Of a stretch of DNA of 64,000 nucleotides, positions 1-64,000 are shown in pieces (positions within the stretch are counted from its first letter, which is position 1; each line of letters begins with the position of its first letter). The translations under genes were made by a program, and so were the position numbers. Source of the stretch: Lachnospiraceae bacterium (GTDB taxonomy: Bacteria; Bacillota; Clostridia; Lachnospirales; Lachnospiraceae); NCBI GenBank assembly GCA_021203465.1, contig JAJQBC010000151.1, positions 1 through 64,000 on the forward strand, given 5' to 3'. The notes beneath the pieces were generated by a model that was given only the letters and a program-made list of their open reading frames with translations, was not told the origin of the DNA and searched no databases.

Positions 1-49
1 AGTAAAATACTTAAAGCTCATTTTTAATTTTAACGCAAGGAGTGCGGTG

Positions 50-742
50 ATGGGGGCAGAGAATGCGGCTCTTGAACCAGAGCAGAAAAATAATAGAAGA
101 GGCAGTATTACCATCGAACCGGGAATGAAGTTCGGAAGCCTGACGGTGACATCGAAAGCGCCCTCAAAAAACAAAAAGAAGCATTGGAACTGTGTATGTG
201 ACTGCGGAAATGAATGCGTGGTATCGGAAACACATTTGAAAACCGGACACACAAAAAGCTGCGGCTGCCTTGCGCAGATAGCAAGGCGCAAAAAAGCGGT
301 TGATATTGCGGGAAAACGTTTCGGCAGACTGATGGCAATGGAGCCTACCTCCGCGCGAAGTAATGGATCGGTAGTCTGGCGCTGCAGTTGTGATTGTGGA
401 CGGGATGCTTTATGCACAGTCGATAATCTGGTCAGAGGCAAGGTGAAAAGCTGCGGTTGTCTGCAGGAGGAACAGCGGAAGAAAAACATGGAAAAAGCCA
501 TTCACTTTGTGGATGGAACATGTGTTGAGAGAATTGCGTGTCAGAGAGAAAATGCCGCGAATACAACCGGGCACAGAGGTGTATACCGATGTAAGAACGA
601 CAAGTGGCGCGCTTCCATAGAATTTCGCGGAAAGCGTTACAATCTTGGGACTTTCCACACCTATGAGGAAGCGGTAGTTGCCCGTCTGGAGAACGAAAAG
701 ATGTATCAGGAGTTCCTGAATGACTATTACGCCTGCAGATGA
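50..742 (+). CDS. AP2-domain protein with two Cys-rich zinc-finger-like repeats
   Basis: Probable DNA-binding protein of about 230 aa. Two similar Cys-rich repeats are visible: a W-x-C-x-C-D-C-G segment followed about 20 residues later by K-S-C-G-C-L, at roughly residues 47-75 and 109-137. This spacing suggests two treble-clef or ribbon-type metal sites. The C-terminal 60 residues (from HRGVYR to the LGTF and EEA motifs) resemble an AP2/ERF-type DNA-binding domain, as found in phage and mobile-element proteins. The ORF track starts at GTG 47; I prefer ATG 50, which lies 7 nt after the AAGGAG ribosome site. It is less GC-rich than the giant genes that follow 24 bp downstream. Whether it regulates them or is a passenger cannot be decided from the sequence. 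Confidence 0.75.
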   Translation: MGAENAALEPEQKNNRRGSITIEPGMKFGSLTVTSKAPSKNKKKHWNCVCDCGNECVVSETHLKTGHTKSCGCLAQIARRKKAVDIAGKRFGRLMAMEPTSARSNGSVVWRCSCDCGRDALCTVDNLVRGKVKSCGCLQEEQRKKNMEKAIHFVDGTCVERIACQRENAANTTGHRGVYRCKNDKWRASIEFRGKRYNLGTFHTYEEAVVARLENEKMYQEFLNDYYACR

Positions 743-766
743 GAAGCAAAGGAATGGAGACAGTCT

Positions 767-3280
767 ATGTTTCAGTTATTTCTGAAAAATAAAAAAGCGA
801 TCGGCCTGACTGTGGCGGTGCCGCTGCTGGCGCTCGTGATGCTCGCGGCGGGGATTCTGCTCGCCCGCGGTGGTCAGGATCGCTTCGCGCGGGACGGTTC
901 CGTCTACGAGGTCAGCGTGGCGGAGGACAGCACGGCGACCGTGAGTCCGACTTATTTCTCGGCGGGCACGGCGCTGCAGCGCAGCGCGTCCGCGACTGTC
1001 AGCTTTCGCGGCGAGGACGGAGAAACCGATGAAGTAGGGACGACATCTTTTGTCCACTATGCGGACGGTGCGATCACTTCGGTGGATGGCATGGTGCTGA
1101 CCGATCTCGCGGATTTTCCGTCCGGCTGGATGGACAGTTACTATCTCGACTCCCTGCTGGCGCTGGAGTATACGGACGGCGTCTATACGATTGAAAATAA
1201 CACGACGGAGCTTTCCTTCGAGGAATTTCTCCTGAAGACCGGCGACGACGACTATCTCATCGCCTCTCCGACCCTTACGCTGAGCCGCGCGGACGGCAGC
1301 GAGAGCACGGTCGAGGGAGGCTTCCTTGAACTTCACTATCTGGACAGCGACGCGGTGGCGGTGCGCGCGACCGACGGCACGGAGGCGTGGCAGTTTCTGG
1401 CAGACGGCGCGACGGTCACCCTGGACAATGGCGCGGTGCTGGAGCTCGGAACGGCCACGATTAACAGCGGCGTGCGCGACGAGGAGAGCGGCGAGTACAC
1501 GGCGCTGCTCGCACTGCTGAGCCTGACGGTCTCCTCCGAGAACGCGGTGCGCGTAGAGTCCGCTTCCTATGCCTCCTCCTCGGGGAACTGGGTGGAGCCG
1601 ACCTTCCACTTTACGGCGGTGGACGGGGAGTCCGGCGCTGACGGCGCCGACGGTGATATCGGGGAAGACGGCGATTCCGGCGAGAGCGGCACGGCGGGCA
1701 ACGCCGGCGCATCGGGTGAGGACGGAACGGACGGCGGCAGCGGCGGCAGCGGCGGCAGCGGAACGGGCGGTACGGCGGGCCGTGACGGCGAAGGCACCGA
1801 CAGCGACGAGTTTGACCTCTCCGATACACCCTATGTGAATATCGTGGAGTGGGATCAGACGGCGGGCACGGTCGACTTCTCCCTGCGCGTCTACAATTCC
1901 AGCCTGATCAAGACCGGTTCGACCGATATGTACATCCTGAACGTGGCGACCGGCGCGGTGGTGACGGTGACGCCGCAGGATCTTGATCTGGGCAGCTGCG
2001 CAGACGGCGTGGTCTACGGCACCTACTCCGCCACGGTGGAGCCGGATACCGAGTACCGCCTGATCATCAGCGCGCAGGTGTTGCAGTCCGAGTCGGACGA
2101 CGGATCGACGACCTACGCGAAGAGCATCCTTGTCTCCCGCACCTTCCGCACCGATACGAACGGCTTCAACCTGAAGAAGGTGTCGGCGGACTATATCACG
2201 GCGGACAATATCGACAGCTACGACAGCTACGCGAAGGAGGACAGCGCCTGTCTCGGTTTCACGGTGACGCTCTCCGGCAATCAGACGATCGAAAAGATCA
2301 GCAGCTTCACGATTTACGACGCGGAAGGGACAGAATATACGGACGCCAGCTATGACGACGATCTCACCGTGCTGGAGCAGACCGCTGAGGACGGTTCGGT
2401 CTTCATGGTCTACGGCCTGAAGTCCAATACCGAGTATACCTTCCTCGTGGAATATGAGCTCACCTCCGGTTCGACGGGCTCTTTCACCGGGACGTGGACG
2501 ACGCTGAAGGCGACGCCGACGGTGACAGACGTAGTCTTTGATTATAATGAAAAACGCTTCTTCATCTCGAGCGTGACCTGCGAGGATGATCCGGACGACG
2601 CGGTCGCTTACTATACGCATGAGATTTATCGTTACTACGATGACGGACTCGACGAGGACAACCTCCTCAAGAGCAAGGTGACGACGGACGAGAGCGCCTA
2701 CATCTACCTGAACGGTTCGACGATCTGCTCGGGCACGGACAAAACGACGAGCCAGCTGTATTACTATGGAAACAAGGTCTATGTGACCTGGTACGACAAT
2801 GAGAAGTACGTGACGAAGGAGGTCGAGCAGTCCTCCTCCTGGAGCGCGCAGAATATACCGGACACCTCGAGCTCCTATGTGCAGTTCGTGGAGGCGACGG
2901 ACAGCACTGACAGCGGCGTCACGACCAGCCAGATCGACGGTTATCTCGTGCTCTACACAGGCGATAACCAGACGATCTACTGCGGCGACAGCGATATGCA
3001 TCGTATTCTCGTACAGATCAGCGCGGCGGGCAATACGGACGTGCTCTACTACTATGACCTGACCGACTGGACAGTGTCGACAAATAACACGACTTACAGT
3101 TCCGTAAAATCGGGTACAACCTCATTCACGGCCTACGGCAAGACACCGCGGATCACGCTCACCGGTCTTTCGCAGGGCACGACTTACACGGTGACGGTGA
3201 CGGCCTACTTTGGCTCCTCGTCGAGCACGAGCTCGACGGTCGGCAGCACCTGGATCAAAACGGAGACGTCGACAAACTAA
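767..3280 (+). CDS. Large membrane-anchored surface protein with collagen-like stalk and Fn3-like repeats
   Basis: Predicted surface protein of 837 aa and first member of the paralogous giant-protein family of this cluster. Residues 11-34 form an N-terminal hydrophobic anchor after a Lys-rich start, with no lipobox and no clear cleavage site. It continues as a membrane-proximal domain (about 35-285) carrying the family signature segments SFVHY and EAWQFL. A Gly-X-Y collagen-like stretch follows (287-343), then Fn3-like beta-sandwich modules to the C-terminus. There is no LPXTG motif or C-terminal membrane helix, so attachment is by the N-terminal helix only. Composition is rich in Ser, Thr, Tyr, Asp and Gly and poor in Cys and Lys. 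It is followed 24 bp later by its larger paralogue and is probably co-transcribed with it. Role unknown; inferred to be an extracellular partner of the rotary ATPase encoded downstream. Confidence 0.85.
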   Translation: MFQLFLKNKKAIGLTVAVPLLALVMLAAGILLARGGQDRFARDGSVYEVSVAEDSTATVSPTYFSAGTALQRSASATVSFRGEDGETDEVGTTSFVHYADGAITSVDGMVLTDLADFPSGWMDSYYLDSLLALEYTDGVYTIENNTTELSFEEFLLKTGDDDYLIASPTLTLSRADGSESTVEGGFLELHYLDSDAVAVRATDGTEAWQFLADGATVTLDNGAVLELGTATINSGVRDEESGEYTALLALLSLTVSSENAVRVESASYASSSGNWVEPTFHFTAVDGESGADGADGDIGEDGDSGESGTAGNAGASGEDGTDGGSGGSGGSGTGGTAGRDGEGTDSDEFDLSDTPYVNIVEWDQTAGTVDFSLRVYNSSLIKTGSTDMYILNVATGAVVTVTPQDLDLGSCADGVVYGTYSATVEPDTEYRLIISAQVLQSESDDGSTTYAKSILVSRTFRTDTNGFNLKKVSADYITADNIDSYDSYAKEDSACLGFTVTLSGNQTIEKISSFTIYDAEGTEYTDASYDDDLTVLEQTAEDGSVFMVYGLKSNTEYTFLVEYELTSGSTGSFTGTWTTLKATPTVTDVVFDYNEKRFFISSVTCEDDPDDAVAYYTHEIYRYYDDGLDEDNLLKSKVTTDESAYIYLNGSTICSGTDKTTSQLYYYGNKVYVTWYDNEKYVTKEVEQSSSWSAQNIPDTSSSYVQFVEATDSTDSGVTTSQIDGYLVLYTGDNQTIYCGDSDMHRILVQISAAGNTDVLYYYDLTDWTVSTNNTTYSSVKSGTTSFTAYGKTPRITLTGLSQGTTYTVTVTAYFGSSSSTSSTVGSTWIKTETSTN
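1625..1795 (+). repeat. Collagen-like Gly-X-Y coding repeat
   Basis: In-frame Gly-X-Y triplets covering residues 287-343 of the 837-aa surface protein, rich in GADG, GEDG and GGSG units. Acidic residues dominate the X and Y positions and proline is absent, unlike animal collagen. It lies exactly between the membrane-proximal domain and the Fn3-like region, as in the paralogues. Confidence 0.85.
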
Positions 3281-3304
3281 TCCGTAAAGGAAGGACGATC
3301 TGGA

Positions 3305-6300
3305 ATGATAAAGAGATCAAAAAGCATCATAGCGATAACAGGCGTCGGCCTCGCGGTTCTGATCGCGGTCATTGTGGGCGCGGTAGTCCTGGGTTCGCCG
3401 CAGCGGACGGCCTTTGCGGAGGACGGTTATATTCTCACGGCGGAAGTGGACGAGTCCACGGAGAGCGGCACGCTCAGCACGAAGCTCTGGTTCAGCGGCG
3501 GTTCCCGCTACAGCTCCTCCGGCAGTTCGATCAGCTTCGTCAGCTCGGAGGGCAGCCAGATCGAGGCGGACGCGGACAGCTTCGTCCACTATGAGAGCGG
3601 CACGGTCACGACGGTGACGGAGAGCTCTGTCATGGATCTCGACGACTTTGCCTCGGGCATCATTTCCTATTATACGATGGAGCCGGGCGACAACCTGTAT
3701 ATGGAAGGCGGTTTCTACTATCTTGGGCAGGATACGGAGAGCTCGGACAGTTTTGAAAATTTCCTTGCAAAGAACAGCGACACCCGTTACATGCTGGGCT
3801 CGCCGATGTTGACGCTGATGCGCGCCTCCGGGCAGGGCGGCGAGAGCATCGACGCCGGCTTTGTGGAGATTGAGTACCTCGCCTCGGATAAGAGCGTTGC
3901 TCTGCTCAATGATGGTGTGAATGCATGGCAGTTTCTGACACAGGACTGCTATATCGAGTTTTATAACGGCGTGCGCCTGGACCTCGCAAGCGGGGAGCTC
4001 TATTACCCGCTGGAGACCGCGGACGAGGAGAGCGGTACGGAGGCGCTGACCTATAGCCTCGCGATCGACGACATCGAGATTGGTACCGGCTCGGCCACAG
4101 CGACGGTGGGCGATGTCTCGACGAATGCCTCACAGGACGGCTCCGGCTATCCGGTCTACCGTTTTACCGTGATCAACGGCGCGGACGGCGAGTCCGGCTC
4201 TGACGGGGAAGACGGTGAGGAAGGAGCAGAAGGCGAAGAGGGCGTGCTCGGGCAGACCGGCGTGACGCCCGGTGAGGGCGAAGAGGGTGAGGCCGGCGCG
4301 GACGGCGCGACTGGCGAGGCCGGCGTGAACGGCGCCGCGGGCGGCACGATGTCCGGCGTGAAGGTTGCGACGACGATTCCGGTCGTGACGCTGACTGAGT
4401 GGAGTGTCAACGGGCAGACGCTGTCCTTCACCGCCTCGATGAGTGAGGAATCGGAGGACAGTGTCGTGGACGGGACGACGGTCATCACGCTGACCGATCT
4501 GGATTCCGGAGAGGTCATCTACTGGAGTGCCTCCGCTGACGACGATGCGGAGGACTACGGCAGTGAATATGACTTTGCGGCGAATAACGGTCAGGTCTCG
4601 ATCAGCACGAGCAAGCTGACGCCGGGCCACGAATATCGCCTGACGATTACCCTCACCTACACGCTCGACGATGAGGAGGAAGTGACGGCGGATATCCTGA
4701 CGCGTGTCTTCACGGCGGACGATTACGGCCTCTCCTTTGACCTCGTCGATCGCACGACCTCGACGCTGACCTTCTCGCTCGACAGCTCGAACCGCAATGT
4801 GGACGTGGAGTATGTCAGCGTCTATGTGAACGGCGTGTGGGTCTATGACGCTTCCCCGCAGGAATTTGAGGACGGCTATGTACTGGATCTCTGGTCGCTG
4901 AATGTCGTTGACGGCTACGGGGAAGCGGAGGACTATGCGAATCAGTCCTGGACCGTCACCTTCAAGCCGGTCTTCAATGTGACGACCTACACGGCCGACG
5001 GCGAATACACGACGACGACCTGGGGCGATACGGAGGCGACGGAGGTCTCCTATGAGTACATCATCTCGACGCTGAAGAAAGCGCCGACCCTGGGCGGCGT
5101 GCGCCTGACCGCCTACAACTCCGGCTACCTGATGGCGGAGGTGCTGGGCGCGTATAATTCCGGCAGCGGCAGCTATGACGCGGTCGAGGACGAGGACGAC
5201 ACGATCTCGAGCGTGCTCTTCAAGCTGTACGGCAGCTATGCGGACATGGAAGCGGACACGAACGCGGTCGCGACAAAGACCGTGACGACCGGCTATGTCG
5301 GCTACTTTCAGGTGTCCGAAGATGCGAATGAAGCGGTACATACCGAGAAGACCTACTATCTGCGCGCCTGGTATACCTGGAGCGACGGCTCGGTCGTGAC
5401 GGAGTCGATCGTCTACAGCAGCTCCGATTCGCCGGATACGGTGGAGAGCGAGGATGATGGAGATTCCAGCGTACATAAGTGCGCGGGTGACTATGCCGCG
5501 GACAAGAACAGTCTCCTCGCGATCACGAAGCAGCAGCTCTCCTTCGAGGGCGACTGCACGATCTGGAACACGGTGGACGACTACGCGGCCGACGTGGCTG
5601 ATAGGATAGACGACGACGGCTCGCAGAACGCCAGCGGCATTACCTTCAATGAGATCAGCGGCAAGATCGTTGCCTCCGTCAGCCTTTCGAACAGCTACGT
5701 CGTCTCCCCGGACTATCCGCTCGAGCTGCAGATCTCGGGAGAGCCGGATTACTACAATGTGGTGACTTTTAATGAGATAGAGTCTTATGTAGATGCGACG
5801 GCGACGATGGGCTATGACAGCACACTGGCCAGCGGGAGCACTCCCACGGAACTTAAGAACTTTACCGAACTCGATCTCGCCGTCGACCTGACCGGTCTGA
5901 AGGCCGACACCTCCTACATGTTCACGCTCTACGGCTATACGAAATCGGACGACAACACCTACACGCGCGTCACTCTGGGCTCGCTCTCGCTGACGACCGC
6001 GCAGGAGCCGGGGATCGAGGTCAATGTGATGACGACGCAGGAGGTCGCGACCGACACGGGCATCGGTTTCGCCTTCTACATCGGCGCGTCGGACGCAACA
6101 AATTATTATGACAGTAACTACGCCTATTATGAAGATGATGATTATCTGCAGGATACCGACGCCTCCTACCGCTCGCTCTACAGCCTGACCTTCTACCTGT
6201 ACAGCGCGGACAGCTCCACCCCGATCGGTTACTATACCTTTACCGATGACTACACGAACGTTGCCGGCAGGAGCTCCCTCTACGAGGATTTTTACGGTGA

Positions 6301-9300
6301 GACAGGGAGTGACGGAGTGGAAAGCCTTGTCCAGTCCCTCAGCGCCTACGGGGGCGTGGTCGGCGTTGGAACTTCCTACACGAACCGCTTTGTCGACTTC
6401 AACGGCAAAACGATTTCGGAGAGCGCGCTCTCGAGCGGCAATTACTATGCAGTGGCAGTCCTGGCCTACGACTATACGGAGTACCGCTACGAGACGATGA
6501 CGGCCGGCACGAGTACGCTCTACGACTACTATGCCTGGACCTCCGCGGAGGCAAAATATGTCAATGAACTCACGATCAGCGGCAATAAGACTTCCAATAC
6601 GGTCGCGCTCACCTCGCTGCCCTACACCTCACTGACGGAGGCCGCCTACACGGACTCCGACACGAAGGAGCTGTACTACATCGAGGTGGAGGAGCTGCTG
6701 AACAGCGAGCTCGGAGATTATGACTATTACAGCGGTGATGACAACGACGACGAGGATCTCTACAGCGATTTCTGGGACGCGGATACAGTGGCGGGTCTGA
6801 AGCTGAGCTGCGGGTATCAGGGCGACTCGGTCTCCGGCACCTTCCCGACGACGAGCTTCACCTACTACGTCTACGATCTGGCGACCTGGGAGACGATGGT
6901 GAGCGCGGAGCAGGATATCTCGACGGATGCGACAGTAAAGGATTCCTATGTGACGAGCTTTACGCTGGAGATGTATACAAACAACTGGAGTTCCCCGCCG
7001 GAAGTCTGGCTGCTCTTCTATAATGAGGACGACCTCCCGATGGTTTCGGGCAACGCCGTTGAGGTCAACGACATAACGGGCGTCGACTATATGAGGGATC
7101 TGGATACGAACGGGGATGGAATCGTTGATATCATTATCTACTATATGAACGCCGAAGTCTTTTCCCGCGGCCACAGCTATATCTTCCGCTACGAGGCGAC
7201 CATCGATGGCTACAAGACGGGCGCGACGTCGTATTCGAGTGATAATGGGACATTTTATTACCCGCAGACCATCTATGAGGAGGCGGACACGAAATATACA
7301 GCCGCGAACGCGCTTGCCTCGCAGACGATCAGCGTCTACCGCCAGACGCCGGAGATCTACTCCTGGCTCGAGGAGACGAGTACGGATGAGAGCACAGGTG
7401 TGCGCAGCGACTCCTGGCAGATCTATGTGAGCGATCCGGACGGCGCACTCGACTGGAAGACGATGCTCGGCACGGGCGATGACGATGCCCGTTATGCCAA
7501 TACCAGTGCCGGTATCCTGAACCTGCTGGGCAGCTCTGCGAGCGACAGCACCCTGTCCGGCCTGACCTTTACCCTGAAATCGCTGACCAGCAGCGGATCA
7601 AGCTACAGGGAGGGAAGCTATGCTCTGACGACTTCCACGGGCTATTACGGCACGGAGGCCGACACAGGCGAGCAGTTGAGCAGCGAGCTGAACGACACAG
7701 AGCTCGGCTATATCGCGGAGGCGATGACATACCGCAAGATGAACGACATGGAGGTCGAGAGCTACGGCCTCGGTTCCGGCGCACTCACAGTCTCCGGCCT
7801 TTCCGCCTCGGGCGGCAGCTATCAGATGCTCCTCGACTATCGGCTGCTCGACGATGAGGGGAGTGTCGCGGGCACGGCCTGGACGAGCGTCGCGCTCGTG
7901 CAGCACCTCTATATCGCGAAGATGGACGCGGACACGCTGGCGGCGCAGATCACGCTCAGTGAGCCGGATATCCAGGACGATCAGGATACCGTGCGCATCT
8001 ACCTGCAGGCTTCCGGTGCATCGAGCACAACAGACACCGCCTATAGCGGCAGCGACTATCTGAACGCGGTGAACGCGATCTCGGCGGTGCAGCTGACCGC
8101 GCATGTGAAAAACGGCACTGGCTATGATGATATATATGAGCGGGATGCGAATGGGGAAGTGGATCATACTACTGTAAAGACCCTCACGCTTATTCCGAAT
8201 GCCCCGGAGGACACGGGCGCGACGACGACGGACTGCCGCTACTATCTGGAATTCCTGCTGAGTGATCTCGACGATGCGGAAGACGCGACTCTGCAGTTCG
8301 ACGCGGGCGATACGCTCTCCTTCGAGCTGAACGTCTACTACCTCACGGGGGCGAGCTACAACTATACGGCGGCGGGCAGTTATCTCACGACGACGTCCGG
8401 CGGCAGCTACTTTGCGCTGAAGCATGTGAATTCCTTTGAATATCAGAGCAGCCTCTACGGCGTCTCGGGTTATTCGCAGCTCCTTGCGAAGTACGCCTAT
8501 TCTTCGAACAATACGCGCTACACGAGCTATGGAAGCGCGGGCGGTTCGCTGTTCCAGATCGACAGCACCTTTTCAATCTCCACGCTGCCGTGGACGCAGA
8601 CGCTGAAGGCGTACAGCGCGCCCGCCGATGCCTCCTTCACGGGGACAGGCCTGTTGGCGACAAAGGGTCTGGAGACGACGCTGTCCTCGAGCGGCGGTTA
8701 CGCGGAGGCCTATGTGTTCGAGCTGATGGTGACAGCGACGAGCATGAGTTTCGGCGCGCAGGAAGCGTATGACTACTATGCGGCGAGCCTTACGGTGCCC
8801 TCCGCAGTGCCCTCCCTCTCGGACGGCGCGGCGCTGGGCGGCGTCGTCACGCTGGAGCTGACCGGCACAGTGAAGAACTGGAACCGCGTGGACTACGGGA
8901 GCGAGAGCTTCCACCTCTACTACCTGATCTATGACTATACGAACGGGACACCGGGAGATCTTGTCGCCGTGCAGGTCGGGAATGCACTTACGAGCAGCAG
9001 CCTTGACGTCAGCTTCGCGCCCCTTGCGACAGGAGGGGACTACTGGATCGAGGTCTACTACAAGCAGTCGGGTGACACGACGGACGAGAATCTGTTCAGC
9101 GGCTATGACGCGGATTCGGAGACGTACGGTCAGGGGCAGACGATCCTTGTCACGGCGAACAAAACTCTCGCGGAGGCCATCGAGACTGCTGTGACCACCA
9201 CGACCTATAACGACGGAACTGAGGATGTCAATCTTTTCACCAGCCCGGTGGGCAGCGATGGCTACGCGGTCTCGACTTCGGAGGGCCTGACCTTCTCGAG

Positions 9301-10663
9301 CCTCACGCTGACGCTGGGCAAGGAGAAGGCCTACAGTTCGAAGTCCCTGACGGTGGCGGCCGGGATTGACAGCAGCCAGCTGGTCAGCTCGGAGCAGCAG
9401 TATTTTGCGATCTACTACCGGCTGGAGCGCATGGCAGAAGACGAAACGGAATGGACGACCGTCCTCGCCGAGAGCGATGATCCGGAATATGGCGGTACTT
9501 CTCTGGGAAGCCCGGCTACATGGGCGGATTCGGGCGTGACCTACAGTAAGTCGGATGGTGTGAGTACGACGAACTCCCTGACCTTCAGCTACGCAGCGGG
9601 GAACGGTATAATCGTCCCCGGCTACAGCTACCGGGTGCTGGCCTGCGTCTATCGTACGGATACAGAAGAGAGCGTGATGGCGACGGGTGCGGATCTGTAC
9701 AGCGCGGAGGAGGCCTGGAGCTCCCTCTCGCTCGAGAATAACGCCTCGGCGCTGGTGGAGACCACAAGCGCGACGAGGACGTCGAGCTCCTTCTCGCTGT
9801 ACTATGTCCTGAAGGATGTGAACTACACGAGCGTGGACGGCTACTACCTGACCCGCCTTGCGGAGTATGACAGCACAAACGACAGTTGGACCGTACTGGA
9901 AGATACCGACTGCTACGGCAGCAATGAGCTGAATAATGTGCGCACGATGGGCGTCACGCAGTCGGGTTCTTATACGAACCTCACCGCGGGCGGCACTTAT
10001 CGCCTGCAGTTCTACGCGCTGATGGATATCGACTACGACGGCTACCTGAACTATCAGGCCTCGGACGACGACTGGCCGCTCATGAGCGATGATAGTTCGT
10101 ATCTGCTGACGAACAGTTCTGACCTGTCGACGGCGAAGGCAAACTATCTCAACGCCACCGGGGAGATCTCGGACTGGAGCGTACTGGGAAGTGATAATAC
10201 GAAACATGCCGCGATCCTGGTCGGCTGGTCCTCGGAGATCGAGCTACTCTCCTCGAGTGTGACGATAACGGCGGGCGAGTCGATCCAGTCGGTGACGGTG
10301 GACTCCGCGAGCCAGATCACGGTCCGCTTCTCGGGCGGCGCGATGAAAGCGGATGAGGTCGAGACGCTCTCGTATATGATTACCTATACCGACGCGAACT
10401 CAAACGTCACGACCTGGCCGGAAGTGTCGCTGCACAAGGGGTCGGACGAGACCTCCCTGTTCAGCAGCGTCTCCACCTCCAATGACCATGCGGGCGTGAG
10501 CGGTGTCGTCTACCTGCCGATCGACCTGACGGACGGGGGCGAGCTCGTCTCCTATCCGGATATGACGAGCGCCGGAAAATATAAGATCGTGATCTATCTG
10601 TACGATGAGGAAGGAAATCAGCTCTCCACCAGTTACTCGAAGAGCTTCATCGTGACGAACTGA
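3305..10663 (+). CDS. Giant surface protein A (2,452 aa) with collagen-like stalk and Fn3-like array
   Basis: Predicted filament-like surface protein. Residues 8-31 are an uncleaved N-terminal membrane anchor, followed immediately by the AEDGYILT segment shared with the next paralogue. The common membrane-proximal domain spans about 40-285 (SFVHYESG and NAWQFL motifs), a collagen-like stretch covers 292-347, and the remaining 2,100 residues read as a long run of Fn3-like beta-sandwich domains with recurring TLK-x-APT-x-GGV junctions. Acidic loops D-x-N-x-D-G-x-x-D near nt 7,099 and DIDYDGYLN near nt 10,025 resemble calcium-binding loops. The protein ends in a beta strand with no sorting motif. 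It is close in size and order to the interrupted gene 10,682-18,196, so the two are paralogues by duplication. Long antisense ORFs here are shadows. Function unknown. Confidence 0.88.
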   Translation: MIKRSKSIIAITGVGLAVLIAVIVGAVVLGSPQRTAFAEDGYILTAEVDESTESGTLSTKLWFSGGSRYSSSGSSISFVSSEGSQIEADADSFVHYESGTVTTVTESSVMDLDDFASGIISYYTMEPGDNLYMEGGFYYLGQDTESSDSFENFLAKNSDTRYMLGSPMLTLMRASGQGGESIDAGFVEIEYLASDKSVALLNDGVNAWQFLTQDCYIEFYNGVRLDLASGELYYPLETADEESGTEALTYSLAIDDIEIGTGSATATVGDVSTNASQDGSGYPVYRFTVINGADGESGSDGEDGEEGAEGEEGVLGQTGVTPGEGEEGEAGADGATGEAGVNGAAGGTMSGVKVATTIPVVTLTEWSVNGQTLSFTASMSEESEDSVVDGTTVITLTDLDSGEVIYWSASADDDAEDYGSEYDFAANNGQVSISTSKLTPGHEYRLTITLTYTLDDEEEVTADILTRVFTADDYGLSFDLVDRTTSTLTFSLDSSNRNVDVEYVSVYVNGVWVYDASPQEFEDGYVLDLWSLNVVDGYGEAEDYANQSWTVTFKPVFNVTTYTADGEYTTTTWGDTEATEVSYEYIISTLKKAPTLGGVRLTAYNSGYLMAEVLGAYNSGSGSYDAVEDEDDTISSVLFKLYGSYADMEADTNAVATKTVTTGYVGYFQVSEDANEAVHTEKTYYLRAWYTWSDGSVVTESIVYSSSDSPDTVESEDDGDSSVHKCAGDYAADKNSLLAITKQQLSFEGDCTIWNTVDDYAADVADRIDDDGSQNASGITFNEISGKIVASVSLSNSYVVSPDYPLELQISGEPDYYNVVTFNEIESYVDATATMGYDSTLASGSTPTELKNFTELDLAVDLTGLKADTSYMFTLYGYTKSDDNTYTRVTLGSLSLTTAQEPGIEVNVMTTQEVATDTGIGFAFYIGASDATNYYDSNYAYYEDDDYLQDTDASYRSLYSLTFYLYSADSSTPIGYYTFTDDYTNVAGRSSLYEDFYGETGSDGVESLVQSLSAYGGVVGVGTSYTNRFVDFNGKTISESALSSGNYYAVAVLAYDYTEYRYETMTAGTSTLYDYYAWTSAEAKYVNELTISGNKTSNTVALTSLPYTSLTEAAYTDSDTKELYYIEVEELLNSELGDYDYYSGDDNDDEDLYSDFWDADTVAGLKLSCGYQGDSVSGTFPTTSFTYYVYDLATWETMVSAEQDISTDATVKDSYVTSFTLEMYTNNWSSPPEVWLLFYNEDDLPMVSGNAVEVNDITGVDYMRDLDTNGDGIVDIIIYYMNAEVFSRGHSYIFRYEATIDGYKTGATSYSSDNGTFYYPQTIYEEADTKYTAANALASQTISVYRQTPEIYSWLEETSTDESTGVRSDSWQIYVSDPDGALDWKTMLGTGDDDARYANTSAGILNLLGSSASDSTLSGLTFTLKSLTSSGSSYREGSYALTTSTGYYGTEADTGEQLSSELNDTELGYIAEAMTYRKMNDMEVESYGLGSGALTVSGLSASGGSYQMLLDYRLLDDEGSVAGTAWTSVALVQHLYIAKMDADTLAAQITLSEPDIQDDQDTVRIYLQASGASSTTDTAYSGSDYLNAVNAISAVQLTAHVKNGTGYDDIYERDANGEVDHTTVKTLTLIPNAPEDTGATTTDCRYYLEFLLSDLDDAEDATLQFDAGDTLSFELNVYYLTGASYNYTAAGSYLTTTSGGSYFALKHVNSFEYQSSLYGVSGYSQLLAKYAYSSNNTRYTSYGSAGGSLFQIDSTFSISTLPWTQTLKAYSAPADASFTGTGLLATKGLETTLSSSGGYAEAYVFELMVTATSMSFGAQEAYDYYAASLTVPSAVPSLSDGAALGGVVTLELTGTVKNWNRVDYGSESFHLYYLIYDYTNGTPGDLVAVQVGNALTSSSLDVSFAPLATGGDYWIEVYYKQSGDTTDENLFSGYDADSETYGQGQTILVTANKTLAEAIETAVTTTTYNDGTEDVNLFTSPVGSDGYAVSTSEGLTFSSLTLTLGKEKAYSSKSLTVAAGIDSSQLVSSEQQYFAIYYRLERMAEDETEWTTVLAESDDPEYGGTSLGSPATWADSGVTYSKSDGVSTTNSLTFSYAAGNGIIVPGYSYRVLACVYRTDTEESVMATGADLYSAEEAWSSLSLENNASALVETTSATRTSSSFSLYYVLKDVNYTSVDGYYLTRLAEYDSTNDSWTVLEDTDCYGSNELNNVRTMGVTQSGSYTNLTAGGTYRLQFYALMDIDYDGYLNYQASDDDWPLMSDDSSYLLTNSSDLSTAKANYLNATGEISDWSVLGSDNTKHAAILVGWSSEIELLSSSVTITAGESIQSVTVDSASQITVRFSGGAMKADEVETLSYMITYTDANSNVTTWPEVSLHKGSDETSLFSSVSTSNDHAGVSGVVYLPIDLTDGGELVSYPDMTSAGKYKIVIYLYDEEGNQLSTSYSKSFIVTN
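4178..4345 (+). repeat. Collagen-like Gly-X-Y coding repeat
   Basis: Gly-X-Y triplets at residues 292-347 of giant protein A, rich in GEDGEEG-type acidic units. Same location in the protein as in the paralogues, marking a conserved stalk or hinge. Confidence 0.85.
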
Positions 10664-10681
10664 CCATAGAAGGAGTAAGAT

Positions 10682-13600
10682 ATGCGACTGTTTTCTTCTA
10701 AAAAAATTTGCCTGGGGATCGCGGCAGCGGCAGTGCTGTTCGCCGCCGCGCTGGTCGGCGTCTCGGCGTACCGCTCCGTTGCCGCCCGGCATACCTTTGC
10801 GGAGGACGGCTACATCCTGACCATTGAGGAGGATGAGGAACAGATCGTTGTGAACCGGCAGAACAGCTTCACAGCGGGGAGCCGCTATGCCTCGGCGGGC
10901 GTTTCCTCGGTGAGCTATCAGAGCGCGGACGGCGGCAGCGTGCAGGTCGACAGTGACAGTTTCATCCACTATGAGAGCAGTTCGCTCGCCTCGGTGGCGG
11001 ACGGCACGATCGCGGACCTGGACGACTATCTGGACGGCGTGATCGGCTGCTACAGCCTCGCGGCGGGGAATACGCTCAGCTGGACGGGGAGTGTGTTCAC
11101 GATCGCATCCGGCGATGGGGAGAAACAGTTTGAGAACTTTGTCTGGAAGAGCAGCTCTGTACGCTGTCTCATGGGCTCGCCGCAGCTGACGATCAGCTTC
11201 TCGGGCGGACAGGAAGAGATCGTGACCTCGGGCTTCCTCGAGCTTTCCTACATGGATGAGGAGAGCTCGGTTGTGCAGCTCACCGACGGCGAGAGCGCCT
11301 GGCAGGTCGTGGCAGAGGGCTGCAGCATCACATTTGCCAACGGGGTCGTGCTCGATGCCGCGAGCGGGAATATTCTGACGCCGGAGGAAGCGGAAGTCTA
11401 CGCGGCAGGCGAGACGGTGTCCGTGCGTCTGTCTCTGGGAACGATCGAGATCGACGCCTCGGCCTACACTTCGCTTGGCACGAGCTACGCTTCGACGCAG
11501 TCGTCGCCTCCTTCCTTCCTCTTTACGATTGTGAATGGAGCGGACGGGGAAGACGGCTCTGACGGCGCGGACGGGGAGACCGGCGCGGATGGCGTTGAGG
11601 GCGAGACCGGCGCCCAGGGCGCGGACGGCGCGGACGGGGAAGACGGAAGCGCGGGCTCGGGCGGCGTCGGCGGCTATACCGATACTTCTGTGCGCAACGG
11701 CACAGTGACCATCGGTGACAATGTCTATACCGGGCAGCCGGAGGTGATCGTCTGCGAGAACACCTGGAATATCATGAGCGACGGCACCTTCTCGCTGGCC
11801 TACGACGAAGACAGCTACGACGCGATCGACGTCGCGACGAACAGCGCGCACGTCTATCTCTACAATGTCGAGACCGGTGAGATTATCCAGGAATGGGGAC
11901 AGGACGACGACCTGACGCTCACCGATCAGGCGACCGCTTTCAGTATCTATGACACGGATGCGAAATATACGGATGTCGTGCTCGAGACCGGCACGACCTA
12001 CGCGATCATCGTCACCGACACCTACATGCTCGGCGGCACGACCTACACGGCGAAGGTGATGGAGCGCATGTTCACGACGGACGACACCTCCCTTTCCGCC
12101 TCGCTGACTGCCAGGACGACGGGGAGTTTTGGAGTCTCGCTGGGCAGTTATACTTCGGTCAGCAGTGTCACTCTGACCGTGAAGGATGCGAATGGGAACG
12201 CTGTATATGACAATTACGAGCTGACGGGGATCACAGACTTTTCTTCCTTCGAGATCGAAGGGCTCTCGCCGGATACCTGGTACAGCGTGGAGCTGGAAGT
12301 AACAGCGGTTCCGGAGGGCAGCACTGTCGCCGTCTCTTCGACCTTCAGCTTCGAGTGGACGACGCTCAAGGAGGCTCCGACGGTCGGCGGCGTCAGCCTT
12401 ACCGCCTCCTCCGGGTATCTCACGGCGGAGATCCTCGGCGCGTATAACAATGAGACGAGCGTCTACGGGGAGATTGTCGACGATTATGAGACGATCGAGT
12501 CGGTGACCTATTATCTTTACACAGTGGATACGACGGACACGACGGTGCTCGCGCTCTCCGATACGCAGACCTCGACGGCGGGCGGCTCCTGGCCGGCTTA
12601 CTTCGAGAATGTGGCGAACAATACGACCTACTATGTGATCGCGGAGTACAGCTGGACGGACGGCACCTCGAGCTATACGACGACGGTGATGGAGTCCGAC
12701 AGCACGAAGTCTGCTTCCGGCTACAGTGCGATCAGCACGCCCTCCGGCCGCGCCTGGGCTTCGGCGAAGGCGCAGAGCGGCAGCGGTATCATCCTGTCCT
12801 TCTCCGGTTCGAGCGAGATCTGGAACTCGAGCACGGACACAAGCCTTGGCACGACCTACGAGTCCATCAAGGGCTCGGTCAATGTGAACCTGAACGGCAC
12901 GCGCATCCGGGTGGACAGCGTGCGCACGCTCTCACTCACCGTGACGGATAACCTGACCTATGAAAAGACCTGGACCTTCGACAACGCCGGCGGCGTCGAG
13001 GGCGATGTCGAGGGCATCTTCGCGCTGCCCGTCGATCTCGACGGCCTGCTCATTGGCACGACCTATTCGATGACTTTAAGCGGTTACGTTTACAGCCAGA
13101 ATTCCGACACACCGACGCTGCAGACGCTCGGCACGCTGACGGTCCGCACGGACGATGACGCGGAAATAGAGTTCGGCATGCAGCTCGTAGACACCGGCGG
13201 GATCGGCGTGGAATTCGCGCTCGGCGACACCACTTACGCGACAGCGATCACGAAGGATGCGCTCTATGATCTCAGCAGCGGAACGTATGATGACAGCTAT
13301 TATGAGGAAACGAGCGCGGCCTACCGCAATCTCAGCAGCATCGTCTTCGAACTCTATGGCCTCAGTAATGTCAGCAAGGATACGGGCGGAACTGTCAATT
13401 ATGACAACGCGACGGAGACGCTGATCGGCACCTGCGAAGTCGTCGTTCTGGATGAAAATACCGGCGAGAAGGCGACCGTGACACCGGGCTACAGCCTGCT
13501 CTACCAGAACTATTACGGCAAAAATGCGGCGTCGAGCGGCACGAACACGGTCGGCGTCGGCGAAGAGTTCAACTACCGCTTCGAGTACGCGAGTTCTACG

Positions 13601-14404
13601 AACCGCAGCGGCGAGGTCTCGACGGAGTATATCGAGCAGGTCAGCGATTACTATCGTATCAGGGTCACGCTCTGCTATGACTACACTTACGACCGCTACA
13701 CCTACGAGGCTTCGGACGGCGAGGACACGCCCTACGATTACATCCTCTATACGAAGGGCCTGGACCTTGACGACTACGTGAACGAGCCAACGATCAATAC
13801 CGAGGAGTCCTATGTGAATATTCCCTGGCAGGATCGCCCAATCTCCCCGACGAGCAGCTATGTCCTGGACTCGTCCGGCTCGGCGATCACGGCCGAACCC
13901 CTCGCGAACGGAGAGGTGAACGACTTTGCCTGGAGCTCGAATGCATCCGGCACGGATCTCTATGACGCCGCGCTGGAGGAGACGACCGGCGTGGGGATGA
14001 GTCTCGAGACAACCTTTACGGACAGCTCGGCGCGCACGCGCCGGGTGAGCTTCTACGGGATGAACTATGCCCTGGACACGGTATGGGAGACGACCTACGG
14101 GAGCGTCTCGCTCAGTGACGTGGCGGATGCCACATATACGACCGATGAGGGTGACACGGCCTATGTCCTGCCCTTCAAGTTCACGCTCTGGATGACACAG
14201 GACGGCGAGGCGCCGGATTCGCCGGATTATGATGATCTGGATGATCAGGTCGCGGACGCGGACGAGACCGCGACCTGGCGCACGACGATCCCGACGATCT
14301 ATCTGTTGATCGGTGAGAAGGGTATGAGTCAGCCGACCTACGGCGGTCTCGATTGGGAAAGCGTCAGCGAATACAGCGCCAGTAAAGACCGCGGCTATTA
14401 CTAG
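10682..14404 (+). CDS. Giant surface protein B, N-terminal part up to an in-frame amber stop
   Basis: Paralogue of giant protein A. It has an N-terminal anchor (about residues 9-30), the same AEDGYILT segment, the membrane-proximal domain (SFIHYESS and SAWQVV signatures), a collagen-like stretch at 286-331, and then Fn3-like modules whose junctions (TTLKEAPTVGG) match protein A. The frame ends at TAG 14,402-14,404, but the same frame continues open to 18,196 with the same composition and domain type. The whole span would encode about 2,504 aa, nearly identical in length to protein A (2,452 aa). The break is therefore a single in-frame stop in an otherwise intact gene rather than a real C-terminus. 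The TAG could derive from CAG by one transition. Confidence 0.85.
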   Translation: MRLFSSKKICLGIAAAAVLFAAALVGVSAYRSVAARHTFAEDGYILTIEEDEEQIVVNRQNSFTAGSRYASAGVSSVSYQSADGGSVQVDSDSFIHYESSSLASVADGTIADLDDYLDGVIGCYSLAAGNTLSWTGSVFTIASGDGEKQFENFVWKSSSVRCLMGSPQLTISFSGGQEEIVTSGFLELSYMDEESSVVQLTDGESAWQVVAEGCSITFANGVVLDAASGNILTPEEAEVYAAGETVSVRLSLGTIEIDASAYTSLGTSYASTQSSPPSFLFTIVNGADGEDGSDGADGETGADGVEGETGAQGADGADGEDGSAGSGGVGGYTDTSVRNGTVTIGDNVYTGQPEVIVCENTWNIMSDGTFSLAYDEDSYDAIDVATNSAHVYLYNVETGEIIQEWGQDDDLTLTDQATAFSIYDTDAKYTDVVLETGTTYAIIVTDTYMLGGTTYTAKVMERMFTTDDTSLSASLTARTTGSFGVSLGSYTSVSSVTLTVKDANGNAVYDNYELTGITDFSSFEIEGLSPDTWYSVELEVTAVPEGSTVAVSSTFSFEWTTLKEAPTVGGVSLTASSGYLTAEILGAYNNETSVYGEIVDDYETIESVTYYLYTVDTTDTTVLALSDTQTSTAGGSWPAYFENVANNTTYYVIAEYSWTDGTSSYTTTVMESDSTKSASGYSAISTPSGRAWASAKAQSGSGIILSFSGSSEIWNSSTDTSLGTTYESIKGSVNVNLNGTRIRVDSVRTLSLTVTDNLTYEKTWTFDNAGGVEGDVEGIFALPVDLDGLLIGTTYSMTLSGYVYSQNSDTPTLQTLGTLTVRTDDDAEIEFGMQLVDTGGIGVEFALGDTTYATAITKDALYDLSSGTYDDSYYEETSAAYRNLSSIVFELYGLSNVSKDTGGTVNYDNATETLIGTCEVVVLDENTGEKATVTPGYSLLYQNYYGKNAASSGTNTVGVGEEFNYRFEYASSTNRSGEVSTEYIEQVSDYYRIRVTLCYDYTYDRYTYEASDGEDTPYDYILYTKGLDLDDYVNEPTINTEESYVNIPWQDRPISPTSSYVLDSSGSAITAEPLANGEVNDFAWSSNASGTDLYDAALEETTGVGMSLETTFTDSSARTRRVSFYGMNYALDTVWETTYGSVSLSDVADATYTTDEGDTAYVLPFKFTLWMTQDGEAPDSPDYDDLDDQVADADETATWRTTIPTIYLLIGEKGMSQPTYGGLDWESVSEYSASKDRGYY
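11537..11674 (+). repeat. Collagen-like Gly-X-Y coding repeat
   Basis: Residues 286-331 of giant protein B, with GADGEDG, GAQGADG and GSGGVGG units. Orthologous in position to the stretches at 1,625 and 4,178. Confidence 0.85.
14402..14404 (+). other. In-frame TAG interrupting giant surface gene B
   Basis: The frame opened at 10,682 is in phase with the ORF listed from 14,501. Only this TAG separates them, and the 96 nt in between contain no other stop and encode typical family sequence. No ribosome-binding site precedes ATG 14,501, so independent translation of the second half looks unlikely. Confidence 0.95.
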
Positions 14405-14500
14405 CGCGCCTACGACGAGAGTGCGCAGATCTGGTATGTCTATGTCTCGGAGTCCTTCCTCGAGCGCGGCAAGACCTACCGCTTCTATTATGACGCGCTG

Positions 14501-17500
14501 ATGTATTACAGCGACAGGACCTGGTCCTGGCCGGAAGAGTACTATGGTAACCAGTGGATCGCGAACGGCGCTTACACCAAGAATACGGCGCTCTCCTCGA
14601 CCTGGACCGCCTTCGAGAAGCAGACGCCCTCGGTGGAGCTCACGCTGCAGAGCAGCAACGAAGATGGCGACACCTGGCAGGTCTATCTAAACGACCCGGA
14701 CAGTGCGCTGGTGTCGCACACCCTGCTCGGCTACAACACCGAGAGCAAGGTGAACAGCAGTCCCATCTGGAGCGACAGCCTGCTCGGCGGCGTAGTGGAT
14801 GCCACCGGGGCTTCCGTGGGCACGCAGACGATCGGGTCGGCTGAGAAATACATCGAGATCACAGTTGAGGATACGGATACAAATACGGATACAACGCTCA
14901 GCTACATAGATTACAGCGATACAGTCACATATCCACATGAGTATGATAATGCCTACAGTAATAAATACTATGCCGTGGTAGAAGAAGTGACGGACAGCGC
15001 CACGGATAATGTCACGGCAAGCGATGACGAACTCGCTGCCATGAAGGCGATCGTCACGGCGCTGAAGGCCGCGGACGAGAGCGGCGGCACCGCCGGAGCG
15101 ACGGTCGTCTGCAGCAATATCGGCGTCGGCCAGTACTACAGCTGGCGCGCGGGCTGTCAGACGATCGACGACTACTATCCGTCGAGCTACCGCGCGACCG
15201 TGACCCTGCTCGGCCATCAGTACAGCGGGACGGGAACCATGACAGCCGGGAAGTGGTCCGGCAATGTGGAGGATGACGATACAGTAGCATTTGCGATCCA
15301 GAAACCGGAGCTCGACGACGATAACGATGTCGCGAAGATCTTTCTTCTGAGGGAGGACGGGACTTCATCGGCGGATTATATTGCGGCGATGCGGCGCATC
15401 GCGGCGGTGGAGATCGTCGTGAAAAATACAGCATATGCTACAAGTCCAGTTGATGATAACAAATATACCTTCTGGAGCGGCATGACCTACGGCCTCAACA
15501 CATCGGGTACCTACGGCTACTACTTCAGCTTCAGCATCAGCGACCTGCCCTCGGGCTTCTATACGGTGGGCGAATCGCTGACGCTGGAATATACCTTCTA
15601 TTACTACAACGGGGAGAGCAGCTTTGAGGTGGCGACGGATGGAGGTTATTACGCCCTGCGCTCCGTCACCTACCACAGCGACGGGGATTACTACGAGCAG
15701 CTGAAGAGCGCCTCTTCGACGGCGCAGCTCAACTACAGTACGAGCGCCTCCTCCTCGATCTACTGGTTTGCGGCGGGTTCGCGAGGGCTGTCGCGCAGCT
15801 ACGCGACCTCGAACAGCGGCGATGTCTATCTCACCGGCTTTACACAGTCCTGGACCCTGAGCGGCGCGCCGCTCGCGAGTTGGTACAGTGATGGAGAAGT
15901 GACACGGACGGAGGACTTAGGCTGGGGCGGCGCGGATTTAAGCGTCGGTTACGACGCGGGGCTTGTGACGGAGTTCTGCGTGCTCGCCACCTTTACGGCG
16001 ACGGGATCGGTCACGACCGGCACGCTCGCGCCGGTGCTCTCGTCGCTGCCGGTCGTCACGAGTGGCCTGACCGAGGCGAAGGTGACCGTAAAGATCGGCA
16101 ACTACGGCCTGATGGATTATCCGGATGGCGAGGACTTCCACCTCTATTACCTGCTCTATGAGGTGACGGATGAGACAGACAGCGACGGCATCGCGCTGCT
16201 CGAACTGAAGGGCGCGATGATCGGCGCTGCGATCGACGCCACCATGGACGGCTCCGATCCGACCCAGACGATCACGCTGACGGATCTCGAGCCGGATAAG
16301 ACCTACTACCTCTATATTTATTATAAAGACAACCGCGGCACGACGGAAGATACGAAGGCGACGGCGGACAGCACGCTTTTTGCTACCGCTTATCAAACTT
16401 ATGACTACACGGACGGCACCTTCACCACAGACGCGACCGTGGCGAAGCTGCTGGAGTCGACGATCATTGCAACGGCAAATTACCCGCGTTCGAACGACGC
16501 CTACAACTGCTTTACCAAGATTTCCGGACAGGGTACGCATCTCCTTACGAGTGCCTACACGGACACGGAAGGCACGGTACATGCGGCGACCTACGACTAC
16601 TACTGCATCATTGAGCCGCAGGATGGGATTGAGATTTCCAGCATGAAGTTCGACCTCGGGAACGACGATCCCTACTATAGCACGACAAATGGGGATGTGA
16701 GCGGAAAGACGCTGAGCTGCTCGGTGACGGTCAGCTACATGCAGGACGAGAACACGGTGGCCTACTTCATCCTCGAGCGCTGCGCGACGAATCTCAACCA
16801 GTCCCTGCCCTCGAACTGGAAGACGGTGCTGATGCCGGAGGACTATTACAGCATCGTGACGACGGCCGGTGCAGAATCCGTGTACTGTACGCCGGCTATC
16901 GAGACAAGTAATGTCCTGAACGCAGGGCACTACGAGTACTACGCGACCTATGAGAAGGACGGCATAACGCTCACCTCGGGCAGCGACTACCAGTATACGG
17001 CGCTGGCTGAGACGGAGACGGGCTCCGGCGTCTATACGGCCTCGATGAGCCTCACCTACTACCCGATGCTGGGCGGCGTGATCGAGCCGGGCTATGTCTA
17101 CCGCATGAAGGCGCTGGTCTACCAGCTGACCTACGACGGCGATGTTCTGAAGAGCGCGGAGCTTGTGAGCATAGACAGCACGGACAGCACGCAGTCCTAC
17201 AGCACGAGCCAGACGACCTGGAGCGCCTACAGCTACAGCTCCGACAATCCGCTCATCAACGTGACGAACCTCGACTGGTCGAGCAATACGATTACCTGCT
17301 ATATCAAGGCGCAGACCGGCTACTATACCTGGCTCGACCGCACGTACTATGTGAGATTGTGCGAGTGGGATACAACAAACAGCGAATGGGTAATTCTGGC
17401 GGATGAAGCTTCAAATGGCCAGGGCGGAACGATAAAATACGGCACAATCACCAGCGGAGGCACGGCAACGTCCATTTATGATTACGCCTTCGGCGTCGAG

Positions 17501-18196
17501 GATTCGTCGACGCAGCTGACCTTTGAGGGGCTCGCCTCGGATACAACCTACTCGATCCAGTTCTTCGGACTGATCGACACAGACTACGACGGCTATGTGA
17601 ACATTGCGTCTGATGGCACACCGCTCGCGGCGGAGTATACGACGACGCCGACTTTCGCGCTTCTGGAAGGCTGGTACCCGACGAGTGATAGCAGCCAGGA
17701 TTCCAAGTATGACGACGGCAGGAGCAGCAACCTCAGCACCCTGAATACATATTATTTCGGCGACGGTACCAATGCTGCAGAGGGCAACCTTTCCGACATC
17801 CTGCTCTGCCAGTCGAGATCGGTCACGACCATGAAAGCGGGCACGACCGCGACGATCGGCAGCTACTACGACTACAACGTGGTTTCCGCCACGCAGCTGG
17901 AACTTTACTTTGAGGACGCGGCGGGACTCGCGAGCACCTCGATCAGCCAGATCGAGTGGACGCTGCACTACGTGGGTATCACCGGCTCGCAGGAGGACCG
18001 CTCCGGCACGACGAGCTCAGTGAAGAACACCTACAGCTCGAGTACGACGCTCACGGACGACGTGACGGTCACGATCACCGACAGCGGCACGAATTTCCAG
18101 CAGAACGGGCACTGGTACTTTACATTGAAGATTACCTACGCGGACGACACGGAGGAGAGCGTTGACTCGTGGGAGATCGAATTCACGGAGTTTTGA
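14501..18196 (+). CDS. Giant surface protein B, C-terminal part after the in-frame amber stop
   Basis: Continuation in the same frame of the gene beginning at 10,682 (true continuation begins at 14,405; ATG 14,501 is merely the first Met codon). It consists of Fn3-like beta-sandwich modules colinear with the C-terminal half of giant protein A, including the calcium-loop-like DTDYDGYVN at nt 17,576-17,602, which matches DIDYDGYLN in protein A. It ends with an ordinary strand-rich tail and TGA. Rich in Tyr, Thr, Ser and Asp. No signal peptide of its own, so it could only reach the surface as part of the full-length product. Confidence 0.75.
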   Translation: MYYSDRTWSWPEEYYGNQWIANGAYTKNTALSSTWTAFEKQTPSVELTLQSSNEDGDTWQVYLNDPDSALVSHTLLGYNTESKVNSSPIWSDSLLGGVVDATGASVGTQTIGSAEKYIEITVEDTDTNTDTTLSYIDYSDTVTYPHEYDNAYSNKYYAVVEEVTDSATDNVTASDDELAAMKAIVTALKAADESGGTAGATVVCSNIGVGQYYSWRAGCQTIDDYYPSSYRATVTLLGHQYSGTGTMTAGKWSGNVEDDDTVAFAIQKPELDDDNDVAKIFLLREDGTSSADYIAAMRRIAAVEIVVKNTAYATSPVDDNKYTFWSGMTYGLNTSGTYGYYFSFSISDLPSGFYTVGESLTLEYTFYYYNGESSFEVATDGGYYALRSVTYHSDGDYYEQLKSASSTAQLNYSTSASSSIYWFAAGSRGLSRSYATSNSGDVYLTGFTQSWTLSGAPLASWYSDGEVTRTEDLGWGGADLSVGYDAGLVTEFCVLATFTATGSVTTGTLAPVLSSLPVVTSGLTEAKVTVKIGNYGLMDYPDGEDFHLYYLLYEVTDETDSDGIALLELKGAMIGAAIDATMDGSDPTQTITLTDLEPDKTYYLYIYYKDNRGTTEDTKATADSTLFATAYQTYDYTDGTFTTDATVAKLLESTIIATANYPRSNDAYNCFTKISGQGTHLLTSAYTDTEGTVHAATYDYYCIIEPQDGIEISSMKFDLGNDDPYYSTTNGDVSGKTLSCSVTVSYMQDENTVAYFILERCATNLNQSLPSNWKTVLMPEDYYSIVTTAGAESVYCTPAIETSNVLNAGHYEYYATYEKDGITLTSGSDYQYTALAETETGSGVYTASMSLTYYPMLGGVIEPGYVYRMKALVYQLTYDGDVLKSAELVSIDSTDSTQSYSTSQTTWSAYSYSSDNPLINVTNLDWSSNTITCYIKAQTGYYTWLDRTYYVRLCEWDTTNSEWVILADEASNGQGGTIKYGTITSGGTATSIYDYAFGVEDSSTQLTFEGLASDTTYSIQFFGLIDTDYDGYVNIASDGTPLAAEYTTTPTFALLEGWYPTSDSSQDSKYDDGRSSNLSTLNTYYFGDGTNAAEGNLSDILLCQSRSVTTMKAGTTATIGSYYDYNVVSATQLELYFEDAAGLASTSISQIEWTLHYVGITGSQEDRSGTTSSVKNTYSSSTTLTDDVTVTITDSGTNFQQNGHWYFTLKITYADDTEESVDSWEIEFTEF

Positions 18197-18205
18197 CGGG
18201 ATGGC

Positions 18206-18228
18206 GATACCGGCGGCATGCGGGTATC
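18206..18228 (+). other. Small hairpin between giant gene B and the 537-aa gene
   Basis: GATACC and GGTATC arms around an 11-nt GC-rich loop, right after the stop codon. There is no T-run, so it is not a classical terminator. It may attenuate transcription or stabilise the upstream message. Confidence 0.3.
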
Positions 18229-18272
18229 CGGCTTACAGCACATAGAGAGAAAATGATGAGGAGGAATGTAAT

Positions 18273-19886
18273 ATGAGACTACTGAGCGGTCAGGTAAAAC
18301 GATTGATCGCCGTCTTCGCGGTCCTCGCGCTCGGCTGTTTCTCGGTCGTCGGCGTGGCGGCGGCGCGCGTGATCGGCAGCCGCGGAGAGAGTGCCGGCGT
18401 ATCCGCGTCCAGCGTTGTCTACGACAATGCCTACAACGCTGTGGAGATGGATGCGGAGGGTGTCGTCAGCAAAAACTGGGACGGCTCCTACTATCTGAGC
18501 AGCGGCGGGACAAAATACAGTCTGGGGACGAGCAGTGTGATCTACGACAGCGCGAGCAACGAGGTGATGGTGCTCGGCGGCGGCTACCAGATCTACGAGG
18601 ACAGCAGTGTGCGCGTACTTGACGACTTTGCGACGCTCTCCTGCGCGGGCACGAATTACGTCAAAATGTCCGACAAGGAATATCTGATCACTGGCGGCAA
18701 TATCACGGACGACGGAGGTTACGTCTCGACGACAGACTACCTCTATATGACGCTGGACAGTTCGAACAATACGCGCCTGCTGAGCGCGGATGTCAATGTG
18801 AAGATCGTCGGCACCGTCACTATCAGCAGCGACGCGGGGATCAGCTTTGACGTCGCGGATGCGACGGTCTCCTTCGGCGACAGCCTGATCAGCGTCGCGA
18901 ATGCGATCAGCAGCTACGCGAACGCGAGCTCGTCTGACAGCACGACCGTCTCAGCCTCCGAGAACGGCGTCTACGATATCACGATCTACGGCGGCAACGG
19001 CGGCGCAGGCGGCGATGGCGGCAGCGGCGGAACCGGCGGCACGGGCGGCACAGGCGGCACAGGCGGCACAGGCGGCACGGGCGGCAATGGCGGCGCGGGC
19101 GGAACCGGCGGCAGCGGCGGAACCGGCGGAGACGGCGGCACGGGCGGCGCGGGCGGCAACGGGCTTTCGGCCAGCAGCGTGTCGGTCTCGACGTCCTCCT
19201 CCTACATGTACCTGCGCAGCATCGAGGCGACGACCTACGGCGTCACAGTGAATTACCTCGTCGTCGACGGCGCGGCGGAGTACGAGGTGCCGACGGTGAT
19301 CGCCTATCCCTACGGCGGGTTCACCGATGCGGCCGCGGCATACGAGGATTATAAGACGAACGGCAGCGACAGCACCGCGAAGGCGATGGTCGTCTCCGAG
19401 GACAATACCGTGGCGGAGCTCACGGGCCTGACCTACGGCACGCGCTACATGCTCGCGATCGGAAACGCGAGCTCGGACGGCAGCTTCACGCTCTGCGACT
19501 CGATGTCCTTCACGACCGAGGACCTGACGACGACGCTGCAGGTGAGTTCGGTGAACAACAGCTCCCTCGTCGTGAGCGCCACGATCACGAGCGGCTTCGA
19601 GCCGGCCAGCGGCTACAGCTTCTATATCGCGGTCTGGGACAGTGATACCAGCGCGGAAGCCTGCCTTGTGACGCTGTCGACCACCGAGGTGAGCGCACTC
19701 AAGTCGAGCTCCGGCCTGACGAAGACCCTGACGCTGGACTATACGCTGACAACACTTGCGAGCAGCACCAGCACACTGCGCGTCGTGCTCTGCTACGGTA
19801 CGGATCCGAGTTACACAAACGCGTCAACAGACCAGAAGTCCTACCAGCTGGTGTCGATCAGTTCTTTCAAGACGAGCAGCAACTGA
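18273..19886 (+). CDS. Membrane-anchored surface protein with GGX glycine stalk
   Basis: Smallest of the upstream surface proteins (537 aa). The N-terminal anchor (about residues 12-33) lacks a lipobox. The ectodomain (about 40-235) resembles the membrane-proximal domain of the family in strand pattern, with a VRVLDDFATL segment. It is followed by a glycine-rich stretch of GG-X triplets (240-297) in place of the acidic collagen-like repeat, then two Fn3-like domains to the C-terminus. The start has a strong AGGAGG site. It is the last surface gene before the ATPase genes, 121 bp upstream of the c-like subunit. Shorter length and a different stalk suggest a distinct structural role, such as a basal or capping element, but this is inference. 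Confidence 0.82.
   Translation: MRLLSGQVKRLIAVFAVLALGCFSVVGVAAARVIGSRGESAGVSASSVVYDNAYNAVEMDAEGVVSKNWDGSYYLSSGGTKYSLGTSSVIYDSASNEVMVLGGGYQIYEDSSVRVLDDFATLSCAGTNYVKMSDKEYLITGGNITDDGGYVSTTDYLYMTLDSSNNTRLLSADVNVKIVGTVTISSDAGISFDVADATVSFGDSLISVANAISSYANASSSDSTTVSASENGVYDITIYGGNGGAGGDGGSGGTGGTGGTGGTGGTGGTGGNGGAGGTGGSGGTGGDGGTGGAGGNGLSASSVSVSTSSSYMYLRSIEATTYGVTVNYLVVDGAAEYEVPTVIAYPYGGFTDAAAAYEDYKTNGSDSTAKAMVVSEDNTVAELTGLTYGTRYMLAIGNASSDGSFTLCDSMSFTTEDLTTTLQVSSVNNSSLVVSATITSGFEPASGYSFYIAVWDSDTSAEACLVTLSTTEVSALKSSSGLTKTLTLDYTLTTLASSTSTLRVVLCYGTDPSYTNASTDQKSYQLVSISSFKTSSN
18990..19163 (+). repeat. GGX glycine repeat with 9-bp DNA periodicity
   Basis: Encodes GG-X triplets (X = N, A, D, S or T). At the DNA level several consecutive 9-bp units GGCGGCACA or GGCGGCACG are nearly identical. 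Units are multiples of three, so slippage would change stalk length without breaking the frame. Confidence 0.9.
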
Positions 19887-19942
19887 TGCGCCCCGCGGCC
19901 ACTGTGAGAGCGGACGGTTCTCACGATTTTATGAAGTTCGCA

Positions 19943-19962
19943 TAAACGGACCTGTCCGTTTA
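19943..19962. promoter_or_regulatory. Perfect 9-bp inverted repeat ahead of the ATPase genes
   Basis: TAAACGGAC and GTCCGTTTA separated by 2 nt, in the 121-bp gap between the last upstream surface gene and the c-like subunit. No T-run follows, so an operator or an mRNA processing/stabilising hairpin is more likely than a terminator. It could set a different expression level for the ATPase section. Confidence 0.45.
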
Positions 19963-19971
19963 CGATGATAG

Positions 19972-20253
<282 letters not shown>

Positions 20254-20279
20254 TACGCGGGGGAAGGGGACGGATACAT

Positions 20280-21065
20280 ATGTGGTTACTGTTTTTTGTG
20301 GTAGTGCTGGTAATCTGCGCGCTGATGGTCTTCCTCCTGCTTGCGATCCGGCTTCTGACCGCGCAGGCGAAGGATCAGCTGAACCGCTATTTCCTGAAGA
20401 ATCTCGAGACCTATGACCGCCTCGCGCAGAATAAGAGCGAGACGATCGACGAGCTGCAGAGGCAGGCTGATGAGCTCGAGACGCGGATCGGGACTATGCA
20501 GGCGCATATGGATGCGATGGCTGAGATGGACAGGAGCCGCGCGTCCGCGCGTCCGGCGAGCGGCCCTGTGGCGGCCCCGATGGCTTCCGGAGCCTCCTAC
20601 CGTGACGCAGATTTCCTCAAGGACTACGCCTATGTGCGCCGGAACATGAAGCTGAACTGGAAGGAGCGCGTGCGGGAGTTGCTCGCGGAGCTGAAGGATC
20701 AGCCGGATCCGCAGCTTGCGCTTTACCGCGGGATGCTCGAAAAGCTTCCGCAGGAGCGGCTTTACGATATGCTGACGCTCTCGGACGGGGATCAGGAGGC
20801 GCTGCTTCAGGAGCTCTTTGATGAGCGTGAGCGCGAGGCCCTTGCAGAGTGGGCTGCGGAGCGGGGAGGCTTTGACCTGCTGGCGCTGCGCACTTTCCTT
20901 TCCGACTATGTGCGGGCGCACGAGGACCGTGTCTACATCCGCACGGGCAATCCGGAGGAGGTAGAGGGGCTTGAGAGTGAGCGCGTGCACGTGCTCTACG
21001 ATCCCGCCGTCCACGAGGGCGTGCGCGTCTCGTATAAGAATTTAGTGTATGATTTTGGACTGTAG
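20280..21065 (+). CDS. b-delta-like fusion stator subunit
   Basis: 261 aa occupying the b/delta position of an atp operon. Residues 2-24 are a single membrane helix. Residues about 30-85 are a charged coiled coil, as in subunit b. An Ala/Pro/Ser-rich linker (about 88-108) leads to a helical domain and a strand-rich end (YDPAVHEGVRVSYKNL) that resembles the C-terminus of delta/OSCP-type subunits, where a Gly-Gly-x-x-x strand closes the protein. I read it as a peripheral stalk fusing b and delta, a layout known from mycobacteria with a different arrangement. It ends in TAG immediately before the alpha gene, 9 bp away. Sequence similarity is weak, so the fusion is inferred from layout and topology. 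Confidence 0.7.
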   Translation: MWLLFFVVVLVICALMVFLLLAIRLLTAQAKDQLNRYFLKNLETYDRLAQNKSETIDELQRQADELETRIGTMQAHMDAMAEMDRSRASARPASGPVAAPMASGASYRDADFLKDYAYVRRNMKLNWKERVRELLAELKDQPDPQLALYRGMLEKLPQERLYDMLTLSDGDQEALLQELFDEREREALAEWAAERGGFDLLALRTFLSDYVRAHEDRVYIRTGNPEEVEGLESERVHVLYDPAVHEGVRVSYKNLVYDFGL

Positions 21066-21074
21066 GAGAAATAA

Positions 21075-22400
21075 ATGGCAAATTACGTAGAAGAACTGGT
21101 GGCAAATAAACTGAATGAGATCAAGTCGCGCACGAACGAGTACGAGGTCGGCCATGTCGTCTCGGTGCGCGAGTACATCCTCGAGGTCAGCGGTCTCGAG
21201 GGAGCGGCCTTCCACGAGCGCGTGCTCGTCGCGGGCCATTCGGAGGGCTATATCATCGGCATCCGGCGCAGCTCCGTGATGGTCGCGCTCATCAAGAGGC
21301 GCGGCGACGTCTATGTCGGCGACGAGGTAACCGCGACGGGCAGGGAGTTCTGCCTTGCCTACGACGAACAGGCCTTTGGCCACGTCGTCAACATGAACGG
21401 TGAGGATGTGCTGACGGGCAAGATGTTCGAGCACACCGAGGAGATGCGCATCGAGAACCCGACGACGCCGATCATGGACCGCACGAGCGTGAACCGTCCG
21501 CTGGAGACCGGCCTCTCCGGCATCGACCTCATCTACCCGATCGGCCGCGGCCAGCGCCAGCTGATCATCGGCGATAAGAAGACGGGCAAGACGCAGATCG
21601 CGCTTGACGCCATCCTCAACCAGAAGGACAAGGATGTGCTCTGCATCTACATCGCGATCGGCAAGATGAAGAAGAATGTCAAGGAGGTCTACTCTGAGCT
21701 GCAGAGAAAGGGCGCGATGAAGTACACGCTGATTCTGGCGGCGCTGAACGACGACCTGCCGCCGGTGCTCTCGCTGACCCCCTATGCGGGCCTGGCGATC
21801 GCCGAGAAATATATGCTGCAGGGTCGCGACGTGCTGGTCGTGATCGACGACCTCTCACGCCATGCGGACTGCTACCGCGAGATCAGCCTTCTGACCGGCA
21901 AGGTACCGGGCCGTGACGCCTACCCGCCGGACATTTTCTATACGCACTCGCGGCTGCTCGAGAAGGGCTGCCAGCACAAGTGCGGCGGTTCGATCACGAT
22001 CCTGCCGATCGTCGAGACGAGGGGCGGCGACATCACCGACTACATTTCGACGAACATTATCTCCATCACCGACGGGCAGATCGTGCTCTCGAAGAAGAGC
22101 TTCGACCGCGGTGAGAAGCCGGCCATCAACTACGGCCTCTCTGTATCCCGCCTCGGCGGCGCAGTGCAGACCGGTCCGATGAAGAAGCTGGGCGCGCGTG
22201 TGCGCCGGGAGCTTTTGAGCTACCTCGAGACGCGCGAAGTCTATGAGCTGGCGAATGTGGATGAGATGGGCAAGGAGCTGCAGGACCGCTTAAAGCGTGG
22301 CGCGAAGCTCTTAAAGGGCCTGGGGCAGTACAAGTACAGCCCGCTTTCGCAGGAAGAGATTATTAAGAAATTCGAAGACATTTACGGGGAAGAAGCATGA
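21075..22400 (+). CDS. atpA: F1-like ATPase alpha subunit (divergent paralogue)
   Basis: 441 aa, clearly an alpha-type F1 subunit: Walker A GDKKTGKT at 166-173, the PGRDAYPPD loop, SITILPIVET, and the arginine-finger segment SVSRLGG with R359. The N-terminal helix that binds delta is present but short. The C-terminal helical domain is clipped compared with the usual 500-515 aa. In normal synthases alpha is regulatory and supplies the arginine finger to the catalytic beta site. It sits between the b-delta fusion and gamma and overlaps gamma by 4 nt (ATGA). The order alpha-gamma-beta is that of ordinary atp operons. The surroundings (giant surface proteins, no a subunit) show this is not the housekeeping copy. 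Confidence 0.95.
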   Translation: MANYVEELVANKLNEIKSRTNEYEVGHVVSVREYILEVSGLEGAAFHERVLVAGHSEGYIIGIRRSSVMVALIKRRGDVYVGDEVTATGREFCLAYDEQAFGHVVNMNGEDVLTGKMFEHTEEMRIENPTTPIMDRTSVNRPLETGLSGIDLIYPIGRGQRQLIIGDKKTGKTQIALDAILNQKDKDVLCIYIAIGKMKKNVKEVYSELQRKGAMKYTLILAALNDDLPPVLSLTPYAGLAIAEKYMLQGRDVLVVIDDLSRHADCYREISLLTGKVPGRDAYPPDIFYTHSRLLEKGCQHKCGGSITILPIVETRGGDITDYISTNIISITDGQIVLSKKSFDRGEKPAINYGLSVSRLGGAVQTGPMKKLGARVRRELLSYLETREVYELANVDEMGKELQDRLKRGAKLLKGLGQYKYSPLSQEEIIKKFEDIYGEEA

Positions 22401-23173
22401 AGGTAAAAAATGTCGTCAAGGTCATGAATTTCCACGCGCTGATCCGCGTGGACGCGGCCAAGAGAAAGGCGAAACGCTATCAGCTGATGGAGCGCGAGGT
22501 CATGTCCATGCTCGACCAGATCATGAACAACCGCAACCTCATGCTCGACAAGAACATCCTCACGCCGAACCCGGACAAGCCGACGCTGACGGTCTATCTG
22601 GGCTCGGATTACGGCTTCTGCAGCAATTACAACTCCCTCGTGAACGGGGAGATCGACCACAACCCGGGCGGCGACAAGATTCTGATCGGCAAGAAGCTGC
22701 GGCATAACGCGCAGGGCGTGCTGCTGCGCATGGATCAGGACGAGATGGAGAGCCGCGAGCGCGAGATCGAGGAAATCTTAAAGACGAGTATCTTAAGAAG
22801 GCAGCACAGTGCCATCGACGTCGTCTTCGTCCGCTACGTCAACGCGGCGGAGTGCGTGAAGGATAAGCACCGCATCTATCCGATCGAGATTCCGAAGGAC
22901 TCCGCCCCGGAGGATTACCGGGACGACTTCATGATTGAGGGAGAAATCGAGTCCCTTTTGATGAACCTGCTGGCGACCTACCTCATCTATGAGATCCAGA
23001 TCATCCGCACCTCGGGCTACGCCTCGGAGAACATCCTGCGGCAGAACACGACGAGCGAATCCTTAAAGAAGATCGAGGAGATCGAGGAGGAGCAGCGGAT
23101 GGAGGAGCGGCGCGAGAAGCGGACCAAAGAATTCTCGAAAGTAATCGAAAATTATCAGAAAAAGGCGTATTGA
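22397..23173 (+). CDS. atpG: F1-like ATPase gamma subunit
   Basis: 258 aa, the central-shaft subunit. The conserved landmark GFCSNYNS (GLCGGYN in standard gamma) is present near residue 72. The N-terminal and C-terminal helices that form the coiled-coil shaft are recognisable, the last 45 residues being a highly charged helix rich in Glu, Arg and Lys. It is about 30 residues shorter than usual. Translationally coupled to alpha through ATGA and followed by beta after 12 nt. A retained gamma shaft argues that the complex still rotates. Confidence 0.92.
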   Translation: MKVKNVVKVMNFHALIRVDAAKRKAKRYQLMEREVMSMLDQIMNNRNLMLDKNILTPNPDKPTLTVYLGSDYGFCSNYNSLVNGEIDHNPGGDKILIGKKLRHNAQGVLLRMDQDEMESREREIEEILKTSILRRQHSAIDVVFVRYVNAAECVKDKHRIYPIEIPKDSAPEDYRDDFMIEGEIESLLMNLLATYLIYEIQIIRTSGYASENILRQNTTSESLKKIEEIEEEQRMEERREKRTKEFSKVIENYQKKAY

Positions 23174-24595
<1,422 letters not shown>

Positions 24596-24601
24596 AGAGG
24601 G

Positions 24602-24937
24602 ATGGCGAATACGACGGAGAACCCGCGGGAGAACCGCGGAAAGATGACGGCGCGGGTGGTCGGCCTCGACTCCGGTATGCAGGAGTATACGGGGGTCAGC
24701 ATCATCCGCATCAAAAGCCGTTACTACAACCTCCTGATCATGGAGGACTATATGCCGAGCATCGGCGAGATCGAGGGCGAGGTCACGATCGTGTCCGACA
24801 CGGAGTCGGTGAAGCTTGAAAACATCCGCGCCTTCTACCTGCACAAGAAAAATGTGTTCCGCATCATGATCCGGGACCAAAAAGAGGAAGCAACGCAAAA
24901 AGAAGGAACCCAAAAAGAGGAAGCAAATGTACCGTAG
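24602..24937 (+). CDS. Epsilon-like subunit
   Basis: 111-aa protein in the atpC position directly after beta. The central 70 residues have the strand pattern of the epsilon N-terminal beta-sandwich, including an IGEIEGEV segment where normal epsilon has a G-x-x-P-G turn. The usual two-helix inhibitory C-terminus is missing; instead there is a short Lys/Glu/Gln-rich tail. It could bind the gamma/c-ring interface without inhibiting ATP hydrolysis, which would suit a dedicated ATPase motor. Assignment depends on gene order plus fold pattern. Overlaps the next gene by 11 nt. Confidence 0.6.
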   Translation: MANTTENPRENRGKMTARVVGLDSGMQEYTGVSIIRIKSRYYNLLIMEDYMPSIGEIEGEVTIVSDTESVKLENIRAFYLHKKNVFRIMIRDQKEEATQKEGTQKEEANVP

Positions 24938-25724
24938 ATTTCTGTACTACATCCTGCAATTTGAATATCTGGCGCTCTTCACGGCGGTGAGCCTGATCAT
25001 CGTGACGGCGGTGCTGCTCGTGCAGATGAGGGGCTTCCAGTGGTCGAGCCGGCGGCGGCTGATGATCATCACGCTGTTTTTCAACATGCCGCCGCGCTAT
25101 ATGGTTTACCTCGCGGCGAACTATATCCAGCTGATGTTCGTGCTCTCGCAGCTTGTGACCCTGCAGGATATCGAGCTGGCGCACCTGGTATTTCTGGTGC
25201 TGCTCGGGCTCATACAGGCGCTCGCGATCATGGATCCGGCGGAGAGCGTCCGCTCTTTCCTGGGCAGCGTGCTGCTCTACGCGGCTTTCCTGATTGTGGA
25301 CCTTCTGAAGACCTACATTTTTGATCTGCGCTTTGACTGGCGGATCGCCTTTGTCTGCTTCCTGCTCTGCGCGTTTCTGGTGCTGTATTCGGTGTATTTC
25401 TTCATCAACAGCCTGAAATGCCTGGCCTCGCGGCACCTGCGGGTCGCCTCGGCTCCGCCGCGTGTGCGGAAGGAGAGGAAACCACGGCGCGTTCACCGGA
25501 CCCCGGTCGAGGAGGCCGGCGTGATCGATCTGGACATTGTGGAGCTGGACGCGCTGGATGATATACCGGAGACAACGGAAGTGCTGAAAGCGGCGGAAAC
25601 AGGCGCAGCAGAAGCGCCGGAAGTGCAGGCGGCGCCGGAGGCGGATATGCCGGAAACGGCTGAACAGGAAATAGAGGAAGTGGAGCCGCTGAAAGCAGAG
25701 AAAGCGGACACCACGGAGGAGTGA
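24927..25724 (+). CDS. Five-helix membrane protein in place of the a subunit
   Basis: 265 aa, no recognised family. About five membrane helices (roughly 8-33, 46-72, 83-101, 110-129, 137-161) are followed by a basic stretch (RVRKERKPRRVHR) and a long Glu/Ala/Pro-rich acidic tail (about 195-265). Positive residues place the C-terminus inside and the N-terminus outside, the same topology as subunit a of F-type ATPases. The conserved a-subunit helix with its essential arginine motif is not visible. Given its position after epsilon and the absence of atpB in the cluster, it may be the membrane stator of this machine or an adaptor to the surface proteins. Coupled to the epsilon-like gene by overlap. 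Confidence 0.75.
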   Translation: MYRRFLYYILQFEYLALFTAVSLIIVTAVLLVQMRGFQWSSRRRLMIITLFFNMPPRYMVYLAANYIQLMFVLSQLVTLQDIELAHLVFLVLLGLIQALAIMDPAESVRSFLGSVLLYAAFLIVDLLKTYIFDLRFDWRIAFVCFLLCAFLVLYSVYFFINSLKCLASRHLRVASAPPRVRKERKPRRVHRTPVEEAGVIDLDIVELDALDDIPETTEVLKAAETGAAEAPEVQAAPEADMPETAEQEIEEVEPLKAEKADTTEE

Positions 25725-25725
25725 C

Positions 25726-26472
25726 ATGAAAAAACCGAGCATCGATTTTACGGAACTGAAAAAGAGACGGCGGGAGATCATCGTCCCGCTCGCGCTGATG
25801 GCGGGGCTGCTGGTCGCGATCTTTATCGTCGTGCAGTTTCTGGGCAGGGCGGAGCGCGTGACGATCGACGAGACGCTCTACCAGTATATCTTCGAGACCG
25901 CCGATGTCTATTCGGACGGCGTGACGATGAAGAAGGACGAGGATTCGGTGCTCATAGACTATGGCCATCAGACGGTGACCTCGAGCGGTTATCCGCTCTA
26001 CTTCCAGGGGCAGGATAAGCTCATCCTGACGGAGAGCTTCCTCTACCTGCAGCGGGACGGCAATACCGGCGGCAAGGTCTCCTATTTTACGGAGATCACG
26101 GCTCTGGGGAATGAGACATTCCAGCTGGACGACGGCGCGAACACCACGCTGAAGGGCGGCATGCTGCACAACGGCGGGGACGTCTTTATCTTCCTCGAGC
26201 CCGCCACAGTGGAATACAATGGCAAGACAAAGGAAATCGCGGAGTTTTCCTACGTCGTCTGTTTTCAGGGGCAGAGCATCCTGATCTGGTCCTACGGCGA
26301 TGAGGAGGCGGTTCTCGAGGATCTCGACGGCTCGGGGGCATCCGTGATGATGGAAAACGGAATCGAAGTCGATGTTGCGAACGACGTTTACTATAGAGCG
26401 AACGGGACGAAGTATCTGCTCTTCACAGACCCGGATATCTTCGACCCGGTGAGCACGGCACAGGAGGAGTGA
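25726..26472 (+). CDS. Single-pass protein carrying only the shared membrane-proximal domain
   Basis: 248 aa. A basic cytoplasmic N-terminus (KKRRR), one membrane helix (about 18-40), and a beta-rich ectodomain of about 200 residues. The ectodomain follows the same order of segments as the membrane-proximal domain of the giant surface proteins, with a short block (PLYFQGQDKLILTESFLYL) comparable to PVWSNGGQSLYFLDD in the next gene and ending in a strand with D-x-A-x-x-x-Y-Y. It therefore looks like the anchor module without stalk and repeats, perhaps a core subunit of an extracellular ring. GGAGG site overlaps the end of the 5-TM gene. Function unknown. Confidence 0.75.
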   Translation: MKKPSIDFTELKKRRREIIVPLALMAGLLVAIFIVVQFLGRAERVTIDETLYQYIFETADVYSDGVTMKKDEDSVLIDYGHQTVTSSGYPLYFQGQDKLILTESFLYLQRDGNTGGKVSYFTEITALGNETFQLDDGANTTLKGGMLHNGGDVFIFLEPATVEYNGKTKEIAEFSYVVCFQGQSILIWSYGDEEAVLEDLDGSGASVMMENGIEVDVANDVYYRANGTKYLLFTDPDIFDPVSTAQEE

Positions 26473-26474
26473 AT

Positions 26475-29400
26475 ATGGGAAAGATAAGGCCTGAAAAAGA
26501 AAAGAAAGAGAGAAAGAAGAAAGCGGTGGCAGCGACGGCGACGGCGACGCGCTTTTCTTTCAAAACCGTGGCGGACCTGCGGCTTCTCCTTGCCGTGGCG
26601 CTCGTGGTGCTGGCGGCGATGGGCATCTTCGCCTGGGCCTTCCGCCAGATTCACATCGGCTATGTCGAGGAGGACGGCTGGGTGGTCAGCTCCTCCGAGG
26701 TCTACAACAGCCTGAATTCCGGCGCGGAGGAGGGGACGAAGATCCTGCTCACCTCTGTGAAGAGCAACGACGAGGTCATCTCACGCGCGGGCAGCTACTA
26801 CGTCGGCGCGGACATGACCGAGTATGAGTCGGCCTATCCCGTCTGGTCGAACGGCGGGCAGAGCCTCTACTTCCTCGACGACAGCGCCTCGCTCGTCACC
26901 GAGGAGTTTGAGCTGCTCTCGACCTGGGGCGGCATGTACGTGGCGGACGGCAGCTCCTTCAATGAACTGCACGAGCAGGTCGACGAAGAGACGATCTATC
27001 TCGTGAAACTGAAAAACGGACTTTACCAGAACGCGCTCGCGATCCGCTTTGCCTCCTCGAATTATGAGCAGACGATGCAGATCTATTCGGCCGCGTCTTT
27101 TTCAGATTCTTATGTGCGCTGGTTCTCGCAGAGCAGCGGCGAGCTGAGCTACCATGAGATCAGCGACCCTTCCGACCTGACGGTCTATATCGGCGATGCG
27201 AGCTACAGCTACGCGGAGTTCCTCGAGCTGCTGCGGGGCGCGGGCAAGACTCAGACGGCCTCCGACGACGAGCAGGCGACCGGCTCGATCACCGGTCCGG
27301 ACGCGGAGGAAGCCGAGCAGGAGACGATCACCGGCACCGACACGGGTGAGACCGTGAAGACAAAGAACCAGAAGGGCGACAGCGGCGACAAGGGCACGGC
27401 GGACAAGGAGAGCTCCGTGACAGCGGACGCCACAGAAGGCACGGCGGAAGGCGCATCCGGCGCGGCAGCCGCGTCCTCCTCCTCCGGCGGCAGCACCTCC
27501 GGCAGCGGTTCGGGCGGCGGCGAGGCGGAGAGCTCCGCGGAGGCTTCCGGCGCGCGCAGCAGCGCGGCAAGCACCTCGGGCGAGACCGCGGATGCGGACT
27601 GGCTGGCGCCGGACGTACAGCTCGTGATCACGCGCATCGGTGCTTACGATGTGGAGTTTGAGGTCTACATCACCGATGAGAGCGGCGTGCTGCGGAAGGC
27701 GACGATCAACGCGAACTGGACGGGCACGAACGGCGAGAGCAACGTCCGTAAATCTGTGCGCGAGGACGGTACTTACACCATCTCCAATCTCGAGACCGGC
27801 AAGACGGTCACGCTGACCGTGACCGCAAAGTACCGCAACAGCGCGGGCGACTACGTCGAGGATGTCTGTGCCACGCTGACCTTCACGACGCTCACGATCG
27901 CGGCGGGCACGAATACGCTCTATATCGACTATACGGCGGATCAGGAGACCCGCGACGAGACAGTGTATAACAAGGAAACCGGAGAATACGAGTATCCGGG
28001 TTACGACGAAATCTACGCGACCCAGATCGAGATTCAGGATCTGCGTGTCTACGAGGGCAGCGACGGGCAGATGGCGGAGGACGCGTCCACGATGGACTAT
28101 GTCCGCTACTTCTACGTGCGCGTCTATGCGCGCGACGGTAATACGGCGGGCGATACGCCGGTGCAGTCCTACCTCCTGAGTTCCTCCGAGCGCACGCGCG
28201 TGATGAGCGAGGGTATCGACTGGCTCTCCGACTCCCTCTCGGCGCTCTATACAAGCACGGATTACCGTTATGAGTTCGAGCTGCTCGACCGCTACGGCGA
28301 GTCGATGAAGGTCGGCTACGGCACGGTCAGCGACGATGGGACGGTCACGAAGAATACCAGCCGCTATGCCTCCAACGGGACGACTGCGCTCACGTATCAG
28401 GACGAGAGCTGTGACCGCAACGCCTACACCTGCGCGGCGGATCCGAGCGGGAAGCTGACGCTCGGCACCTCGACCTATGACAGCCAGACCATCGCGGTGA
28501 AATTTACGAACGCGGCTTCGGACAGCTCCTCCAGTCAGGATGAGGGCGGCGCTACGATCAGCGAGCTCTATCTCGTCGAGAATGAGACTGCTTACGGCCG
28601 CTTCATCCTCTGGAACACGGACGGCGACGACATCACGGGTGAGATCGGCACCGCGGAGCTCACCGACAGCACATATGCGCGCTACAGCCTGCTGGCGAAA
28701 GCCACGACGGAGCCCTATGTGAACAGCGAGGGCGAGACCGTCACGGATGACTACGAAGCCTATCCCGGTGTAACCGTGGACGGCGTGACCGAAAACAATG
28801 TCGGTACCTACGACAATGGGACGGAGTTCACCTGGACGAAGATGAAGATCCCGGCCTTCGCGGGCTCCACCTACACGATCAAGCTCTACGCCTCCTACGA
28901 CACGGGCAACCGCGAGGGCACGCAGTACGGACAGCTGCTCGCGACGCGCAGCAACGCCCGCACGGCTTCCCTGAGCACGCTCGGCAGCGTGAGCTTCACG
29001 CGGCAGAATCTGGACGCGGACGACGAGAGCGCGACCTTCAGTTACACCTCCAGCCTGCCCTCCACGAGCCTGCAGCCGCTGCTCTACAAGTATGAGTATG
29101 ATCTCACGGACGAAGACGACAATACGGTCTTTACGCTGCTCATCTCGAAGGACTACGAGGAGATCTCCTCCTCGCAGCAGGGCATCTGGCTGACAGCCGG
29201 AAGCTACTCGGTCGAGGCCGCAGACTGGACGCTGAATTACAGCTTCCCCTACACGCAGACGCTGGGCACGACGACGAGCTCGCATGTCGTGAGCAGCACG
29301 ATCAGCTACGCAGACGGTGTCTTCACGCGCACAGTGTATGTGGACGGCGAGGATCGAAGCTATACCTTTACCTACCCCGCCTCGGGAACGATTGACACGA

Positions 29401-30653
29401 CAAACGATGATGCGAACGAACTGATTCTGGCGCAGCTGATGGAGATCCTGGAGGAGCTGGATAGCTACAGTACCGTCGTCGACACGAGTCAGGAGTCGTC
29501 GACCACCGGCATCACCGACGGCACCGCCACGGTCTCCCTGAGCTTCAAGAAGATCACAGATGACAACGATTCGACCCGCGTGCTCTTCGACGCGGACGAG
29601 GATTACAGCTTCTCGCTCACGGCTTCGGAGCTCCTCGCGGCCTGCACGGACGTTCAGGCAGACACGGACACCGCGGCCTCGGAGAAGACCTGGGGCTACA
29701 CCTGGCTCTACGCGCTGAGCGCGGAGCGCGCGCAGCTCTCCCTCACGGTGGGGAACCTCGCGAGCTCCTCGACCTACACGGCCTCGGCCTGCGCCTATGC
29801 CTGGCAGACGGGCAACTATACCTATACGGACGATGAGAGCAGCGACGCCGAGCCGGCGCTCGTGGCGGTGACGACGACGGATGCGAGCCTCACGGTGATG
29901 ACCACGAAGGCGGAGCCGGAGGTCTACATGGACGTCTTCGCGACATCCTCGGAGATCACGCTCTACGGCTTCTATGTCTACGACCCCGACGAGGCGATCA
30001 TCGCGAAGCGCAGCGGCCTCGTGCCGACGGTGACGGTCAGCGTCTACCTCGTGGATGACTCTGGAAATGAGACTCTCGTGGCGCAGGAGACGGTGACGGA
30101 TATCGCGACGACGGAAGAGGAGACCGAGAGCTATGCGCAGGATCTCAGCTTCGGCGGCCTTGTCTCCGGCGCGACCTACTATATCAGGGTGACGGCTGAC
30201 GCCCTCGACCTGACGGCGGACGGAAGCAATACGCAGTACAACTATCTGATTGGCGAGGATGAGACGAATTCGAAGTACGTGAGCGCCGGTACCTGGGCGA
30301 CCACGCTCGGCGCGGACGCGGAGACCGGGCTCTTCCTCGAACGCGTGGAGGAGAGCGACCCCTATACCCTCGAGGGCCAGCTCATCGACTACACGACGGC
30401 GGACGCCCAGATCGCGGCGGGCACGGAGGGCGGCTGGGAGGTCGGCTATCTCACGACCAGCGGTACGCTGAGCGCGAGCACCAGCTACCGTACGACGCCC
30501 TATATCGATCTGCGCGCACGCGATGAGAACGGCAATGTGGATACCACCTATGAGCTGAGCGAGTCGGACATCTTCCTCGGGCGGAATATCTACTATATTA
30601 TCGCGCTTTATGATGAAAGCTACAACTATCTGGGCTACGCGCGCTCTCTCTGA
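26475..30653 (+). CDS. Colossal surface protein, N-terminal part up to an in-frame opal stop
   Basis: First segment of a reading frame open from 26,475 to 41,723 apart from two stops (about 5,080 codons). It starts with a Lys/Glu-rich cytoplasmic stretch, an N-terminal membrane helix (about residues 36-58), the family EEDGW segment and a membrane-proximal domain related to that of the 248-aa protein. A Ser/Gly/Ala/Glu low-complexity linker (about residues 255-375) replaces the collagen-like stalk, followed by Fn3-like domains. I chose ATG 26,475 rather than GTG 26,469 because AGGAGG lies 7 nt before it. It ends at TGA 30,651, after which the same frame continues with coding-like sequence. Inferred to be the largest filament or adhesin of the system. 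Confidence 0.85.
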   Translation: MGKIRPEKEKKERKKKAVAATATATRFSFKTVADLRLLLAVALVVLAAMGIFAWAFRQIHIGYVEEDGWVVSSSEVYNSLNSGAEEGTKILLTSVKSNDEVISRAGSYYVGADMTEYESAYPVWSNGGQSLYFLDDSASLVTEEFELLSTWGGMYVADGSSFNELHEQVDEETIYLVKLKNGLYQNALAIRFASSNYEQTMQIYSAASFSDSYVRWFSQSSGELSYHEISDPSDLTVYIGDASYSYAEFLELLRGAGKTQTASDDEQATGSITGPDAEEAEQETITGTDTGETVKTKNQKGDSGDKGTADKESSVTADATEGTAEGASGAAAASSSSGGSTSGSGSGGGEAESSAEASGARSSAASTSGETADADWLAPDVQLVITRIGAYDVEFEVYITDESGVLRKATINANWTGTNGESNVRKSVREDGTYTISNLETGKTVTLTVTAKYRNSAGDYVEDVCATLTFTTLTIAAGTNTLYIDYTADQETRDETVYNKETGEYEYPGYDEIYATQIEIQDLRVYEGSDGQMAEDASTMDYVRYFYVRVYARDGNTAGDTPVQSYLLSSSERTRVMSEGIDWLSDSLSALYTSTDYRYEFELLDRYGESMKVGYGTVSDDGTVTKNTSRYASNGTTALTYQDESCDRNAYTCAADPSGKLTLGTSTYDSQTIAVKFTNAASDSSSSQDEGGATISELYLVENETAYGRFILWNTDGDDITGEIGTAELTDSTYARYSLLAKATTEPYVNSEGETVTDDYEAYPGVTVDGVTENNVGTYDNGTEFTWTKMKIPAFAGSTYTIKLYASYDTGNREGTQYGQLLATRSNARTASLSTLGSVSFTRQNLDADDESATFSYTSSLPSTSLQPLLYKYEYDLTDEDDNTVFTLLISKDYEEISSSQQGIWLTAGSYSVEAADWTLNYSFPYTQTLGTTTSSHVVSSTISYADGVFTRTVYVDGEDRSYTFTYPASGTIDTTNDDANELILAQLMEILEELDSYSTVVDTSQESSTTGITDGTATVSLSFKKITDDNDSTRVLFDADEDYSFSLTASELLAACTDVQADTDTAASEKTWGYTWLYALSAERAQLSLTVGNLASSSTYTASACAYAWQTGNYTYTDDESSDAEPALVAVTTTDASLTVMTTKAEPEVYMDVFATSSEITLYGFYVYDPDEAIIAKRSGLVPTVTVSVYLVDDSGNETLVAQETVTDIATTEEETESYAQDLSFGGLVSGATYYIRVTADALDLTADGSNTQYNYLIGEDETNSKYVSAGTWATTLGADAETGLFLERVEESDPYTLEGQLIDYTTADAQIAAGTEGGWEVGYLTTSGTLSASTSYRTTPYIDLRARDENGNVDTTYELSESDIFLGRNIYYIIALYDESYNYLGYARSL
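30651..30653 (+). other. In-frame TGA interrupting the colossal gene
   Basis: The frame is open on both sides of this TGA, and the 108 nt between it and the GTG at 30,762 contain no other stop. One base change from TGG (Trp) or CGA (Arg) would remove it. Confidence 0.95.
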
Positions 30654-30761
30654 AGCAGCAGCACTAACAGCACCTCCTATACGACGCAGATCTTCCGCCT
30701 CTCGGGCGGACCGCTCATCAGTGGCTCGTCCTTCGAGCTCTCCAAGGTCGTCTACGCCCGC

Positions 30762-33092
30762 GTGAGTATCTATAATACCTATGCGAATGAGGCGTATTTT
30801 GGCAGGCTGGACGAGGACTACTTCACGACCACGAAGGCGGCGGACGCCGAAAGTGCAAAGCTCGGAGACGACTATACGGATGTCTACGGGCAGGTGCTGA
30901 ACAGCGAGGATCAGTGGAGCGAGTATATAACGGTCGGGACGACGGAAACAGATGCCGACAGTTATTATGACGTAAATATTCCGGTCTCGGACAGCAATAT
31001 CGTCATGCTCACGGGCAAGAGCGGCACGAGCTCGATCATCCGCGGTGTGAAGTTCTATGATAGCAGCGGAGTGATCGGCTCTACCATGGGCATGACGGGC
31101 GCCCTGCTCGTCGTACCGTCGGGGACGACGTACATGAAGCTGGAATACAAGTCGTCCGACAGCTCCGCGGTCGGCCTCGGCCTCTACATTCTGAATGACG
31201 GCGGCGATATCGCCGATGCCTATAAGGCGCAGATGGGGAGCATGACCGCTACGAGCGGTAAGAGCCTGAGCACCAGCAGCGGCAACAATACCACGAGCTC
31301 CAGCTCACTGATCGAGGTCACCGATAGCTATATCGAGGTAGAGCCGGGCGATCTTCTGATGATCTCGAACCAGGCGCAGGTTATCGCGCTCTACGACAAA
31401 GATGAGAACTTCGTCAGCTATACGCAGGGCATGTCGAGCGGTTACAACTATCTCATCGTGCCGGATGGCGTATACAAGATCCGTTTTGCCAACAGCATCT
31501 ACAGCACAAGCGCGAACTGGGACATCGCAGACGGCTATAAGATCCTCTTCCTGAACTGCGGGAGCGTCAAGAAGGTTTACGAGAGTAAACTTACGGCGGA
31601 TGGGTCGGCGGTCTACAAGAGCTCCGCTCAGCTCTACGCGAACCTGCGCATCCATATCAGTGATCCGAGCGGCACGGAGAGCTCGAACTTCGCGGGCTAT
31701 GGAGATACGAGCAGCCAGTTCTGGCTGCGGGTTTACAGCGCCGCCTATGACTCCTCGGCGACGGACGACGAGGTGAGCGACGAGACGCTGGAGGCGGGCG
31801 GCTATACGGACTACGCGTTGACCGACATCACGCTTGTAAACAGCCTCGCGAGCGTCAACCTCTGCCGCTTCGTCCCGGTGGCGAAGAGCATGAGCTACCG
31901 CGTGGAGCTCTGGGCGACGAAGGGCAGCTCGCTGCAGAACGTACAGCTCGGCAAGGCTTACTTTACGGTGGACAGCTCCGGCACGCCGGTCTTCGGCCTC
32001 AGCAGCGAGGCGCAGATCTCGAGTCTGCGCAGCAGCACGGAGAGCTTCGTGCTGACGCAGGATGTCTGCTTTACGGACAATACCAATCTTAACGGCGGCA
32101 CCTTCTACGGGACGCTCGACCTTCAGGGGAACACGCTTACGACCTCGAAGGGCGGGGTATACCTGTTCGAAAATATCGGTTCCGCCGCGAAGCGGACGAC
32201 GGTCATAAAGAACGGTACGATCGCGGTCGACTATGAGCGCACAGAGGGCACGATTGCCCGGATCACCTATCAGTGCTACGGTACGATTAAGAACGTGCTG
32301 TTCAGCATCGACGCGGCGAATCCGATCTTGAGTGGCTCGGGCAGCACGGCGGTCTACGATAACAGCATGTGGACCTCGGAATACAATACCTATTTCATTA
32401 CCCTTAACTACGGTACGATCCGCAACTTTGCGGTCGAGTACGTGTCGGATCTGGTGAGCTGCTGGTACGCGGGGCTGATCTACAGCAACAGTGGGACGAT
32501 CGAGAACGGCTACCTCTACGGCGACGGTTGCGTGCGCGGCGGTTCCTATGTGGGCGGCCTGGTGACGGTCAACAATGCAGCCGGTACGGTGCGCGGGATC
32601 TACAGCACGATCGACGCGAAGGCGAATACGACAACGGCCGGCTCGAACAACCTGAGCAGCAGCAGTAATATCAAGACGGTGGCTTACCTCGGCACGGTGA
32701 TCGGCGTCAACAACGGCACGGCGGACGGCATCCTCGCGACCGGAGACGTCTATACCTATACGACGAGCCGTTCCGGCTCGAACTACCTCTTCTCCGATGA
32801 GGAGGTCTATACGAACTATGGATGCGCGGTCGGCAGGACCGGCTCGAAGAAGGCCACGACGAACGTGTACTACGCGACGGTCGGCTCAGGAGAGCGCAAC
32901 AACTACTCCTCCAGTTCCTACAACGAGCGCGTGGAGGCGGGCCTTCTGGCGGATTCCGAGTGGTGGCTTGAGCTCTGGGAGAGCGTGAGCGCCTTCGGCC
33001 TCGATGAGGATGAGATCGACAGCCTGCTGGAGCTCGGCTGGTACCCCTGGATCAGCATGGGCGTGGCGGCGGACAAGTACAGCATCCTGTAG
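30762..33092 (+). CDS. Colossal surface protein, middle part between two in-frame stops
   Basis: Same frame as 26,475 and 33,159; GTG 30,762 is just the first start-like codon and lacks a ribosome site. Two tandem beta-sandwich modules are visible (each with a FYDSSG or LYDKDEN loop followed by a VPSG or VPDG strand), a pattern common in secreted carbohydrate-binding or phage-tail-like domains. Another beta domain follows, then the start of a beta-helix (repeated short strands ending in Asn/Gly turns), including a first GLUG-like SYVGGLV motif near nt 32,550. Ends at TAG 33,090. No export signal of its own. Confidence 0.75.
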   Translation: MSIYNTYANEAYFGRLDEDYFTTTKAADAESAKLGDDYTDVYGQVLNSEDQWSEYITVGTTETDADSYYDVNIPVSDSNIVMLTGKSGTSSIIRGVKFYDSSGVIGSTMGMTGALLVVPSGTTYMKLEYKSSDSSAVGLGLYILNDGGDIADAYKAQMGSMTATSGKSLSTSSGNNTTSSSSLIEVTDSYIEVEPGDLLMISNQAQVIALYDKDENFVSYTQGMSSGYNYLIVPDGVYKIRFANSIYSTSANWDIADGYKILFLNCGSVKKVYESKLTADGSAVYKSSAQLYANLRIHISDPSGTESSNFAGYGDTSSQFWLRVYSAAYDSSATDDEVSDETLEAGGYTDYALTDITLVNSLASVNLCRFVPVAKSMSYRVELWATKGSSLQNVQLGKAYFTVDSSGTPVFGLSSEAQISSLRSSTESFVLTQDVCFTDNTNLNGGTFYGTLDLQGNTLTTSKGGVYLFENIGSAAKRTTVIKNGTIAVDYERTEGTIARITYQCYGTIKNVLFSIDAANPILSGSGSTAVYDNSMWTSEYNTYFITLNYGTIRNFAVEYVSDLVSCWYAGLIYSNSGTIENGYLYGDGCVRGGSYVGGLVTVNNAAGTVRGIYSTIDAKANTTTAGSNNLSSSSNIKTVAYLGTVIGVNNGTADGILATGDVYTYTTSRSGSNYLFSDEEVYTNYGCAVGRTGSKKATTNVYYATVGSGERNNYSSSSYNERVEAGLLADSEWWLELWESVSAFGLDEDEIDSLLELGWYPWISMGVAADKYSIL
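33090..33092 (+). other. In-frame TAG interrupting the colossal gene
   Basis: The frame is open on both sides, with no other stop in the 66 nt before ATG 33,159. Context ATC CTG TAG CCC TAT is compatible with an original CAG (Gln). Confidence 0.95.
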
Positions 33093-33158
33093 CCCTATCT
33101 CGAGCTCGACATTGCCTCCTCGGCGAGCTTTGACCTCGTCAAGGCGGAGCTGGACTAT

Positions 33159-36100
33159 ATGGAATACGACGACGAGGGCTTTGAGACGGCGACGGTCACC
33201 TTTACCTTCCTGAACCCCTCGAACTATACCGTGATGGCGGTTACCTCGAGCTATCTCTCGATCGATGTGATCGACGACACGCAGGAATTCGACGAGCAGA
33301 GCGGTTTCTGTACCGTGCAGGCGACGGTGACGGTCAATAAGTCCTCGGGTAAATATCTGGACAGCTACGACATCGCGACGGTCCGCTACAAGCGTACCGC
33401 GACCAGCAACGTGCAGAACTCCGTGCGTTATACGGTCACCGGCTACACATCCTCGAACGGCAGCCGCACGATGGACGTGCCTTTCTACTATCCGCTGCAC
33501 GATGCGGAGGAGTGGACGACGATCTTCACCTCGGATCGCGCGGACGAGAATTTCCGCATCTGGAACTCGGAGGAAGGCCTCTCACGCAGCGACCCCGACG
33601 CCTACGACTGGAACTTTAACGGATACTACACAGACAGCGACGGCAAGGTGGTCTACTACCAGTCGGCGAAGACCTTTACCTTCAGCGGCAGTCTCGACGG
33701 CACGATGTTTGCGCAGAATGCGGAGACCGGGAAGTGGGAGGAGGCCTACGATGAAAACGGTGCGCTGAAGACCCATGTGCTTACGAACATGGTCGACTAC
33801 ACGTTCAGTTACAATTCGAGCGGCGCGGTCAATTATGCCTACTGGCGGGGGGCGGTCTTCCCCACGCTGAGCGGCAGGATTACGAACCTGACGGTTCAGA
33901 ATTATACCTCCGGCGTGCTCAGCAGCAGCCACAGCAACAACAGCAGCATTACGGCAAAGGTGAGCTCGCTCACGGTCAGCGGTAACAGTACGCTGACAAA
34001 CATCGGTTTCATCGGACAGCTGAGCAGCAACTCGGAGCTGGAAAATGTACATATCATTGGCGCTAAGTATGCGCCGGAATCCAGTAAGATGAGCACGACG
34101 AACCGCATCGGCGGTCTGGTCGGCTACTCGGTGGGTTACAACAACTATACGAACTGCTCGGTGACGGACGCCCGGATCTCTACCGCGGACGACAACAAGA
34201 GCAAGCTCTACGTGGGCGGCCTCGTCGGCGTCAGCAGCAGCTACGACAGCTTTACGGGCTGCTTCACGGCGGACCTGACGCTCGAGACCTGCAGCTCTTC
34301 GGTGAGCACCTTTGACCCGCAGGGCATCGGTGGCCTGGTCAGCTACTCGACCTACGGCAGCTACAGCGGCTGCTACAGCTCGGGCACGCTCGACTCGGAG
34401 CTGAGCTACACGGGAGGCCTCATCGGGCGCACGCTCAGCACGACGGACGTCGCCTGCTGCTACTCGGCGATGAATATTACCCTGAACGGCGCGAACAGCG
34501 GCGGCCTCATCGGCGCGAACAGCGGCACGCTGACGCTGCAGAACTGCCTCTACACGGGAGCCCTGAGCGCGACCTCGACCTCCGGCACGGTGCATCTCAT
34601 GCTGGGCGGCAACAGCTCGGCGGCGACGATCGAGGGCTGCTATGCCTACCAGCCGAATCTTGACAAAGACAGCTCGCTGCTCGACGGCGACGGGCTGACG
34701 CTGCTGACGGACGACGGCACGCTGACGACGAGCTTCTATCAGACGCTCTTTGGCAGCGAGCTCTACGTCTATACGTGGAGCGTCGGCAGCACCGACTGCA
34801 GCACCGACAGCGGTTCGGAGCCGCAGTATCTGCCGGGCGTGGCGGCGGACGGCCTCCTGGCTCTTGGTCAGGTGCTGGATGAGACCTGCTATGTGCCGAC
34901 AGTCGTGGCGGACGAGCTGGGGATCAGCGACATCTGGGCCTTTGAGACGGGCGACCGCCAGACGATTTCGGCGGTAACGGGCAGTCCGGTGAGCGCGAGC
35001 GAGGGCTTTACCGTAAGCGGAATGAATGTCAGTTACACACCGAACGATATCGAGTTCACGCTGAGCCTGGGCAGCTACGGCTATACGGTCGCGACCATCG
35101 AGATCGACGGCCTTGCGGCGGGCGAGATCGAGTGGACGAATGAGAATAAAAATTATACGGATAATACAAACTTTGATACAAAGGGCTTCACGACGGGCTC
35201 GAAGTTCTACGCTTATCAGGTGAAGGATGGCACCAGTACAGGGGATTACCGCATCAGCCTCTACGGCGCGGAGGTGGTCTCCTACCAGGATACCTACAGC
35301 ATCACCGTGACGCTGACGAACGGCATCGTGCTCAAGCAGAGCTTCCAGTTCCGCAATTCCGCGGGAGTGGAGGAGGCGAAGTACCTCGAGATCTCGGACG
35401 CCATCGCCTGGAACCTCTACTTCGGTAGCGAGGGCGAACTCGACGATCTGCTGGCAGGCGGCGCGTATACCACTTATACAGGGTATTCAGATCTTAAGAC
35501 AAACGCAGAGGAAGTGGCGGATCTGCTGGACGACTATTACGGCTATACCTACAAGGGTTATGCGGCCTCCTCGATGAACATAAAGATCGCGGGAACGATC
35601 GACTTCAGCGTGCTGGACAAGCTGGAGACATATCTGGCGGTCTCCGAGTCGCCGGTCATGAACGTGCAGGCGAACAATGTGCTCGGCGAGGACGGAGCCG
35701 GAGCCTCCGTCACGAACCTGAAGGAGACGGCGCTCACGACCACGACCTATGGCCTCTTCAAGACGATCTCCGGTTCGCTCACGGGCGTGGACTTCTCCGA
35801 CTGCACGCTCTGGTGGGCGAGTTCGGTGGGGCCGAGTAACGCGGACCTTGTCGGCACGCTCTCGGGCGGCATGACAGACTGCGAGTTCAGCAATATTACG
35901 CTTGCACGCGGCGCTTCCTATTTCGGCGTCGTCGGCAATGGCAGCGGAGTCTTTAAAAATATTACGCTCTCGAATGTTTCGGTCGACACGGACGGAAGCT
36001 ATGCGGGCGGCCTCGTCGGCGCGCTGCACGGCGACCTTGTGGGCGTGACGGGCAGCGGCCTCGACGTGACGGGCAGCAGCTACGTCGGCGGCCTTGTCGG

Positions 36101-39100
36101 CATCATCTACAGCAGCGAGCAGGAGACGAGCGGACATGAGCTCATCGGCGGAACGGATTATTCGGAGTCGGCGGAGGGAACGACATACACTGTCGGCGGC
36201 TGGTACGAGACATTTATGAGCGATACGGGCAATTACCCCGCCTCCTCGAGCAGTGAATACTGGTACCGTGACAGCCTCTCCTACGACTATGCACTTGTCG
36301 ACACGATTTCCGTCGCGGATGTGGCGGTGACCGCGAAGACGGGCTATGTGGGCGGCATCGCCGGGCAGCAGACCTATACCAAGAGCACGAACGTGGGTTA
36401 CGGTTATCTGATTGCACAGCACCTGACGGCGAAGGATGTGAGCGTGTATGGCAGCGGCTCCTATACGGGCGGTCTTTTCGGATTCACGCGGACTGCCATG
36501 GTGTACGATGTCAAGGCGACGAGTGTGGCGGTGGAAGGCGGCACGTACGGTTCCGGCGGCCTCTTTGGAAGCGTGTACGGCTCCACTACGTATGATTACT
36601 CGGCCTGCAACAGCTCCGGGGATCGGGTGCAGTACTTCCTGAGTGTATTGTACGATATTGCGTGTACGGACATCTCCGTGAGCGGCTCCGAGCAGTATGT
36701 GGGCGGCATCTACGGTCTGGGGAACTCGGCGACAATCCTTGACGCCGTGGAGATGAATGATGTCACCGTACTGGCGGCGGCGACCTACGTGGGCGGCCTG
36801 TACGGTTACAATGGCACTGTCGCCAATGCTTATATGAATGAGATCACGGCGAAGGGCATCTCCATCTACAATACGGGTTCCAGCTCGACGAGCAAGAAGT
36901 ACACCGGCGGCCTGACCGGCCGGTACGGCTACTTCCGGGATCTGGATGCGCAGGACATTCTCGTGCTGGCTCCGGGCGACAGCTCCTATGTGGGCGGCAT
37001 CTCCGGTATACACCCGAACCTGTACACTTATGCGACGGATGTTTATGCGACGGATGACAGCAACACGATGAACACTGTCAAAAATGTGCGCGTCTACGGG
37101 CGCAGCTACGTGGGCGGTATCGCCGGCTCGAACACCAGTAGCGCTATCCGTTACCTGTATGCTGACGGCATTTCCGTCACGGGCACCGGCGACTATGTGG
37201 GCGGCCTCCTCGGCTATACCACGGTGGGCGTGAGCTATGTGACAGCCTCGAACATTACGGTCGTCGGCGGCGGCGCCGCGGTGGGCGGCGGCGCCGGCAA
37301 GGCGATCAGCGGCAACTGGTCGCACTGCGATTTCTCGAACGTCACGGTCACGGCGACCGGCACGAAGACGGCGACCGGCGCGACCTCTGCGATCACCTCC
37401 TCCACGGACGCGGACAGCATCGTGAGCGGAGAGGCCGTGGGCGGCCTGATCGGCGCGGGCTATGGGAATGTGGTTCAGTACGATGCTTTCACGAACGTGA
37501 AGGTCTATGACAGCGTCTCCGGTGCGCAGTATGTGGGCGGTATCTTCGGCGTCGTCAGGGGCGGCTATCTCACCAGCTCCTCGGTCTCGAAGACGCAGGT
37601 CCTGGCGGCGAACGCGGACTACGTCGGCGGCGTCGCGGGCTATGCGCGGGGCGCGAATAACTGGGGTACCAACGCGCTGGATGCGACGGTCTCCGGAGGC
37701 AGCAATGTCGGCGGCATGATCGGTTATATGGAGAATACGAGCACGACCGGCGGCATGGGCATCAACAAGAACCAGATCAAGGCGACGGTCGTGGCCACGG
37801 GCGACAATGTAGGCGGCGCGATCGGAGGAGCGTCCTATCTCCGGTACCTGTACTGGAACTCGGTCGAGGCGACCGTGACCGGCTCTTCGACTGCGAGCGA
37901 CAATGTGGGCGGCCTGGTCGGTTATATGAGCCTGGCGAGCAGCAGAAGCATGTATGACAATCAGGTCGTGAGTGTCGTGAATGGCAGTAACTACGTGAGC
38001 GGCATGCTCGGCTATGTGGACGGCACGCTGGGTACGGATGCCAGAAACAATGTTGTGGCCACGAATGTGACCGCGGCGGAAAATGCGACGACTTCCTTCT
38101 TCTATTATCAGACGGGAGACGGGGAGCATCAGGTGGATGTGTCGGGTAATTCCAGTTCCTATGGTTATCCCTACTACCTGCGGCTGTGGGAGAAGTCTTC
38201 GATAACAGCGGGCAGCAGTACGACGACGGCGATCGGGCAGACATTCTGGCAGCGTACAGGTACGAGTACCTGGGCTAAAAACAAGCTGACCTATTGGAAC
38301 GCCGGGCGAAAGGGTGTCGCGCAGCTGGTGACGACGGCTGACCTTAAGAATACCACGGCGAACCCGGTCATCAGCAATACTACTTATACTTATAAACACT
38401 TTGACAGCTCCTGCTATGGCCTTACCCGCACGACCTACAGCTTTACCGTGACGACCGAGAATGACACCACCACAGTGAGCGTGCCGAACAGCGGACTGGT
38501 GGCGACTTCCGAGTACTGGAGCCTGCTGGGCTTTGAGACGAGCCTGACGGGCGGCAGCAAGATCTACCTGCCCTCGCCGATCAACCCGCTGCGCCTGAGC
38601 GTGGATCTGACGGAGAACCTGAACGAGAGCAATTACTACACCGGCAACAGCAAGGTGACAAGCTCAACGAACGGCTATTACTTCGGCTCAGCCAGCCTGA
38701 TTTCGGCGAGCGTGGAGACAAATCCGCTGGTGCTGAGCTACTCCCTGACCGACGGCATCTGCGTGCCGGGCACGAGCGGCTCGATCCTCTCGGAGACCGG
38801 TACGGCCAGCTCGAGCACGACGGTGGCGACCGCACCGACGCTCAGCATCGCGACGGCCCCGCAGGTCTACGCGACGGGCGCTTACACCCTGAACGTCGAG
38901 TTCAGCTCGACCGACTCCTATGCGGGCGCGTGGGTCGGCGTCTATACAGATTACGGAACGGAGGATGAGGAGGAGCTGGTATATACCTTCTTCGCGAACA
39001 GCTCGACCCTGAGCTACAGCATGGTCTACGATTTCAGCACCGACATCACGATCGTCGTCGCGGACTGCGGACCGCTGGCGGGCGGGGACGATACGCTGTA

Positions 39101-41723
39101 TGTTTACGATGCGACTACGACGGAGGGTTACACAGAGTACACGACGGGTACGCAGCAGATTGTCAACGAGATCAGCCTCGACGCCGGCAGCCTGTGCAGC
39201 CGCGTGGTTCTCAGCAGCGGTTACCTCTATGTGATCGGCAGCGACGGGCAGGTCTACCGCTATAAGACGACTTATGACAAGGAAACGCAGGATCTGGTGG
39301 CGGAGGATGACAACGGCTTCATCCACATCTACGCTTCGAGCTCCGATGTACTGGCTCTCACCGGCGCGGGCAAGATTGTCCGTATAAGTGATTCGAGCAC
39401 GGATACCCACGTTGGCTATACGGTGAACGTCGTCGCCGGAGCGGTGGCGGATGCCAGCTTTACGACGGACTCCGGAGGCACCGGCAGTGTCGGCGGAACG
39501 CAGACGGCGAGCGCGGGGCAGGCAGTGGGCAGCGCATCATCAACTGTCAACGAAGCTGGCGGCAGCTGGGCTGTGGCCACAGTGAGCGGAGGTGACAATG
39601 TCATGATGACAGGGAGCAGCGCGAGCGAGGGGATCCTCCTCGCCGACGCGGCCTGTGAGAGTATAATAGCGGGTGCAGACACCTGTACGCAGCACTATCT
39701 GGTGGGGAAGGACCTTCTGACAGGGGAGCTGAGCGCGCAGCTGCGGCTTTATGCGACGGCAGATCAGTCGGAGGAAAGTTCCTCCGGCAGCACGTCTGAC
39801 AGCTCGACAGAGAGCACATCGGGCACGACGTCGACGGACAGCTCGGGGAGCGCAGTGGATGCGACATCCTCCGGGAGCTCTGCGGATAGCACCTCGACGA
39901 CAGACAGTTCGACGAGCAGCTCGGGGAGCGCAGTGGATGCGACATCCTCCGGGAGCTCTGCGGACAGCACCTCATCGACGGACAGCTCGGACGGCACATC
40001 GGATGCAACAACATCCAATAGTACGACGAACAGTTCCACAGCTACGACAACTTCGGACGGTTCGACGGGGGAGGTTTCGTCTTCATCTGGCGCGGATGAG
40101 TCGGAGAGTACGGAAAGCGCCCTCAGCGGCAGCGTGGACAGCGTCGACCTGTCGGCGGACGACGAGACGGAATCTGACTTCGATGAGAGCCTGCTCGATG
40201 CGGAGCCGCTCTTCGAGTTTGACTACGGCAGCTACCACATCTGCACCTACGTGACCTACTCGCTCATTTTCGATGAGGACGGGAACGTGACACAGCGGAA
40301 CATGCAGCTCTTCGTGAAAAACGGGCAGCTATTTGCGCTGAACGCGCCGGACGAGGTCGTGCCGGGCTGCGTGATTATTGACACTTATCTTACGAATACC
40401 TATATGACCGTGCTGCGGAACGACGGCGTGATGGTCGACCTCATGGACGAGCTCAATTATCCCGACGACTTCACGAACCGCGGCATCAAGAACCTCAGCC
40501 ACAACATGTACTCCGATTTAAGCTGCGTGCTGGTCGAGTATGAGGACGGCTCCGTCATCAGCTTCAACTACCTGACCGGCAGCGTTCTCTATGAGCTGGA
40601 GGCTGACGCGGAGGAGAGCACCTATACCTCGAGCTTCTGGAGCTACATCAGTTCCTTCTTCCGCGGCAAACTGGACGCGGCCTATGCCGATGTCTCGGCG
40701 GCCTACGCGAACGCGAAGGAGCTGAAGGACTATTTAAGCGATCTGCCCTGGAAGAACTGGTTTACGGCGAACAGCAGCGGCGAGTATGTCGATGGTGAAG
40801 CGGAGGGCGGTGAGACCGCCGCGTCTCTGGCCTCCGAGAGCGGTGAAACTGACGCCGAAGCAGACAGCGATGCGGAAGCGGGCGAAGGTGACAGCGCTGC
40901 CCTGACGGGCGAGGCGGCTTCCACGGCCACTTCCGGCACGGACAGCGACGCCGGGACAGGCGTCGACGCTGCCCTGACGGGCGACGGGACCTCCCTGACC
41001 AGCGTTGGCACAGCAGACAGCGGCACGGAGGCGACCGGGGACGAGAGCACGGCTCTGACGGACGAGGAACTCTCCGTGGCCAGTGTCAGCATTGACGGCG
41101 ACACGGAAGCGGCGGCGGGCGAGAGCGCAGCCCTGACGGACGAAGAAGCACTCGCGGCCAGCGCCGGGACAGGCATCGACGGCGAAGCAGGCACGGTCGA
41201 CAGCTCGGTTCTGACGGGCGAAGAGGCCGAAGAAACCGGCGTCGAAACAGACAGCGCTTCCGGGACGGCGGTGGGTGGAAGCTCCGCCCTGACGGGTGAC
41301 GAGAGCGCTGTGGAGGAGACTGCGGCAGATGCCGCTGTGACCTCCGACGAAGCGCTGGAGAGCATCGGCACAGCGGGTGAGTCCGAGAATACCGCGGACA
41401 CGGCGGGCACTTATGCGCTCGAGGACGAGCTGATCATCGCCTACGACGCGGACGCGAACGGCTATGCGCTCTACGCGGCCTCCGATCTGTTGACCGGCTC
41501 CTCCGGGGCAGTGATGAGCGTCGACAGTGCCTACAAGGATTACATCGAGAACGGCGGCGAGACGACCGCCGAGGGTACGGCGCTTCTGAGCCTCGAGGTC
41601 ACCAGCCAGCAGCAGGGCGGCCTCATCATGCTGGGGCTCATCGGCGGCGCGGTCGGCCTGATGCTGGTCGTTCTGCTCGTACAGCGCTCCACGCGCCGCA
41701 GACGCCGCAGCGACCGGAACTGA
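33159..41723 (+). CDS. Colossal surface protein, C-terminal part with GLUG beta-solenoid repeats and C-terminal anchor
   Basis: 2,854 aa in frame with the two preceding segments. A small beta domain leads to a first GLUG array (about 5 motifs of the type GGLVG or GGLIG, nt 34,108-34,520). A spacer domain follows, then a second array of about 19 YVGG-L/I-x-G motifs (nt 36,000-38,020), typical of right-handed beta-solenoids. After further beta domains come a Ser/Thr/Asp low-complexity stretch with a 78-bp tandem repeat, a globular domain (about nt 40,190-40,640), and a degenerate acidic repeat built on SAALTG or SAALTDEE units. Last come a C-terminal membrane helix and a cytoplasmic RRRRR tail. 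With the N-terminal helix upstream, the intact protein would be membrane-tethered at both ends. Confidence 0.85.
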   Translation: MEYDDEGFETATVTFTFLNPSNYTVMAVTSSYLSIDVIDDTQEFDEQSGFCTVQATVTVNKSSGKYLDSYDIATVRYKRTATSNVQNSVRYTVTGYTSSNGSRTMDVPFYYPLHDAEEWTTIFTSDRADENFRIWNSEEGLSRSDPDAYDWNFNGYYTDSDGKVVYYQSAKTFTFSGSLDGTMFAQNAETGKWEEAYDENGALKTHVLTNMVDYTFSYNSSGAVNYAYWRGAVFPTLSGRITNLTVQNYTSGVLSSSHSNNSSITAKVSSLTVSGNSTLTNIGFIGQLSSNSELENVHIIGAKYAPESSKMSTTNRIGGLVGYSVGYNNYTNCSVTDARISTADDNKSKLYVGGLVGVSSSYDSFTGCFTADLTLETCSSSVSTFDPQGIGGLVSYSTYGSYSGCYSSGTLDSELSYTGGLIGRTLSTTDVACCYSAMNITLNGANSGGLIGANSGTLTLQNCLYTGALSATSTSGTVHLMLGGNSSAATIEGCYAYQPNLDKDSSLLDGDGLTLLTDDGTLTTSFYQTLFGSELYVYTWSVGSTDCSTDSGSEPQYLPGVAADGLLALGQVLDETCYVPTVVADELGISDIWAFETGDRQTISAVTGSPVSASEGFTVSGMNVSYTPNDIEFTLSLGSYGYTVATIEIDGLAAGEIEWTNENKNYTDNTNFDTKGFTTGSKFYAYQVKDGTSTGDYRISLYGAEVVSYQDTYSITVTLTNGIVLKQSFQFRNSAGVEEAKYLEISDAIAWNLYFGSEGELDDLLAGGAYTTYTGYSDLKTNAEEVADLLDDYYGYTYKGYAASSMNIKIAGTIDFSVLDKLETYLAVSESPVMNVQANNVLGEDGAGASVTNLKETALTTTTYGLFKTISGSLTGVDFSDCTLWWASSVGPSNADLVGTLSGGMTDCEFSNITLARGASYFGVVGNGSGVFKNITLSNVSVDTDGSYAGGLVGALHGDLVGVTGSGLDVTGSSYVGGLVGIIYSSEQETSGHELIGGTDYSESAEGTTYTVGGWYETFMSDTGNYPASSSSEYWYRDSLSYDYALVDTISVADVAVTAKTGYVGGIAGQQTYTKSTNVGYGYLIAQHLTAKDVSVYGSGSYTGGLFGFTRTAMVYDVKATSVAVEGGTYGSGGLFGSVYGSTTYDYSACNSSGDRVQYFLSVLYDIACTDISVSGSEQYVGGIYGLGNSATILDAVEMNDVTVLAAATYVGGLYGYNGTVANAYMNEITAKGISIYNTGSSSTSKKYTGGLTGRYGYFRDLDAQDILVLAPGDSSYVGGISGIHPNLYTYATDVYATDDSNTMNTVKNVRVYGRSYVGGIAGSNTSSAIRYLYADGISVTGTGDYVGGLLGYTTVGVSYVTASNITVVGGGAAVGGGAGKAISGNWSHCDFSNVTVTATGTKTATGATSAITSSTDADSIVSGEAVGGLIGAGYGNVVQYDAFTNVKVYDSVSGAQYVGGIFGVVRGGYLTSSSVSKTQVLAANADYVGGVAGYARGANNWGTNALDATVSGGSNVGGMIGYMENTSTTGGMGINKNQIKATVVATGDNVGGAIGGASYLRYLYWNSVEATVTGSSTASDNVGGLVGYMSLASSRSMYDNQVVSVVNGSNYVSGMLGYVDGTLGTDARNNVVATNVTAAENATTSFFYYQTGDGEHQVDVSGNSSSYGYPYYLRLWEKSSITAGSSTTTAIGQTFWQRTGTSTWAKNKLTYWNAGRKGVAQLVTTADLKNTTANPVISNTTYTYKHFDSSCYGLTRTTYSFTVTTENDTTTVSVPNSGLVATSEYWSLLGFETSLTGGSKIYLPSPINPLRLSVDLTENLNESNYYTGNSKVTSSTNGYYFGSASLISASVETNPLVLSYSLTDGICVPGTSGSILSETGTASSSTTVATAPTLSIATAPQVYATGAYTLNVEFSSTDSYAGAWVGVYTDYGTEDEEELVYTFFANSSTLSYSMVYDFSTDITIVVADCGPLAGGDDTLYVYDATTTEGYTEYTTGTQQIVNEISLDAGSLCSRVVLSSGYLYVIGSDGQVYRYKTTYDKETQDLVAEDDNGFIHIYASSSDVLALTGAGKIVRISDSSTDTHVGYTVNVVAGAVADASFTTDSGGTGSVGGTQTASAGQAVGSASSTVNEAGGSWAVATVSGGDNVMMTGSSASEGILLADAACESIIAGADTCTQHYLVGKDLLTGELSAQLRLYATADQSEESSSGSTSDSSTESTSGTTSTDSSGSAVDATSSGSSADSTSTTDSSTSSSGSAVDATSSGSSADSTSSTDSSDGTSDATTSNSTTNSSTATTTSDGSTGEVSSSSGADESESTESALSGSVDSVDLSADDETESDFDESLLDAEPLFEFDYGSYHICTYVTYSLIFDEDGNVTQRNMQLFVKNGQLFALNAPDEVVPGCVIIDTYLTNTYMTVLRNDGVMVDLMDELNYPDDFTNRGIKNLSHNMYSDLSCVLVEYEDGSVISFNYLTGSVLYELEADAEESTYTSSFWSYISSFFRGKLDAAYADVSAAYANAKELKDYLSDLPWKNWFTANSSGEYVDGEAEGGETAASLASESGETDAEADSDAEAGEGDSAALTGEAASTATSGTDSDAGTGVDAALTGDGTSLTSVGTADSGTEATGDESTALTDEELSVASVSIDGDTEAAAGESAALTDEEALAASAGTGIDGEAGTVDSSVLTGEEAEETGVETDSASGTAVGGSSALTGDESAVEETAADAAVTSDEALESIGTAGESENTADTAGTYALEDELIIAYDADANGYALYAASDLLTGSSGAVMSVDSAYKDYIENGGETTAEGTALLSLEVTSQQQGGLIMLGLIGGAVGLMLVVLLVQRSTRRRRRSDRN
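34108..38020 (+). repeat. GLUG-type repeat arrays (YVGG-L/I-x-G)
   Basis: About two dozen copies of a short motif G-G-[LIMV]-x-G, usually preceded by Tyr-Val, spaced roughly 30-60 residues, in two blocks separated by a non-repeat domain at about nt 34,700-35,980. The motif matches the GLUG repeats known in secreted adhesins and IgA1-protease-type proteins. Confidence 0.85.
39840..39995 (+). repeat. Two-copy 78-bp tandem repeat in the Ser/Thr-rich region
   Basis: The first 47 nt of each copy, beginning AGCTCGGGGAGCGCAGTGGA, are identical at 39,840 and 39,918; the remainder is similar. It encodes a 26-aa SSGSAVDATSSGSSADST-type unit. Recent duplication in a low-complexity linker. Confidence 0.85.
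40790..41400 (+). repeat. Degenerate acidic repeat with SAALTG/SAALTDEE units
   Basis: About seven imperfect units of roughly 30 residues containing ALTG or ALTDEE, just before the C-terminal membrane helix of the colossal protein. Strongly acidic and probably disordered: a spacer that would cross the cell wall. Confidence 0.7.
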
Positions 41724-41730
41724 GGAAAGC

Positions 41731-41795
41731 GGCACCGACAGCCTGACGTGGCAGTGAACCGGCGCCAACAGCCTGAAAGCGACAATAAACCGGCG
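41731..41795 (+). repeat. Imperfect direct repeat downstream of the giant cluster
   Basis: Two imperfect units of about 32 nt, each with ACAGCCTGA followed by AACCGGCGC or AACCGGCGCT, lie between the colossal gene's stop and the terminator. No function assigned. Confidence 0.45.
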
Positions 41796-41825
41796 CTGAA
41801 ATTGTGCTCAGACAGATGATAAGAC

Positions 41826-41856
41826 ACGACCCGCCCGGGATATCAGGGCGGGTCGT
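41826..41856 (+). terminator. Terminator closing the giant surface-protein/ATPase cluster
   Basis: Perfect 11-bp GC-rich stem (ACGACCCGCCC with GGGCGGGTCGT) and 9-nt loop, followed by a weak T-containing tail. It is the only strong terminator-like hairpin I see between 742 and 42,000, supporting one very long transcription unit. Confidence 0.7.
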
Positions 41857-41915
41857 TGCAATAAATCCTCTATATACTTCGTAAAATGATTCTTAGATTT
41901 CTGGAAAGGATAATC

Positions 41916-41943
41916 TTGCATTTCTGGCAGTATGCGGTATAAT
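41916..41943 (+). promoter_or_regulatory. Promoter of the Fic gene
   Basis: TTGCAT, 16-bp spacer, TATAAT, about 80 bp upstream of the start codon. Three copies of a GCAAG motif follow the -10 box, which could serve as an operator. Confidence 0.65.
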
Positions 41944-42025
41944 GAGCAAGTAAATAAGCAAGATAATACGCAAGTTATGAATCTGTTACACAGCGGAATT
42001 TTACGTACGCGGATACGGAGGAAGA

Positions 42026-43018
42026 ATGGAGAATTATAAGCCGCCTTTTAATATAACAAATAAAATGCTAACCTATGTGGCTTCTGTTTCAGAAAAAATC
42101 GGAAGGATTACCGCAGTTGGCAGCCTGAATTCTAAGCCGTATCTGAGAAAGAATAACCGAATCCGTTCGATCCATTCATCCTTAAAAATTGAGGCGAATT
42201 CTCTCACACTTGGGCAGGTGAGAGATGTCATAAATGGGAAAACTGTATTGGGCGAGCAAAAGGAGATTCAGGAAGTAAAAAACGCTTACGCGGCATATGA
42301 GTTGCTGGATGAAATAAATCCATGGAGTATCGAAGATCTGAAGCGTTTCCATGGGATTATAACAAAATATGTTGTGGAGGAATCCGGCATTTTTCGTCGG
42401 GGTGAGGAAGGAGTATTCCATGGCGATCAGTGCATCTTTATGGCACCGCCTGCCAGAATGGTTCCGCAGCTTATGGAAGACCTTTTTGGCTGGATGGAAG
42501 AATCACAGAACAGTATTCACCCGTTGATTCTCAGCTGTGTGTTTCACTACGAATTTGTATTTATTCATCCATTTGCTGATGGCAATGGCAGAATTGCGCG
42601 GTTATGGCAAACGGCGATTTTATCAAAGTGGAAACCTGTTTTTGCATATATTCCTCTGGAAAGTCAGATTGAGCGATTTCAGGAGGAATATTATGCAGCG
42701 ATTGCAAGGTGTCATGTGGAGGGAAAATCGAACGCATTTATAGAATTTATGCTGTCGCAGATTGACAGGATTCTGGATGAGGTTGCGGTGCAGATTGATG
42801 AAGAAGGTGCGCAGATGTCCGAATATGTCAGAAAACTACTGGGGGTCATGGAATATAACATTCCATATACAGGAAAAACACTGATGGACAGGCTGAATTT
42901 AAAATCCAGAGAGACCTTCCGCCGGAATTATCTGCATCCCGCTATGGAGCAGGGACTGGTTACGATGACGGTGCCTGATAAGCCAAACAGCCGGAACCAG
43001 AGATACAGGAGAGTGTAA
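42026..43018 (+). CDS. Fic family protein (predicted AMPylase)
   Basis: 330 aa. The Fic catalytic motif HPFADGNGRIARLW is complete (about residues 186-199), so the protein should transfer AMP, or another nucleotide monophosphate, to a hydroxyl side chain of a target protein. An N-terminal SSLKIEANS segment matches the inhibitory-helix motif (S/T-x-x-x-E-G/N, here with Ala in the Gly position), making this a class II, self-inhibited Fic. The C-terminus contains a winged-helix-like segment typical of this subgroup. It is markedly more AT-rich than the upstream cluster, has its own promoter and a terminator at 43,117-43,162. No antitoxin gene is adjacent. Probably a mobile accessory gene. Confidence 0.92.
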   Translation: MENYKPPFNITNKMLTYVASVSEKIGRITAVGSLNSKPYLRKNNRIRSIHSSLKIEANSLTLGQVRDVINGKTVLGEQKEIQEVKNAYAAYELLDEINPWSIEDLKRFHGIITKYVVEESGIFRRGEEGVFHGDQCIFMAPPARMVPQLMEDLFGWMEESQNSIHPLILSCVFHYEFVFIHPFADGNGRIARLWQTAILSKWKPVFAYIPLESQIERFQEEYYAAIARCHVEGKSNAFIEFMLSQIDRILDEVAVQIDEEGAQMSEYVRKLLGVMEYNIPYTGKTLMDRLNLKSRETFRRNYLHPAMEQGLVTMTVPDKPNSRNQRYRRV

Positions 43019-43116
43019 TCTGGTCGTTTGCCATACCTGTTTTTCCGGACAGAGATGATTATATCTGCCTGGACGAGGCTTCATTGTATCAGTGAGGATA
43101 AATGTAAAAGTAAGAA

Positions 43117-43162
43117 AAGCTTAGAGGAGCGGCTCGCTGATTGCGGCCGCTCCTCTAAGCTT
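43117..43162. terminator. Bidirectional terminator between fic and the 56-aa gene
   Basis: Perfect 17-bp stem (AAGCTTAGAGGAGCGGC and complement) with a 12-nt loop. On the minus strand it is followed by TTTTCTTACTTTT, a good T-tract for the small gene; on the plus strand the tail is weaker. Confidence 0.85.
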
Positions 43163-43176
43163 TGTCAAAACTCCGA

Positions 43177-43347
43177 TCAGAACATCAGAGTCGGATGATT
43201 CTCGGTGCCAATCGCGCTGGTGATAGTTCTGTGCACCCAGTTTTCCGGGGCGACCAGAATGCCGCTGCCCACCTCGTAGGGCCTGCACTGTCCAAGCGAA
43301 TTCGCGACAGCTCCCAGATAGTCATGTTTATAATTCGATGTTTTCAT
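43177..43347 (-). CDS. Small 56-aa protein, unknown
   Basis: Too short for the ORF track, but expression signals are excellent: consensus promoter at 43,437-43,465, AAAGGAG ribosome site 8 nt before ATG, and a strong terminator 15 bp after TGA. The product begins MKTSNYKHDY and ends HPTLMF. It has one Cys, one Trp, a central G-S-G-I-L-V stretch, no signal peptide and no clear membrane helix. I do not recognise the family. It might be a regulatory peptide, peptide precursor or small abundant structural protein. The plus-strand ORF 43,162-43,371 is its shadow. Confidence 0.75.
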   Translation of the reverse strand: MKTSNYKHDYLGAVANSLGQCRPYEVGSGILVAPENWVHRTITSAIGTENHPTLMF

Positions 43348-43436
43348 AATCGTAATCTCCTTTCTGTCTGATACTACAACAGTTACTGGTACAGAACTGG
43401 AATCGGGAGGATTCCCTCTTCCGTTTCTGTGCCTGC

Positions 43437-43465
43437 ATTATAGACCGAATCGGCGCAAAGGTCAA
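43437..43465 (-). promoter_or_regulatory. Strong promoter of the 56-aa gene
   Basis: On the minus strand TTGACC, 17-bp spacer, TATAAT. The transcribed leader of about 80 nt contains a small GGAATC/GATTCC hairpin. Confidence 0.8.
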
Positions 43466-43857
43466 CAGCATCCCTGAAAATTCGTGATTTATGCGGGAAA
43501 AACGGGATCAAAGCCCGTCCGCCGCCCGGTCATCCTGACCTGAAAACGCGCGCGCCCGCGCGTTTGATTGTGCAATTTACGGTAGTTTACAAATGCGCCT
43601 TGTGTCACATTAGTGTATAATTATTTTAGATATAAATAGAAATGATTCCTGAAATATAGCAAGCGTAAGATTGGAAATCTTATAATTGGCGGACAGAAAA
43701 ATAACTGTCTACCTGATGATATTTATGGTAGACTAAAGGTATGACAGGCAGCTATTCGATCGTAGTTGCCAGGATAATGAAAAACGTTTTACAGTGATTG
43801 GGGCCTGAGTTTTGGAAACAAACGCGAAATCAGAGCGGAAAGGAGAGAATAGTTAAA
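43466..43857. other. Intergenic region upstream of the lipoprotein gene
   Basis: No gene seen. It contains a 9-bp hairpin AAACGCGCG-CGCC-CGCGCGTTT at 43,544-43,565 with only a short T-run, and an AT-rich segment with a -10-like TATAAT at 43,616-43,621 but no good -35 box at standard spacing. The long untranslated stretch (about 230 nt) before the lipoprotein start could be a structured leader, but I recognise no riboswitch class. Confidence 0.5.
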
Positions 43858-44547
43858 ATGAAGAAAATATCGGGTGTGTTTCTTTTGGCTGTATTGCTTC
43901 TTGCGCTGACTTCCTGCGGGAAGAGCGAGGCGAACGAGTGGCAGGAGCAGTATGATCAGGGCGAGCAGTATTTGCAGGAGGAGGAAAAGGCATATGAACT
44001 GACCGGTGATGAGGAGATTGCTCAGAAGCTGGAGACGGCGGAACTGGTCATGGGCGATGAACCGCTGGTGGACGAGGATACGATCGCCTATATTGCAAAG
44101 CACACAGCGGATTTGTATTATACGGACGACACGGCGGTCGGAACGGTAAGTTTATATGTGTGTTCGGAGAAAGAAGCGATCCTGTGCGTGGAAGCCTCAG
44201 AGGATGAAGATGTATTTGATACTTCTGTCCTGTGGAATATGAAATTTAACAACAGTGAATATAACAACGGGGTTTATCAGGGCTGGTATGCCGAAATTTC
44301 CTGGAATTACGAGGACGACGGAGTCGTCAGTGAGTTCTTTTATTTTAATTATGATGAAGACATGAATGGCGATACAGAAACCGCAGGCAATGAATGGCTG
44401 CCCGCAAGCGAGACATCCGTAACGGAGCTGGACGGGAACGTATATACGCAGATGCGATTTGTGATTCCGGACGACGATACCTTCGAATTTCAGGTGCTGG
44501 ATGACTACAGCACGATAGAGGGCTATTTAAGCTCCCTCGGGTGTTGA
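43858..44547 (+). CDS. Predicted lipoprotein
   Basis: 229 aa. Signal peptide MKKISGVFLL followed by lipobox LTSC (Cys18) predicts a lipid-anchored extracellular protein. The mature part is strongly acidic, with a helical N-terminal half and a strand-rich C-terminal half, without recognised domain. The ORF track begins at 43,798, but ATG 43,858 has AAAGGAGAG upstream and starts the signal peptide, so I use it. Its 3' end overlaps the convergent DUF134 gene by 25 nt. Confidence 0.85.
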   Translation: MKKISGVFLLAVLLLALTSCGKSEANEWQEQYDQGEQYLQEEEKAYELTGDEEIAQKLETAELVMGDEPLVDEDTIAYIAKHTADLYYTDDTAVGTVSLYVCSEKEAILCVEASEDEDVFDTSVLWNMKFNNSEYNNGVYQGWYAEISWNYEDDGVVSEFFYFNYDEDMNGDTETAGNEWLPASETSVTELDGNVYTQMRFVIPDDDTFEFQVLDDYSTIEGYLSSLGC

Positions 44548-45239
44548 CAATGCAGGGGAGGATGGGCTGCATTTGAAATCAGGGCAGCTACAGCGGCATC
44601 CGCATCACCGGTCACATTGTCATACAGTTTGATCCCCAATGACGCGAGTGCGGCCCGTGCGCCGCTGCCAATTCTGTCGCAGGTCAGGACATCTGTCTGC
44701 AGGGCATTCAGCACCTCCGTCAGTACAGCATGGCTCTGGCCATCTGTGCTGACCACCTCGGAGGATGTGATTTTCCCATCCTCCACATCATATATTTTAA
44801 ACTGCTCTGTGCGGCCGAAGTGCTGGAAAATCTGGCCGTCTTTATAAGGGACGGCGATCCTTGTGACGTTATTTCCCTTCTGTCTCTGAAAAGTTTTATG
44901 GATTTCCTGCTTGTAACAATCCTCCAGACGGCAGGACTGATTTATCCCGCCGCAGAGCCGATATTCGCCGCCCTCGATTTTGAGCGGACGGCCTTCCACC
45001 AGGACATTTGCCAGCTTCTTCCGGGCTGAATCGTAGATTTTCTGGGCGGTAGTCCGTGCTACTTGCATTCTCTGGCTGCACTGTTCCTGAGATAATCCTT
45101 CTTTATCAATCAGGCGTATTGTTTCATATTCATCCAGAGTCAGGATGACAGCTTCCTTTTTCGCTTCGTCTTTTGCTGGGATAAATTCCAGCGTCTGTGG
45201 AAATCGGCAGATCATCCTGCACTTGGTTGGCCTCGACAT
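44523..45239 (-). CDS. DUF134 helix-turn-helix protein fused to a NifX/NifB-type domain
   Basis: 238 aa. It begins MSRPTKCRMIC, the DUF134 hallmark, with a sigma-like helix-turn-helix (LSQEQCSQRMQVARTTAQKI) at about residues 50-70 and several Cys. The C-terminal 100 residues (RIAVPYKDGQIFQHFGRTEQF) match the dinitrogenase iron-molybdenum cofactor (NifX/NafY) fold, which in anaerobes often senses or carries metal or Fe-S species. Likely a redox or metal-responsive regulator. Start chosen at 45,239 with an AGGAGG site; the longer ORF start is not supported. A palindromic element overlaps its promoter, suggesting autoregulation. Confidence 0.88.
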   Translation of the reverse strand: MSRPTKCRMICRFPQTLEFIPAKDEAKKEAVILTLDEYETIRLIDKEGLSQEQCSQRMQVARTTAQKIYDSARKKLANVLVEGRPLKIEGGEYRLCGGINQSCRLEDCYKQEIHKTFQRQKGNNVTRIAVPYKDGQIFQHFGRTEQFKIYDVEDGKITSSEVVSTDGQSHAVLTEVLNALQTDVLTCDRIGSGARAALASLGIKLYDNVTGDADAAVAALISNAAHPPLHCQHPRELK

Positions 45240-45278
45240 TTCCTTCCTCCTCTTTATCTTAAATTCGCGGTCATTTTT

Positions 45279-45307
45279 ATCATACGCTCGATTGTGACAT
45301 ATGTCAA
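45279..45307 (-). promoter_or_regulatory. Promoter of the DUF134 gene
   Basis: Minus-strand TTGACA, 17-bp spacer, TATGAT. The -35 box lies inside a palindrome. Confidence 0.75.
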
Positions 45308-45329
45308 GAAGCGTTGTTGACATATGCCA
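45294..45329. promoter_or_regulatory. Palindromic operator pair TGACATATGTCA
   Basis: Perfect 12-bp palindrome TGACATATGTCA (45,295-45,306) covering the -35 box, and a near-copy TGACATATGCCA (45,318-45,329) about two DNA turns away. Arrangement fits cooperative binding by a dimeric repressor or activator, possibly the DUF134 protein. Confidence 0.6.
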
Positions 45330-45348
45330 TAAATGAAATTACAGTAAA

Positions 45349-45531
45349 TCAGGACTCCGCCTGTTCGGCCAGACGAGTCGCTTCCTCTACAGCGCTTTCA
45401 TAGCCGGTGAGAGCCGCAAAGGGGGAAAACTGCGCCGCGCGCTCTGACATGGACATATGCGGCCGCTCTCTTGAGACGAAGTGCGGCAGGTGGATGATAT
45501 CCTGATAATCCTCGATTTTCCTTTTGTCCAT
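45349..45531 (-). CDS. YolD-like small protein next to a Y-family polymerase
   Basis: 60 aa. The segments DIIHLPHFVS, RPHMSMSERAAQFSPFAALTGY are typical of the small YolD-like proteins that accompany UvrX/UmuC genes in Firmicutes. Good AGGAG site; lies 12 bp downstream of the polymerase gene in the same operon. Presumably a polymerase partner or regulator; the exact role of this family is not established. Confidence 0.8.
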   Translation of the reverse strand: MDKRKIEDYQDIIHLPHFVSRERPHMSMSERAAQFSPFAALTGYESAVEEATRLAEQAES

Positions 45532-45543
45532 TGCTCTGTCTCC

Positions 45544-47052
45544 TTATTTTTTGTGACCGCCGATCTGTGCGTTGCGATCCCTGCCGGTGGCGCCATCTTC
45601 CAGATTCATGCCCTTGAGCAGGGCGTTCTTTCCAAATTTCTTTTGAATTTCCAGAATGGCTTTTTGCCCGCGTTTTTCCTTTTCCAGTGTCAGGCGTTCT
45701 TTTTCCCTTTGTTGCTCTAGGGCGGCGTAGTCAGTAAACAGATCAAGCTGCTCCGGTTCGGGAGCCCTGACGGTGTCCTCGCTGACGGCATGATTAGCGA
45801 CCACGTACATGCGCCGTACCAGCAGGCTGCGGTCCACGATACGATCGAACAGTTCCATGCTCGCGCTGGTGATCAATTTTGTGGAAGCGGTCTGTGATCC
45901 AAGGTTGATGGAGCCGTGAGCCTGCTTCGGAACTTTTCTGCCGTAGTGATCGGTGGTGATTTCGCCTTTATAGGCTTTCCTTCGCTCCGGGGTGCTCAGG
46001 TTTTCCGTATCATATCCAATGGTCAGCACAATCTGATCGGTTACGAGTTTTTTGTCTACGAGATCAAGGGAAAGGGCGTCTGCCATTTCCCGGACAACCA
46101 GTCTGGCCTTTTCGAATTCATAGGGCATCTGCAGGACTTGCCCGGAGCTGATGCTGTTGTTTCTGGGGGTATAAGCTTTGATATCGGAGATGCGGCACGG
46201 CTCCCAACCCCAAGCGTGGTCGATCAGCAGCTCGGCATTGACGCCGAATTCCTTGTATAACTGATCTTCTCCGAGGCTGTTCAGGGAATATCGGGCGATG
46301 TCGCCCATCGTGTACAGTCCTAGTTTTTCCAGACGTCTGGCGTAACCGCGCCCTACGCGCCAGAAATCCGTGATAGGCTGGTGCGCCCACAGCTTTTGCC
46401 GATAGCTCATTTCATCAAGTTCGGCAATACGCACGCCATTTTTATCCGCGGGAATATGCTTCGCCACAATATCCATGGCAATTTTGCAGAGATAAAGATT
46501 CGTGCCAATGCCGGCGGTGGCAGTGATACCGGTTTCCTTCAAAACTTCCTGTATCATTTTCATTGCGAGTTCACGGGGGGTGAGCCGATAGGTGTTCAGA
46601 TAATCGCTGACATCCAGAAATACTTCGTCGATACTGTATACGTGGATGTCTTCCGGGGCGACGAAGCGGAGGTAGATCTGATAGATGTCAGTGCTGCGTT
46701 CGATATAGTGTGCCATCTGCGGGGTGGCGACGAGATAATCCACGGATAACGTCGGGTCGGCGTTTAATTCGTTGATATCCGTGGAGGAGCCGGAAAAGCT
46801 CCGCCCCGGGGCACGGCGACGACGCTCGGCATTGACTTCCCTTACTTTCTGAACGACTTCGAACAGTCTGGCGCGTCCGGAAATACCATAGGACTTCAGG
46901 GATGGTGACACGGCAAGGCAGATGGTTTTTTCCGTGCGGCTTAGATCCGCCACTACCAGATTGGTGGTCAGCGGGTCAAGCTCGCGCTCTACGCATTCTA
47001 CTGAGGCATAGAAGGATTTCAGGTCGATGGCAATGTAGGAACGTTCTGACAA
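45544..47052 (-). CDS. Y-family DNA polymerase (UmuC/UvrX type)
   Basis: About 502 aa translesion polymerase. The first metal site is in AIDLKSFYASVE, the catalytic SIDEVFLD motif is complete, the fingers and helix-hairpin-helix thumb (LEKLGLYTMGDIARYS) are recognisable, and the C-terminus (LDLFTDY then KKFGKNALLKG) is typical of the Firmicutes UvrX group. I place the start at TTG 47,052, 7 nt after GGAGGT, which gives MSERSYIAID; the ORF-track TTG 47,067 overlaps that ribosome site. Forms an operon with the YolD-like gene. No convincing SOS box was identified. Confidence 0.9.
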   Translation of the reverse strand: MSERSYIAIDLKSFYASVECVERELDPLTTNLVVADLSRTEKTICLAVSPSLKSYGISGRARLFEVVQKVREVNAERRRRAPGRSFSGSSTDINELNADPTLSVDYLVATPQMAHYIERSTDIYQIYLRFVAPEDIHVYSIDEVFLDVSDYLNTYRLTPRELAMKMIQEVLKETGITATAGIGTNLYLCKIAMDIVAKHIPADKNGVRIAELDEMSYRQKLWAHQPITDFWRVGRGYARRLEKLGLYTMGDIARYSLNSLGEDQLYKEFGVNAELLIDHAWGWEPCRISDIKAYTPRNNSISSGQVLQMPYEFEKARLVVREMADALSLDLVDKKLVTDQIVLTIGYDTENLSTPERRKAYKGEITTDHYGRKVPKQAHGSINLGSQTASTKLITSASMELFDRIVDRSLLVRRMYVVANHAVSEDTVRAPEPEQLDLFTDYAALEQQREKERLTLEKEKRGQKAILEIQKKFGKNALLKGMNLEDGATGRDRNAQIGGHKK

Positions 47053-47138
47053 GTGAGCAACCTCCAAATTTACATTACATATGAAAAGTTGCTTTCAGTC
47101 TATCATGAATTTTTAAGGTCAACAACTAAAAACGAAAT

Positions 47139-47681
47139 TTACTTTTTGCGCGAAAACAGCAGCTTGAATATTGTACGTACCAGCGGCTGAATGAAAAACA
47201 GCTGGCTGAAAAATGCGAATGGGAAATTGAAGCATACCAGCTTCAGCCAGTTCGCCAGGAAGGTCAGGATGTGAAATCCGTTGTAATATGGATAGTAGAA
47301 TATGTCGGCCAGGAAGCTCATAGAGGGTACCATCAGGCCGACGGTGGCGCAGATCACCGCGCTCTCAAAGATCACGGGATGCGTTTCCTGCGGGTTAAAA
47401 TTCATGCAGGCGAGCTTGAAGGAGAAGGGACTGCCCACGGTGCATTCCAGCAGGTAGGCAAAGCAGAACTCGATCAGGACCAACGCCCAGATTGGGAGCA
47501 TGCGTCCAAACATGTAGACACCGCCCTGCGCCTGAATTGCGTGCAGTACGCTGTCAGCGCCCGTCACCTCCATGAGTGTCGTACCGTTGACGACATAGAG
47601 GCTGTAGAATACATATCCATGTACAGTGATGATCACAGTGATTAGTGCAAAAATCATTCTCTGAAACTTATTTTCCGGCAT
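47139..47681 (-). CDS. DUF2798-like four-helix membrane protein
   Basis: About 180 aa with four hydrophobic helices arranged as two similar pairs (start MPENKFQRMIFAL), as in DUF2798-type proteins. ATG 47,681 has a GGGAGGAAG site, so the longer ORF start at 47,711 is not used. Monocistronic. No function can be assigned. Confidence 0.7.
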   Translation of the reverse strand: MPENKFQRMIFALITVIITVHGYVFYSLYVVNGTTLMEVTGADSVLHAIQAQGGVYMFGRMLPIWALVLIEFCFAYLLECTVGSPFSFKLACMNFNPQETHPVIFESAVICATVGLMVPSMSFLADIFYYPYYNGFHILTFLANWLKLVCFNFPFAFFSQLFFIQPLVRTIFKLLFSRKK

Positions 47682-47711
47682 TTTCTTCCTCCCATTGAAA
47701 CAGAAAAACAC

Positions 47712-47915
47712 AAGGGGTTACAGCATCTTAATCCAGTCAGGTTTTACATCGTACCGTGATCAGATTTACGTGCATAGCACCACTTGTGTCGTTCATGTCT
47801 TATAAAATATTTAATTCTCTGTCAAAAGCTGACAGCCTGTTATTTTACAGGTTTCTGCCGGAAAAATCAAAAGGAATAATATACAAAATTTCGGACGGCG
47901 CGTTTGGGCAGAATG
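47712..47915. other. Intergenic region with possible promoter
   Basis: AT-rich. On the minus strand TTGACA (47,820-47,825) with TATAAG (47,799-47,804) at a short 15-bp spacing may drive the membrane-protein gene. Two small overlapping hairpins (CCTGT/ACAGG and CTGTCA/TGACAG) may end the rubrerythrin message. Confidence 0.4.
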
Positions 47916-48485
47916 TCAGTAGTTTTCCGCCCGGATCTCGAAGTAGCTTTGGGAATGCCTGCACACCGGGCAGGCCTGCGGAGCCTTTGTGCCGACGATG
48001 ATGTGGCCGCAGACGCGGCACTCCCAGACTTTTACCTCGCTTTTTTCAAACACGGCGGCGGTCTCTACATTTTTCAGGAGGGCGCGGTAGCGCTCTTCGT
48101 GATGCCGCTCGATTTCAGCTACCATGCGGAAGCGGGCGGCCAGTGCCGGGAAGCCTTCTTCCTCGGCGGTTTTCGCGAAGCCGGCGTACATGTCGGTCCA
48201 CTCGTAGTTTTCACCGGCGGCGGCCGCGCTCAGGTTGTAGGAGGTATCCCCGATGCCGTTCAGTTCGTTGAACCAGAGCTCGGCGTGCTCCTGCTCGTTC
48301 GCGGCGGTTTTCAGAAAAATATCTGCGATTTGTTCATATCCTTCTTTGCGCGCGATGTCGGCGAAGAAAGTGTACTTATTTCTGGCTTCGGACTCGCCCG
48401 TGAAGGCAGTCATCAGATTTTTTTCGGTCTGCGTGCCGGAATATTTGGTCTCGGGTGTAGGATTGGGTTCCGGATTTTTATTCAT
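47916..48485 (-). CDS. rbr: Rubrerythrin
   Basis: 189 aa non-haem iron peroxidase of anaerobes. An N-terminal ferritin-like four-helix domain carries the di-iron ligands ([28 protein letters not shown]). The C-terminal rubredoxin-like domain has two Cys-x-x-Cys pairs (CRVCG and CPVC). Reduces H2O2 using electrons from rubredoxin or NADH oxidoreductases. Start ATG 48,485 has AAAGGAG; the longer upstream extension in the ORF track is not supported. Divergent from spmB. Confidence 0.95.
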
Positions 48486-48582
48486 GTCTGGCTCCTTTCG
48501 GTGAAGGGCAGCGTCTGACGCGGCATAATTGTCTGTTTTCCGGAATAGACTGGGAAAAAGAACTGCGCGGTGGAAGCTGTCC

Positions 48583-49113
48583 TTGAAATTTCTTTTATAT
48601 CTTTCCGATTTTATTATACCCATTCTTATCTTTTATATCATTGCATATGGGCTGGCAGAGAAGATTCCGGTCTACGATGAGTTCGTCACAGGCGCCAAGG
48701 GCGGAATTCGGACTGTCCTGAAGATTCTGCCGACGCTGGTCGGGCTGATGGCGGCGGTCGGAATGCTGCGCGCGTCGGGCTTTCTGGATTTTGTTGCGGA
48801 GCTGTTGGGCGGTGCGGCGGAGTTGCTGCACTTTCCGGCGCAGCTCATTCCGCTGGCGCTCGTACGGCTCTTTTCCTCCTCCGCGGCGACCTCGCTTGCG
48901 CTGGATCTTTTCAAAGAATACGGGACGGACTCCCGCATTGGTCTGACGGCGTCGATCATGATGGGCTGCACGGAGACGGTCTTCTACACGATGAGCGTCT
49001 ACTTCCTGACCGCGAAGGTGACGAAGACCCGCTGGACGCTGCCGGGGGCCCTGATCGCGACGCTGGCCGGAATTGCGGCGAGCGTTGCGCTGGCGGGGAT
49101 GATGTGGGTATGA
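48583..49113 (+). CDS. spmB: Spore maturation protein B
   Basis: About 176 aa with a nucleoside-recognition (Gate-type) domain: [12 protein letters not shown] at the start, [12 protein letters not shown], and [12 protein letters not shown] followed by [12 protein letters not shown]. SpmB is needed for spore-core dehydration in Bacillus and Clostridium. I place the start at TTG 48,583, where the family N-terminus begins; the ORF-track start (TTG 48,529) adds an atypical basic extension. spmA, usually its neighbour, is not beside it here. Confidence 0.88.
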
Positions 49114-49130
49114 ATGTCAGAGTCCGCGCG

Positions 49131-49159
49131 TTGCGTGATTTCCCGCTTTATGCTATACT
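49131..49159 (+). promoter_or_regulatory. Promoter of the marR gene
   Basis: TTGCGT, 17-bp spacer, TATACT with an upstream TG (TGC-TATACT, extended -10), about 30 bp before the start codon. Short leader. Confidence 0.65.
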
Positions 49160-49190
49160 GGCGTTGACATGTAAAGGACGGTAACGCGGT

Positions 49191-49631
49191 ATGGATGTGG
49201 ATCGGGAAAAGCTTTTCAACAGCATGCTTGTGATGGTGTTCCGGGAGATCGAGGACGCGGAGCGGCGCGCGCTGATTACGGGAAATTATAAGGATATCTC
49301 GATCAACGACATGCACATCCTTGAGGCGATCGGCGTCGGGAAGCCGAAGAATATGTCTGCGGTGGCGAAGGCTATCTCAGTGACGGTTGGCACGCTGACG
49401 ACCGCGATCAACAATCTTGTAAAGAAAGGCTATGTGCGCCGGGTGCGCAGCGAGGAGGATAAGCGGGTCGTGCTGCTCTCCCTGACCGGAAAGGGGCATT
49501 CAGCCTATGAGAGTCACGCGGCTTTCCATAAAAATATGATCCGGACGGTGATGGAGGGTTTTGAGGAGAACGAGCTTGACGTTCTATCCCGCGCGTTTCT
49601 GAAGCTGCGGAAATATTTTCGAAATCTCTGA
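49191..49631 (+). CDS. MarR family transcriptional regulator
   Basis: 146 aa winged helix-turn-helix dimer. The recognition region NMSAVAKAISVTVGTLTTAINNLVKKG and the wing (RRVRSEEDKRVVLLSLT) are clear. In Clostridia similar proteins precede fatty-acid synthesis genes (FabT-like), but here the next gene is convergent, so the target is not evident. Its 3' end overlaps the DUF885 gene by 48 nt tail to tail. Confidence 0.9.
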   Translation: MDVDREKLFNSMLVMVFREIEDAERRALITGNYKDISINDMHILEAIGVGKPKNMSAVAKAISVTVGTLTTAINNLVKKGYVRRVRSEEDKRVVLLSLTGKGHSAYESHAAFHKNMIRTVMEGFEENELDVLSRAFLKLRKYFRNL

Positions 49632-51332
49632 TGTGTCTGTCTCCTTATTCAGGAGATCTTCCAGAATGGAGAAGGGAGCCGGTCCGGTTTCCAGAAACCA
49701 TTTATGAAAGTCATAGATGGTATTGTCAGGGGAGAGCTTTAGATAGCTCTCCTTTAATTCGCAGATTTCCAGATAACCCAGATAATATTTCATATAGTTG
49801 GACGACTCGGCGAGGATGTTAAGGTAAAGGGAGTGAACCTGTTCGGTATCCGTGATACCGAACGCGCTGAGATAATCCATGCAGTTTTCCTCTGTCCAGC
49901 CGGCGCTGTGGATATAGAGGTCGAGACTCGCGCAGACCGCGTAGTTGAGAGAGGAAAGCGCGCGCAGCGCATCTGCTTTCTGCCCGGAGAGGCCGAGAAA
50001 ATCATAGGTGTACAGTTCGCTGTAAAGCCCCCAGCCCTCCGTGTAGCCGCCGATTTCACAGACCGAGCGGGCGGGGGAGAGCGCGGACTCGAAGGAATGC
50101 TGGTAGAGGTGGCCGGGATAGCCCTCATGTGCGAGCGTCGTGACCATATTTACATAGGTGGTTTCATAGGAAGGGTTTATGTAGATCGTATTTTCCTCCG
50201 CCGCGTCGATCGCGGGGGTGAGATAGAAGGCGGGGCTTAAGAAGTCCTGAAGGGAAGCGGGGATCTCCCGAATTTGCCAGGAGATATCTGTGCTTTCCGG
50301 AAAATCTGTGCGGATTTGCTCCTGTAATGCGTTCAGAATCTCTGCAGGAGAGCTGTCAGAAGTCGGTTCTTCGAGGAGATTTTCTCCCTCGGAGATCGCA
50401 TAGAGGATCGTTTCATAGTCGTCCGCGATCTGTTCCTCGAGCAGAGTCTCGATATCCTCGAGGTCGCGATCGATACCGACAGAATAGCGCAGAAGATACT
50501 GATAATAAGAGAGCCCATCATCGTAACAGCAAAGGCCGCTGGCGTTGGTTCCCGTGCCGCGCAGTGTTTCCAGCTCCGCAGAGAGCTGTTCATAAGCCGG
50601 GAGCAGGCCGTCGAGGAGCGTCGCCTGATTTTTTACCTCATAGGTGAAGCGCTGATCTTCCGACAGAAAATCGCAGTTTTTGAGGCGCTCCTGAAAGGAC
50701 TCTACGAGATAATGGGAGGAGTTAAGATCTGTGAGGGCGCGACACTGCTCGGTTACCTGATCAAGTAGCTCGTCGTTCATGAACAGGCCAAGTGCGGATT
50801 TTTCCTGCTCGAAGGCGGCCAGTTCCGCGAAATATTCCGGCAGTTTTCCGATCAGTTCCAGGTAGATGTCGATATCTTCCTGACAGCGGAACGGAAATTC
50901 TGCCAGCAGAACCGGGAGCTGTGCCTGTACGCCGAGCGTCGGTGCGAGCGGCTCCTGATAGTAATAAAAGTCGTCGGCTTTGAGCTGTCCCTCGATCCAC
51001 CAGAGCAGGACGCGGGCGGTGGTTTCGTCCTTTTCCTCTAATCCCCTGTTCAGCCATTCTCTCAGCTCTGCGGCGCTTTCCCTGAGCCAGGCCTGTTCCG
51101 TGGCGGCTTGCTCTTCGTCCAGAAGGCCGAAGGATGCCGCGGCTTCTTCAATGCCGTAGGCGGACGGGTCAGCCAGGGTATAGTGCAGGCTGATTGTGCT
51201 CTGTGAGACCTCGTGGCGGAAGAACTCTGTGGAAAAATCATCAAAAGTTGTCCTGTTAAGGATCCTGATTAAAAAAAGGATAAGGAGGCAGAAAATCACC
51301 GGAATGATGCCTTTGTACAGCCGCCTGCGCAT
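49584..51332 (-). CDS. DUF885 family membrane-anchored metallopeptidase
   Basis: About 582 aa. An N-terminal membrane helix (about residues 7-24) is followed by a long helical domain. The zinc motif HEGYPGH (DUF885 signature H-E-x-x-P-G-H) and the downstream TEGWGLYSE glutamate are intact, so a zinc-dependent carboxypeptidase or oligopeptidase outside the membrane is likely. Start: I use ATG 51,332 (MRRRLYKG); ATG 51,356 is possible, neither having a strong ribosome site. Monocistronic, minus strand. Confidence 0.85.
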   Translation of the reverse strand: MRRRLYKGIIPVIFCLLILFLIRILNRTTFDDFSTEFFRHEVSQSTISLHYTLADPSAYGIEEAAASFGLLDEEQAATEQAWLRESAAELREWLNRGLEEKDETTARVLLWWIEGQLKADDFYYYQEPLAPTLGVQAQLPVLLAEFPFRCQEDIDIYLELIGKLPEYFAELAAFEQEKSALGLFMNDELLDQVTEQCRALTDLNSSHYLVESFQERLKNCDFLSEDQRFTYEVKNQATLLDGLLPAYEQLSAELETLRGTGTNASGLCCYDDGLSYYQYLLRYSVGIDRDLEDIETLLEEQIADDYETILYAISEGENLLEEPTSDSSPAEILNALQEQIRTDFPESTDISWQIREIPASLQDFLSPAFYLTPAIDAAEENTIYINPSYETTYVNMVTTLAHEGYPGHLYQHSFESALSPARSVCEIGGYTEGWGLYSELYTYDFLGLSGQKADALRALSSLNYAVCASLDLYIHSAGWTEENCMDYLSAFGITDTEQVHSLYLNILAESSNYMKYYLGYLEICELKESYLKLSPDNTIYDFHKWFLETGPAPFSILEDLLNKETDTSEISKIFPQLQKRAG

Positions 51333-51499
51333 AGTCGTGCCTCGCCGTATGATCATTTCAGGACAATATATGCCGCGGGTAAGCGGAAGATTCCACAGGT
51401 CGGAAAGCAGTAACGAAGTATGGATTTGCCTGTTATAAGAGTCAGTGCAAAGTTGCAGTGGAACGGGAGGTCTGCATGGCTGAGCAGTGATGGATCGAA

Positions 51500-51546
51500 G
51501 AATAAAAAGGCCGACAGGGTATCGGAAGTTCCGCCCTGCCGGCCTT
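51500..51546 (-). terminator. Terminator of metG
   Basis: 13-bp GC-rich stem (AAGGCCGGCAGGG with CCCTGTCGGCCTT, one wobble), followed on the minus strand by TTTTTATT. Confidence 0.85.
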
Positions 51547-51563
51547 GCTTTCTTTAATGTTTT

Positions 51564-53516
51564 CTAGCAGATCTCCGCGCCTGCCGGCATCTCCTTTTCC
51601 GGCGTCAGCAGCGAGAGTTTTCCGTCCGCGTCTTCTGCGCAGAGCAGCATGCCTTCGGAGACGAGACCGCGGATCTTGCGTGGTTCGAGGTTTACGAGTA
51701 CCATGACCTTCTTGCCGACCATCTCCTCCGGTGTGTAGGAACTGCGGATGCCGGAGACGATCTGGCGCGTCTGGCTCCCAATCTTTACCTGAGAACAGAG
51801 CAGGCGGTCTGCCTTCGGCACGGCCTCGCAGGAAACGATTTCGCCGACCTGAAACTGCAGCTTTGAGAAATCATCATAGGAAACGGCAGTCTTTGGTTCG
51901 AGGTCAATGACCGGTTCCGCCGGTGCATTTGCCGCCTCCTCGGCAGCGTGCCGCTCTTCAACCTTCTGCAGCACTTCCTTCACATCGAGACGCGCGAAGA
52001 GAATCTGTGGCTGATCGGTGACCTTTGTGCCGGACGGATACAGTCCGAAGCGATCCATCTCCTCCATGCTTCGAGGTGCCGCGTTCAGCTGCTCCAGAAT
52101 CTTTCTGGAAGTGGAAGGCATAAAGGGTTCAAGGAGTGTGGCGCCATAGCAGATGCTCTCCACAAGGTTGTAGAGTACGGTGGCGAGCCTGTCCCTCTGC
52201 GCCTCATCCTTTGCGAGCGCCCAGGGCATCGTCTCATCGATGTACTTATTGCAGCGCTTGAAGAGGGCAAAGATCTCAGTCAGGGCGTCCGCGACGCGCA
52301 GCTGATCCATCTTCTCATTTGCCTTTGTGAGCGTGGAGAGAACGGTAGTTTTCAGATCATCGTCCACCTCTGCGCTTACGCCTGTATTGGTCACGACGCC
52401 GTCGAAGTATTTGTTTGACATGGAGATCGTGCGGTTTACGAGGTTGCCGAGCGTATTGGCCAGTTCGGAGTTCAGGCGCTCCACCATCAGCTCCCAGGTA
52501 ATTACGCCGTCATTTTCAAAAGGCATTTCATGCAGGACAAAGTAGCGCACGGCGTCTACGCCGAAGAAGTCGACAAGTTCGTCCGCGTAGAGGACATTTC
52601 CTTTTGACTTGCTCATCTTGCCGTCGCCCTGCAACAGCCACGGGTGGCCGAATACCTGCTTCGGGAGCGGCAGGTCGAGCGACATCAGGAAGATCGGCCA
52701 GTAGATCGTGTGGAAGCGGATGATGTCCTTCCCGATCAGGTGGAGATCCGCGGGCCAGAGCTTTTTGAACTGTTCAGTGGAATTCCCCTCGCAGTCGTAG
52801 CCGATGCCGGTGATGTAGTTGGTCAGCGCGTCAAGCCAGACATAGACGACATGCTTCTCATCGAAGGTGACGGGAATGCCCCATTTGAAGGAAGTTCTCG
52901 ACACGCACAGATCCTGCAGCCCCGGGAGCAGGAAGTTGTTCATCATCTCGTTCTTGCGGGAGACGGGCTGGATGAACTCCGGGTGGGTGTTGATGTGATG
53001 AATCAGACGGTCGGCATATTTGCTCATACGGAAGAAATAGGCTTCCTCCTGCGCGGGCTGTACCTCGCGTCCGCAGTCCGGGCACTTGCCATCCACGAGC
53101 TGTGACGGTGTCCAGAAGGATTCGCAGGGGGTGCAGTAAAGCCCCTCGTAAGAGCCCTTGTAAATGTCTCCCTTGTCATACATATATTTGAAAATTTTCT
53201 GTACCTGTCGCTCGTGATCCGCGTCCGTCGTGCGGATGAATTTGTCATAGGAGGTGTCCATCAGATCCCAGATCTCCTTGATCTGCCCAGCTACATCGTC
53301 CACAAATTCTTTTGGCGTGACGCCAATCTCCGAGGCTTTCAGTTCGACTTTCTGCCCGTGCTCGTCCGTACCGGTCTGGAAAAACACATCATAGCCCTGA
53401 AAATGACGGTAGCGCGCAATACTGTCGGCCAGCACGATCTCATAGGTATTTCCGATGTGAGGTTTTCCAGAAGTATAGGCGATGGCGGTCGTCATATAAT
53501 ATTTTTTCTTTTCCAT
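51564..53516 (-). CDS. metG: Methionyl-tRNA synthetase
   Basis: 650 aa class I synthetase charging tRNA-Met. HIGH-type motif PHIGNTYE near the N-terminus, four-Cys zinc knuckle (CTPC and CPDC), KMSKSKGN catalytic loop, anticodon-binding helical domain, and a C-terminal EMAPII/OB-fold tRNA-binding domain (about 545-650). Full length. Ends with a TAG stop directly before a strong terminator, good evidence that TAG is a normal stop codon in this genome. Confidence 0.98.
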   Translation of the reverse strand: MEKKKYYMTTAIAYTSGKPHIGNTYEIVLADSIARYRHFQGYDVFFQTGTDEHGQKVELKASEIGVTPKEFVDDVAGQIKEIWDLMDTSYDKFIRTTDADHERQVQKIFKYMYDKGDIYKGSYEGLYCTPCESFWTPSQLVDGKCPDCGREVQPAQEEAYFFRMSKYADRLIHHINTHPEFIQPVSRKNEMMNNFLLPGLQDLCVSRTSFKWGIPVTFDEKHVVYVWLDALTNYITGIGYDCEGNSTEQFKKLWPADLHLIGKDIIRFHTIYWPIFLMSLDLPLPKQVFGHPWLLQGDGKMSKSKGNVLYADELVDFFGVDAVRYFVLHEMPFENDGVITWELMVERLNSELANTLGNLVNRTISMSNKYFDGVVTNTGVSAEVDDDLKTTVLSTLTKANEKMDQLRVADALTEIFALFKRCNKYIDETMPWALAKDEAQRDRLATVLYNLVESICYGATLLEPFMPSTSRKILEQLNAAPRSMEEMDRFGLYPSGTKVTDQPQILFARLDVKEVLQKVEERHAAEEAANAPAEPVIDLEPKTAVSYDDFSKLQFQVGEIVSCEAVPKADRLLCSQVKIGSQTRQIVSGIRSSYTPEEMVGKKVMVLVNLEPRKIRGLVSEGMLLCAEDADGKLSLLTPEKEMPAGAEIC

Positions 53517-53546
53517 TATTTCTACCTCTGTTTATCCGTTTTTCTC

Positions 53547-53575
53547 AGAGTAGCACACGAAGAAAAAGAAGTCAA
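53547..53575 (-). promoter_or_regulatory. Promoter of metG
   Basis: Minus-strand TTGACT, 17-bp spacer, TACTCT. Lies right after the DUF2508 terminator. The leader is short, with no T-box element. Confidence 0.6.
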
Positions 53576-53610
53576 TAAAAGACCCGCGGCCTTCTTAGGA
53601 GTCGCGGGTT
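53575..53610 (-). terminator. Terminator of the DUF2508 gene
   Basis: ACCCGCG/CGCGGGT stem followed on the minus strand by CTTTTATT. Confidence 0.8.
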
Positions 53611-53621
53611 CTTCCGGGACG

Positions 53622-53843
53622 TCATCCGCCGGACAGATCCAGAAGTTCTGCCTGTTTCAGGAGAAAGCGGTATTTCAGCTGCACAGCCTGCAGCTCATAG
53701 ATGGAGGAATCAATGAGATCCGGATCGATCACATTTTCAAAGTTGGAGTAGGCACGGTCTAGTGCAGATTTGGCGTCGGCGATGTCCTCCAGAAGCTGCT
53801 TCTTTCGGGCTTCTCTGAGCGGGTTTGCATCTCTCGTCTTCAT
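53622..53843 (-). CDS. DUF2508 (YaaL-like) protein
   Basis: 73 aa helical protein with the family segments ALDRAYSNFENVIDPDLIDSSIYEL and KYRFLLKQA. In Bacillus yaaL sits next to bofA; here it lies beside bofA but in divergent orientation. Start ATG 53,843 with GGGAG. Function unknown. Confidence 0.85.
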   Translation of the reverse strand: MKTRDANPLREARKKQLLEDIADAKSALDRAYSNFENVIDPDLIDSSIYELQAVQLKYRFLLKQAELLDLSGG

Positions 53844-53970
53844 TGGCTTCTCCCTTCTGTATTGGGGCAAATCGGTTTCTATCAGTATAGTCGCAGACTG
53901 GAAAATTTATACGGATTCTGGAATATTTTTCACAGAGAGCCTATATATTGGGAAAAAGGGGGCATGTCAG

Positions 53971-54243
53971 ATGGATAAGACGGGCGGAATTTTTGTCATC
54001 GCGGGAGCCTGCCTTCTGGTTCTGTTTATGGTGACAGTGAAACGTAAGGCCGAGATCCTGCTGAATTTCTGTACGAGGGCAGTTCTGGGCGGAATTGCGA
54101 TTCACGTAGTCAATACGGCGCTCGCATTGTGGGGAATTCCCTGTTTTGTGGGCATTGGTCCCTTAAGTCTTTTGACATCCGGAATCCTCGGAATCAGTGG
54201 GGTTTCTTTGCTTTACGCGGTTGCGGCGATTCGTTTTTTGTGA
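53971..54243 (+). CDS. bofA: Pro-sigma-K processing inhibitor BofA
   Basis: 90 aa membrane protein with two to three hydrophobic segments and the BofA-typical C-terminal part (NTALALWGIPCFVGIGPLSLLTSGILGISGVSLLYAV). In sporulating Firmicutes BofA holds the SpoIVFB protease inactive in the mother cell until late sporulation. Start ATG 53,971 follows AAGGGGG; the ORF-track start at 53,770 overlaps the divergent DUF2508 gene and is not used. Confidence 0.9.
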   Translation: MDKTGGIFVIAGACLLVLFMVTVKRKAEILLNFCTRAVLGGIAIHVVNTALALWGIPCFVGIGPLSLLTSGILGISGVSLLYAVAAIRFL

Positions 54244-54280
54244 AAGTTGCACAAATAATTTTAACAAATTGTAAACTCTA

Positions 54281-54309
54281 TGGACAGACGAAAAAAGAGG
54301 ATTTATAAT
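54281..54309 (+). promoter_or_regulatory. Promoter of the Tad pilus operon
   Basis: TGGACA, 17-bp spacer, TATAAT, about 125 bp upstream of the first gene. The leader contains a possible short peptide frame. Confidence 0.65.
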
Positions 54310-54411
54310 AGAGACCGTGATAAACGTTTATCTTGAAGTGGCATTTCGCCATAGGCTCACAGTTTTATTCTGAGCCGGATTCCATGAAGTATAGCAGTAA
54401 GGAGGACCAAC

Positions 54412-54438
54412 ATGGTGCTGCTGGAGGTAGCTATGTGA
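54412..54438 (+). CDS. Possible leader peptide of the Tad operon
   Basis: ATG preceded by AAGGAGG opens an 8-codon frame (MVLLEVAM) whose TGA overlaps the GTG start of the TadZ-like gene (ATGTGA). Could couple translation, or could be chance. Confidence 0.3.
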   Translation: MVLLEVAM

Positions 54439-55436
54439 AAAGCACAGGTATGTGGGTTGCAGACTCTCAGGAGGCATATGCAAAGGCCTTTATGGAGTAT
54501 GTCAATCTGAAGAAAAATCATTTGTTTCAGGTACGCGTCTGTACGGACGAAGAGCAGCTGAAAAAGATTCTGTCCGACGAGGAGATTGAAATATTGCTGA
54601 TAACAGCAGAGTGGTATGAGACCTTCCGAGAACTCATTCACCAGAAGAGTGTGATCATCCTGTCGGAGGGGAGCGTATCCGGGGATATCGGGAACTGTCC
54701 GGCTGTATACAAGTATCAGTCTGTCGAGAATATCCTTCGGGAGGTGATGTTTTACTATTCTGAACAGGACAGTGAACGGGCCTATATCGGAGTTCGCAGG
54801 GATACGCGGGTGATCGGTGTCTTCTCCCCCTGCGGGGGATCTGGAAAAACTGTTTTTGCTCTGACATTGGGAGAAATACTTGCGGAGAAAGAAAATCAGA
54901 ACGTTTTATATCTGAACTTGGAGGAGTGCTCCGGAATCGCCGGATATTTGGGCGGCGGTCACTGGAATGCATCCGATCTGATCTATTTTTTAAGACAAAA
55001 TAAGGCACAGTTTCTCTACCGGCTGAACAGTATGATCCAGAAACTGGATCGCATGGATTACATCCCGCCCTGTGAATCCTATACGGATTTCTGCCAGATC
55101 ACAGCGGATGAATGGCAGCGTTTGCTGCAGCTGATCCGCACGCAAACCCATTATGATTCGATAATTTTGGACTTGGGGAATGTGATGGGACATGAGGCAG
55201 AGCTGCTGAGGCAGTGCGACGGCATCTACGTACCGGTGCGTCAGGATATGATCTCCAGAGCGAAGGTAGATCAATACGAAATGTATTTACAGATTTTAGA
55301 TGGACTGGACATTTTGGAAAAAATGCAGAAGCTGGAGCTTCCGATGTGCAGAAGCACGCCGGGGAGCACAGAGGATCTTCTTATGCTGCGGCAGCGGGAG
55401 CTTGGTGTTTACATCAGGGAACTGCTGAAGGAATGA
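54435..55436 (+). CDS. TadZ/CpaE-like pilus-localising ATPase
   Basis: About 333 aa. An N-terminal receiver-like domain (about 1-120) precedes a MinD/ParA-type ATPase domain with Walker A CGGSGKTVFAL and an ILDLGN strand corresponding to Walker B. TadZ-type proteins position the Tad pilus machine. Start GTG 54,435 follows GGAGG by 7 nt; the ORF-track ATG 54,333 lacks a ribosome site and adds an atypical leader. First gene of the operon running to 62,817. Confidence 0.82.
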   Translation: MKSTGMWVADSQEAYAKAFMEYVNLKKNHLFQVRVCTDEEQLKKILSDEEIEILLITAEWYETFRELIHQKSVIILSEGSVSGDIGNCPAVYKYQSVENILREVMFYYSEQDSERAYIGVRRDTRVIGVFSPCGGSGKTVFALTLGEILAEKENQNVLYLNLEECSGIAGYLGGGHWNASDLIYFLRQNKAQFLYRLNSMIQKLDRMDYIPPCESYTDFCQITADEWQRLLQLIRTQTHYDSIILDLGNVMGHEAELLRQCDGIYVPVRQDMISRAKVDQYEMYLQILDGLDILEKMQKLELPMCRSTPGSTEDLLMLRQRELGVYIRELLKE

Positions 55437-55445
55437 GGAGGGACC

Positions 55446-56696
55446 ATGGCAAAAAAGTCGGAAAGCTCCGGGCTGTATGCGGAGCTGAAGAGACAGATTC
55501 TGGAGCGGGTGGATTTAAGCCGGGAAGTTTCGGATGAGGAGATGCAGGAGCTGATCGATGAGGTGGTGCTTTCCTGCGGGAAGGAGCGTCATTTTCCGCT
55601 CAATGAGAGATGTCGGTTAAAACAGGAACTGTTCTATGATTTGCGAAAGCTGGATGTACTTCAGGAACTTCTGGAGGATCGCGGCGTGACGGAGATCATG
55701 GTGAACGGAACCGACGGTATTTTTCTGGAACGGGAGGGAAAGCTGTCCCGCTGGGAGAAAAGCTTTGCGTCCGAGGAAAAGATACAGGATATTATTCAGC
55801 AGATTGCGGGGGCATGCAACCGTGTTGTCAATGAGTCACAGCCGATCGTGGATGCGCGACTAAAAAATGGCGATCGCGTGCACATTGTCCTCCAGCCAAT
55901 CGCGGTGAATGGGCCGATCATCACAATACGACGATTTCCTGCAGAGCCCATGACTATGCAAAGGCTGCTGGATATGGAGAGTATCTCCGAAGAAGAGGCA
56001 TTGTTCCTGAAAGACGCGGTCCGGGCCGGATATTCCATCCTGATTGCGGGTGGGACAGGCTCCGGGAAGACCACCTTTCTGAATGCGCTCTCGGAATATA
56101 TTCCGCAGGAAGAACGGGTCGTTGTTATCGAGGATACGGCGGAGCTGCAGATACAGGGCGTGCCGAATCTGGTGAGGATGGAGACCCGTGCGGCGGGGAC
56201 GGAGGATTGTACAGAGATTACGATCCGCGATCTGATACGGGCGTCTTTGAGAATGCGTCCGAGCAGGATCATTGTGGGTGAGGTGAGGGGCGCCGAGACA
56301 TTTGAACTTCTGACCTGTCTCAACACGGGACATGACGGGAGTTTTAGCACTTGTCATGCGAACAGCACCCGGGATACGATCTCGAGGCTGGAAACCATGG
56401 TTCTAATGGGGATGGAATTGCCCTTGCAGGCGATCCGGAGGCAGATTGCATCTGGTATCGACCTGATCGTTTATCTGGGGAGACTGCGCGACAAGAGCCG
56501 CAGGCTTCTCGAAATCACGGAAGTGACCGGCATGGAGGGGGAGCAGGTGGCCTTAAACCCGCTGTTCTCCTTCCGGGAGACCGGTCAGGTATCTGGCAGG
56601 ATCTGCGGGGTACAGGAAAGGACAGGAGAGTTGAAAAATATTGAAAAGATGGCGCGTGCCGGAATTTTTAAAGGCCGGTCGGGAGATACTTCCTGA
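55446..56696 (+). CDS. cpaF: CpaF/TadA secretion ATPase
   Basis: 416 aa hexameric motor that powers Tad/Flp pilus assembly. Walker A GGTGSGKTTFLNAL, Asp box, Walker B LRMRPSRIIVGEVRG and the His box (GHDGSFSTCHANS) are all present, as is the N-terminal helical domain with the EIMVNGTDGI segment. Complete. Overlaps the following gene. Confidence 0.96.
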   Translation: MAKKSESSGLYAELKRQILERVDLSREVSDEEMQELIDEVVLSCGKERHFPLNERCRLKQELFYDLRKLDVLQELLEDRGVTEIMVNGTDGIFLEREGKLSRWEKSFASEEKIQDIIQQIAGACNRVVNESQPIVDARLKNGDRVHIVLQPIAVNGPIITIRRFPAEPMTMQRLLDMESISEEEALFLKDAVRAGYSILIAGGTGSGKTTFLNALSEYIPQEERVVVIEDTAELQIQGVPNLVRMETRAAGTEDCTEITIRDLIRASLRMRPSRIIVGEVRGAETFELLTCLNTGHDGSFSTCHANSTRDTISRLETMVLMGMELPLQAIRRQIASGIDLIVYLGRLRDKSRRLLEITEVTGMEGEQVALNPLFSFRETGQVSGRICGVQERTGELKNIEKMARAGIFKGRSGDTS

Positions 56697-57387
56697 TCTG
56701 CTGACGGGAGGGCTGCTCGTGACCGCTTTGGCGTGGCTTTACTATGATATGATCGTCGCTGCACTGGTTTTGTCACCGTTGTTAGTGTTTTGGCACAGGG
56801 AGTGCAGTGCCTCCAGAAGGAAAAAGGCCGAGGATCGTTTCCTTCGGATGTTCCGGGAATGGATTCTTCTGCTGTCGTCCTCGCTGACGGCGGGATATTC
56901 TGTGGAAAATGCGTTTGCGCAGTCCTACCGGGAATTACAGCTCATGTTTCCGGGCGGTGGACTGATGCTGGACGAGTTGAAGGAGATGCTCAAGAAGGCT
57001 GAGAACAACCAGAGGCCAGAGACACTTCTGAAAGATCTGGCGCGGAAATATCCCTTTGAGGAAGTGAAAAGCTTTGTAGAAGTGTTCTGTACAGCGCGTG
57101 GAAGCGGAGGTAGCCTGAGCGCAATCATTCGCAGCACCGCGGAGCAGATGGCACAGATTATGGACACACGCAGGGAGATTGATACCTTTCTGGTGGCAAA
57201 GATGTTTGAGCAGAAGATCATGATGGTTATGCCGGCCGGGGTTCTGCTGTATGTGCGGCTCGGTTTCGCGGAGTTTGTGGAAGACCTGTATCACAATCTG
57301 CCGGGGATGGCAGTTATGACAGTATGTCTTGGTATTTATCTGGCGGCATGCCTGATGGGCAGAAGGATGGTGCAGTTTGATATATGA
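56641..57387 (+). CDS. tadB: TadB-like inner-membrane platform protein
   Basis: 248 aa with a type II secretion F domain: two N-terminal helices, a cytoplasmic helical domain (SLTAGYSVENAFAQSY and FCTARGSGGSLSAII), and two C-terminal helices. TTG start with a GGAGAG site inside the cpaF end. Overlaps tadC by 4 nt (ATGA). Confidence 0.88.
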   Translation: MKRWRVPEFLKAGREILPDLLTGGLLVTALAWLYYDMIVAALVLSPLLVFWHRECSASRRKKAEDRFLRMFREWILLLSSSLTAGYSVENAFAQSYRELQLMFPGGGLMLDELKEMLKKAENNQRPETLLKDLARKYPFEEVKSFVEVFCTARGSGGSLSAIIRSTAEQMAQIMDTRREIDTFLVAKMFEQKIMMVMPAGVLLYVRLGFAEFVEDLYHNLPGMAVMTVCLGIYLAACLMGRRMVQFDI

Positions 57388-57857
57388 AGCAGAGAACAAA
57401 GATGACACTTGTTGCGGCAACAGGCGGCCTGCTGAGTCTGGCCTTTCTTGTGTACAGTCTGTACGGCAGAGAACCGTTGACGGAACTGGCGCGGCCGGGA
57501 ACCGGGGAAGGGGATCGGACAGAGGAGCTTGAAGTAGAGATCGCGGACTCGACTTACACGTTGGAAGTGACACTGAAGGAATTGCCATACACGGAGGAGG
57601 AGGCGGGGACGCTTCTGCGTGAGGCCGCCGCGGGGCTGGAAGAAATCTTCCTGAACGGGAACACGGATATGGCGCATATTATGACAGATGTGTCGATGCC
57701 GTCTACTTATCCGGATACAGAGATTGGGTTACAGTGGTATCTGAGCTCCTGGGAGTATATCTCGCCGGATGGAACCGTGTCAAATGAAGGGCTGGAGGAT
57801 ATCGAGTCTCTTCAGGTGCGTGCGGAGCTTTCTCTATCGGATCAGGAGATCGACTAG
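57384..57857 (+). CDS. TadC-like protein, N-terminal part up to an in-frame amber stop
   Basis: N-terminal membrane helix and a globular extracytoplasmic domain of about 130 residues, ended by TAG at 57,855. The same frame continues to 58,574 with the TadC-type F domain, so this is the front half of one 396-aa gene. An extra extracytoplasmic domain ahead of the F domain appears typical for Gram-positive Tad loci, but I infer this from the layout only. Confidence 0.8.
   Translation: MKQRTKMTLVAATGGLLSLAFLVYSLYGREPLTELARPGTGEGDRTEELEVEIADSTYTLEVTLKELPYTEEEAGTLLREAAAGLEEIFLNGNTDMAHIMTDVSMPSTYPDTEIGLQWYLSSWEYISPDGTVSNEGLEDIESLQVRAELSLSDQEID
57855..57857 (+). other. In-frame TAG interrupting the tadC-like gene
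   Basis: Frames 57,384 and 57,915 are in phase, with no other stop in the 57 nt between the TAG and ATG 57,915. Context GAC TAG ACG is compatible with original CAG. Confidence 0.95.
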
Positions 57858-57914
57858 ACGCGGGAGATCGCGATTTGTCCACCGGGTGATCCGGACGGGC
57901 AGGAAAAATTAGAA

Positions 57915-58574
57915 ATGTTGACATACCAGATAGAGTCTGCGCAGGAGGAGGGCGGATCAGAAACGATTCTGCTGCCGGACAGCCTTCTTGGCGAGTCGGT
58001 GATCTGGTATTCGGTGAAGGATGACCGCTGGCTGTTGATTGCGCTGCTGACCGTGGCTGCGCTTTGCGCTATGACATTTGGAAAGCGTCAGGAAGAGGAG
58101 AAAGAGCGGGCAAAAAGGGAACGTGTCCTGCAGCTCGCCTATCCGGATATTGTCAGCCGTCTGGGGCTTTACATGGGAGCCGGGATCAGTATGAGAAATG
58201 CCTGGGAGCGGATTGTGGAGAGCTATGAAGAGAGTGGCGCCAGTAACGATGCTTACGAGGAAATGCGCGTCATGCTGCGCGAGATGCGCAGCGGCGTGGC
58301 AGAAGGCGCGGCTTATGAGCGCTTTGGCTCCCGTTGCCGCCTGCCGTCTTATCTGAAGCTTGGAACGCTCCTGAGCCAGAACCTGAGAAAAGGGACACGA
58401 AATCTGTCCGGACTTCTACAGGAGGAGTCGAGGGAAGCCTTTGAAAACAGGAAAGCCTATGCAAAAAAGCTGGGTGAGGAGTGCGAGAGCAAGCTGCTTT
58501 TGCCGATGCTGTTGATGCTGTTGACCGTGCTGATTATGATCATGTATCCGGCGGTCGTATCATTTCAGTCGTAG
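57915..58574 (+). CDS. tadC: TadC-like protein, C-terminal F-domain part
   Basis: 219 aa continuation in frame of the 57,384 gene. One membrane helix (RWLLIALLTVAALCAM), the cytoplasmic F domain (YPDIVSRLGLYMGAGISMRNAW and EMRSGVAEGAAYERFG) and a C-terminal helix. ATG 57,915 has no good ribosome site; the natural product would be the full-length protein. Its own stop TAG is in frame with the next gene, the pilin, 15 nt away. Confidence 0.82.
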   Translation: MLTYQIESAQEEGGSETILLPDSLLGESVIWYSVKDDRWLLIALLTVAALCAMTFGKRQEEEKERAKRERVLQLAYPDIVSRLGLYMGAGISMRNAWERIVESYEESGASNDAYEEMRVMLREMRSGVAEGAAYERFGSRCRLPSYLKLGTLLSQNLRKGTRNLSGLLQEESREAFENRKAYAKKLGEECESKLLLPMLLMLLTVLIMIMYPAVVSFQS

Positions 58575-58589
58575 AGGAGGAAGAAAATT

Positions 58590-58781
58590 ATGAGATATTT
58601 AGGGAACAGGTTCCGATGGTTTTGGAGCGATTTCTGGAATGATGAGCGGGGGATGGGAACCGTAGAGGTCATTCTGATCATCGTGGTACTTATAGGATTG
58701 GTTATCATTTTTAAAAGTCAGATTACCAATGTTGTCAACACAATTTTTGAAAAGATTGTATCTCAGAGCAGCAGTATCTAA
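58590..58781 (+). CDS. Flp1-like type IVb pilin
   Basis: 63 aa major pilin candidate. The prepilin site G-MGTVE (Glu at +5) is followed by a hydrophobic helix (VILIIVVLIGLVIIF) and a short tail, as in Flp1-like pilins of Firmicutes. AGGAGGAAG ribosome site. Expected to be cut by the A24 peptidase encoded at 60,949. The start of the next ORF overlaps its 3' end. Confidence 0.92.
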   Translation: MRYLGNRFRWFWSDFWNDERGMGTVEVILIIVVLIGLVIIFKSQITNVVNTIFEKIVSQSSSI

Positions 58782-60177
58782 GCGTTGCTCCGGGCAGATT
58801 ACTGTCTGGCTGTCTTTGAGCTTTCTGGTATTTTTGTCGCTGTATCTGGTTTGCCTGCAGTCTGTTCAGAAGCAGTCGGCCAGAAGACAGGCGGAGCAGG
58901 CGGTGGAGAGCGGGCTTTTTTCCCTTTTTTCTGAATATGAGCCATATCTTCTGGAAAACTATGATTTGTTTTATCTGGACACTTCGTTTCAGAGTGGGAC
59001 AGAGCTGACAGATGAAATTTGCAGCCATCTGTGGAAGTTCATCGGGGATAATATCACCGGAACGACAGGAAATGCGCTGGAGGGACTGACGCTTCAGGGA
59101 GTAAATGTGCAGGATTTCGTGCGTGCCACAGATGGGAACGGAGCGGTTTTCTATCGGCAGGCGGTCGAGGTCGTGAAGCAGAAGACAGGGATTTCGCTTG
59201 CAGAGGAATGGATACTGGATGATGCGTTTCAATCGGAGACGGAGGAAAACAGCAGTAAATTTCAGGAGGACTGTGCGGACTTTGAGGGAAGCGTGGTGAA
59301 CTATGAGGACGAGGAAGAGGAGGAAGTGGAGGCGGAGGCCTTCGAGTGGGACGGGATCTGGAATCACTTTGCGCTCTCGCAGGCGGTGAAGAGCTCCGCG
59401 TCTCTTTCGGAAAAGTCCGTAGATCTGTCGGGAGTGCCGTCGCGGCGAACCTTAAGCACAGGTGTGGGAAGCGTGGATGGGAGCGAGGATGGCGTTCTGG
59501 AAAAGCAGCTGTTTATCAGTTATCTGTGCGATTATATGACGAATGCACAGGAAACACTGTCCGCGGAGGAGGACGAGAGCGCTTACCTCGATTATCAGAT
59601 GGAGTATGTGCTCTGTGGACAGGCCTCCGACCAACAGAACCTCGAACAGACGCTTCGAATGCTTCTTTTGATGCATGAGGGAGTAAACTATGCTTTCCTA
59701 CTGAGCCATCCCGCTTACAGCGAGAAAGCAGAGACGCTTGCGTATCTGTTGGCCGGTATTACATTGAACGAGGCGCTGATTCAGAGTGTAAAGCAGCTGA
59801 TTCTGCTCGGCTGGGCCTATGGTGAAAGTCTGGTGGAGGTGCGACAGCTGCTTCAGGGATATGAGCTCGCCATTGTAAAAGGAGAGTCGGACTGGCAGGT
59901 GCCGCTCAACGGAGTTCTGGCTCTGATCGGAAATCCGGGCAGATACGATGAGCAGAGTACAGCTCAGGAGGGAATCAGCTATGAGACCTGTCTTCGTATC
60001 TTTCTGACGACGCTGTCTGCACAGACGCTCGCGATGAGAAGCCTCGACGTGATCGAGGGAGCGCTTCAGTGTGAGGCAGACCGCGAAAATGTTCATCTGG
60101 ATCACTGTATTGAGGAATTGACCGCACAGGTCTGGATGAATGATATTTATATGGAAAGGAATTATCAGTATGAGTAA
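58729..60177 (+). CDS. DUF5702-like Tad-associated membrane protein
   Basis: About 480 aa. An N-terminal basic stretch and hydrophobic helix (ITVWLSLSFLVFLSLYLVCL) resemble a pseudopilin-like leader, followed by a large helical extracytoplasmic domain. Proteins of this type recur in clostridial Tad operons. The start is uncertain: TTG 58,729, 58,744 or 58,753 are possible, all overlapping the pilin gene and none with a clear ribosome site. Confidence 0.75.
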   Translation: MLSTQFLKRLYLRAAVSKRCSGQITVWLSLSFLVFLSLYLVCLQSVQKQSARRQAEQAVESGLFSLFSEYEPYLLENYDLFYLDTSFQSGTELTDEICSHLWKFIGDNITGTTGNALEGLTLQGVNVQDFVRATDGNGAVFYRQAVEVVKQKTGISLAEEWILDDAFQSETEENSSKFQEDCADFEGSVVNYEDEEEEEVEAEAFEWDGIWNHFALSQAVKSSASLSEKSVDLSGVPSRRTLSTGVGSVDGSEDGVLEKQLFISYLCDYMTNAQETLSAEEDESAYLDYQMEYVLCGQASDQQNLEQTLRMLLLMHEGVNYAFLLSHPAYSEKAETLAYLLAGITLNEALIQSVKQLILLGWAYGESLVEVRQLLQGYELAIVKGESDWQVPLNGVLALIGNPGRYDEQSTAQEGISYETCLRIFLTTLSAQTLAMRSLDVIEGALQCEADRENVHLDHCIEELTAQVWMNDIYMERNYQYE

Positions 60178-60952
60178 GAAAAACGGGGCGGAGAGGGGGT
60201 GCAGAAGGATGCCCTTCCGACACAGGAATTGTGAGCGCTTTTTCCCTCTCCAGACACCCCACGTATGGAACAACCCGAACTCCGATTATCGAAAGAAAGC
60301 CGGGAGGGCTTCCTTCTGCATCCACAGAAAGGGAAGCTTGACTCTGGAGGCGACCCTGACGCTCCCGTTTCTGCTCTGTGCAGTCACCGCGCTTTTGTAT
60401 TTGTTTGCGTTCAGCGCTTCAAATGGAGTGGATTACCGGGCGCTGATGGAGAAAGCGGAGACTCTGGCGGTCACAGCAGGACAGGGACTGACGGATGATC
60501 CTTACATAGATCTCTACGATTATGATACGGCGAACACACCATTTTCTACGCTGTCTTTTGGCAATCGTTCTGTGCTCCGGCATGTGAAGGTCCGGGCATG
60601 GGTCGGCTATACCGGGGAGAGTTTTGAAGCCGGGGGCGGGGAGCAGATTGTCTTTAAGACGCCGAATGGAGAGGTTTATCATCTGAGCTGCGACTGCAGC
60701 TATCTGGCTTTATCTGTAAGAAGTCTGGCGTATTCGGAACTCTCAGGGGAGCGGAACAGTTCAGGAAGCCGTTATACAGCCTGCGAGTACTGTGTCGGAG
60801 ATGGGACGGCAAACGCGCTCGTTTATATCACGGATTATGGTGAGTGTTATCACAATTCGCGGAGCTGCAGAGGCCTGAAGCGGACGGTGATGGGGGTGCC
60901 GCTGTCGGAAGTGAGCGGTCTTCGTCGCTGCTCCCGCTGTGGTGCACAGTGA
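60170..60952 (+). CDS. TadE-like pseudopilin with Cys-rich C-terminus
   Basis: 260 aa. A long basic cytoplasmic leader (about 1-55) precedes a GSLTLEATLTLPFLL prepilin-like helix, followed by an extracytoplasmic domain. The last 90 residues have two similar segments, each with Cys pairs and a YHLSCDC or CYHNSRSC core plus CEYC or CSRCG, suggesting a duplicated metal-binding or disulfide-rich module. ATG 60,170 with AAAGGA is preferred over 60,140. Overlaps the prepilin peptidase start (GTGA). Confidence 0.82.
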   Translation: MSKKNGAERGCRRMPFRHRNCERFFPLQTPHVWNNPNSDYRKKAGRASFCIHRKGSLTLEATLTLPFLLCAVTALLYLFAFSASNGVDYRALMEKAETLAVTAGQGLTDDPYIDLYDYDTANTPFSTLSFGNRSVLRHVKVRAWVGYTGESFEAGGGEQIVFKTPNGEVYHLSCDCSYLALSVRSLAYSELSGERNSSGSRYTACEYCVGDGTANALVYITDYGECYHNSRSCRGLKRTVMGVPLSEVSGLRRCSRCGAQ

Positions 60953-61323
60953 GCGGCTTGTGGGTCGGAGCCCATCTGCTGCTCCTGTCTGTGGAGGATT
61001 TACGCAGCAAAGAGGTACCGATGCTGCCGGTAGTGGAGTTAGCACTCGTCGGGCTTCTGTATGCAGCCGTGACAGGAGCACGTATTTCACCATTGCCTGG
61101 GGCGCTACTGCTGTGTGCGGGGTACTTAAGCGGGGAGCGGATTGGATACGGAGACGGCTGGTTGACGTTTGCCCTCGGCATGTGGCTTCCATCGGAAAGG
61201 CTGATTTTGATGCTTGTGATCGGGTGTTTTCTGTGCGCGGTGGCGGGACTTGGTATGGGGAAAAGAGAGCTGCCCTTTGTCCCGTTCCTGACAGCAGCAT
61301 ATTTTGTGACAGGGGGAGGATAG
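60949..61323 (+). CDS. Short A24 prepilin peptidase (TadV/CpaA-like)
   Basis: 124 aa. The two aspartates of the A24 aspartic peptidase family are visible (SVEDLRSKEVP and GYGDGWL), with about four membrane helices. Start GTG 60,949 is coupled to the previous stop; the ORF-track start at 60,844 lies inside the TadE gene. It would process the Flp-like pilin and pseudopilins. Confidence 0.85.
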   Translation: MSGLWVGAHLLLLSVEDLRSKEVPMLPVVELALVGLLYAAVTGARISPLPGALLLCAGYLSGERIGYGDGWLTFALGMWLPSERLILMLVIGCFLCAVAGLGMGKRELPFVPFLTAAYFVTGGG

Positions 61324-61327
61324 AAAT

Positions 61328-61750
61328 ATGTATGTAAGAAAAAAAGGACGATTTGTGCTGGAAGCGGCTTATCTGGTTCCGGGGATCTGTGTTTTGCTGG
61401 TATTTCTGGTGTATTTTACGCTGTATGCGCACGACTATGCAGTCTGTACTCACGTGGCGCTGGAATCCGGCACAAAGGGAATCTATCGGATGGATAGGAC
61501 GGTGACGTCGGAACAGACGGAGATAAAGGCTGACCTGGAGGAAAAGTTAGCTGAACGATTGATCTGGATCAGCGATCCGGAGGTGGAAGTGAGTGCCAGC
61601 CCATTGAGTGTAAGTATCCACATAGTGGGAAGCGGCAGATTTCTCACCTCGTATTCGATAGAGGTAAATCGAACACTGTATCGGGTGAATCCGTGTGATA
61701 CGTTGCGGACGACTCGCTGGTTGACAAGTATGGTAGGAGAAGAAGGATGA
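61328..61750 (+). CDS. TadE/TadF-like pseudopilin
   Basis: 140 aa. Basic start, GRFVLEAAYLVPGICVLLVFLVYF leader-like helix (Glu following a hydrophobic run), and a small beta-rich domain. Minor pilin of the Tad machine. ATGA overlap with the next gene. Confidence 0.82.
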   Translation: MYVRKKGRFVLEAAYLVPGICVLLVFLVYFTLYAHDYAVCTHVALESGTKGIYRMDRTVTSEQTEIKADLEEKLAERLIWISDPEVEVSASPLSVSIHIVGSGRFLTSYSIEVNRTLYRVNPCDTLRTTRWLTSMVGEEG

Positions 61751-62817
61751 GAGAGGTACATTATAAGCGGGATCTGAACAGCAACTATATGATTCTGACA
61801 GACGCAAAGACGGGTGATAATGGTTATGAGGAGCGAATGATCACAGAAAACCGGATACAGGGACTTCTGCCCTGCGTGATGCAGCAGCGTGAAAAAAATA
61901 CGGAATATTATTATGAGATTACCGGAAAGCAGAGTATGACGCTATTGTATGAGAGACGGAAACTGACCTATGATCAGCTTCTGGAGTTTCTCCGGGGACT
62001 GTGGAAGATTCTGGAAAACGCGGAAGAATATCTGCTCTGTGCCGACCATTTTATTTTGGAACCGGAATACATATACCTACACACAAAGTCGGAGAGACCC
62101 TGCCTTTGCTATTATCCGGCGCAGGAGAAAAATATTCGGGAGTCTTTTTTAAGTTTGGCGGAGTATCTGCTCGGAAAGTTGGATAAGGGTGATACAGCGG
62201 GAATTGAATTTGGTTATGACCTGTATCAGCGGGCGATGGAGCCAAACTTTAGTTTGAAGGAAGTCCTGCAGCGTTACCGTCCGGCGGAGGAGAAGAAGGA
62301 ACCGGAACCGATCATCGAGGTGTCGACAGAAGAACGGCCATCGGTACAGGCGCAGACACTGGAGAAGACTGGCAGCTGGAAGAACTTCTTCCGAAAAAAG
62401 ACAAAAAAGCCACGGATGGAGGATTACGTGGAGGAAGCGGATCGTCTGGGAAGCGGTTCCGTACTGTTCCTGCGGGAGCAGGGCGCTCCAAAGGAGACTA
62501 TGTGCCTTGCAGAGCCGAAAAGGGAGGGGCTCACTCTGAAAAACCGGGATGGCGAATATCCGGATTTACATATAATAGAAGGGCCTTATCTGATCGGAAA
62601 AAGAAGTGATAATGTGGATGGGTGCATTCCGGCTCCTACGATCAGCAGAATCCATGCGCGCATCACGAAGCAGAACGCGCAGTATTTTCTGGAAGATTTG
62701 AATTCTACGAACGGGACATGGGCGGATCAGGTGCAGCTGAATCCGTATGAACTCTGTCCGCTGCTGGATGGGATGCAGATCCGCTTTGCGGGCGCGTCTT
62801 ATGTGGTGGAAGTATAG
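61747..62817 (+). CDS. DUF6382 protein with C-terminal FHA domain
   Basis: 356 aa cytoplasmic protein. The N-terminal 180 residues match the DUF6382-type module found with FHA domains in Clostridia. A charged linker follows, then an FHA domain (about 270-356) with YLIGKR, TISRIHARI and NSTNGTWADQ, the phosphothreonine-binding loops. Last gene of the Tad operon; suggests phospho-dependent control of the pilus by a Ser/Thr kinase. Confidence 0.88.
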   Translation: MREVHYKRDLNSNYMILTDAKTGDNGYEERMITENRIQGLLPCVMQQREKNTEYYYEITGKQSMTLLYERRKLTYDQLLEFLRGLWKILENAEEYLLCADHFILEPEYIYLHTKSERPCLCYYPAQEKNIRESFLSLAEYLLGKLDKGDTAGIEFGYDLYQRAMEPNFSLKEVLQRYRPAEEKKEPEPIIEVSTEERPSVQAQTLEKTGSWKNFFRKKTKKPRMEDYVEEADRLGSGSVLFLREQGAPKETMCLAEPKREGLTLKNRDGEYPDLHIIEGPYLIGKRSDNVDGCIPAPTISRIHARITKQNAQYFLEDLNSTNGTWADQVQLNPYELCPLLDGMQIRFAGASYVVEV

Positions 62818-62846
62818 TTTGCGTTCACTTCGGAGGGGAACAGGAC

Positions 62847-62875
62847 TTGCATTGCTCTGGTGAAATCAGTATACT
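62847..62875 (+). promoter_or_regulatory. Promoter of tatD-rsmA
   Basis: TTGCAT, 17-bp spacer, TATACT, 55 bp before the tatD start. Confidence 0.65.
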
Positions 62876-62930
62876 GTGATACGGAAGATAAAAAGTCGTG
62901 AAGCAGGTACGATGACGCAGAGGTGAATCG

Positions 62931-64000
<1,070 letters not shown>

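Follow-up and report, generated by a model that had tools for sequence, protein, structure and literature searches.

Why several surface proteins encoded beside an F1-like ATPase should each carry a long run of glycine triplets at the same place is the question raised by this locus, together with that of whether these runs act singly or as one stalk. The window, by which we mean the whole 64,000-nucleotide stretch of Lachnospiraceae DNA that was analysed, carries the operon on its plus strand. Three genes encode what we call GXY-anchor proteins: the first (837 residues, 767-3280) has an N-terminal transmembrane (TM) helix, a beta-rich anchor, a GXY stalk and an Fn3-like C-terminal part; the second (2452 residues) is encoded at 3305-10663; the third is interrupted by an in-frame TAG, its first 1240 residues lying at 10682-14404 and the remainder, in the same frame, at 14501-18196. 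The GGX-anchor protein (537 residues, 18273-19886) follows with a TM helix, a beta-rich anchor, a GGX stalk and an Fn3/Ig-like C-terminal part. We refer to these proteins by their start positions.

A sequence-only reading of this DNA had placed four glycine-repeat stalks, the three of GXY type being acidic, between anchor and distal domains, and the coordinates, the triplets and the acidity were all confirmed. The stalk of the 767 protein (1625-1795, residues 287-343) is an unbroken run of 19 triplets. That of the 3,305 protein (4178-4348, residues 292-348) also has 19, with one Gly replaced (GVT-PGE-GEE); a second copy of the operon in this genome has its break there too. In the 10,682 protein there are 16 triplets (11537-11680, residues 286-333), and the GGX stalk of the 18,273 protein (18990-19163, from residue 240) has 19 GG triplets, or 20 when the final Gly is counted. 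When each stalk was shuffled 20,000 times using its own residues, the observed run was reached 0, 3, 0 and 2 times for the 767, 3,305, 10,682 and 18,273 proteins, respectively. The Pfam Collagen family (PF01391) is the best match of the three GXY proteins at 19.1, 23.7 and 25.7 bits, and none of them reaches the gathering score of 27.2. Position X of the GXY stalks is mostly Glu or Ala and position Y mostly Asp, Ala or Ser; one stalk chain carries about eleven GEE repeats. Over 389 stalk triplets we counted 306 Asp or Glu, 28 Lys or Arg and 5 Pro; two of the three GXY stalks are proline-free, as the sequence-only reading had it, and the 3,305 stalk has one Pro, in its break. A chain so acidic, with hardly any Pro, Lys or Arg, is ill suited to a triple helix; this composition is unfavourable for a homotrimer and constitutes the main chemical doubt over any triple helix.

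How the triplets are maintained can be judged by comparing the window's operon with the genome's second copy, which lies on contig C129 and has a beta subunit 90% identical. The register Gly is kept at 73 of 74 positions, while 36 of these codons bear synonymous changes, and the X and Y residues of the GXY stalks are identical at only 36 of 108 places. Had the repeat arisen by slippage of a fixed unit, the codons would have stayed alike, and in a loose linker the glycines would have been lost; judging from these codons, the Gly-triplet register is under selection. The stalks are preceded by distinct motifs, a conserved strand-like PxFxV-[ND]-G before the GXY stalks and IxIxGGxGG before the GGX stalks; the PxF strand is absent from the homologues of the GXY protein without Gly triplets, as if strand and repeat formed one cassette.

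The four stalk-bearing proteins had been described as paralogues. BLAST relates the three GXY anchors to one another at 30-38% identity, and the GGX anchor is tied to them by profile comparison alone (probability 94.8%). AlphaFold models of the GXY anchor (10,682 member) and of the GGX anchor, with pLDDT of 84.6 and 83.7, both show one long N-terminal helix and then a beta-rich domain, confidence being low only at the stalk-side end. Compared with the PDB, these models gave no Foldseek match below E 0.001 and a best VIA-align Z of 4.8, and we therefore name no known fold for the anchors. The Fn3 array proposed for the distal parts is weakly supported, as only a few proteins give an fn3 hit, and their scores of 19.8-22.8 bits lie under the cut-off of 25. 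The idea of a structured linker fixed between anchor and distal domains is supported.

Downstream of the GGX gene lie an 81-residue F-type c-subunit-like protein (20008-20253; Pfam ATP-synt_C, 32.8 bits, cut-off 24), a b-like stalk subunit with a TM helix and a coiled coil (20280-21065), the F1-like alpha (21075-22400), gamma (22397-23173; Pfam ATP-synt, 70 bits) and beta (23186-24595) subunits, then a protein in the epsilon position (24602-24937) and a conserved polytopic membrane protein (24927-25724), neither of the last two having a family match. The b-like protein gave no specific family match in profile searches and is assigned by its position and appearance; it is kept at the same place in related loci. 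We recognised no a subunit among the genes of the window's operon. An alignment of 71 c-like sequences from two phyla shows no carboxylate at the canonical position of helix 2 in any of them: 68 have no acidic residue in this helix, two have a terminal Asp and one an Asp beside the canonical place. Without this ion-binding residue, the c-like ring probably moves no ions.

The operon continues with an anchor-only paralogue without stalk (25726-26472), linked by profile to the GXY anchors (probability 95.4%), and with a giant surface protein (26469-30653) composed of a TM helix, its own anchor, a linker of about 122 residues rich in Ser, Gly and Glu but not made of Gly triplets, and an Fn3-like part. 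Profile comparison gave no clear homology of the giant's anchor to the GXY or GGX anchors. An in-frame TGA ends this ORF, and the continuation, in the same frame at 30762-41723, consists of ORFs of 776 and 2854 residues ending with a C-terminal TM helix; its portion at 33159-41723 contains long Ser/Asp/Thr and Ala/Glu repeats ahead of that helix and had no match in Pfam. In-frame stops after which the ORF resumes thus occur three times in the window's giant genes (TAG at 14402-14404, TGA at 30651-30653, TAG at 33090-33092). They also break giant genes, often as TAG, in the second copy on C129 and in G014 C15, and in G011 C108 (L018/L019) an in-frame TGA interrupts the GGX repeat of a GGX gene that is intact elsewhere. 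TAG terminates ordinary genes here too, and the stops of the giant genes may reflect decay, sequence error or read-through.

Relatives of the operon were sought in genome contigs with a profile of the gamma alignment, which found 116, of which 80 were read, mostly from metagenome assemblies. The operon is present in Bacillota and Actinomycetota; its hosts are mostly uncultured Lachnospiraceae, Oscillospiraceae, Family XIII, Bacilli and Coriobacteriales, together with a cultured actinomycete, Bifidobacterium colobi LC6. In an even sample of the host family, 6 of 397 genomes carried it. The usual order is GXY-anchor giant, GGX-anchor protein, c, b, alpha, gamma, beta, epsilon position, membrane protein, anchor-only protein and giant; it is conserved in most of the 80 loci and rearranged in some. 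Several genomes hold at least two copies of the complete operon that have diverged: G000 (C123, C129), G007 (C2, C17), G012 (C44, C129), G440 and G450. Between anchor and distal domains the slot is always occupied by low-complexity sequence, not always by Gly triplets: AT-rich relatives, Bacilli-type loci and B. colobi have linkers rich in Asn, Ser, Glu and Gly or in Thr and Pro. With 18-19 related loci bearing such linkers at the same place, a collagen sequence was rejected as an essential feature of the system. In five of these loci (L108, L080, L077, L099, L070) the two linkers share composition and short motifs, both being TPTP-rich in L108 and both proteins having an STIINGNVNG-like motif in L099.

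We next consider the lengths of the stalks, for which triplets were counted strictly and the N-termini of cut GXY genes were retrieved from their genomes. Across genomes the length runs from 12 to 69 triplets (up to 68 for GXY), which excludes a stalk length fixed in all genomes; it is not free either, the GXY length being tied to the GGX length within each locus. The two lengths are identical in 19 of 41 chain pairs and agree within one triplet in 32, for a permutation mean of 5 and a maximum of 14 in 20,000 permutations. Counted per locus, and leaving aside the L075 pair because the contig ends inside its GXY gene, the two lengths differ by no more than one triplet in 28 of 34 loci (permutation mean 3.8, maximum 12 in 20,000). 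Phylogenetically independent contrasts, calculated on a FastTree tree of alpha, gamma and beta, correlate with r of 0.93 on raw and 0.75 on log lengths. Sister loci shift jointly, with GXY/GGX lengths going from 15/17 to 22/24, from 23/23 to 26/26 and from 25/26 to 21/22, or standing at 39/40 versus 68/69. The exceptions to the match are L058 (22/14), L066 (12/7) and G012 C129 (20/11), the sole GXY chain on the last contig being of the 10,682 type. The 10,682-type chain is also off the match, 16 versus 19, in both operon copies of this genome.

These counts bear on the partners of any mixed coil. The sequence-only reading had seen equal lengths in the window and proposed a coil of the 767, 3,305 and 10,682 proteins; the idea of a coil of unlike chains is supported, but equality holds for the 767, 3,305 and 18,273 proteins (19 each), which would be the partners, and not for the 10,682 protein, with its 16 triplets and the in-frame stop in its gene. 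Trios of two GXY chains and one GGX chain with equal length occur in the window (19, 19, 19), in its second copy (19, 19, 19), in G014 (16, 16, 16) and in G007 (17, 17, 17). Most related loci have one GXY protein and one GGX protein. In the genomes of L051, L076, L083, L089 and L097, a ten-triplet pattern counted over the whole genome occurs no more often than within the locus and revealed no further protein with at least 10 consecutive Gly triplets, the L083 genome having one stray ten-triplet match on the other strand; there is thus no third Gly-triplet gene in these five genomes and, most loci having a single GXY gene, a trio of three GXY chains is not the rule.

Several mechanisms could bring two such repeats to the same length. 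That they are neutral low-complexity sequence, produced by base composition and repeat slippage and devoid of structural role, we regard as highly improbable. The presence of Gly triplets does rise with the GC content of the locus (Spearman 0.72) and the DNA has a 9-bp periodicity, but neutrality is contradicted by the synonymous divergence around fixed glycines and by the matching lengths of two genes. In addition, the two repeat types never swap (GG triplets make up 0-19% of the stalks on GXY anchors and 71-100% on GGX anchors), and the GC trend has exceptions both ways, with long stalks at 36-37% GC (L089, L058) and none in the B. colobi locus at 60% GC, for which reason GC content was rejected as a full explanation. 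Independent spacers of set length, each chain crossing alone the same wall or surface layer so that its length follows the thickness, without contact between stalks, are in our opinion improbable. The position of the slot between TM anchor and distal domains would suit them, as would the low-complexity linkers of any composition held there by relatives and the tendency of the giant's linker to be longer in loci with long stalks. This last co-variation is loose (Spearman 0.39) and noisy, the linker having been measured by a start-of-Fn3 rule whose starts are clearly misplaced in several cases (e.g., L059, L067, L086, G007_C2), and a length coupling common to every TM-anchored protein was not retained, being only loose for the giant by this noisy measure. 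The coupling between GXY and GGX lengths survives control for the same noisy linker (partial r 0.77), and a disordered spacer does not need a Gly at every third place. More directly, two loci of one genome share one wall and differ in length while each is internally matched: G007 has 29/28 and 17,17/17, and G450 has 26/26 and, in a second locus retrieved later as a fresh test, 37/38. Wall thickness alone therefore does not set the length and was rejected as its sole cause.

Two separate rods, in which GXY and GGX chains each form their own bundle or helix and their ends are level because the distal domains dock in one complex, would also predict a match within each locus and different lengths for two loci of one genome. 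Linkers without Gly triplets, which are incapable of a collagen helix, speak in the same direction: those of the two proteins co-vary in length with r of 0.92 (17 loci, no tree correction), so that some length coupling exists without collagen sequence. These pairs lie within 3 residues of each other in only 2 of 17 cases, and agreement to one triplet in stalks as long as 69 triplets is more natural for the strands of one helix. Separate rods, which we hold to be rather unlikely, also sit poorly with the four loci where precisely two GXY chains match a single GGX chain in triplet number. The reading we prefer, and consider probable by a modest measure, is that of one hetero-chain triple helix of GXY and GGX strands within the shaft of a non-pumping F1-like membrane machine. 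Stalk lengths which vary up to sixfold and yet nearly always match suggest one such mixed-chain stalk.

According to this mixed-helix reading, the stalks would be the shaft, on the wall side, of a membrane machine based on an F1-like ATPase that does not pump. The GXY protein or proteins (767 and 3,305 in the window) and the GGX protein (18,273) would each be fastened by a single TM helix with a beta-rich anchor, and their Gly-triplet segments, lined up in register, would form the strands of one mixed triple helix. The simplest stoichiometry would be two GXY strands and one GGX strand, the chain being used twice in loci with a single GXY gene. The stalk, which may cross the wall, would keep the Fn3-like arms at a distance from the membrane and could pass to them the force of ATP hydrolysis. 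An extended version, a rotary machine of wall-bearing bacteria in which the hetero-trimeric shaft passes through the wall, is turned or pulled by an F1-like motor whose c ring carries no ions, and moves giant surface arms, is speculative and, taken whole, unlikely.

Our literature search found no paper on this operon, nor on collagen-like proteins together with Lachnospiraceae, and comparison must be made with other systems. Collagen chains which choose unlike partners are described for animals. Prokaryotic collagens are homotrimers according to a review (PMC8968730), typical bacterial ones being rich in Pro at X and in Thr at Y. In both Pfam and NCBIfam the stalks match collagen-like proteins best and, like Scl1/Scl2, Bcl and relatives (PF01391), they have a Gly at every third residue between the membrane- or wall-side and distal domains, with no hydroxyproline machinery assumed. 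They differ by lying under the Pfam gathering score, by having almost no Pro and a Y position not rich in Thr, by their N-terminal TM anchor and by existing as two chain types of matched length. If the reading is right, two unlike bacterial chains with equal triplet number, from 12 to 69, would be a natural heterotypic assembly, and matched triplet number would provide a sequence test for strand partners. Glycine-rich repeat proteins of the PGII type include the snow flea antifreeze protein and gp38 of phage S16. The GGX runs of the 18,273 protein and its orthologues also resemble those of the mycobacterial PE_PGRS proteins (PMC10216338, PMC9436101), from which they differ by reaching 69 GG triplets and by having a GXY partner chain of equal length; Pfam found no PE domain in the 18,273 protein, which has a TM helix and a beta-rich anchor instead.

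F1-like ATPases tied to surface proteins are known from mycoplasmas (PMC3369863, PMC12994834, PMC11864180), where coupling of ATP use to these proteins has been proposed (PMC12994834, PMC3369863), and in the literature found, such ATPases driving surface proteins are described in mycoplasmas only. As in the mycoplasma Type 2 (the M. mobile gliding motor) and Type 3 (F1-like X0, MIB-MIP) systems, alpha, beta and gamma are encoded here beside large membrane-anchored surface proteins, with no evident ion channel. A search for the mycoplasma Type 3 beta found none, the control genomes likewise giving zero. The window's subunits score far under the cut-offs of the mycoplasma families, NCBIfam MMOB1660/1670 and MSC_0619/0618 giving 402 (cut-off 600) and 306 (520) bits for alpha and 375 (850) and 382 (570) bits for beta, and the operon differs further by its c-like ring subunit, its b-like subunit, its triplet stalks and its giants. 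With the F1F0 ATP synthase it shares alpha, beta, gamma, c and probably the b and epsilon positions, and it departs from that enzyme by a c subunit without the canonical helix-2 carboxylate, by the lack of a recognised a subunit and by an operon held in common with surface proteins. With this operon, an F1-like ATPase encoded together with surface proteins, and with a c ring that looks unable to carry ions, is present in numerous Bacillota of the gut and in a Bifidobacterium available in culture.

Follow-up and report, generated by a model that had tools for sequence, protein, structure and literature searches.

Gene content of the locus and its spread

The stretch of DNA analysed here (the window, 64,000 nucleotides of a Lachnospiraceae genome) carries a compact run of genes, all on the forward strand, from which an F-type ATPase module flanked by surface proteins can be deduced. 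On its 5' side lie a giant surface protein with a weak fibronectin type III (Fn3) match (S1 position, 14501..18196) and a membrane-anchored surface protein immediately 5' of the c gene (S2, 18273..19886). These are followed by genes for a c-like rotor subunit of 81 aa (20008..20253; PF00137, 8.5e-8), a b-like protein with a single N-terminal membrane helix, a coiled coil and a delta-like C-terminal part (20280..21065), an alpha subunit identified by family and motif match (21075..22400), a short and divergent gamma subunit (22397..23173; PF00231, 3.6e-19), a beta subunit (23186..24595; PF00006, 6.8e-65) and an epsilon-like protein of 111 aa (24602..24937). The module closes with a five-helix membrane protein of 265 aa (TM5, 24927..25724) and a signal-anchor protein with a beta-rich extracytoplasmic domain (X1, 25726..26472), the latter overlapped by a further giant surface protein directly 3' of it that is specific to this locus type (26469..30653). 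Giant secreted proteins of 776–2854 aa extend in a run on both sides of the module (767–18196 and 26469–41723), several of which give weak matches of collagen-like or Fn3 type; the protein at 33159–41723, last of the run, has a membrane helix followed by a basic tail at its end. The source genome bears a second copy of the module, with gamma 88% and TM5 about 75% identical, as well as, on another contig, an ordinary ATP synthase whose subunit a is normal.

Searching genome contigs of 84,980 species (one genome per species) with a gamma alignment as query retrieved 135 relatives, and 80 loci were kept. The carriers belong to Lachnospiraceae, Oscillospiraceae, Peptococcaceae, Bacilli, Erysipelotrichaceae and Coriobacteriales and include Bifidobacterium colobi. 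Annotation of the module genes by iterated HMMs revealed nearly throughout, in about 80 genomes, the order giant surface protein, anchored surface protein, c, b-delta, alpha, gamma, beta, epsilon-like protein, TM5 and X1. Judged from these sequences, this is the usual F-type order with TM5 standing last in place of subunit a. Among the 72 loci with room after epsilon, the next gene encodes TM5 in 60 and a TM5-X1 fusion in 11, and one locus has neither. In 67 of 71 loci the gene 5' of c is of the S2 type, its product having an N-terminal membrane helix in nearly all cases, and in 63 of those 67 it is directly preceded by another gene, mostly encoding about 1,600–2,000 aa; weak Fn3 matches recur among the surface proteins of the module. 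Rearrangements occur as well. In three loci (L105, L108 and L110) gamma has moved to a position after TM5, giving c-b-alpha-beta-epsilon-TM5-gamma in an otherwise unchanged module, and in a variant represented by L034/L043, L037/L045 and L038/L044 a protein of about 770–2,220 aa directly follows TM5, with c (in L038 also X1) further downstream where seen. In the gamma tree, Coriobacteriales and one Bifidobacterium are interleaved with Bacillota, amounting to five changes of phylum label where two would be the least possible, several of these labels being taken from the titles of metagenome-assembled genomes, and this interleaving suggests some horizontal spread of the module. The gamma search gave no match in phages and plasmids.

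Catalytic head, stalk and c ring

The catalytic motifs are intact: all 84 beta sequences have Walker A and the GER-RE motif, and 76 of 78 alpha sequences have the arginine finger motif; the alpha subunit of the window possesses both Walker A and the arginine finger. Among NCBIfam models, the beta subunit of the window scores 453 bits with canonical beta versus 382 and 375 bits with the mycoplasma models. In some Bacilli alpha reaches 845–1090 aa (L092, 6727–9999; L080, 7327–9999; L081, 3938–6889; L112, 7462–9999), the nucleotide-binding domain of the L092 protein extending to residue 368 and being followed by about 700 aa without Pfam match, and the beta subunit of L116 (681 aa) carries an additional C-terminal stretch. 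Concerning the stalk, the C-terminal part of the b-like protein aligns with canonical delta (hhalign E 1e-6, probability 91%) and ends in a conserved D-P...G...D pattern, which identifies the protein as a fusion of b and delta. The epsilon-like protein aligns with epsilon along its full length but weakly (hhalign probability 4%), and its assignment rests mostly on operon position.

The c subunit retains an invariant GRNPETK loop in the alignment of 79 sequences, and the c gene product of the window matches PF00137 over the cut-off despite a second helix without carboxylate. In none of the 79 sequences is the ion-binding carboxylate kept: position 60, which is the carboxylate position as counted 17 residues past the Glu of the QPE/NPE loop, is occupied by T, A, V, S or M; the ordinary c subunit of the source genome has Glu there. 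Moreover, helix 2 as a whole (positions 51–76, n=79) shows no conserved charged residue, with charged or N/Q types appearing only at position 59 in four sequences. Hence, a ring formed by this subunit would be devoid of a known ion site and, as the catalytic motifs are intact, ATP hydrolysis is to be expected but not ion-driven synthesis. Going by its sequences, the module can hydrolyse ATP, but ion movement by the known route is not to be expected of it.

TM5 and its relation to subunit a

The TM5 reading frame starts within the 3' end of the epsilon-like gene and stops just before the X1 gene. Compared with the paralogue in the second module copy, differences at codon positions 1, 2 and 3 number 29, 16 and 59, respectively, and this dominance of third-position changes identifies TM5 as a real gene despite a long antisense reading frame at the same place; about 70 homologues are present at the same operon position. 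An AF2 model (pLDDT 80, core helices mostly >90) places membrane helices at residues 13–35, 56–78, 84–100, 104–133 and 138–175, and shows a short N-terminal helix, a short surface helix at 42–52 and a disordered tail (about 176–265). Across 59 homologues, basic residues are grouped behind helices 1 and 5 and in the loop joining helices 3 and 4, and acidic residues in the remaining loops, which indicates that the N-terminus lies outside and the C-terminus inside. In 11 loci TM5 and X1 form a single protein of about 400 aa, the N-terminal half of which corresponds to TM5 (probability 98.8%) and the C-terminal half to X1 (100%), with negative cross-comparisons. These natural fusions fit an inside location of the TM5 C-terminus, X1 itself having one N-terminal membrane anchor ahead of its beta-rich outer domain. 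The fusion was modelled at a pLDDT of 92, and PDB searches with this model returned nothing informative on the X1 domain; in one fused clade, helix 1 of TM5 is apparently lost. The five-helix N-out/C-in topology proposed in a preliminary description of this DNA is consequently borne out by the model, the loop charges and the fusions.

Also the lack of the a-subunit arginine, stated there for the window protein, extends to the whole family, with Arg found in at most 5 of the 59 homologues at any position of helix 4; but most homologues have a basic residue at position 68 of helix 2 (R/K in 47 of 59, Q in the window copy), which is not the helix bearing the arginine of subunit a. An acidic residue at position 133, at the end of helix 4, accompanies it in 42 of the 47 sequences with R/K68 versus 2 of the 12 without, a co-occurrence with a Fisher p of 3e-6 in a statistic that ignores the kinship of the sequences. 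Both residues are absent or altered in a minority that includes the clade of the window. The Glu/Ala/Pro-rich tail is real (26 D/E, 11 K/R) but not conserved. Most of the 70 TM5 sequences listed have no more than 212 aa, the paralogue and the nearest relative end about 55–60 residues before the window copy, and where other copies have a long tail, its composition is different. The long acidic stretch belongs to the window copy alone and not to the family as a whole; with close relatives doing without it, it can be discarded as an essential force-transmitting part.

When searched against Pfam, NCBIfam and PHROGs, the window protein had no family match; 59 TM5 members searched against Pfam and NCBIfam gave only isolated single-member matches, and a sequence-profile search of the PDB gave one chance match (E 4.5). 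Membership in a transporter, enzyme or phage family, the first two of which would have spoken against the preliminary description, can thus be dismissed. Subunit a has five membrane helices in N-out/C-in orientation and a surface helix after helix 1. TM5 shares this topology including the surface helix after helix 1, its model resembles F1Fo subunit a (AtpB, PF00119) in having short middle helices and two long last ones, and it is encoded together with c, b, delta, alpha, gamma, beta and epsilon, thereby completing an F-type set. In contrast to subunit a, TM5 lacks detectable sequence similarity and a conserved Arg in the fourth membrane helix, its gene stands last instead of first, and some species have it joined with an extracytoplasmic domain. 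The remote homology comparison proposed earlier detected no relationship (hhalign probability <1% against 30 subunit a sequences) and PF00119 did not match any of 59 TM5 members; with both the profile and the arginine test failed, TM5 is not assigned to this family.

A Foldseek search with the TM5 model returned as top match 9jc2_B (E 0.46), an engineered ATP synthase chain taken as subunit a from entry title, length and alignment, and Bacillus PS3 subunit a at rank 9, all E-values being >0.4. With VIA, among the matches listed, seven of the eight with at least 140 aligned residues are subunit a with Z between 7.7 and 9.6 (9jc2_B at 9.6; 7njk_a, 8j0s_a and 6n2d_a at about 8), values below the level trusted for helical bundles, and most other listed matches are soluble helical bundles aligned to helices 2–5 only. 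Helical bundles can attain model-based scores of this size by chance, and homology is not proven by them. A subunit a overlooked in the module can be discounted, as the subunit-a HMM matched neither in the window nor in the 80 module loci; normal subunit a genes are located elsewhere in the genomes tested. Chakrabartyella piscis (L090, CP092441.1) carries both on one chromosome, with about 20 kb separating the ordinary subunit a gene from the ion-dead module. From the gene content, subunit a is the sole F-type subunit missing from the module. That TM5 occupies the role of this missing subunit, as had been suggested, is favored by operon position, absence of a, topology and likeness of the models, and is weakened by the lack of sequence homology and the chance-range scores. 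Likewise, the earlier idea of a remodelled stator is reasonable as to a mechanical role, given the loss of ion coupling in the c ring, but its descent has no sequence signal. TM5 probably fulfils the task of subunit a, from which it may have descended.

Proposed function and comparison with known rotary ATPases

That the machine delivers its output outside the cell is suggested by the TM5-X1 fusion, the fixed gene order and the giant surface proteins constantly encoded nearby. We regard it as somewhat probable that TM5 acts as membrane stator in a rotary machine which hydrolyses ATP, derives from an F-type ATPase and works without ion coupling. In such a machine, TM5 would take the place of subunit a against an assembled c ring, the single-helix b-delta protein would keep the alpha3beta3 head fixed, and gamma, epsilon and the c ring would be turned by ATP hydrolysis against the stator made up of b-delta and TM5. 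As c and TM5 are both without charged residues for ion transfer, the work would not be spent on pumping and might instead be passed across the membrane to X1, held on TM5, and to S2 and the giant S1; adhesins, for example, might be moved, cocked or released in this way. The predicted rotation step follows from the conserved F-type subunits, while we infer that motion reaches X1, S2 and S1. Most likely, the machine burns ATP to turn or move large surface proteins rather than to make ATP.

A competing explanation, which we consider unlikely albeit deserving serious attention, holds that TM5 is an unrelated adaptor by which X1 and the surface proteins are anchored next to a stator-less rotor driven by F1, its likeness to subunit a merely reflecting a common five-helix arrangement. 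The TM5-X1 fusions are readily compatible with such an adaptor, as are the absence of sequence homology to subunit a and structural scores within the chance range for helical proteins. However, the b-delta stalk is still present and requires a partner in the membrane, the module lacks no part other than subunit a, and near-full-length structural matches of TM5 are almost all subunit a. Much less probable is a variant ion-motive ATPase employing another route, e.g., via the basic residue 68 and acidic residues of TM5. The combination of R/K68 in 47 of 59 homologues with D/E133 in 42 of those 47, counted irrespective of kinship, would suit such a route, yet helix 2 of c (51–76, n=79) offers no charged and almost no other polar residue, and TM5 of the window even lacks R/K68. 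Still less weight goes to TM5 being no structural subunit but an AtpI-like helper in assembly by which the c ring is loaded. It is indeed a small multi-helix membrane protein encoded in an ATPase operon, and AtpI genes are likewise situated in atp operons, but the five helices of TM5 and, in some species, its fusion with an extracytoplasmic domain speak against this reading; furthermore, PF03899 (AtpI) matched none of 59 TM5 members and hhalign against 23 AtpI-like sequences remained blank (probability about 1%), by which TM5 as AtpI itself is rejected.

To our knowledge, rotary ATPases are understood as ion-coupled, the known exceptions being the mycoplasma motors, whose membrane parts are unexplained. 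The module described here has a recognisable c subunit, a b-delta protein and a candidate stator and occurs in walled bacteria, some of them cultured, such as Bifidobacterium colobi LC6, Lachnospiraceae bacterium G11 and Chakrabartyella piscis, and by keeping these parts it makes an F-type motor doing ion-free mechanical work across the membrane amenable to testing, which bears on the long-standing question of how such work can be done. With the stator reading of TM5, the findings suggest a widespread surface machine in gut bacteria. Searches of open-licence papers led to the mycoplasma systems and to no description of this operon. The N-ATPases (alternate F1F0, atpQ/atpR operon) are similar in representing a second F-type operon beside the ordinary one; in contrast to the module, they keep subunit a and an ion-binding c, and the module proteins stay well below the alternate-F1F0 cut-offs (beta 401.6 versus 752 bits, alpha 372 versus 750.5 bits).

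The nearest known systems are the F1-like X0 ATPases of mycoplasmas. Their F1-like X0 ATPase is needed for MIB-MIP (PMC12994834), is encoded with surface proteins and has been proposed to act mechanically on them (PMC3369863, PMC12994834). The Type 3 system (MSC_0618-0624; MMCAP2_0575-0581) resembles the module in being F1-like, in missing a canonical Fo and in its linked surface proteins. It differs in gene order (12-TM protein, small protein, gamma, epsilon, 2-TM protein, alpha, beta) and in having neither c nor a b homologue, whereas the module keeps c and a membrane-anchored b-delta and has TM5 and X1 instead of the 12-TM and 2-TM proteins as membrane parts. The scores differ as well: beta and alpha of the module reach 382 and 306 bits versus NCBIfam cut-offs of 570 (MSC_0618) and 520 (MSC_0619), respectively; the MSC_0618 model itself gave no hit over the cut-off in 398 genomes of the mycoplasma phylum. 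For an action on surface proteins without ion transport, as ascribed to the Type 2 and Type 3 systems, the module offers genetic linkage to surface genes. The Type 2 G1-ATPase of Mycoplasma mobile is likewise an F1-derived motor, but operates in a wall-less cell, forms dimeric chains, has no membrane peripheral stalk and possesses an alpha subunit without stalk-binding helix. G1-ATPase drives mycoplasma gliding, and a b-delta fusion has been proposed as the origin of the GliD protein of this motor (PMC11864180). As the b protein of the module is apparently such a fusion as well, the module becomes a candidate intermediate. Tentatively, it might represent a widespread motor family of walled gut bacteria in which an entire F1Fo machine, with loss of both the c carboxylate and the a-arginine, has been uncoupled from ions and given a rebuilt stator linked with a stalk at the surface, ATP turning or pulling giant extracellular proteins through the membrane, and possibly stand between ATP synthase and the gliding and antibody-shedding motors of mycoplasmas.

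Follow-up and report, generated by a model that had tools for sequence, protein, structure and literature searches.

F1-like ATPases that act with large surface proteins have been described in mycoplasmas (PMC12994834, PMC11864180). The Type 3 enzyme, the F1-like X0 ATPase, is needed for MIB-MIP function and has been described as mycoplasma-specific (PMC12994834, 2026), and for the Type 2 enzyme, the G1-ATPase, a role in gliding by pulling on Gli521 and Gli349 has been proposed (PMC11864180). Here we analyse a 64,000-nucleotide stretch of a Lachnospiraceae genome (referred to as the window) in which a gene cluster, like those of mycoplasma Types 2 and 3, encodes F1-like α, β and γ subunits apart from the F1F0 operon. 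A search of openly accessible papers (no subscription papers or preprints) returned no account of a cluster of this kind beyond the mycoplasmas, and the family is new to the literature searched. On balance, and by a modest preference, we read the last gene of the cluster as encoding a giant double-anchored surface protein, the cluster itself as an F1-like ATPase without recognisable F0 whose ATP-hydrolysing rotary motor moves extracellular giants, and the window copy of the giant as lesioned.

The motor cluster and its distribution

The α, γ and β products of the cluster (Table 1) are clear F1 homologues, and the P-loop of the β subunit reads GGAGVGKT in 74 of 78 loci and GGAGIGKT in three others. 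The giant is the last gene, directly after the rotary ATPase genes and those for proteins D and E, in agreement with the preliminary description, which had placed it near the motor. Pfam analysis of the cluster membrane proteins recognised none of the F0 subunits a, b and c, nor δ, and when profiles of the small protein, C, D and E were compared with single sequences of canonical ε, a, b and c, nothing matched. A distinct F1F0 operon lies elsewhere in this genome, on contig C150, with c, b and ε matched by Pfam. The description of C as a stalk and of D as a membrane rotor or stator is guesswork from their appearance.

Table 1. Features of the cluster and of its terminal giant, in window coordinates
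Feature	Position	Strand	Remarks
N-anchored surface protein, 837 aa	767..3280	+	weak Fn3
N-anchored giant surface protein, 2,452 aa	3305..10663	+	intact
g3, third N-anchored giant, 2,504 codons	10682..18196	+	one frame with a single TAG at 14402 (Tyr in relatives)
Protein B, N-anchored, 537 aa	18273..19886	+	
Protein C, N-terminal TM then helix-rich charged region	20280..21065	+	stalk-like by appearance only
F1 α-like subunit, 441 aa	21075..22400	+	shorter C-terminus; P-loop GDKKTGKT
F1 γ-like subunit, 258 aa	22397..23173	+	
F1 β-like subunit, 469 aa	23186..24595	+	with P-loop
Small protein at ε position, 111 aa	24602..24937	+	not linked to ε by sequence
Protein D, multi-TM	24927..25724	+	about 4 TM
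Protein E, N-anchored	25726..26472	+	related to N-terminal domains of A, B and, more weakly, the giant
Ancestral frame, giant double-anchored surface protein	26475..41723	+	5,082 codons and terminal TGA; two internal stops
Giant: N-terminal transmembrane segment, residues 37-55	26583..26639	+	hydropathy; single helix in AlphaFold2 model
Giant: membrane-proximal beta-rich domain, to residue 270	26640..27284	+	confident model, no PDB fold match; in 30/31 homologues
Giant: in-frame TGA, codon 1393	30651..30653	+	this copy only; C129 paralogue reads through
Giant: conserved core, about residues 1801-2700	31875..34572	+	matched in 25-30/31 homologues, first hundred residues 16/31
Giant: in-frame TAG, codon 2206	33090..33092	+	Gln in both relatives
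Giant: GLUG-like solenoid repeats, 21 motifs, residues 2546-3812	34110..37920	+	motif scan and Pfam
Giant: conserved C-terminal beta domain, residues 4560-4775	40152..40799	+	partial beta-propeller-like
Giant: acidic low-complexity stretch, residues 4761-5010	40755..41504	+	59 D/E, 0 K/R
Giant: C-terminal transmembrane segment, residues 5051-5069, then basic tail	41625..41681	+	hydropathy

Elsewhere in the window, a gene for a Fic/DOC family protein (42026-43018) lies directly 3′ of the giant, and secretion or pilus-like genes occupy 54333-62817 (T2SSE ATPase, DUF5702 and DUF6382 with FHA). Contig C76 of the same genome (L015-L016) carries other large GLUG ORFs of 2,236 and 2,919 aa, where the motor is not seen.

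An alignment search of genome contigs with the γ subunit found at least 129 related loci, of which 80 were kept, and most of these have the same neighbours in the same order as the window: an N-anchored giant of type A, B, C, α, γ, β, the small protein, D, E and a long ORF that starts with an N-terminal hydrophobic segment. The hosts include Lachnospiraceae, Oscillospiraceae, Family XIII, Peptococcaceae, Bacilli, Coriobacteriales and Bifidobacterium colobi, and the cluster is rare in even samples, being present in 5 of the 396 other members of the family and in 2 of the 398 remaining members of the phylum sample. Its occurrence in B. colobi LC6 (Actinomycetota, L086) and in Coriobacteriales bins suggests that it has moved horizontally between phyla. 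Three loci (L143, L146 and L148) have the gene order α-β-small-γ, and in five from Bacilli (L114, L118, L119, L130 and L150) the α-like subunit has a long C-terminal extension, for a total length of 562-1,087 aa.

Architecture of the giant

The membrane anchors were judged by hydropathy and inspection. Both hydrophobic end segments of the window giant are kept in a paralogue in the same genome and in a congener, and the C-terminal one is followed by QRSTRRRRRSDRN, so that the N-terminal TM segment, the C-terminal TM segment and its basic tail are as the preliminary description had proposed. Its term "bitopic" is wrong, as a chain with a TM segment at each end and its bulk outside crosses the membrane twice and forms a single huge loop on the exterior. 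The figure of about 24 GLUG repeats was roughly right: 21 GG[hydrophobic]xG motifs were counted, and one stretch (37098-37181) matches PF07581 (GLUG) at 23.2 bits against a Pfam gathering score of 20.5. The acidic repeats are also found, as the low-complexity stretch in Table 1. The Fn3-like and carbohydrate-binding modules that had been named have no Pfam support in the window giant even at E ≤ 1, and across the giants Pfam found nothing, the PF07581 match in the window copy being the sole one over cut-off.

Homologues mainly match the window giant at residues 100-300, 1800-2700, 3400-3800 and 4600-4800. The AlphaFold2 model of the N-terminal domain (residues 25-270, mean pLDDT 93.9) consists of one helix followed by a beta-rich domain, for which Foldseek returned no match in the PDB at E ≤ 0.001. 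The model of the C-terminal domain has a mean pLDDT of 80.1 and its Foldseek matches are propeller proteins with TM-scores of about 0.2-0.36, values so low that they do no more than suggest a partial propeller. Profile comparison linked protein E to proteins A and B with probabilities of 89-97 and, more weakly, to the N-terminal domain of the giant with a probability of 70; a membrane-proximal module common to E, A, B and the giant is therefore plausible from these profiles.

The architecture was followed through 31 clusters picked for a long downstream ORF and enough contig, a sample that cannot gauge how often the giant is absent. An uninterrupted, complete giant of 2,914-4,589 aa is present in 29 of them; the giant of L168 is open beyond 6,664 aa, and that of L160 has a break close to its end. 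In 28 of the 31, a single ORF holds the two end segments, and none of its internal segments exceeds a mean hydropathy of 1.72; L164 lacks the N-terminal segment as called, possibly through start choice. The C-terminal TM segment was reached, and is present, in 30 of the 31 clusters (29 in frame, and in L160 in the next ORF after a frame break), so this part of the preliminary description extends to the homologues, and four further genomes (G351, G174, G035 and G330) also have it; their giants are intact, measure 3,724-4,321 aa and carry both end segments. The basic C-terminal tail is found in nearly all giants, the exceptions being L166 and L167. No LPXTG-type motif occurs in the window copy, and among 34 copies the last 90 residues contain only three weak LPxx[GN] strings, which is evidence against anchoring by sortase. 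Judged by these predicted segments, the double-anchored giant architecture is real as a family.

Cleavage of the N-terminal segment as a signal peptide, which would leave the mature giant held by its C-terminus alone, we consider unlikely. Signal peptides and anchors have similar hydropathy, and some copies have a possible small-x-small cleavage site (for example AWA in the window and in its paralogue), but this site is not conserved, the congener having AWM; the segments are uncharged runs of 15-25 residues followed by polar or aromatic residues (such as QTRF or QFYR), and the model has an unbroken helix running into a domain that is conserved in 30 of 31 homologues.

In some Bacilli clusters (L118, L119, L130 and L146) the downstream sequence at hand contains no giant and has a series of 200-700 aa ORFs. 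Directly after the giant of L163 lies a GGDEF-EAL protein of about 762 aa (L163:13768-16050), hinting at c-di-GMP control; a protein of about 762 aa, matched by length and ends only, is also found directly after the giant in L162, L166 and L167.

Interruption of the window giant

The preliminary description had taken the ORFs at 26469/26475-30653, 30762-33092 and 33159-41723 as one frame of about 5,080 codons. The three do share a common reading frame, but this frame is not open, as a TGA and a TAG interrupt it (Table 1). BLASTP aligned residues 7-4467 of the window giant with the paralogue on contig C129 in a single segment (41.7% identity), followed by a second segment at residues 4569-5054 (50% identity), and because the first spans both stops the continuity of the frame is beyond chance. 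The window giant is also collinear with the paralogue, the congener and intact homologues, and codon scores are coding-like on either side of each stop. The TAG lies within conserved text, KYSIL(stop)PYLELD against KYSIRQPYL in both relatives, and the TGA in a less conserved stretch. By these alignments, the frame reads as real coding sequence descended from one ancestral frame; since two stops interrupt it, a full-length product from the window copy is unlikely unless they are read through.

The paralogue is part of a second, complete cluster that this genome carries in identical gene order (C129:30001-69919). The motor subunits of the two copies are 88-94% identical and the giants only about 41%, a contrast between a conserved motor and fast-changing surface parts. 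The dN/dS values between the copies are 0.08-0.15 for the motor genes, whose products are under purifying selection, and about 0.5-0.6 for the giant in all three segments separated by the stops, an equality that gives no sign of a long-decayed tail. The C129 giant, of about 5,000 codons, has one TAG (at 65287), and the C129 g3 has another (at 45374).

In the congener (genome G012, locus L079, Lachnospiraceae bacterium isolate C.6_6) the cluster is split over two contigs; its giant is broken by an apparent insertion element at the contig ends, a frameshift and a TAG, and its g3 by a frameshift. The putative element has a short target repeat and inverted ends that are common to the next contig. 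A conserved gene boundary at the window TGA was considered and rejected, as the nearby TAA of the congener adjoins the apparent element at a contig end. No stop position is common to the window, C129 and the congener.

That the stops are read through or recoded, so that the strain makes the full 5,080-residue protein, is very improbable. Such a reading would fit the occurrence of stops, mostly TAG, in the giants of both clusters, the equal rates of evolution before and after them, and one additional TAG that interrupts a coding frame in another part of the genome. However, both TGA and TAG occur, at unshared positions where the aligned residues of relatives are Gln (33090), Tyr (14402), Trp (45374), Leu/Thr (65287) and Tyr (the TAG of the congener), and 29 of 31 homologues have no stop. 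Random nonsense mutation in the giant and g3 genes would be expected to give TAG in 61-66% of cases from codon usage, so that the five TAG and one TGA seen are unremarkable. RF1 is present in this genome and TAG ends other genes; in the same draft, 98.5% complete, no PylS scored over the cut-off and no tRNA with a CTA anticodon was found by a non-exhaustive pattern search with ARAGORN follow-up.

It is improbable that the stops are consensus errors from a metagenome assembled at low coverage and that the gene is intact in the organism. The genome is a draft of 158 contigs, a contig of the congener is listed at 6.4x coverage, and repeats favour mis-assembly; against this, stops are present in a non-repetitive segment too, and as about one in 20 random errors gives a stop, five stops would imply around a hundred errors in these genes. 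The surface genes of the clusters in this genome hold five in-frame stops in about 66 kb, against a single candidate, a TAG on contig C70, in about 190 kb of other contigs; the binomial tail for this contrast is about 0.005, to be taken as a rough guide as the choice of candidates from a scored list was visual and that on C70 was included without homologue comparison. The C70 stop, at about position 5408 of L056, lies within a coding frame unrelated to the giants. A real split into three genes, with N-terminal, middle and C-terminal proteins made separately, is the sort of outcome that an ATG or GTG within about 110 bases downstream of each stop would allow, and is still extremely improbable: there is no ribosome-binding site upstream of 30762 or 33159, the middle piece would have no export signal, and the sites are common to no relative.

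As the stops are unshared and no recoding signal was found, they, including those of the window giant and its sister g3, are most likely recent independent lesions in fast-evolving genes, and the window gene probably yields no full protein. The giant may be dispensable in this genus, because all three copies in it are broken. These lesions caution against treating the three ORFs of the window as one product.

Proposed mechanism and comparison with known systems

In a machine of the kind we favour, a cytoplasmic α3β3-γ core would hydrolyse ATP and turn γ, and C, D, E and perhaps the small protein at the ε position would tie this core to the membrane, replacing a, b and c. Across the membrane, this rotation would reach the ends by which the giant and the N-anchored surface giants are anchored, the extracellular solenoid loop would be pulled, wound or released, and the cell could thereby hold on to gut surfaces, mucus or other cells, let go of them or glide over them. 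The parts of the first step and the architecture of the giant are read directly from sequence; we infer the later steps and the coupling of motor to giant, for which operon position is the sole link, and the putative ε, stator and rotor roles follow from where the genes lie or how their products look.

The F1-like ATPase could instead serve export or folding of the giants (compare FliI-type enzymes) and drive nothing mechanically at the surface. Giants of such size need export help, and α and β also match FliI/SctN models; these matches are far weaker than those to F1, however, and separate α and β subunits with a γ shaft are the F1 arrangement, in a cluster that has no export-gate genes, making such a role distinctly unlikely. 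As a wider and more tentative proposal, one that we hold at somewhat below even, the rotary motor that moves giants could represent an undescribed machine of walled gut bacteria, spread across Clostridia, Bacilli and Actinobacteria, in which an F1-like ATPase, coupled to the membrane through parts of its own, winds or pulls a double-anchored loop of 3,000-5,000 residues. It is rare for a giant to be fixed at its two ends, and in this geometry torque or tension, beyond tethering, could be the point. If the machine is conserved in walled gut bacteria, motor action on the cell exterior would be testable in culturable organisms, and isolates with the cluster include Chakrabartyella piscis, Lachnospiraceae bacterium G11 and B. 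colobi.

The cluster shares homology of α, β and γ with the F1F0 ATP synthase, but has no a, b, c or δ, its α is short by about 70 C-terminal residues, and the synthase has its own complete operon elsewhere in the genome. The Giant1-5 proteins of Apilactobacillus kunkeei (PMC12863079) are likewise very large extracellular repeat proteins encoded by consecutive genes; the giants here, for their part, carry hydrophobic anchors at their two ends and are encoded with a motor.

The mycoplasma systems come closer. With the Type 2 G1-ATPase of Mycoplasma mobile (PMC11864180) the cluster shares the proposed use of an F1-like ATPase to pull on surface proteins of very large size, although its β has no extra N-terminal domain, and the MMOB1660 model scores the cluster α at 402 bits and the canonical α of the genome at 442. 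All NCBIfam scores fall below their cut-offs (MSC_0619 306/520, MSC_0618 382/570, MMOB1660 402/600 and MMOB1670 375/850 bits). Among the cluster genes there is no counterpart of the 12-TM membrane protein of the seven-gene Type 2/3 clusters, D having only 4 TM, and hydropathy revealed no protein with two adjacent C-terminal TM segments, a further Type 2/3 feature. Compared with Type 3 and MIB-MIP (PMC3369863, PMC12994834), the gene order here is α-γ-β-small, the membrane proteins are a 4-TM D, a TM-plus-helix C and an N-anchored E, the surface partners are giants of 2,000-5,000 aa in place of MIB and MIP, and the hosts are walled gut bacteria. Since the 12-TM protein, the paired C-terminal TM segments and scores above the family cut-offs are all lacking here, the best reading by analogy is that the cluster would work like the mycoplasma F1-like and G1 machines and is not a member of them. 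What it has in common with Type 3 is an extra set of F1-like α, β and γ subunits besides a true F1F0, membrane proteins of unknown kind with no recognisable F0 genes, linkage to large surface proteins and a patchy spread suggesting horizontal transfer.
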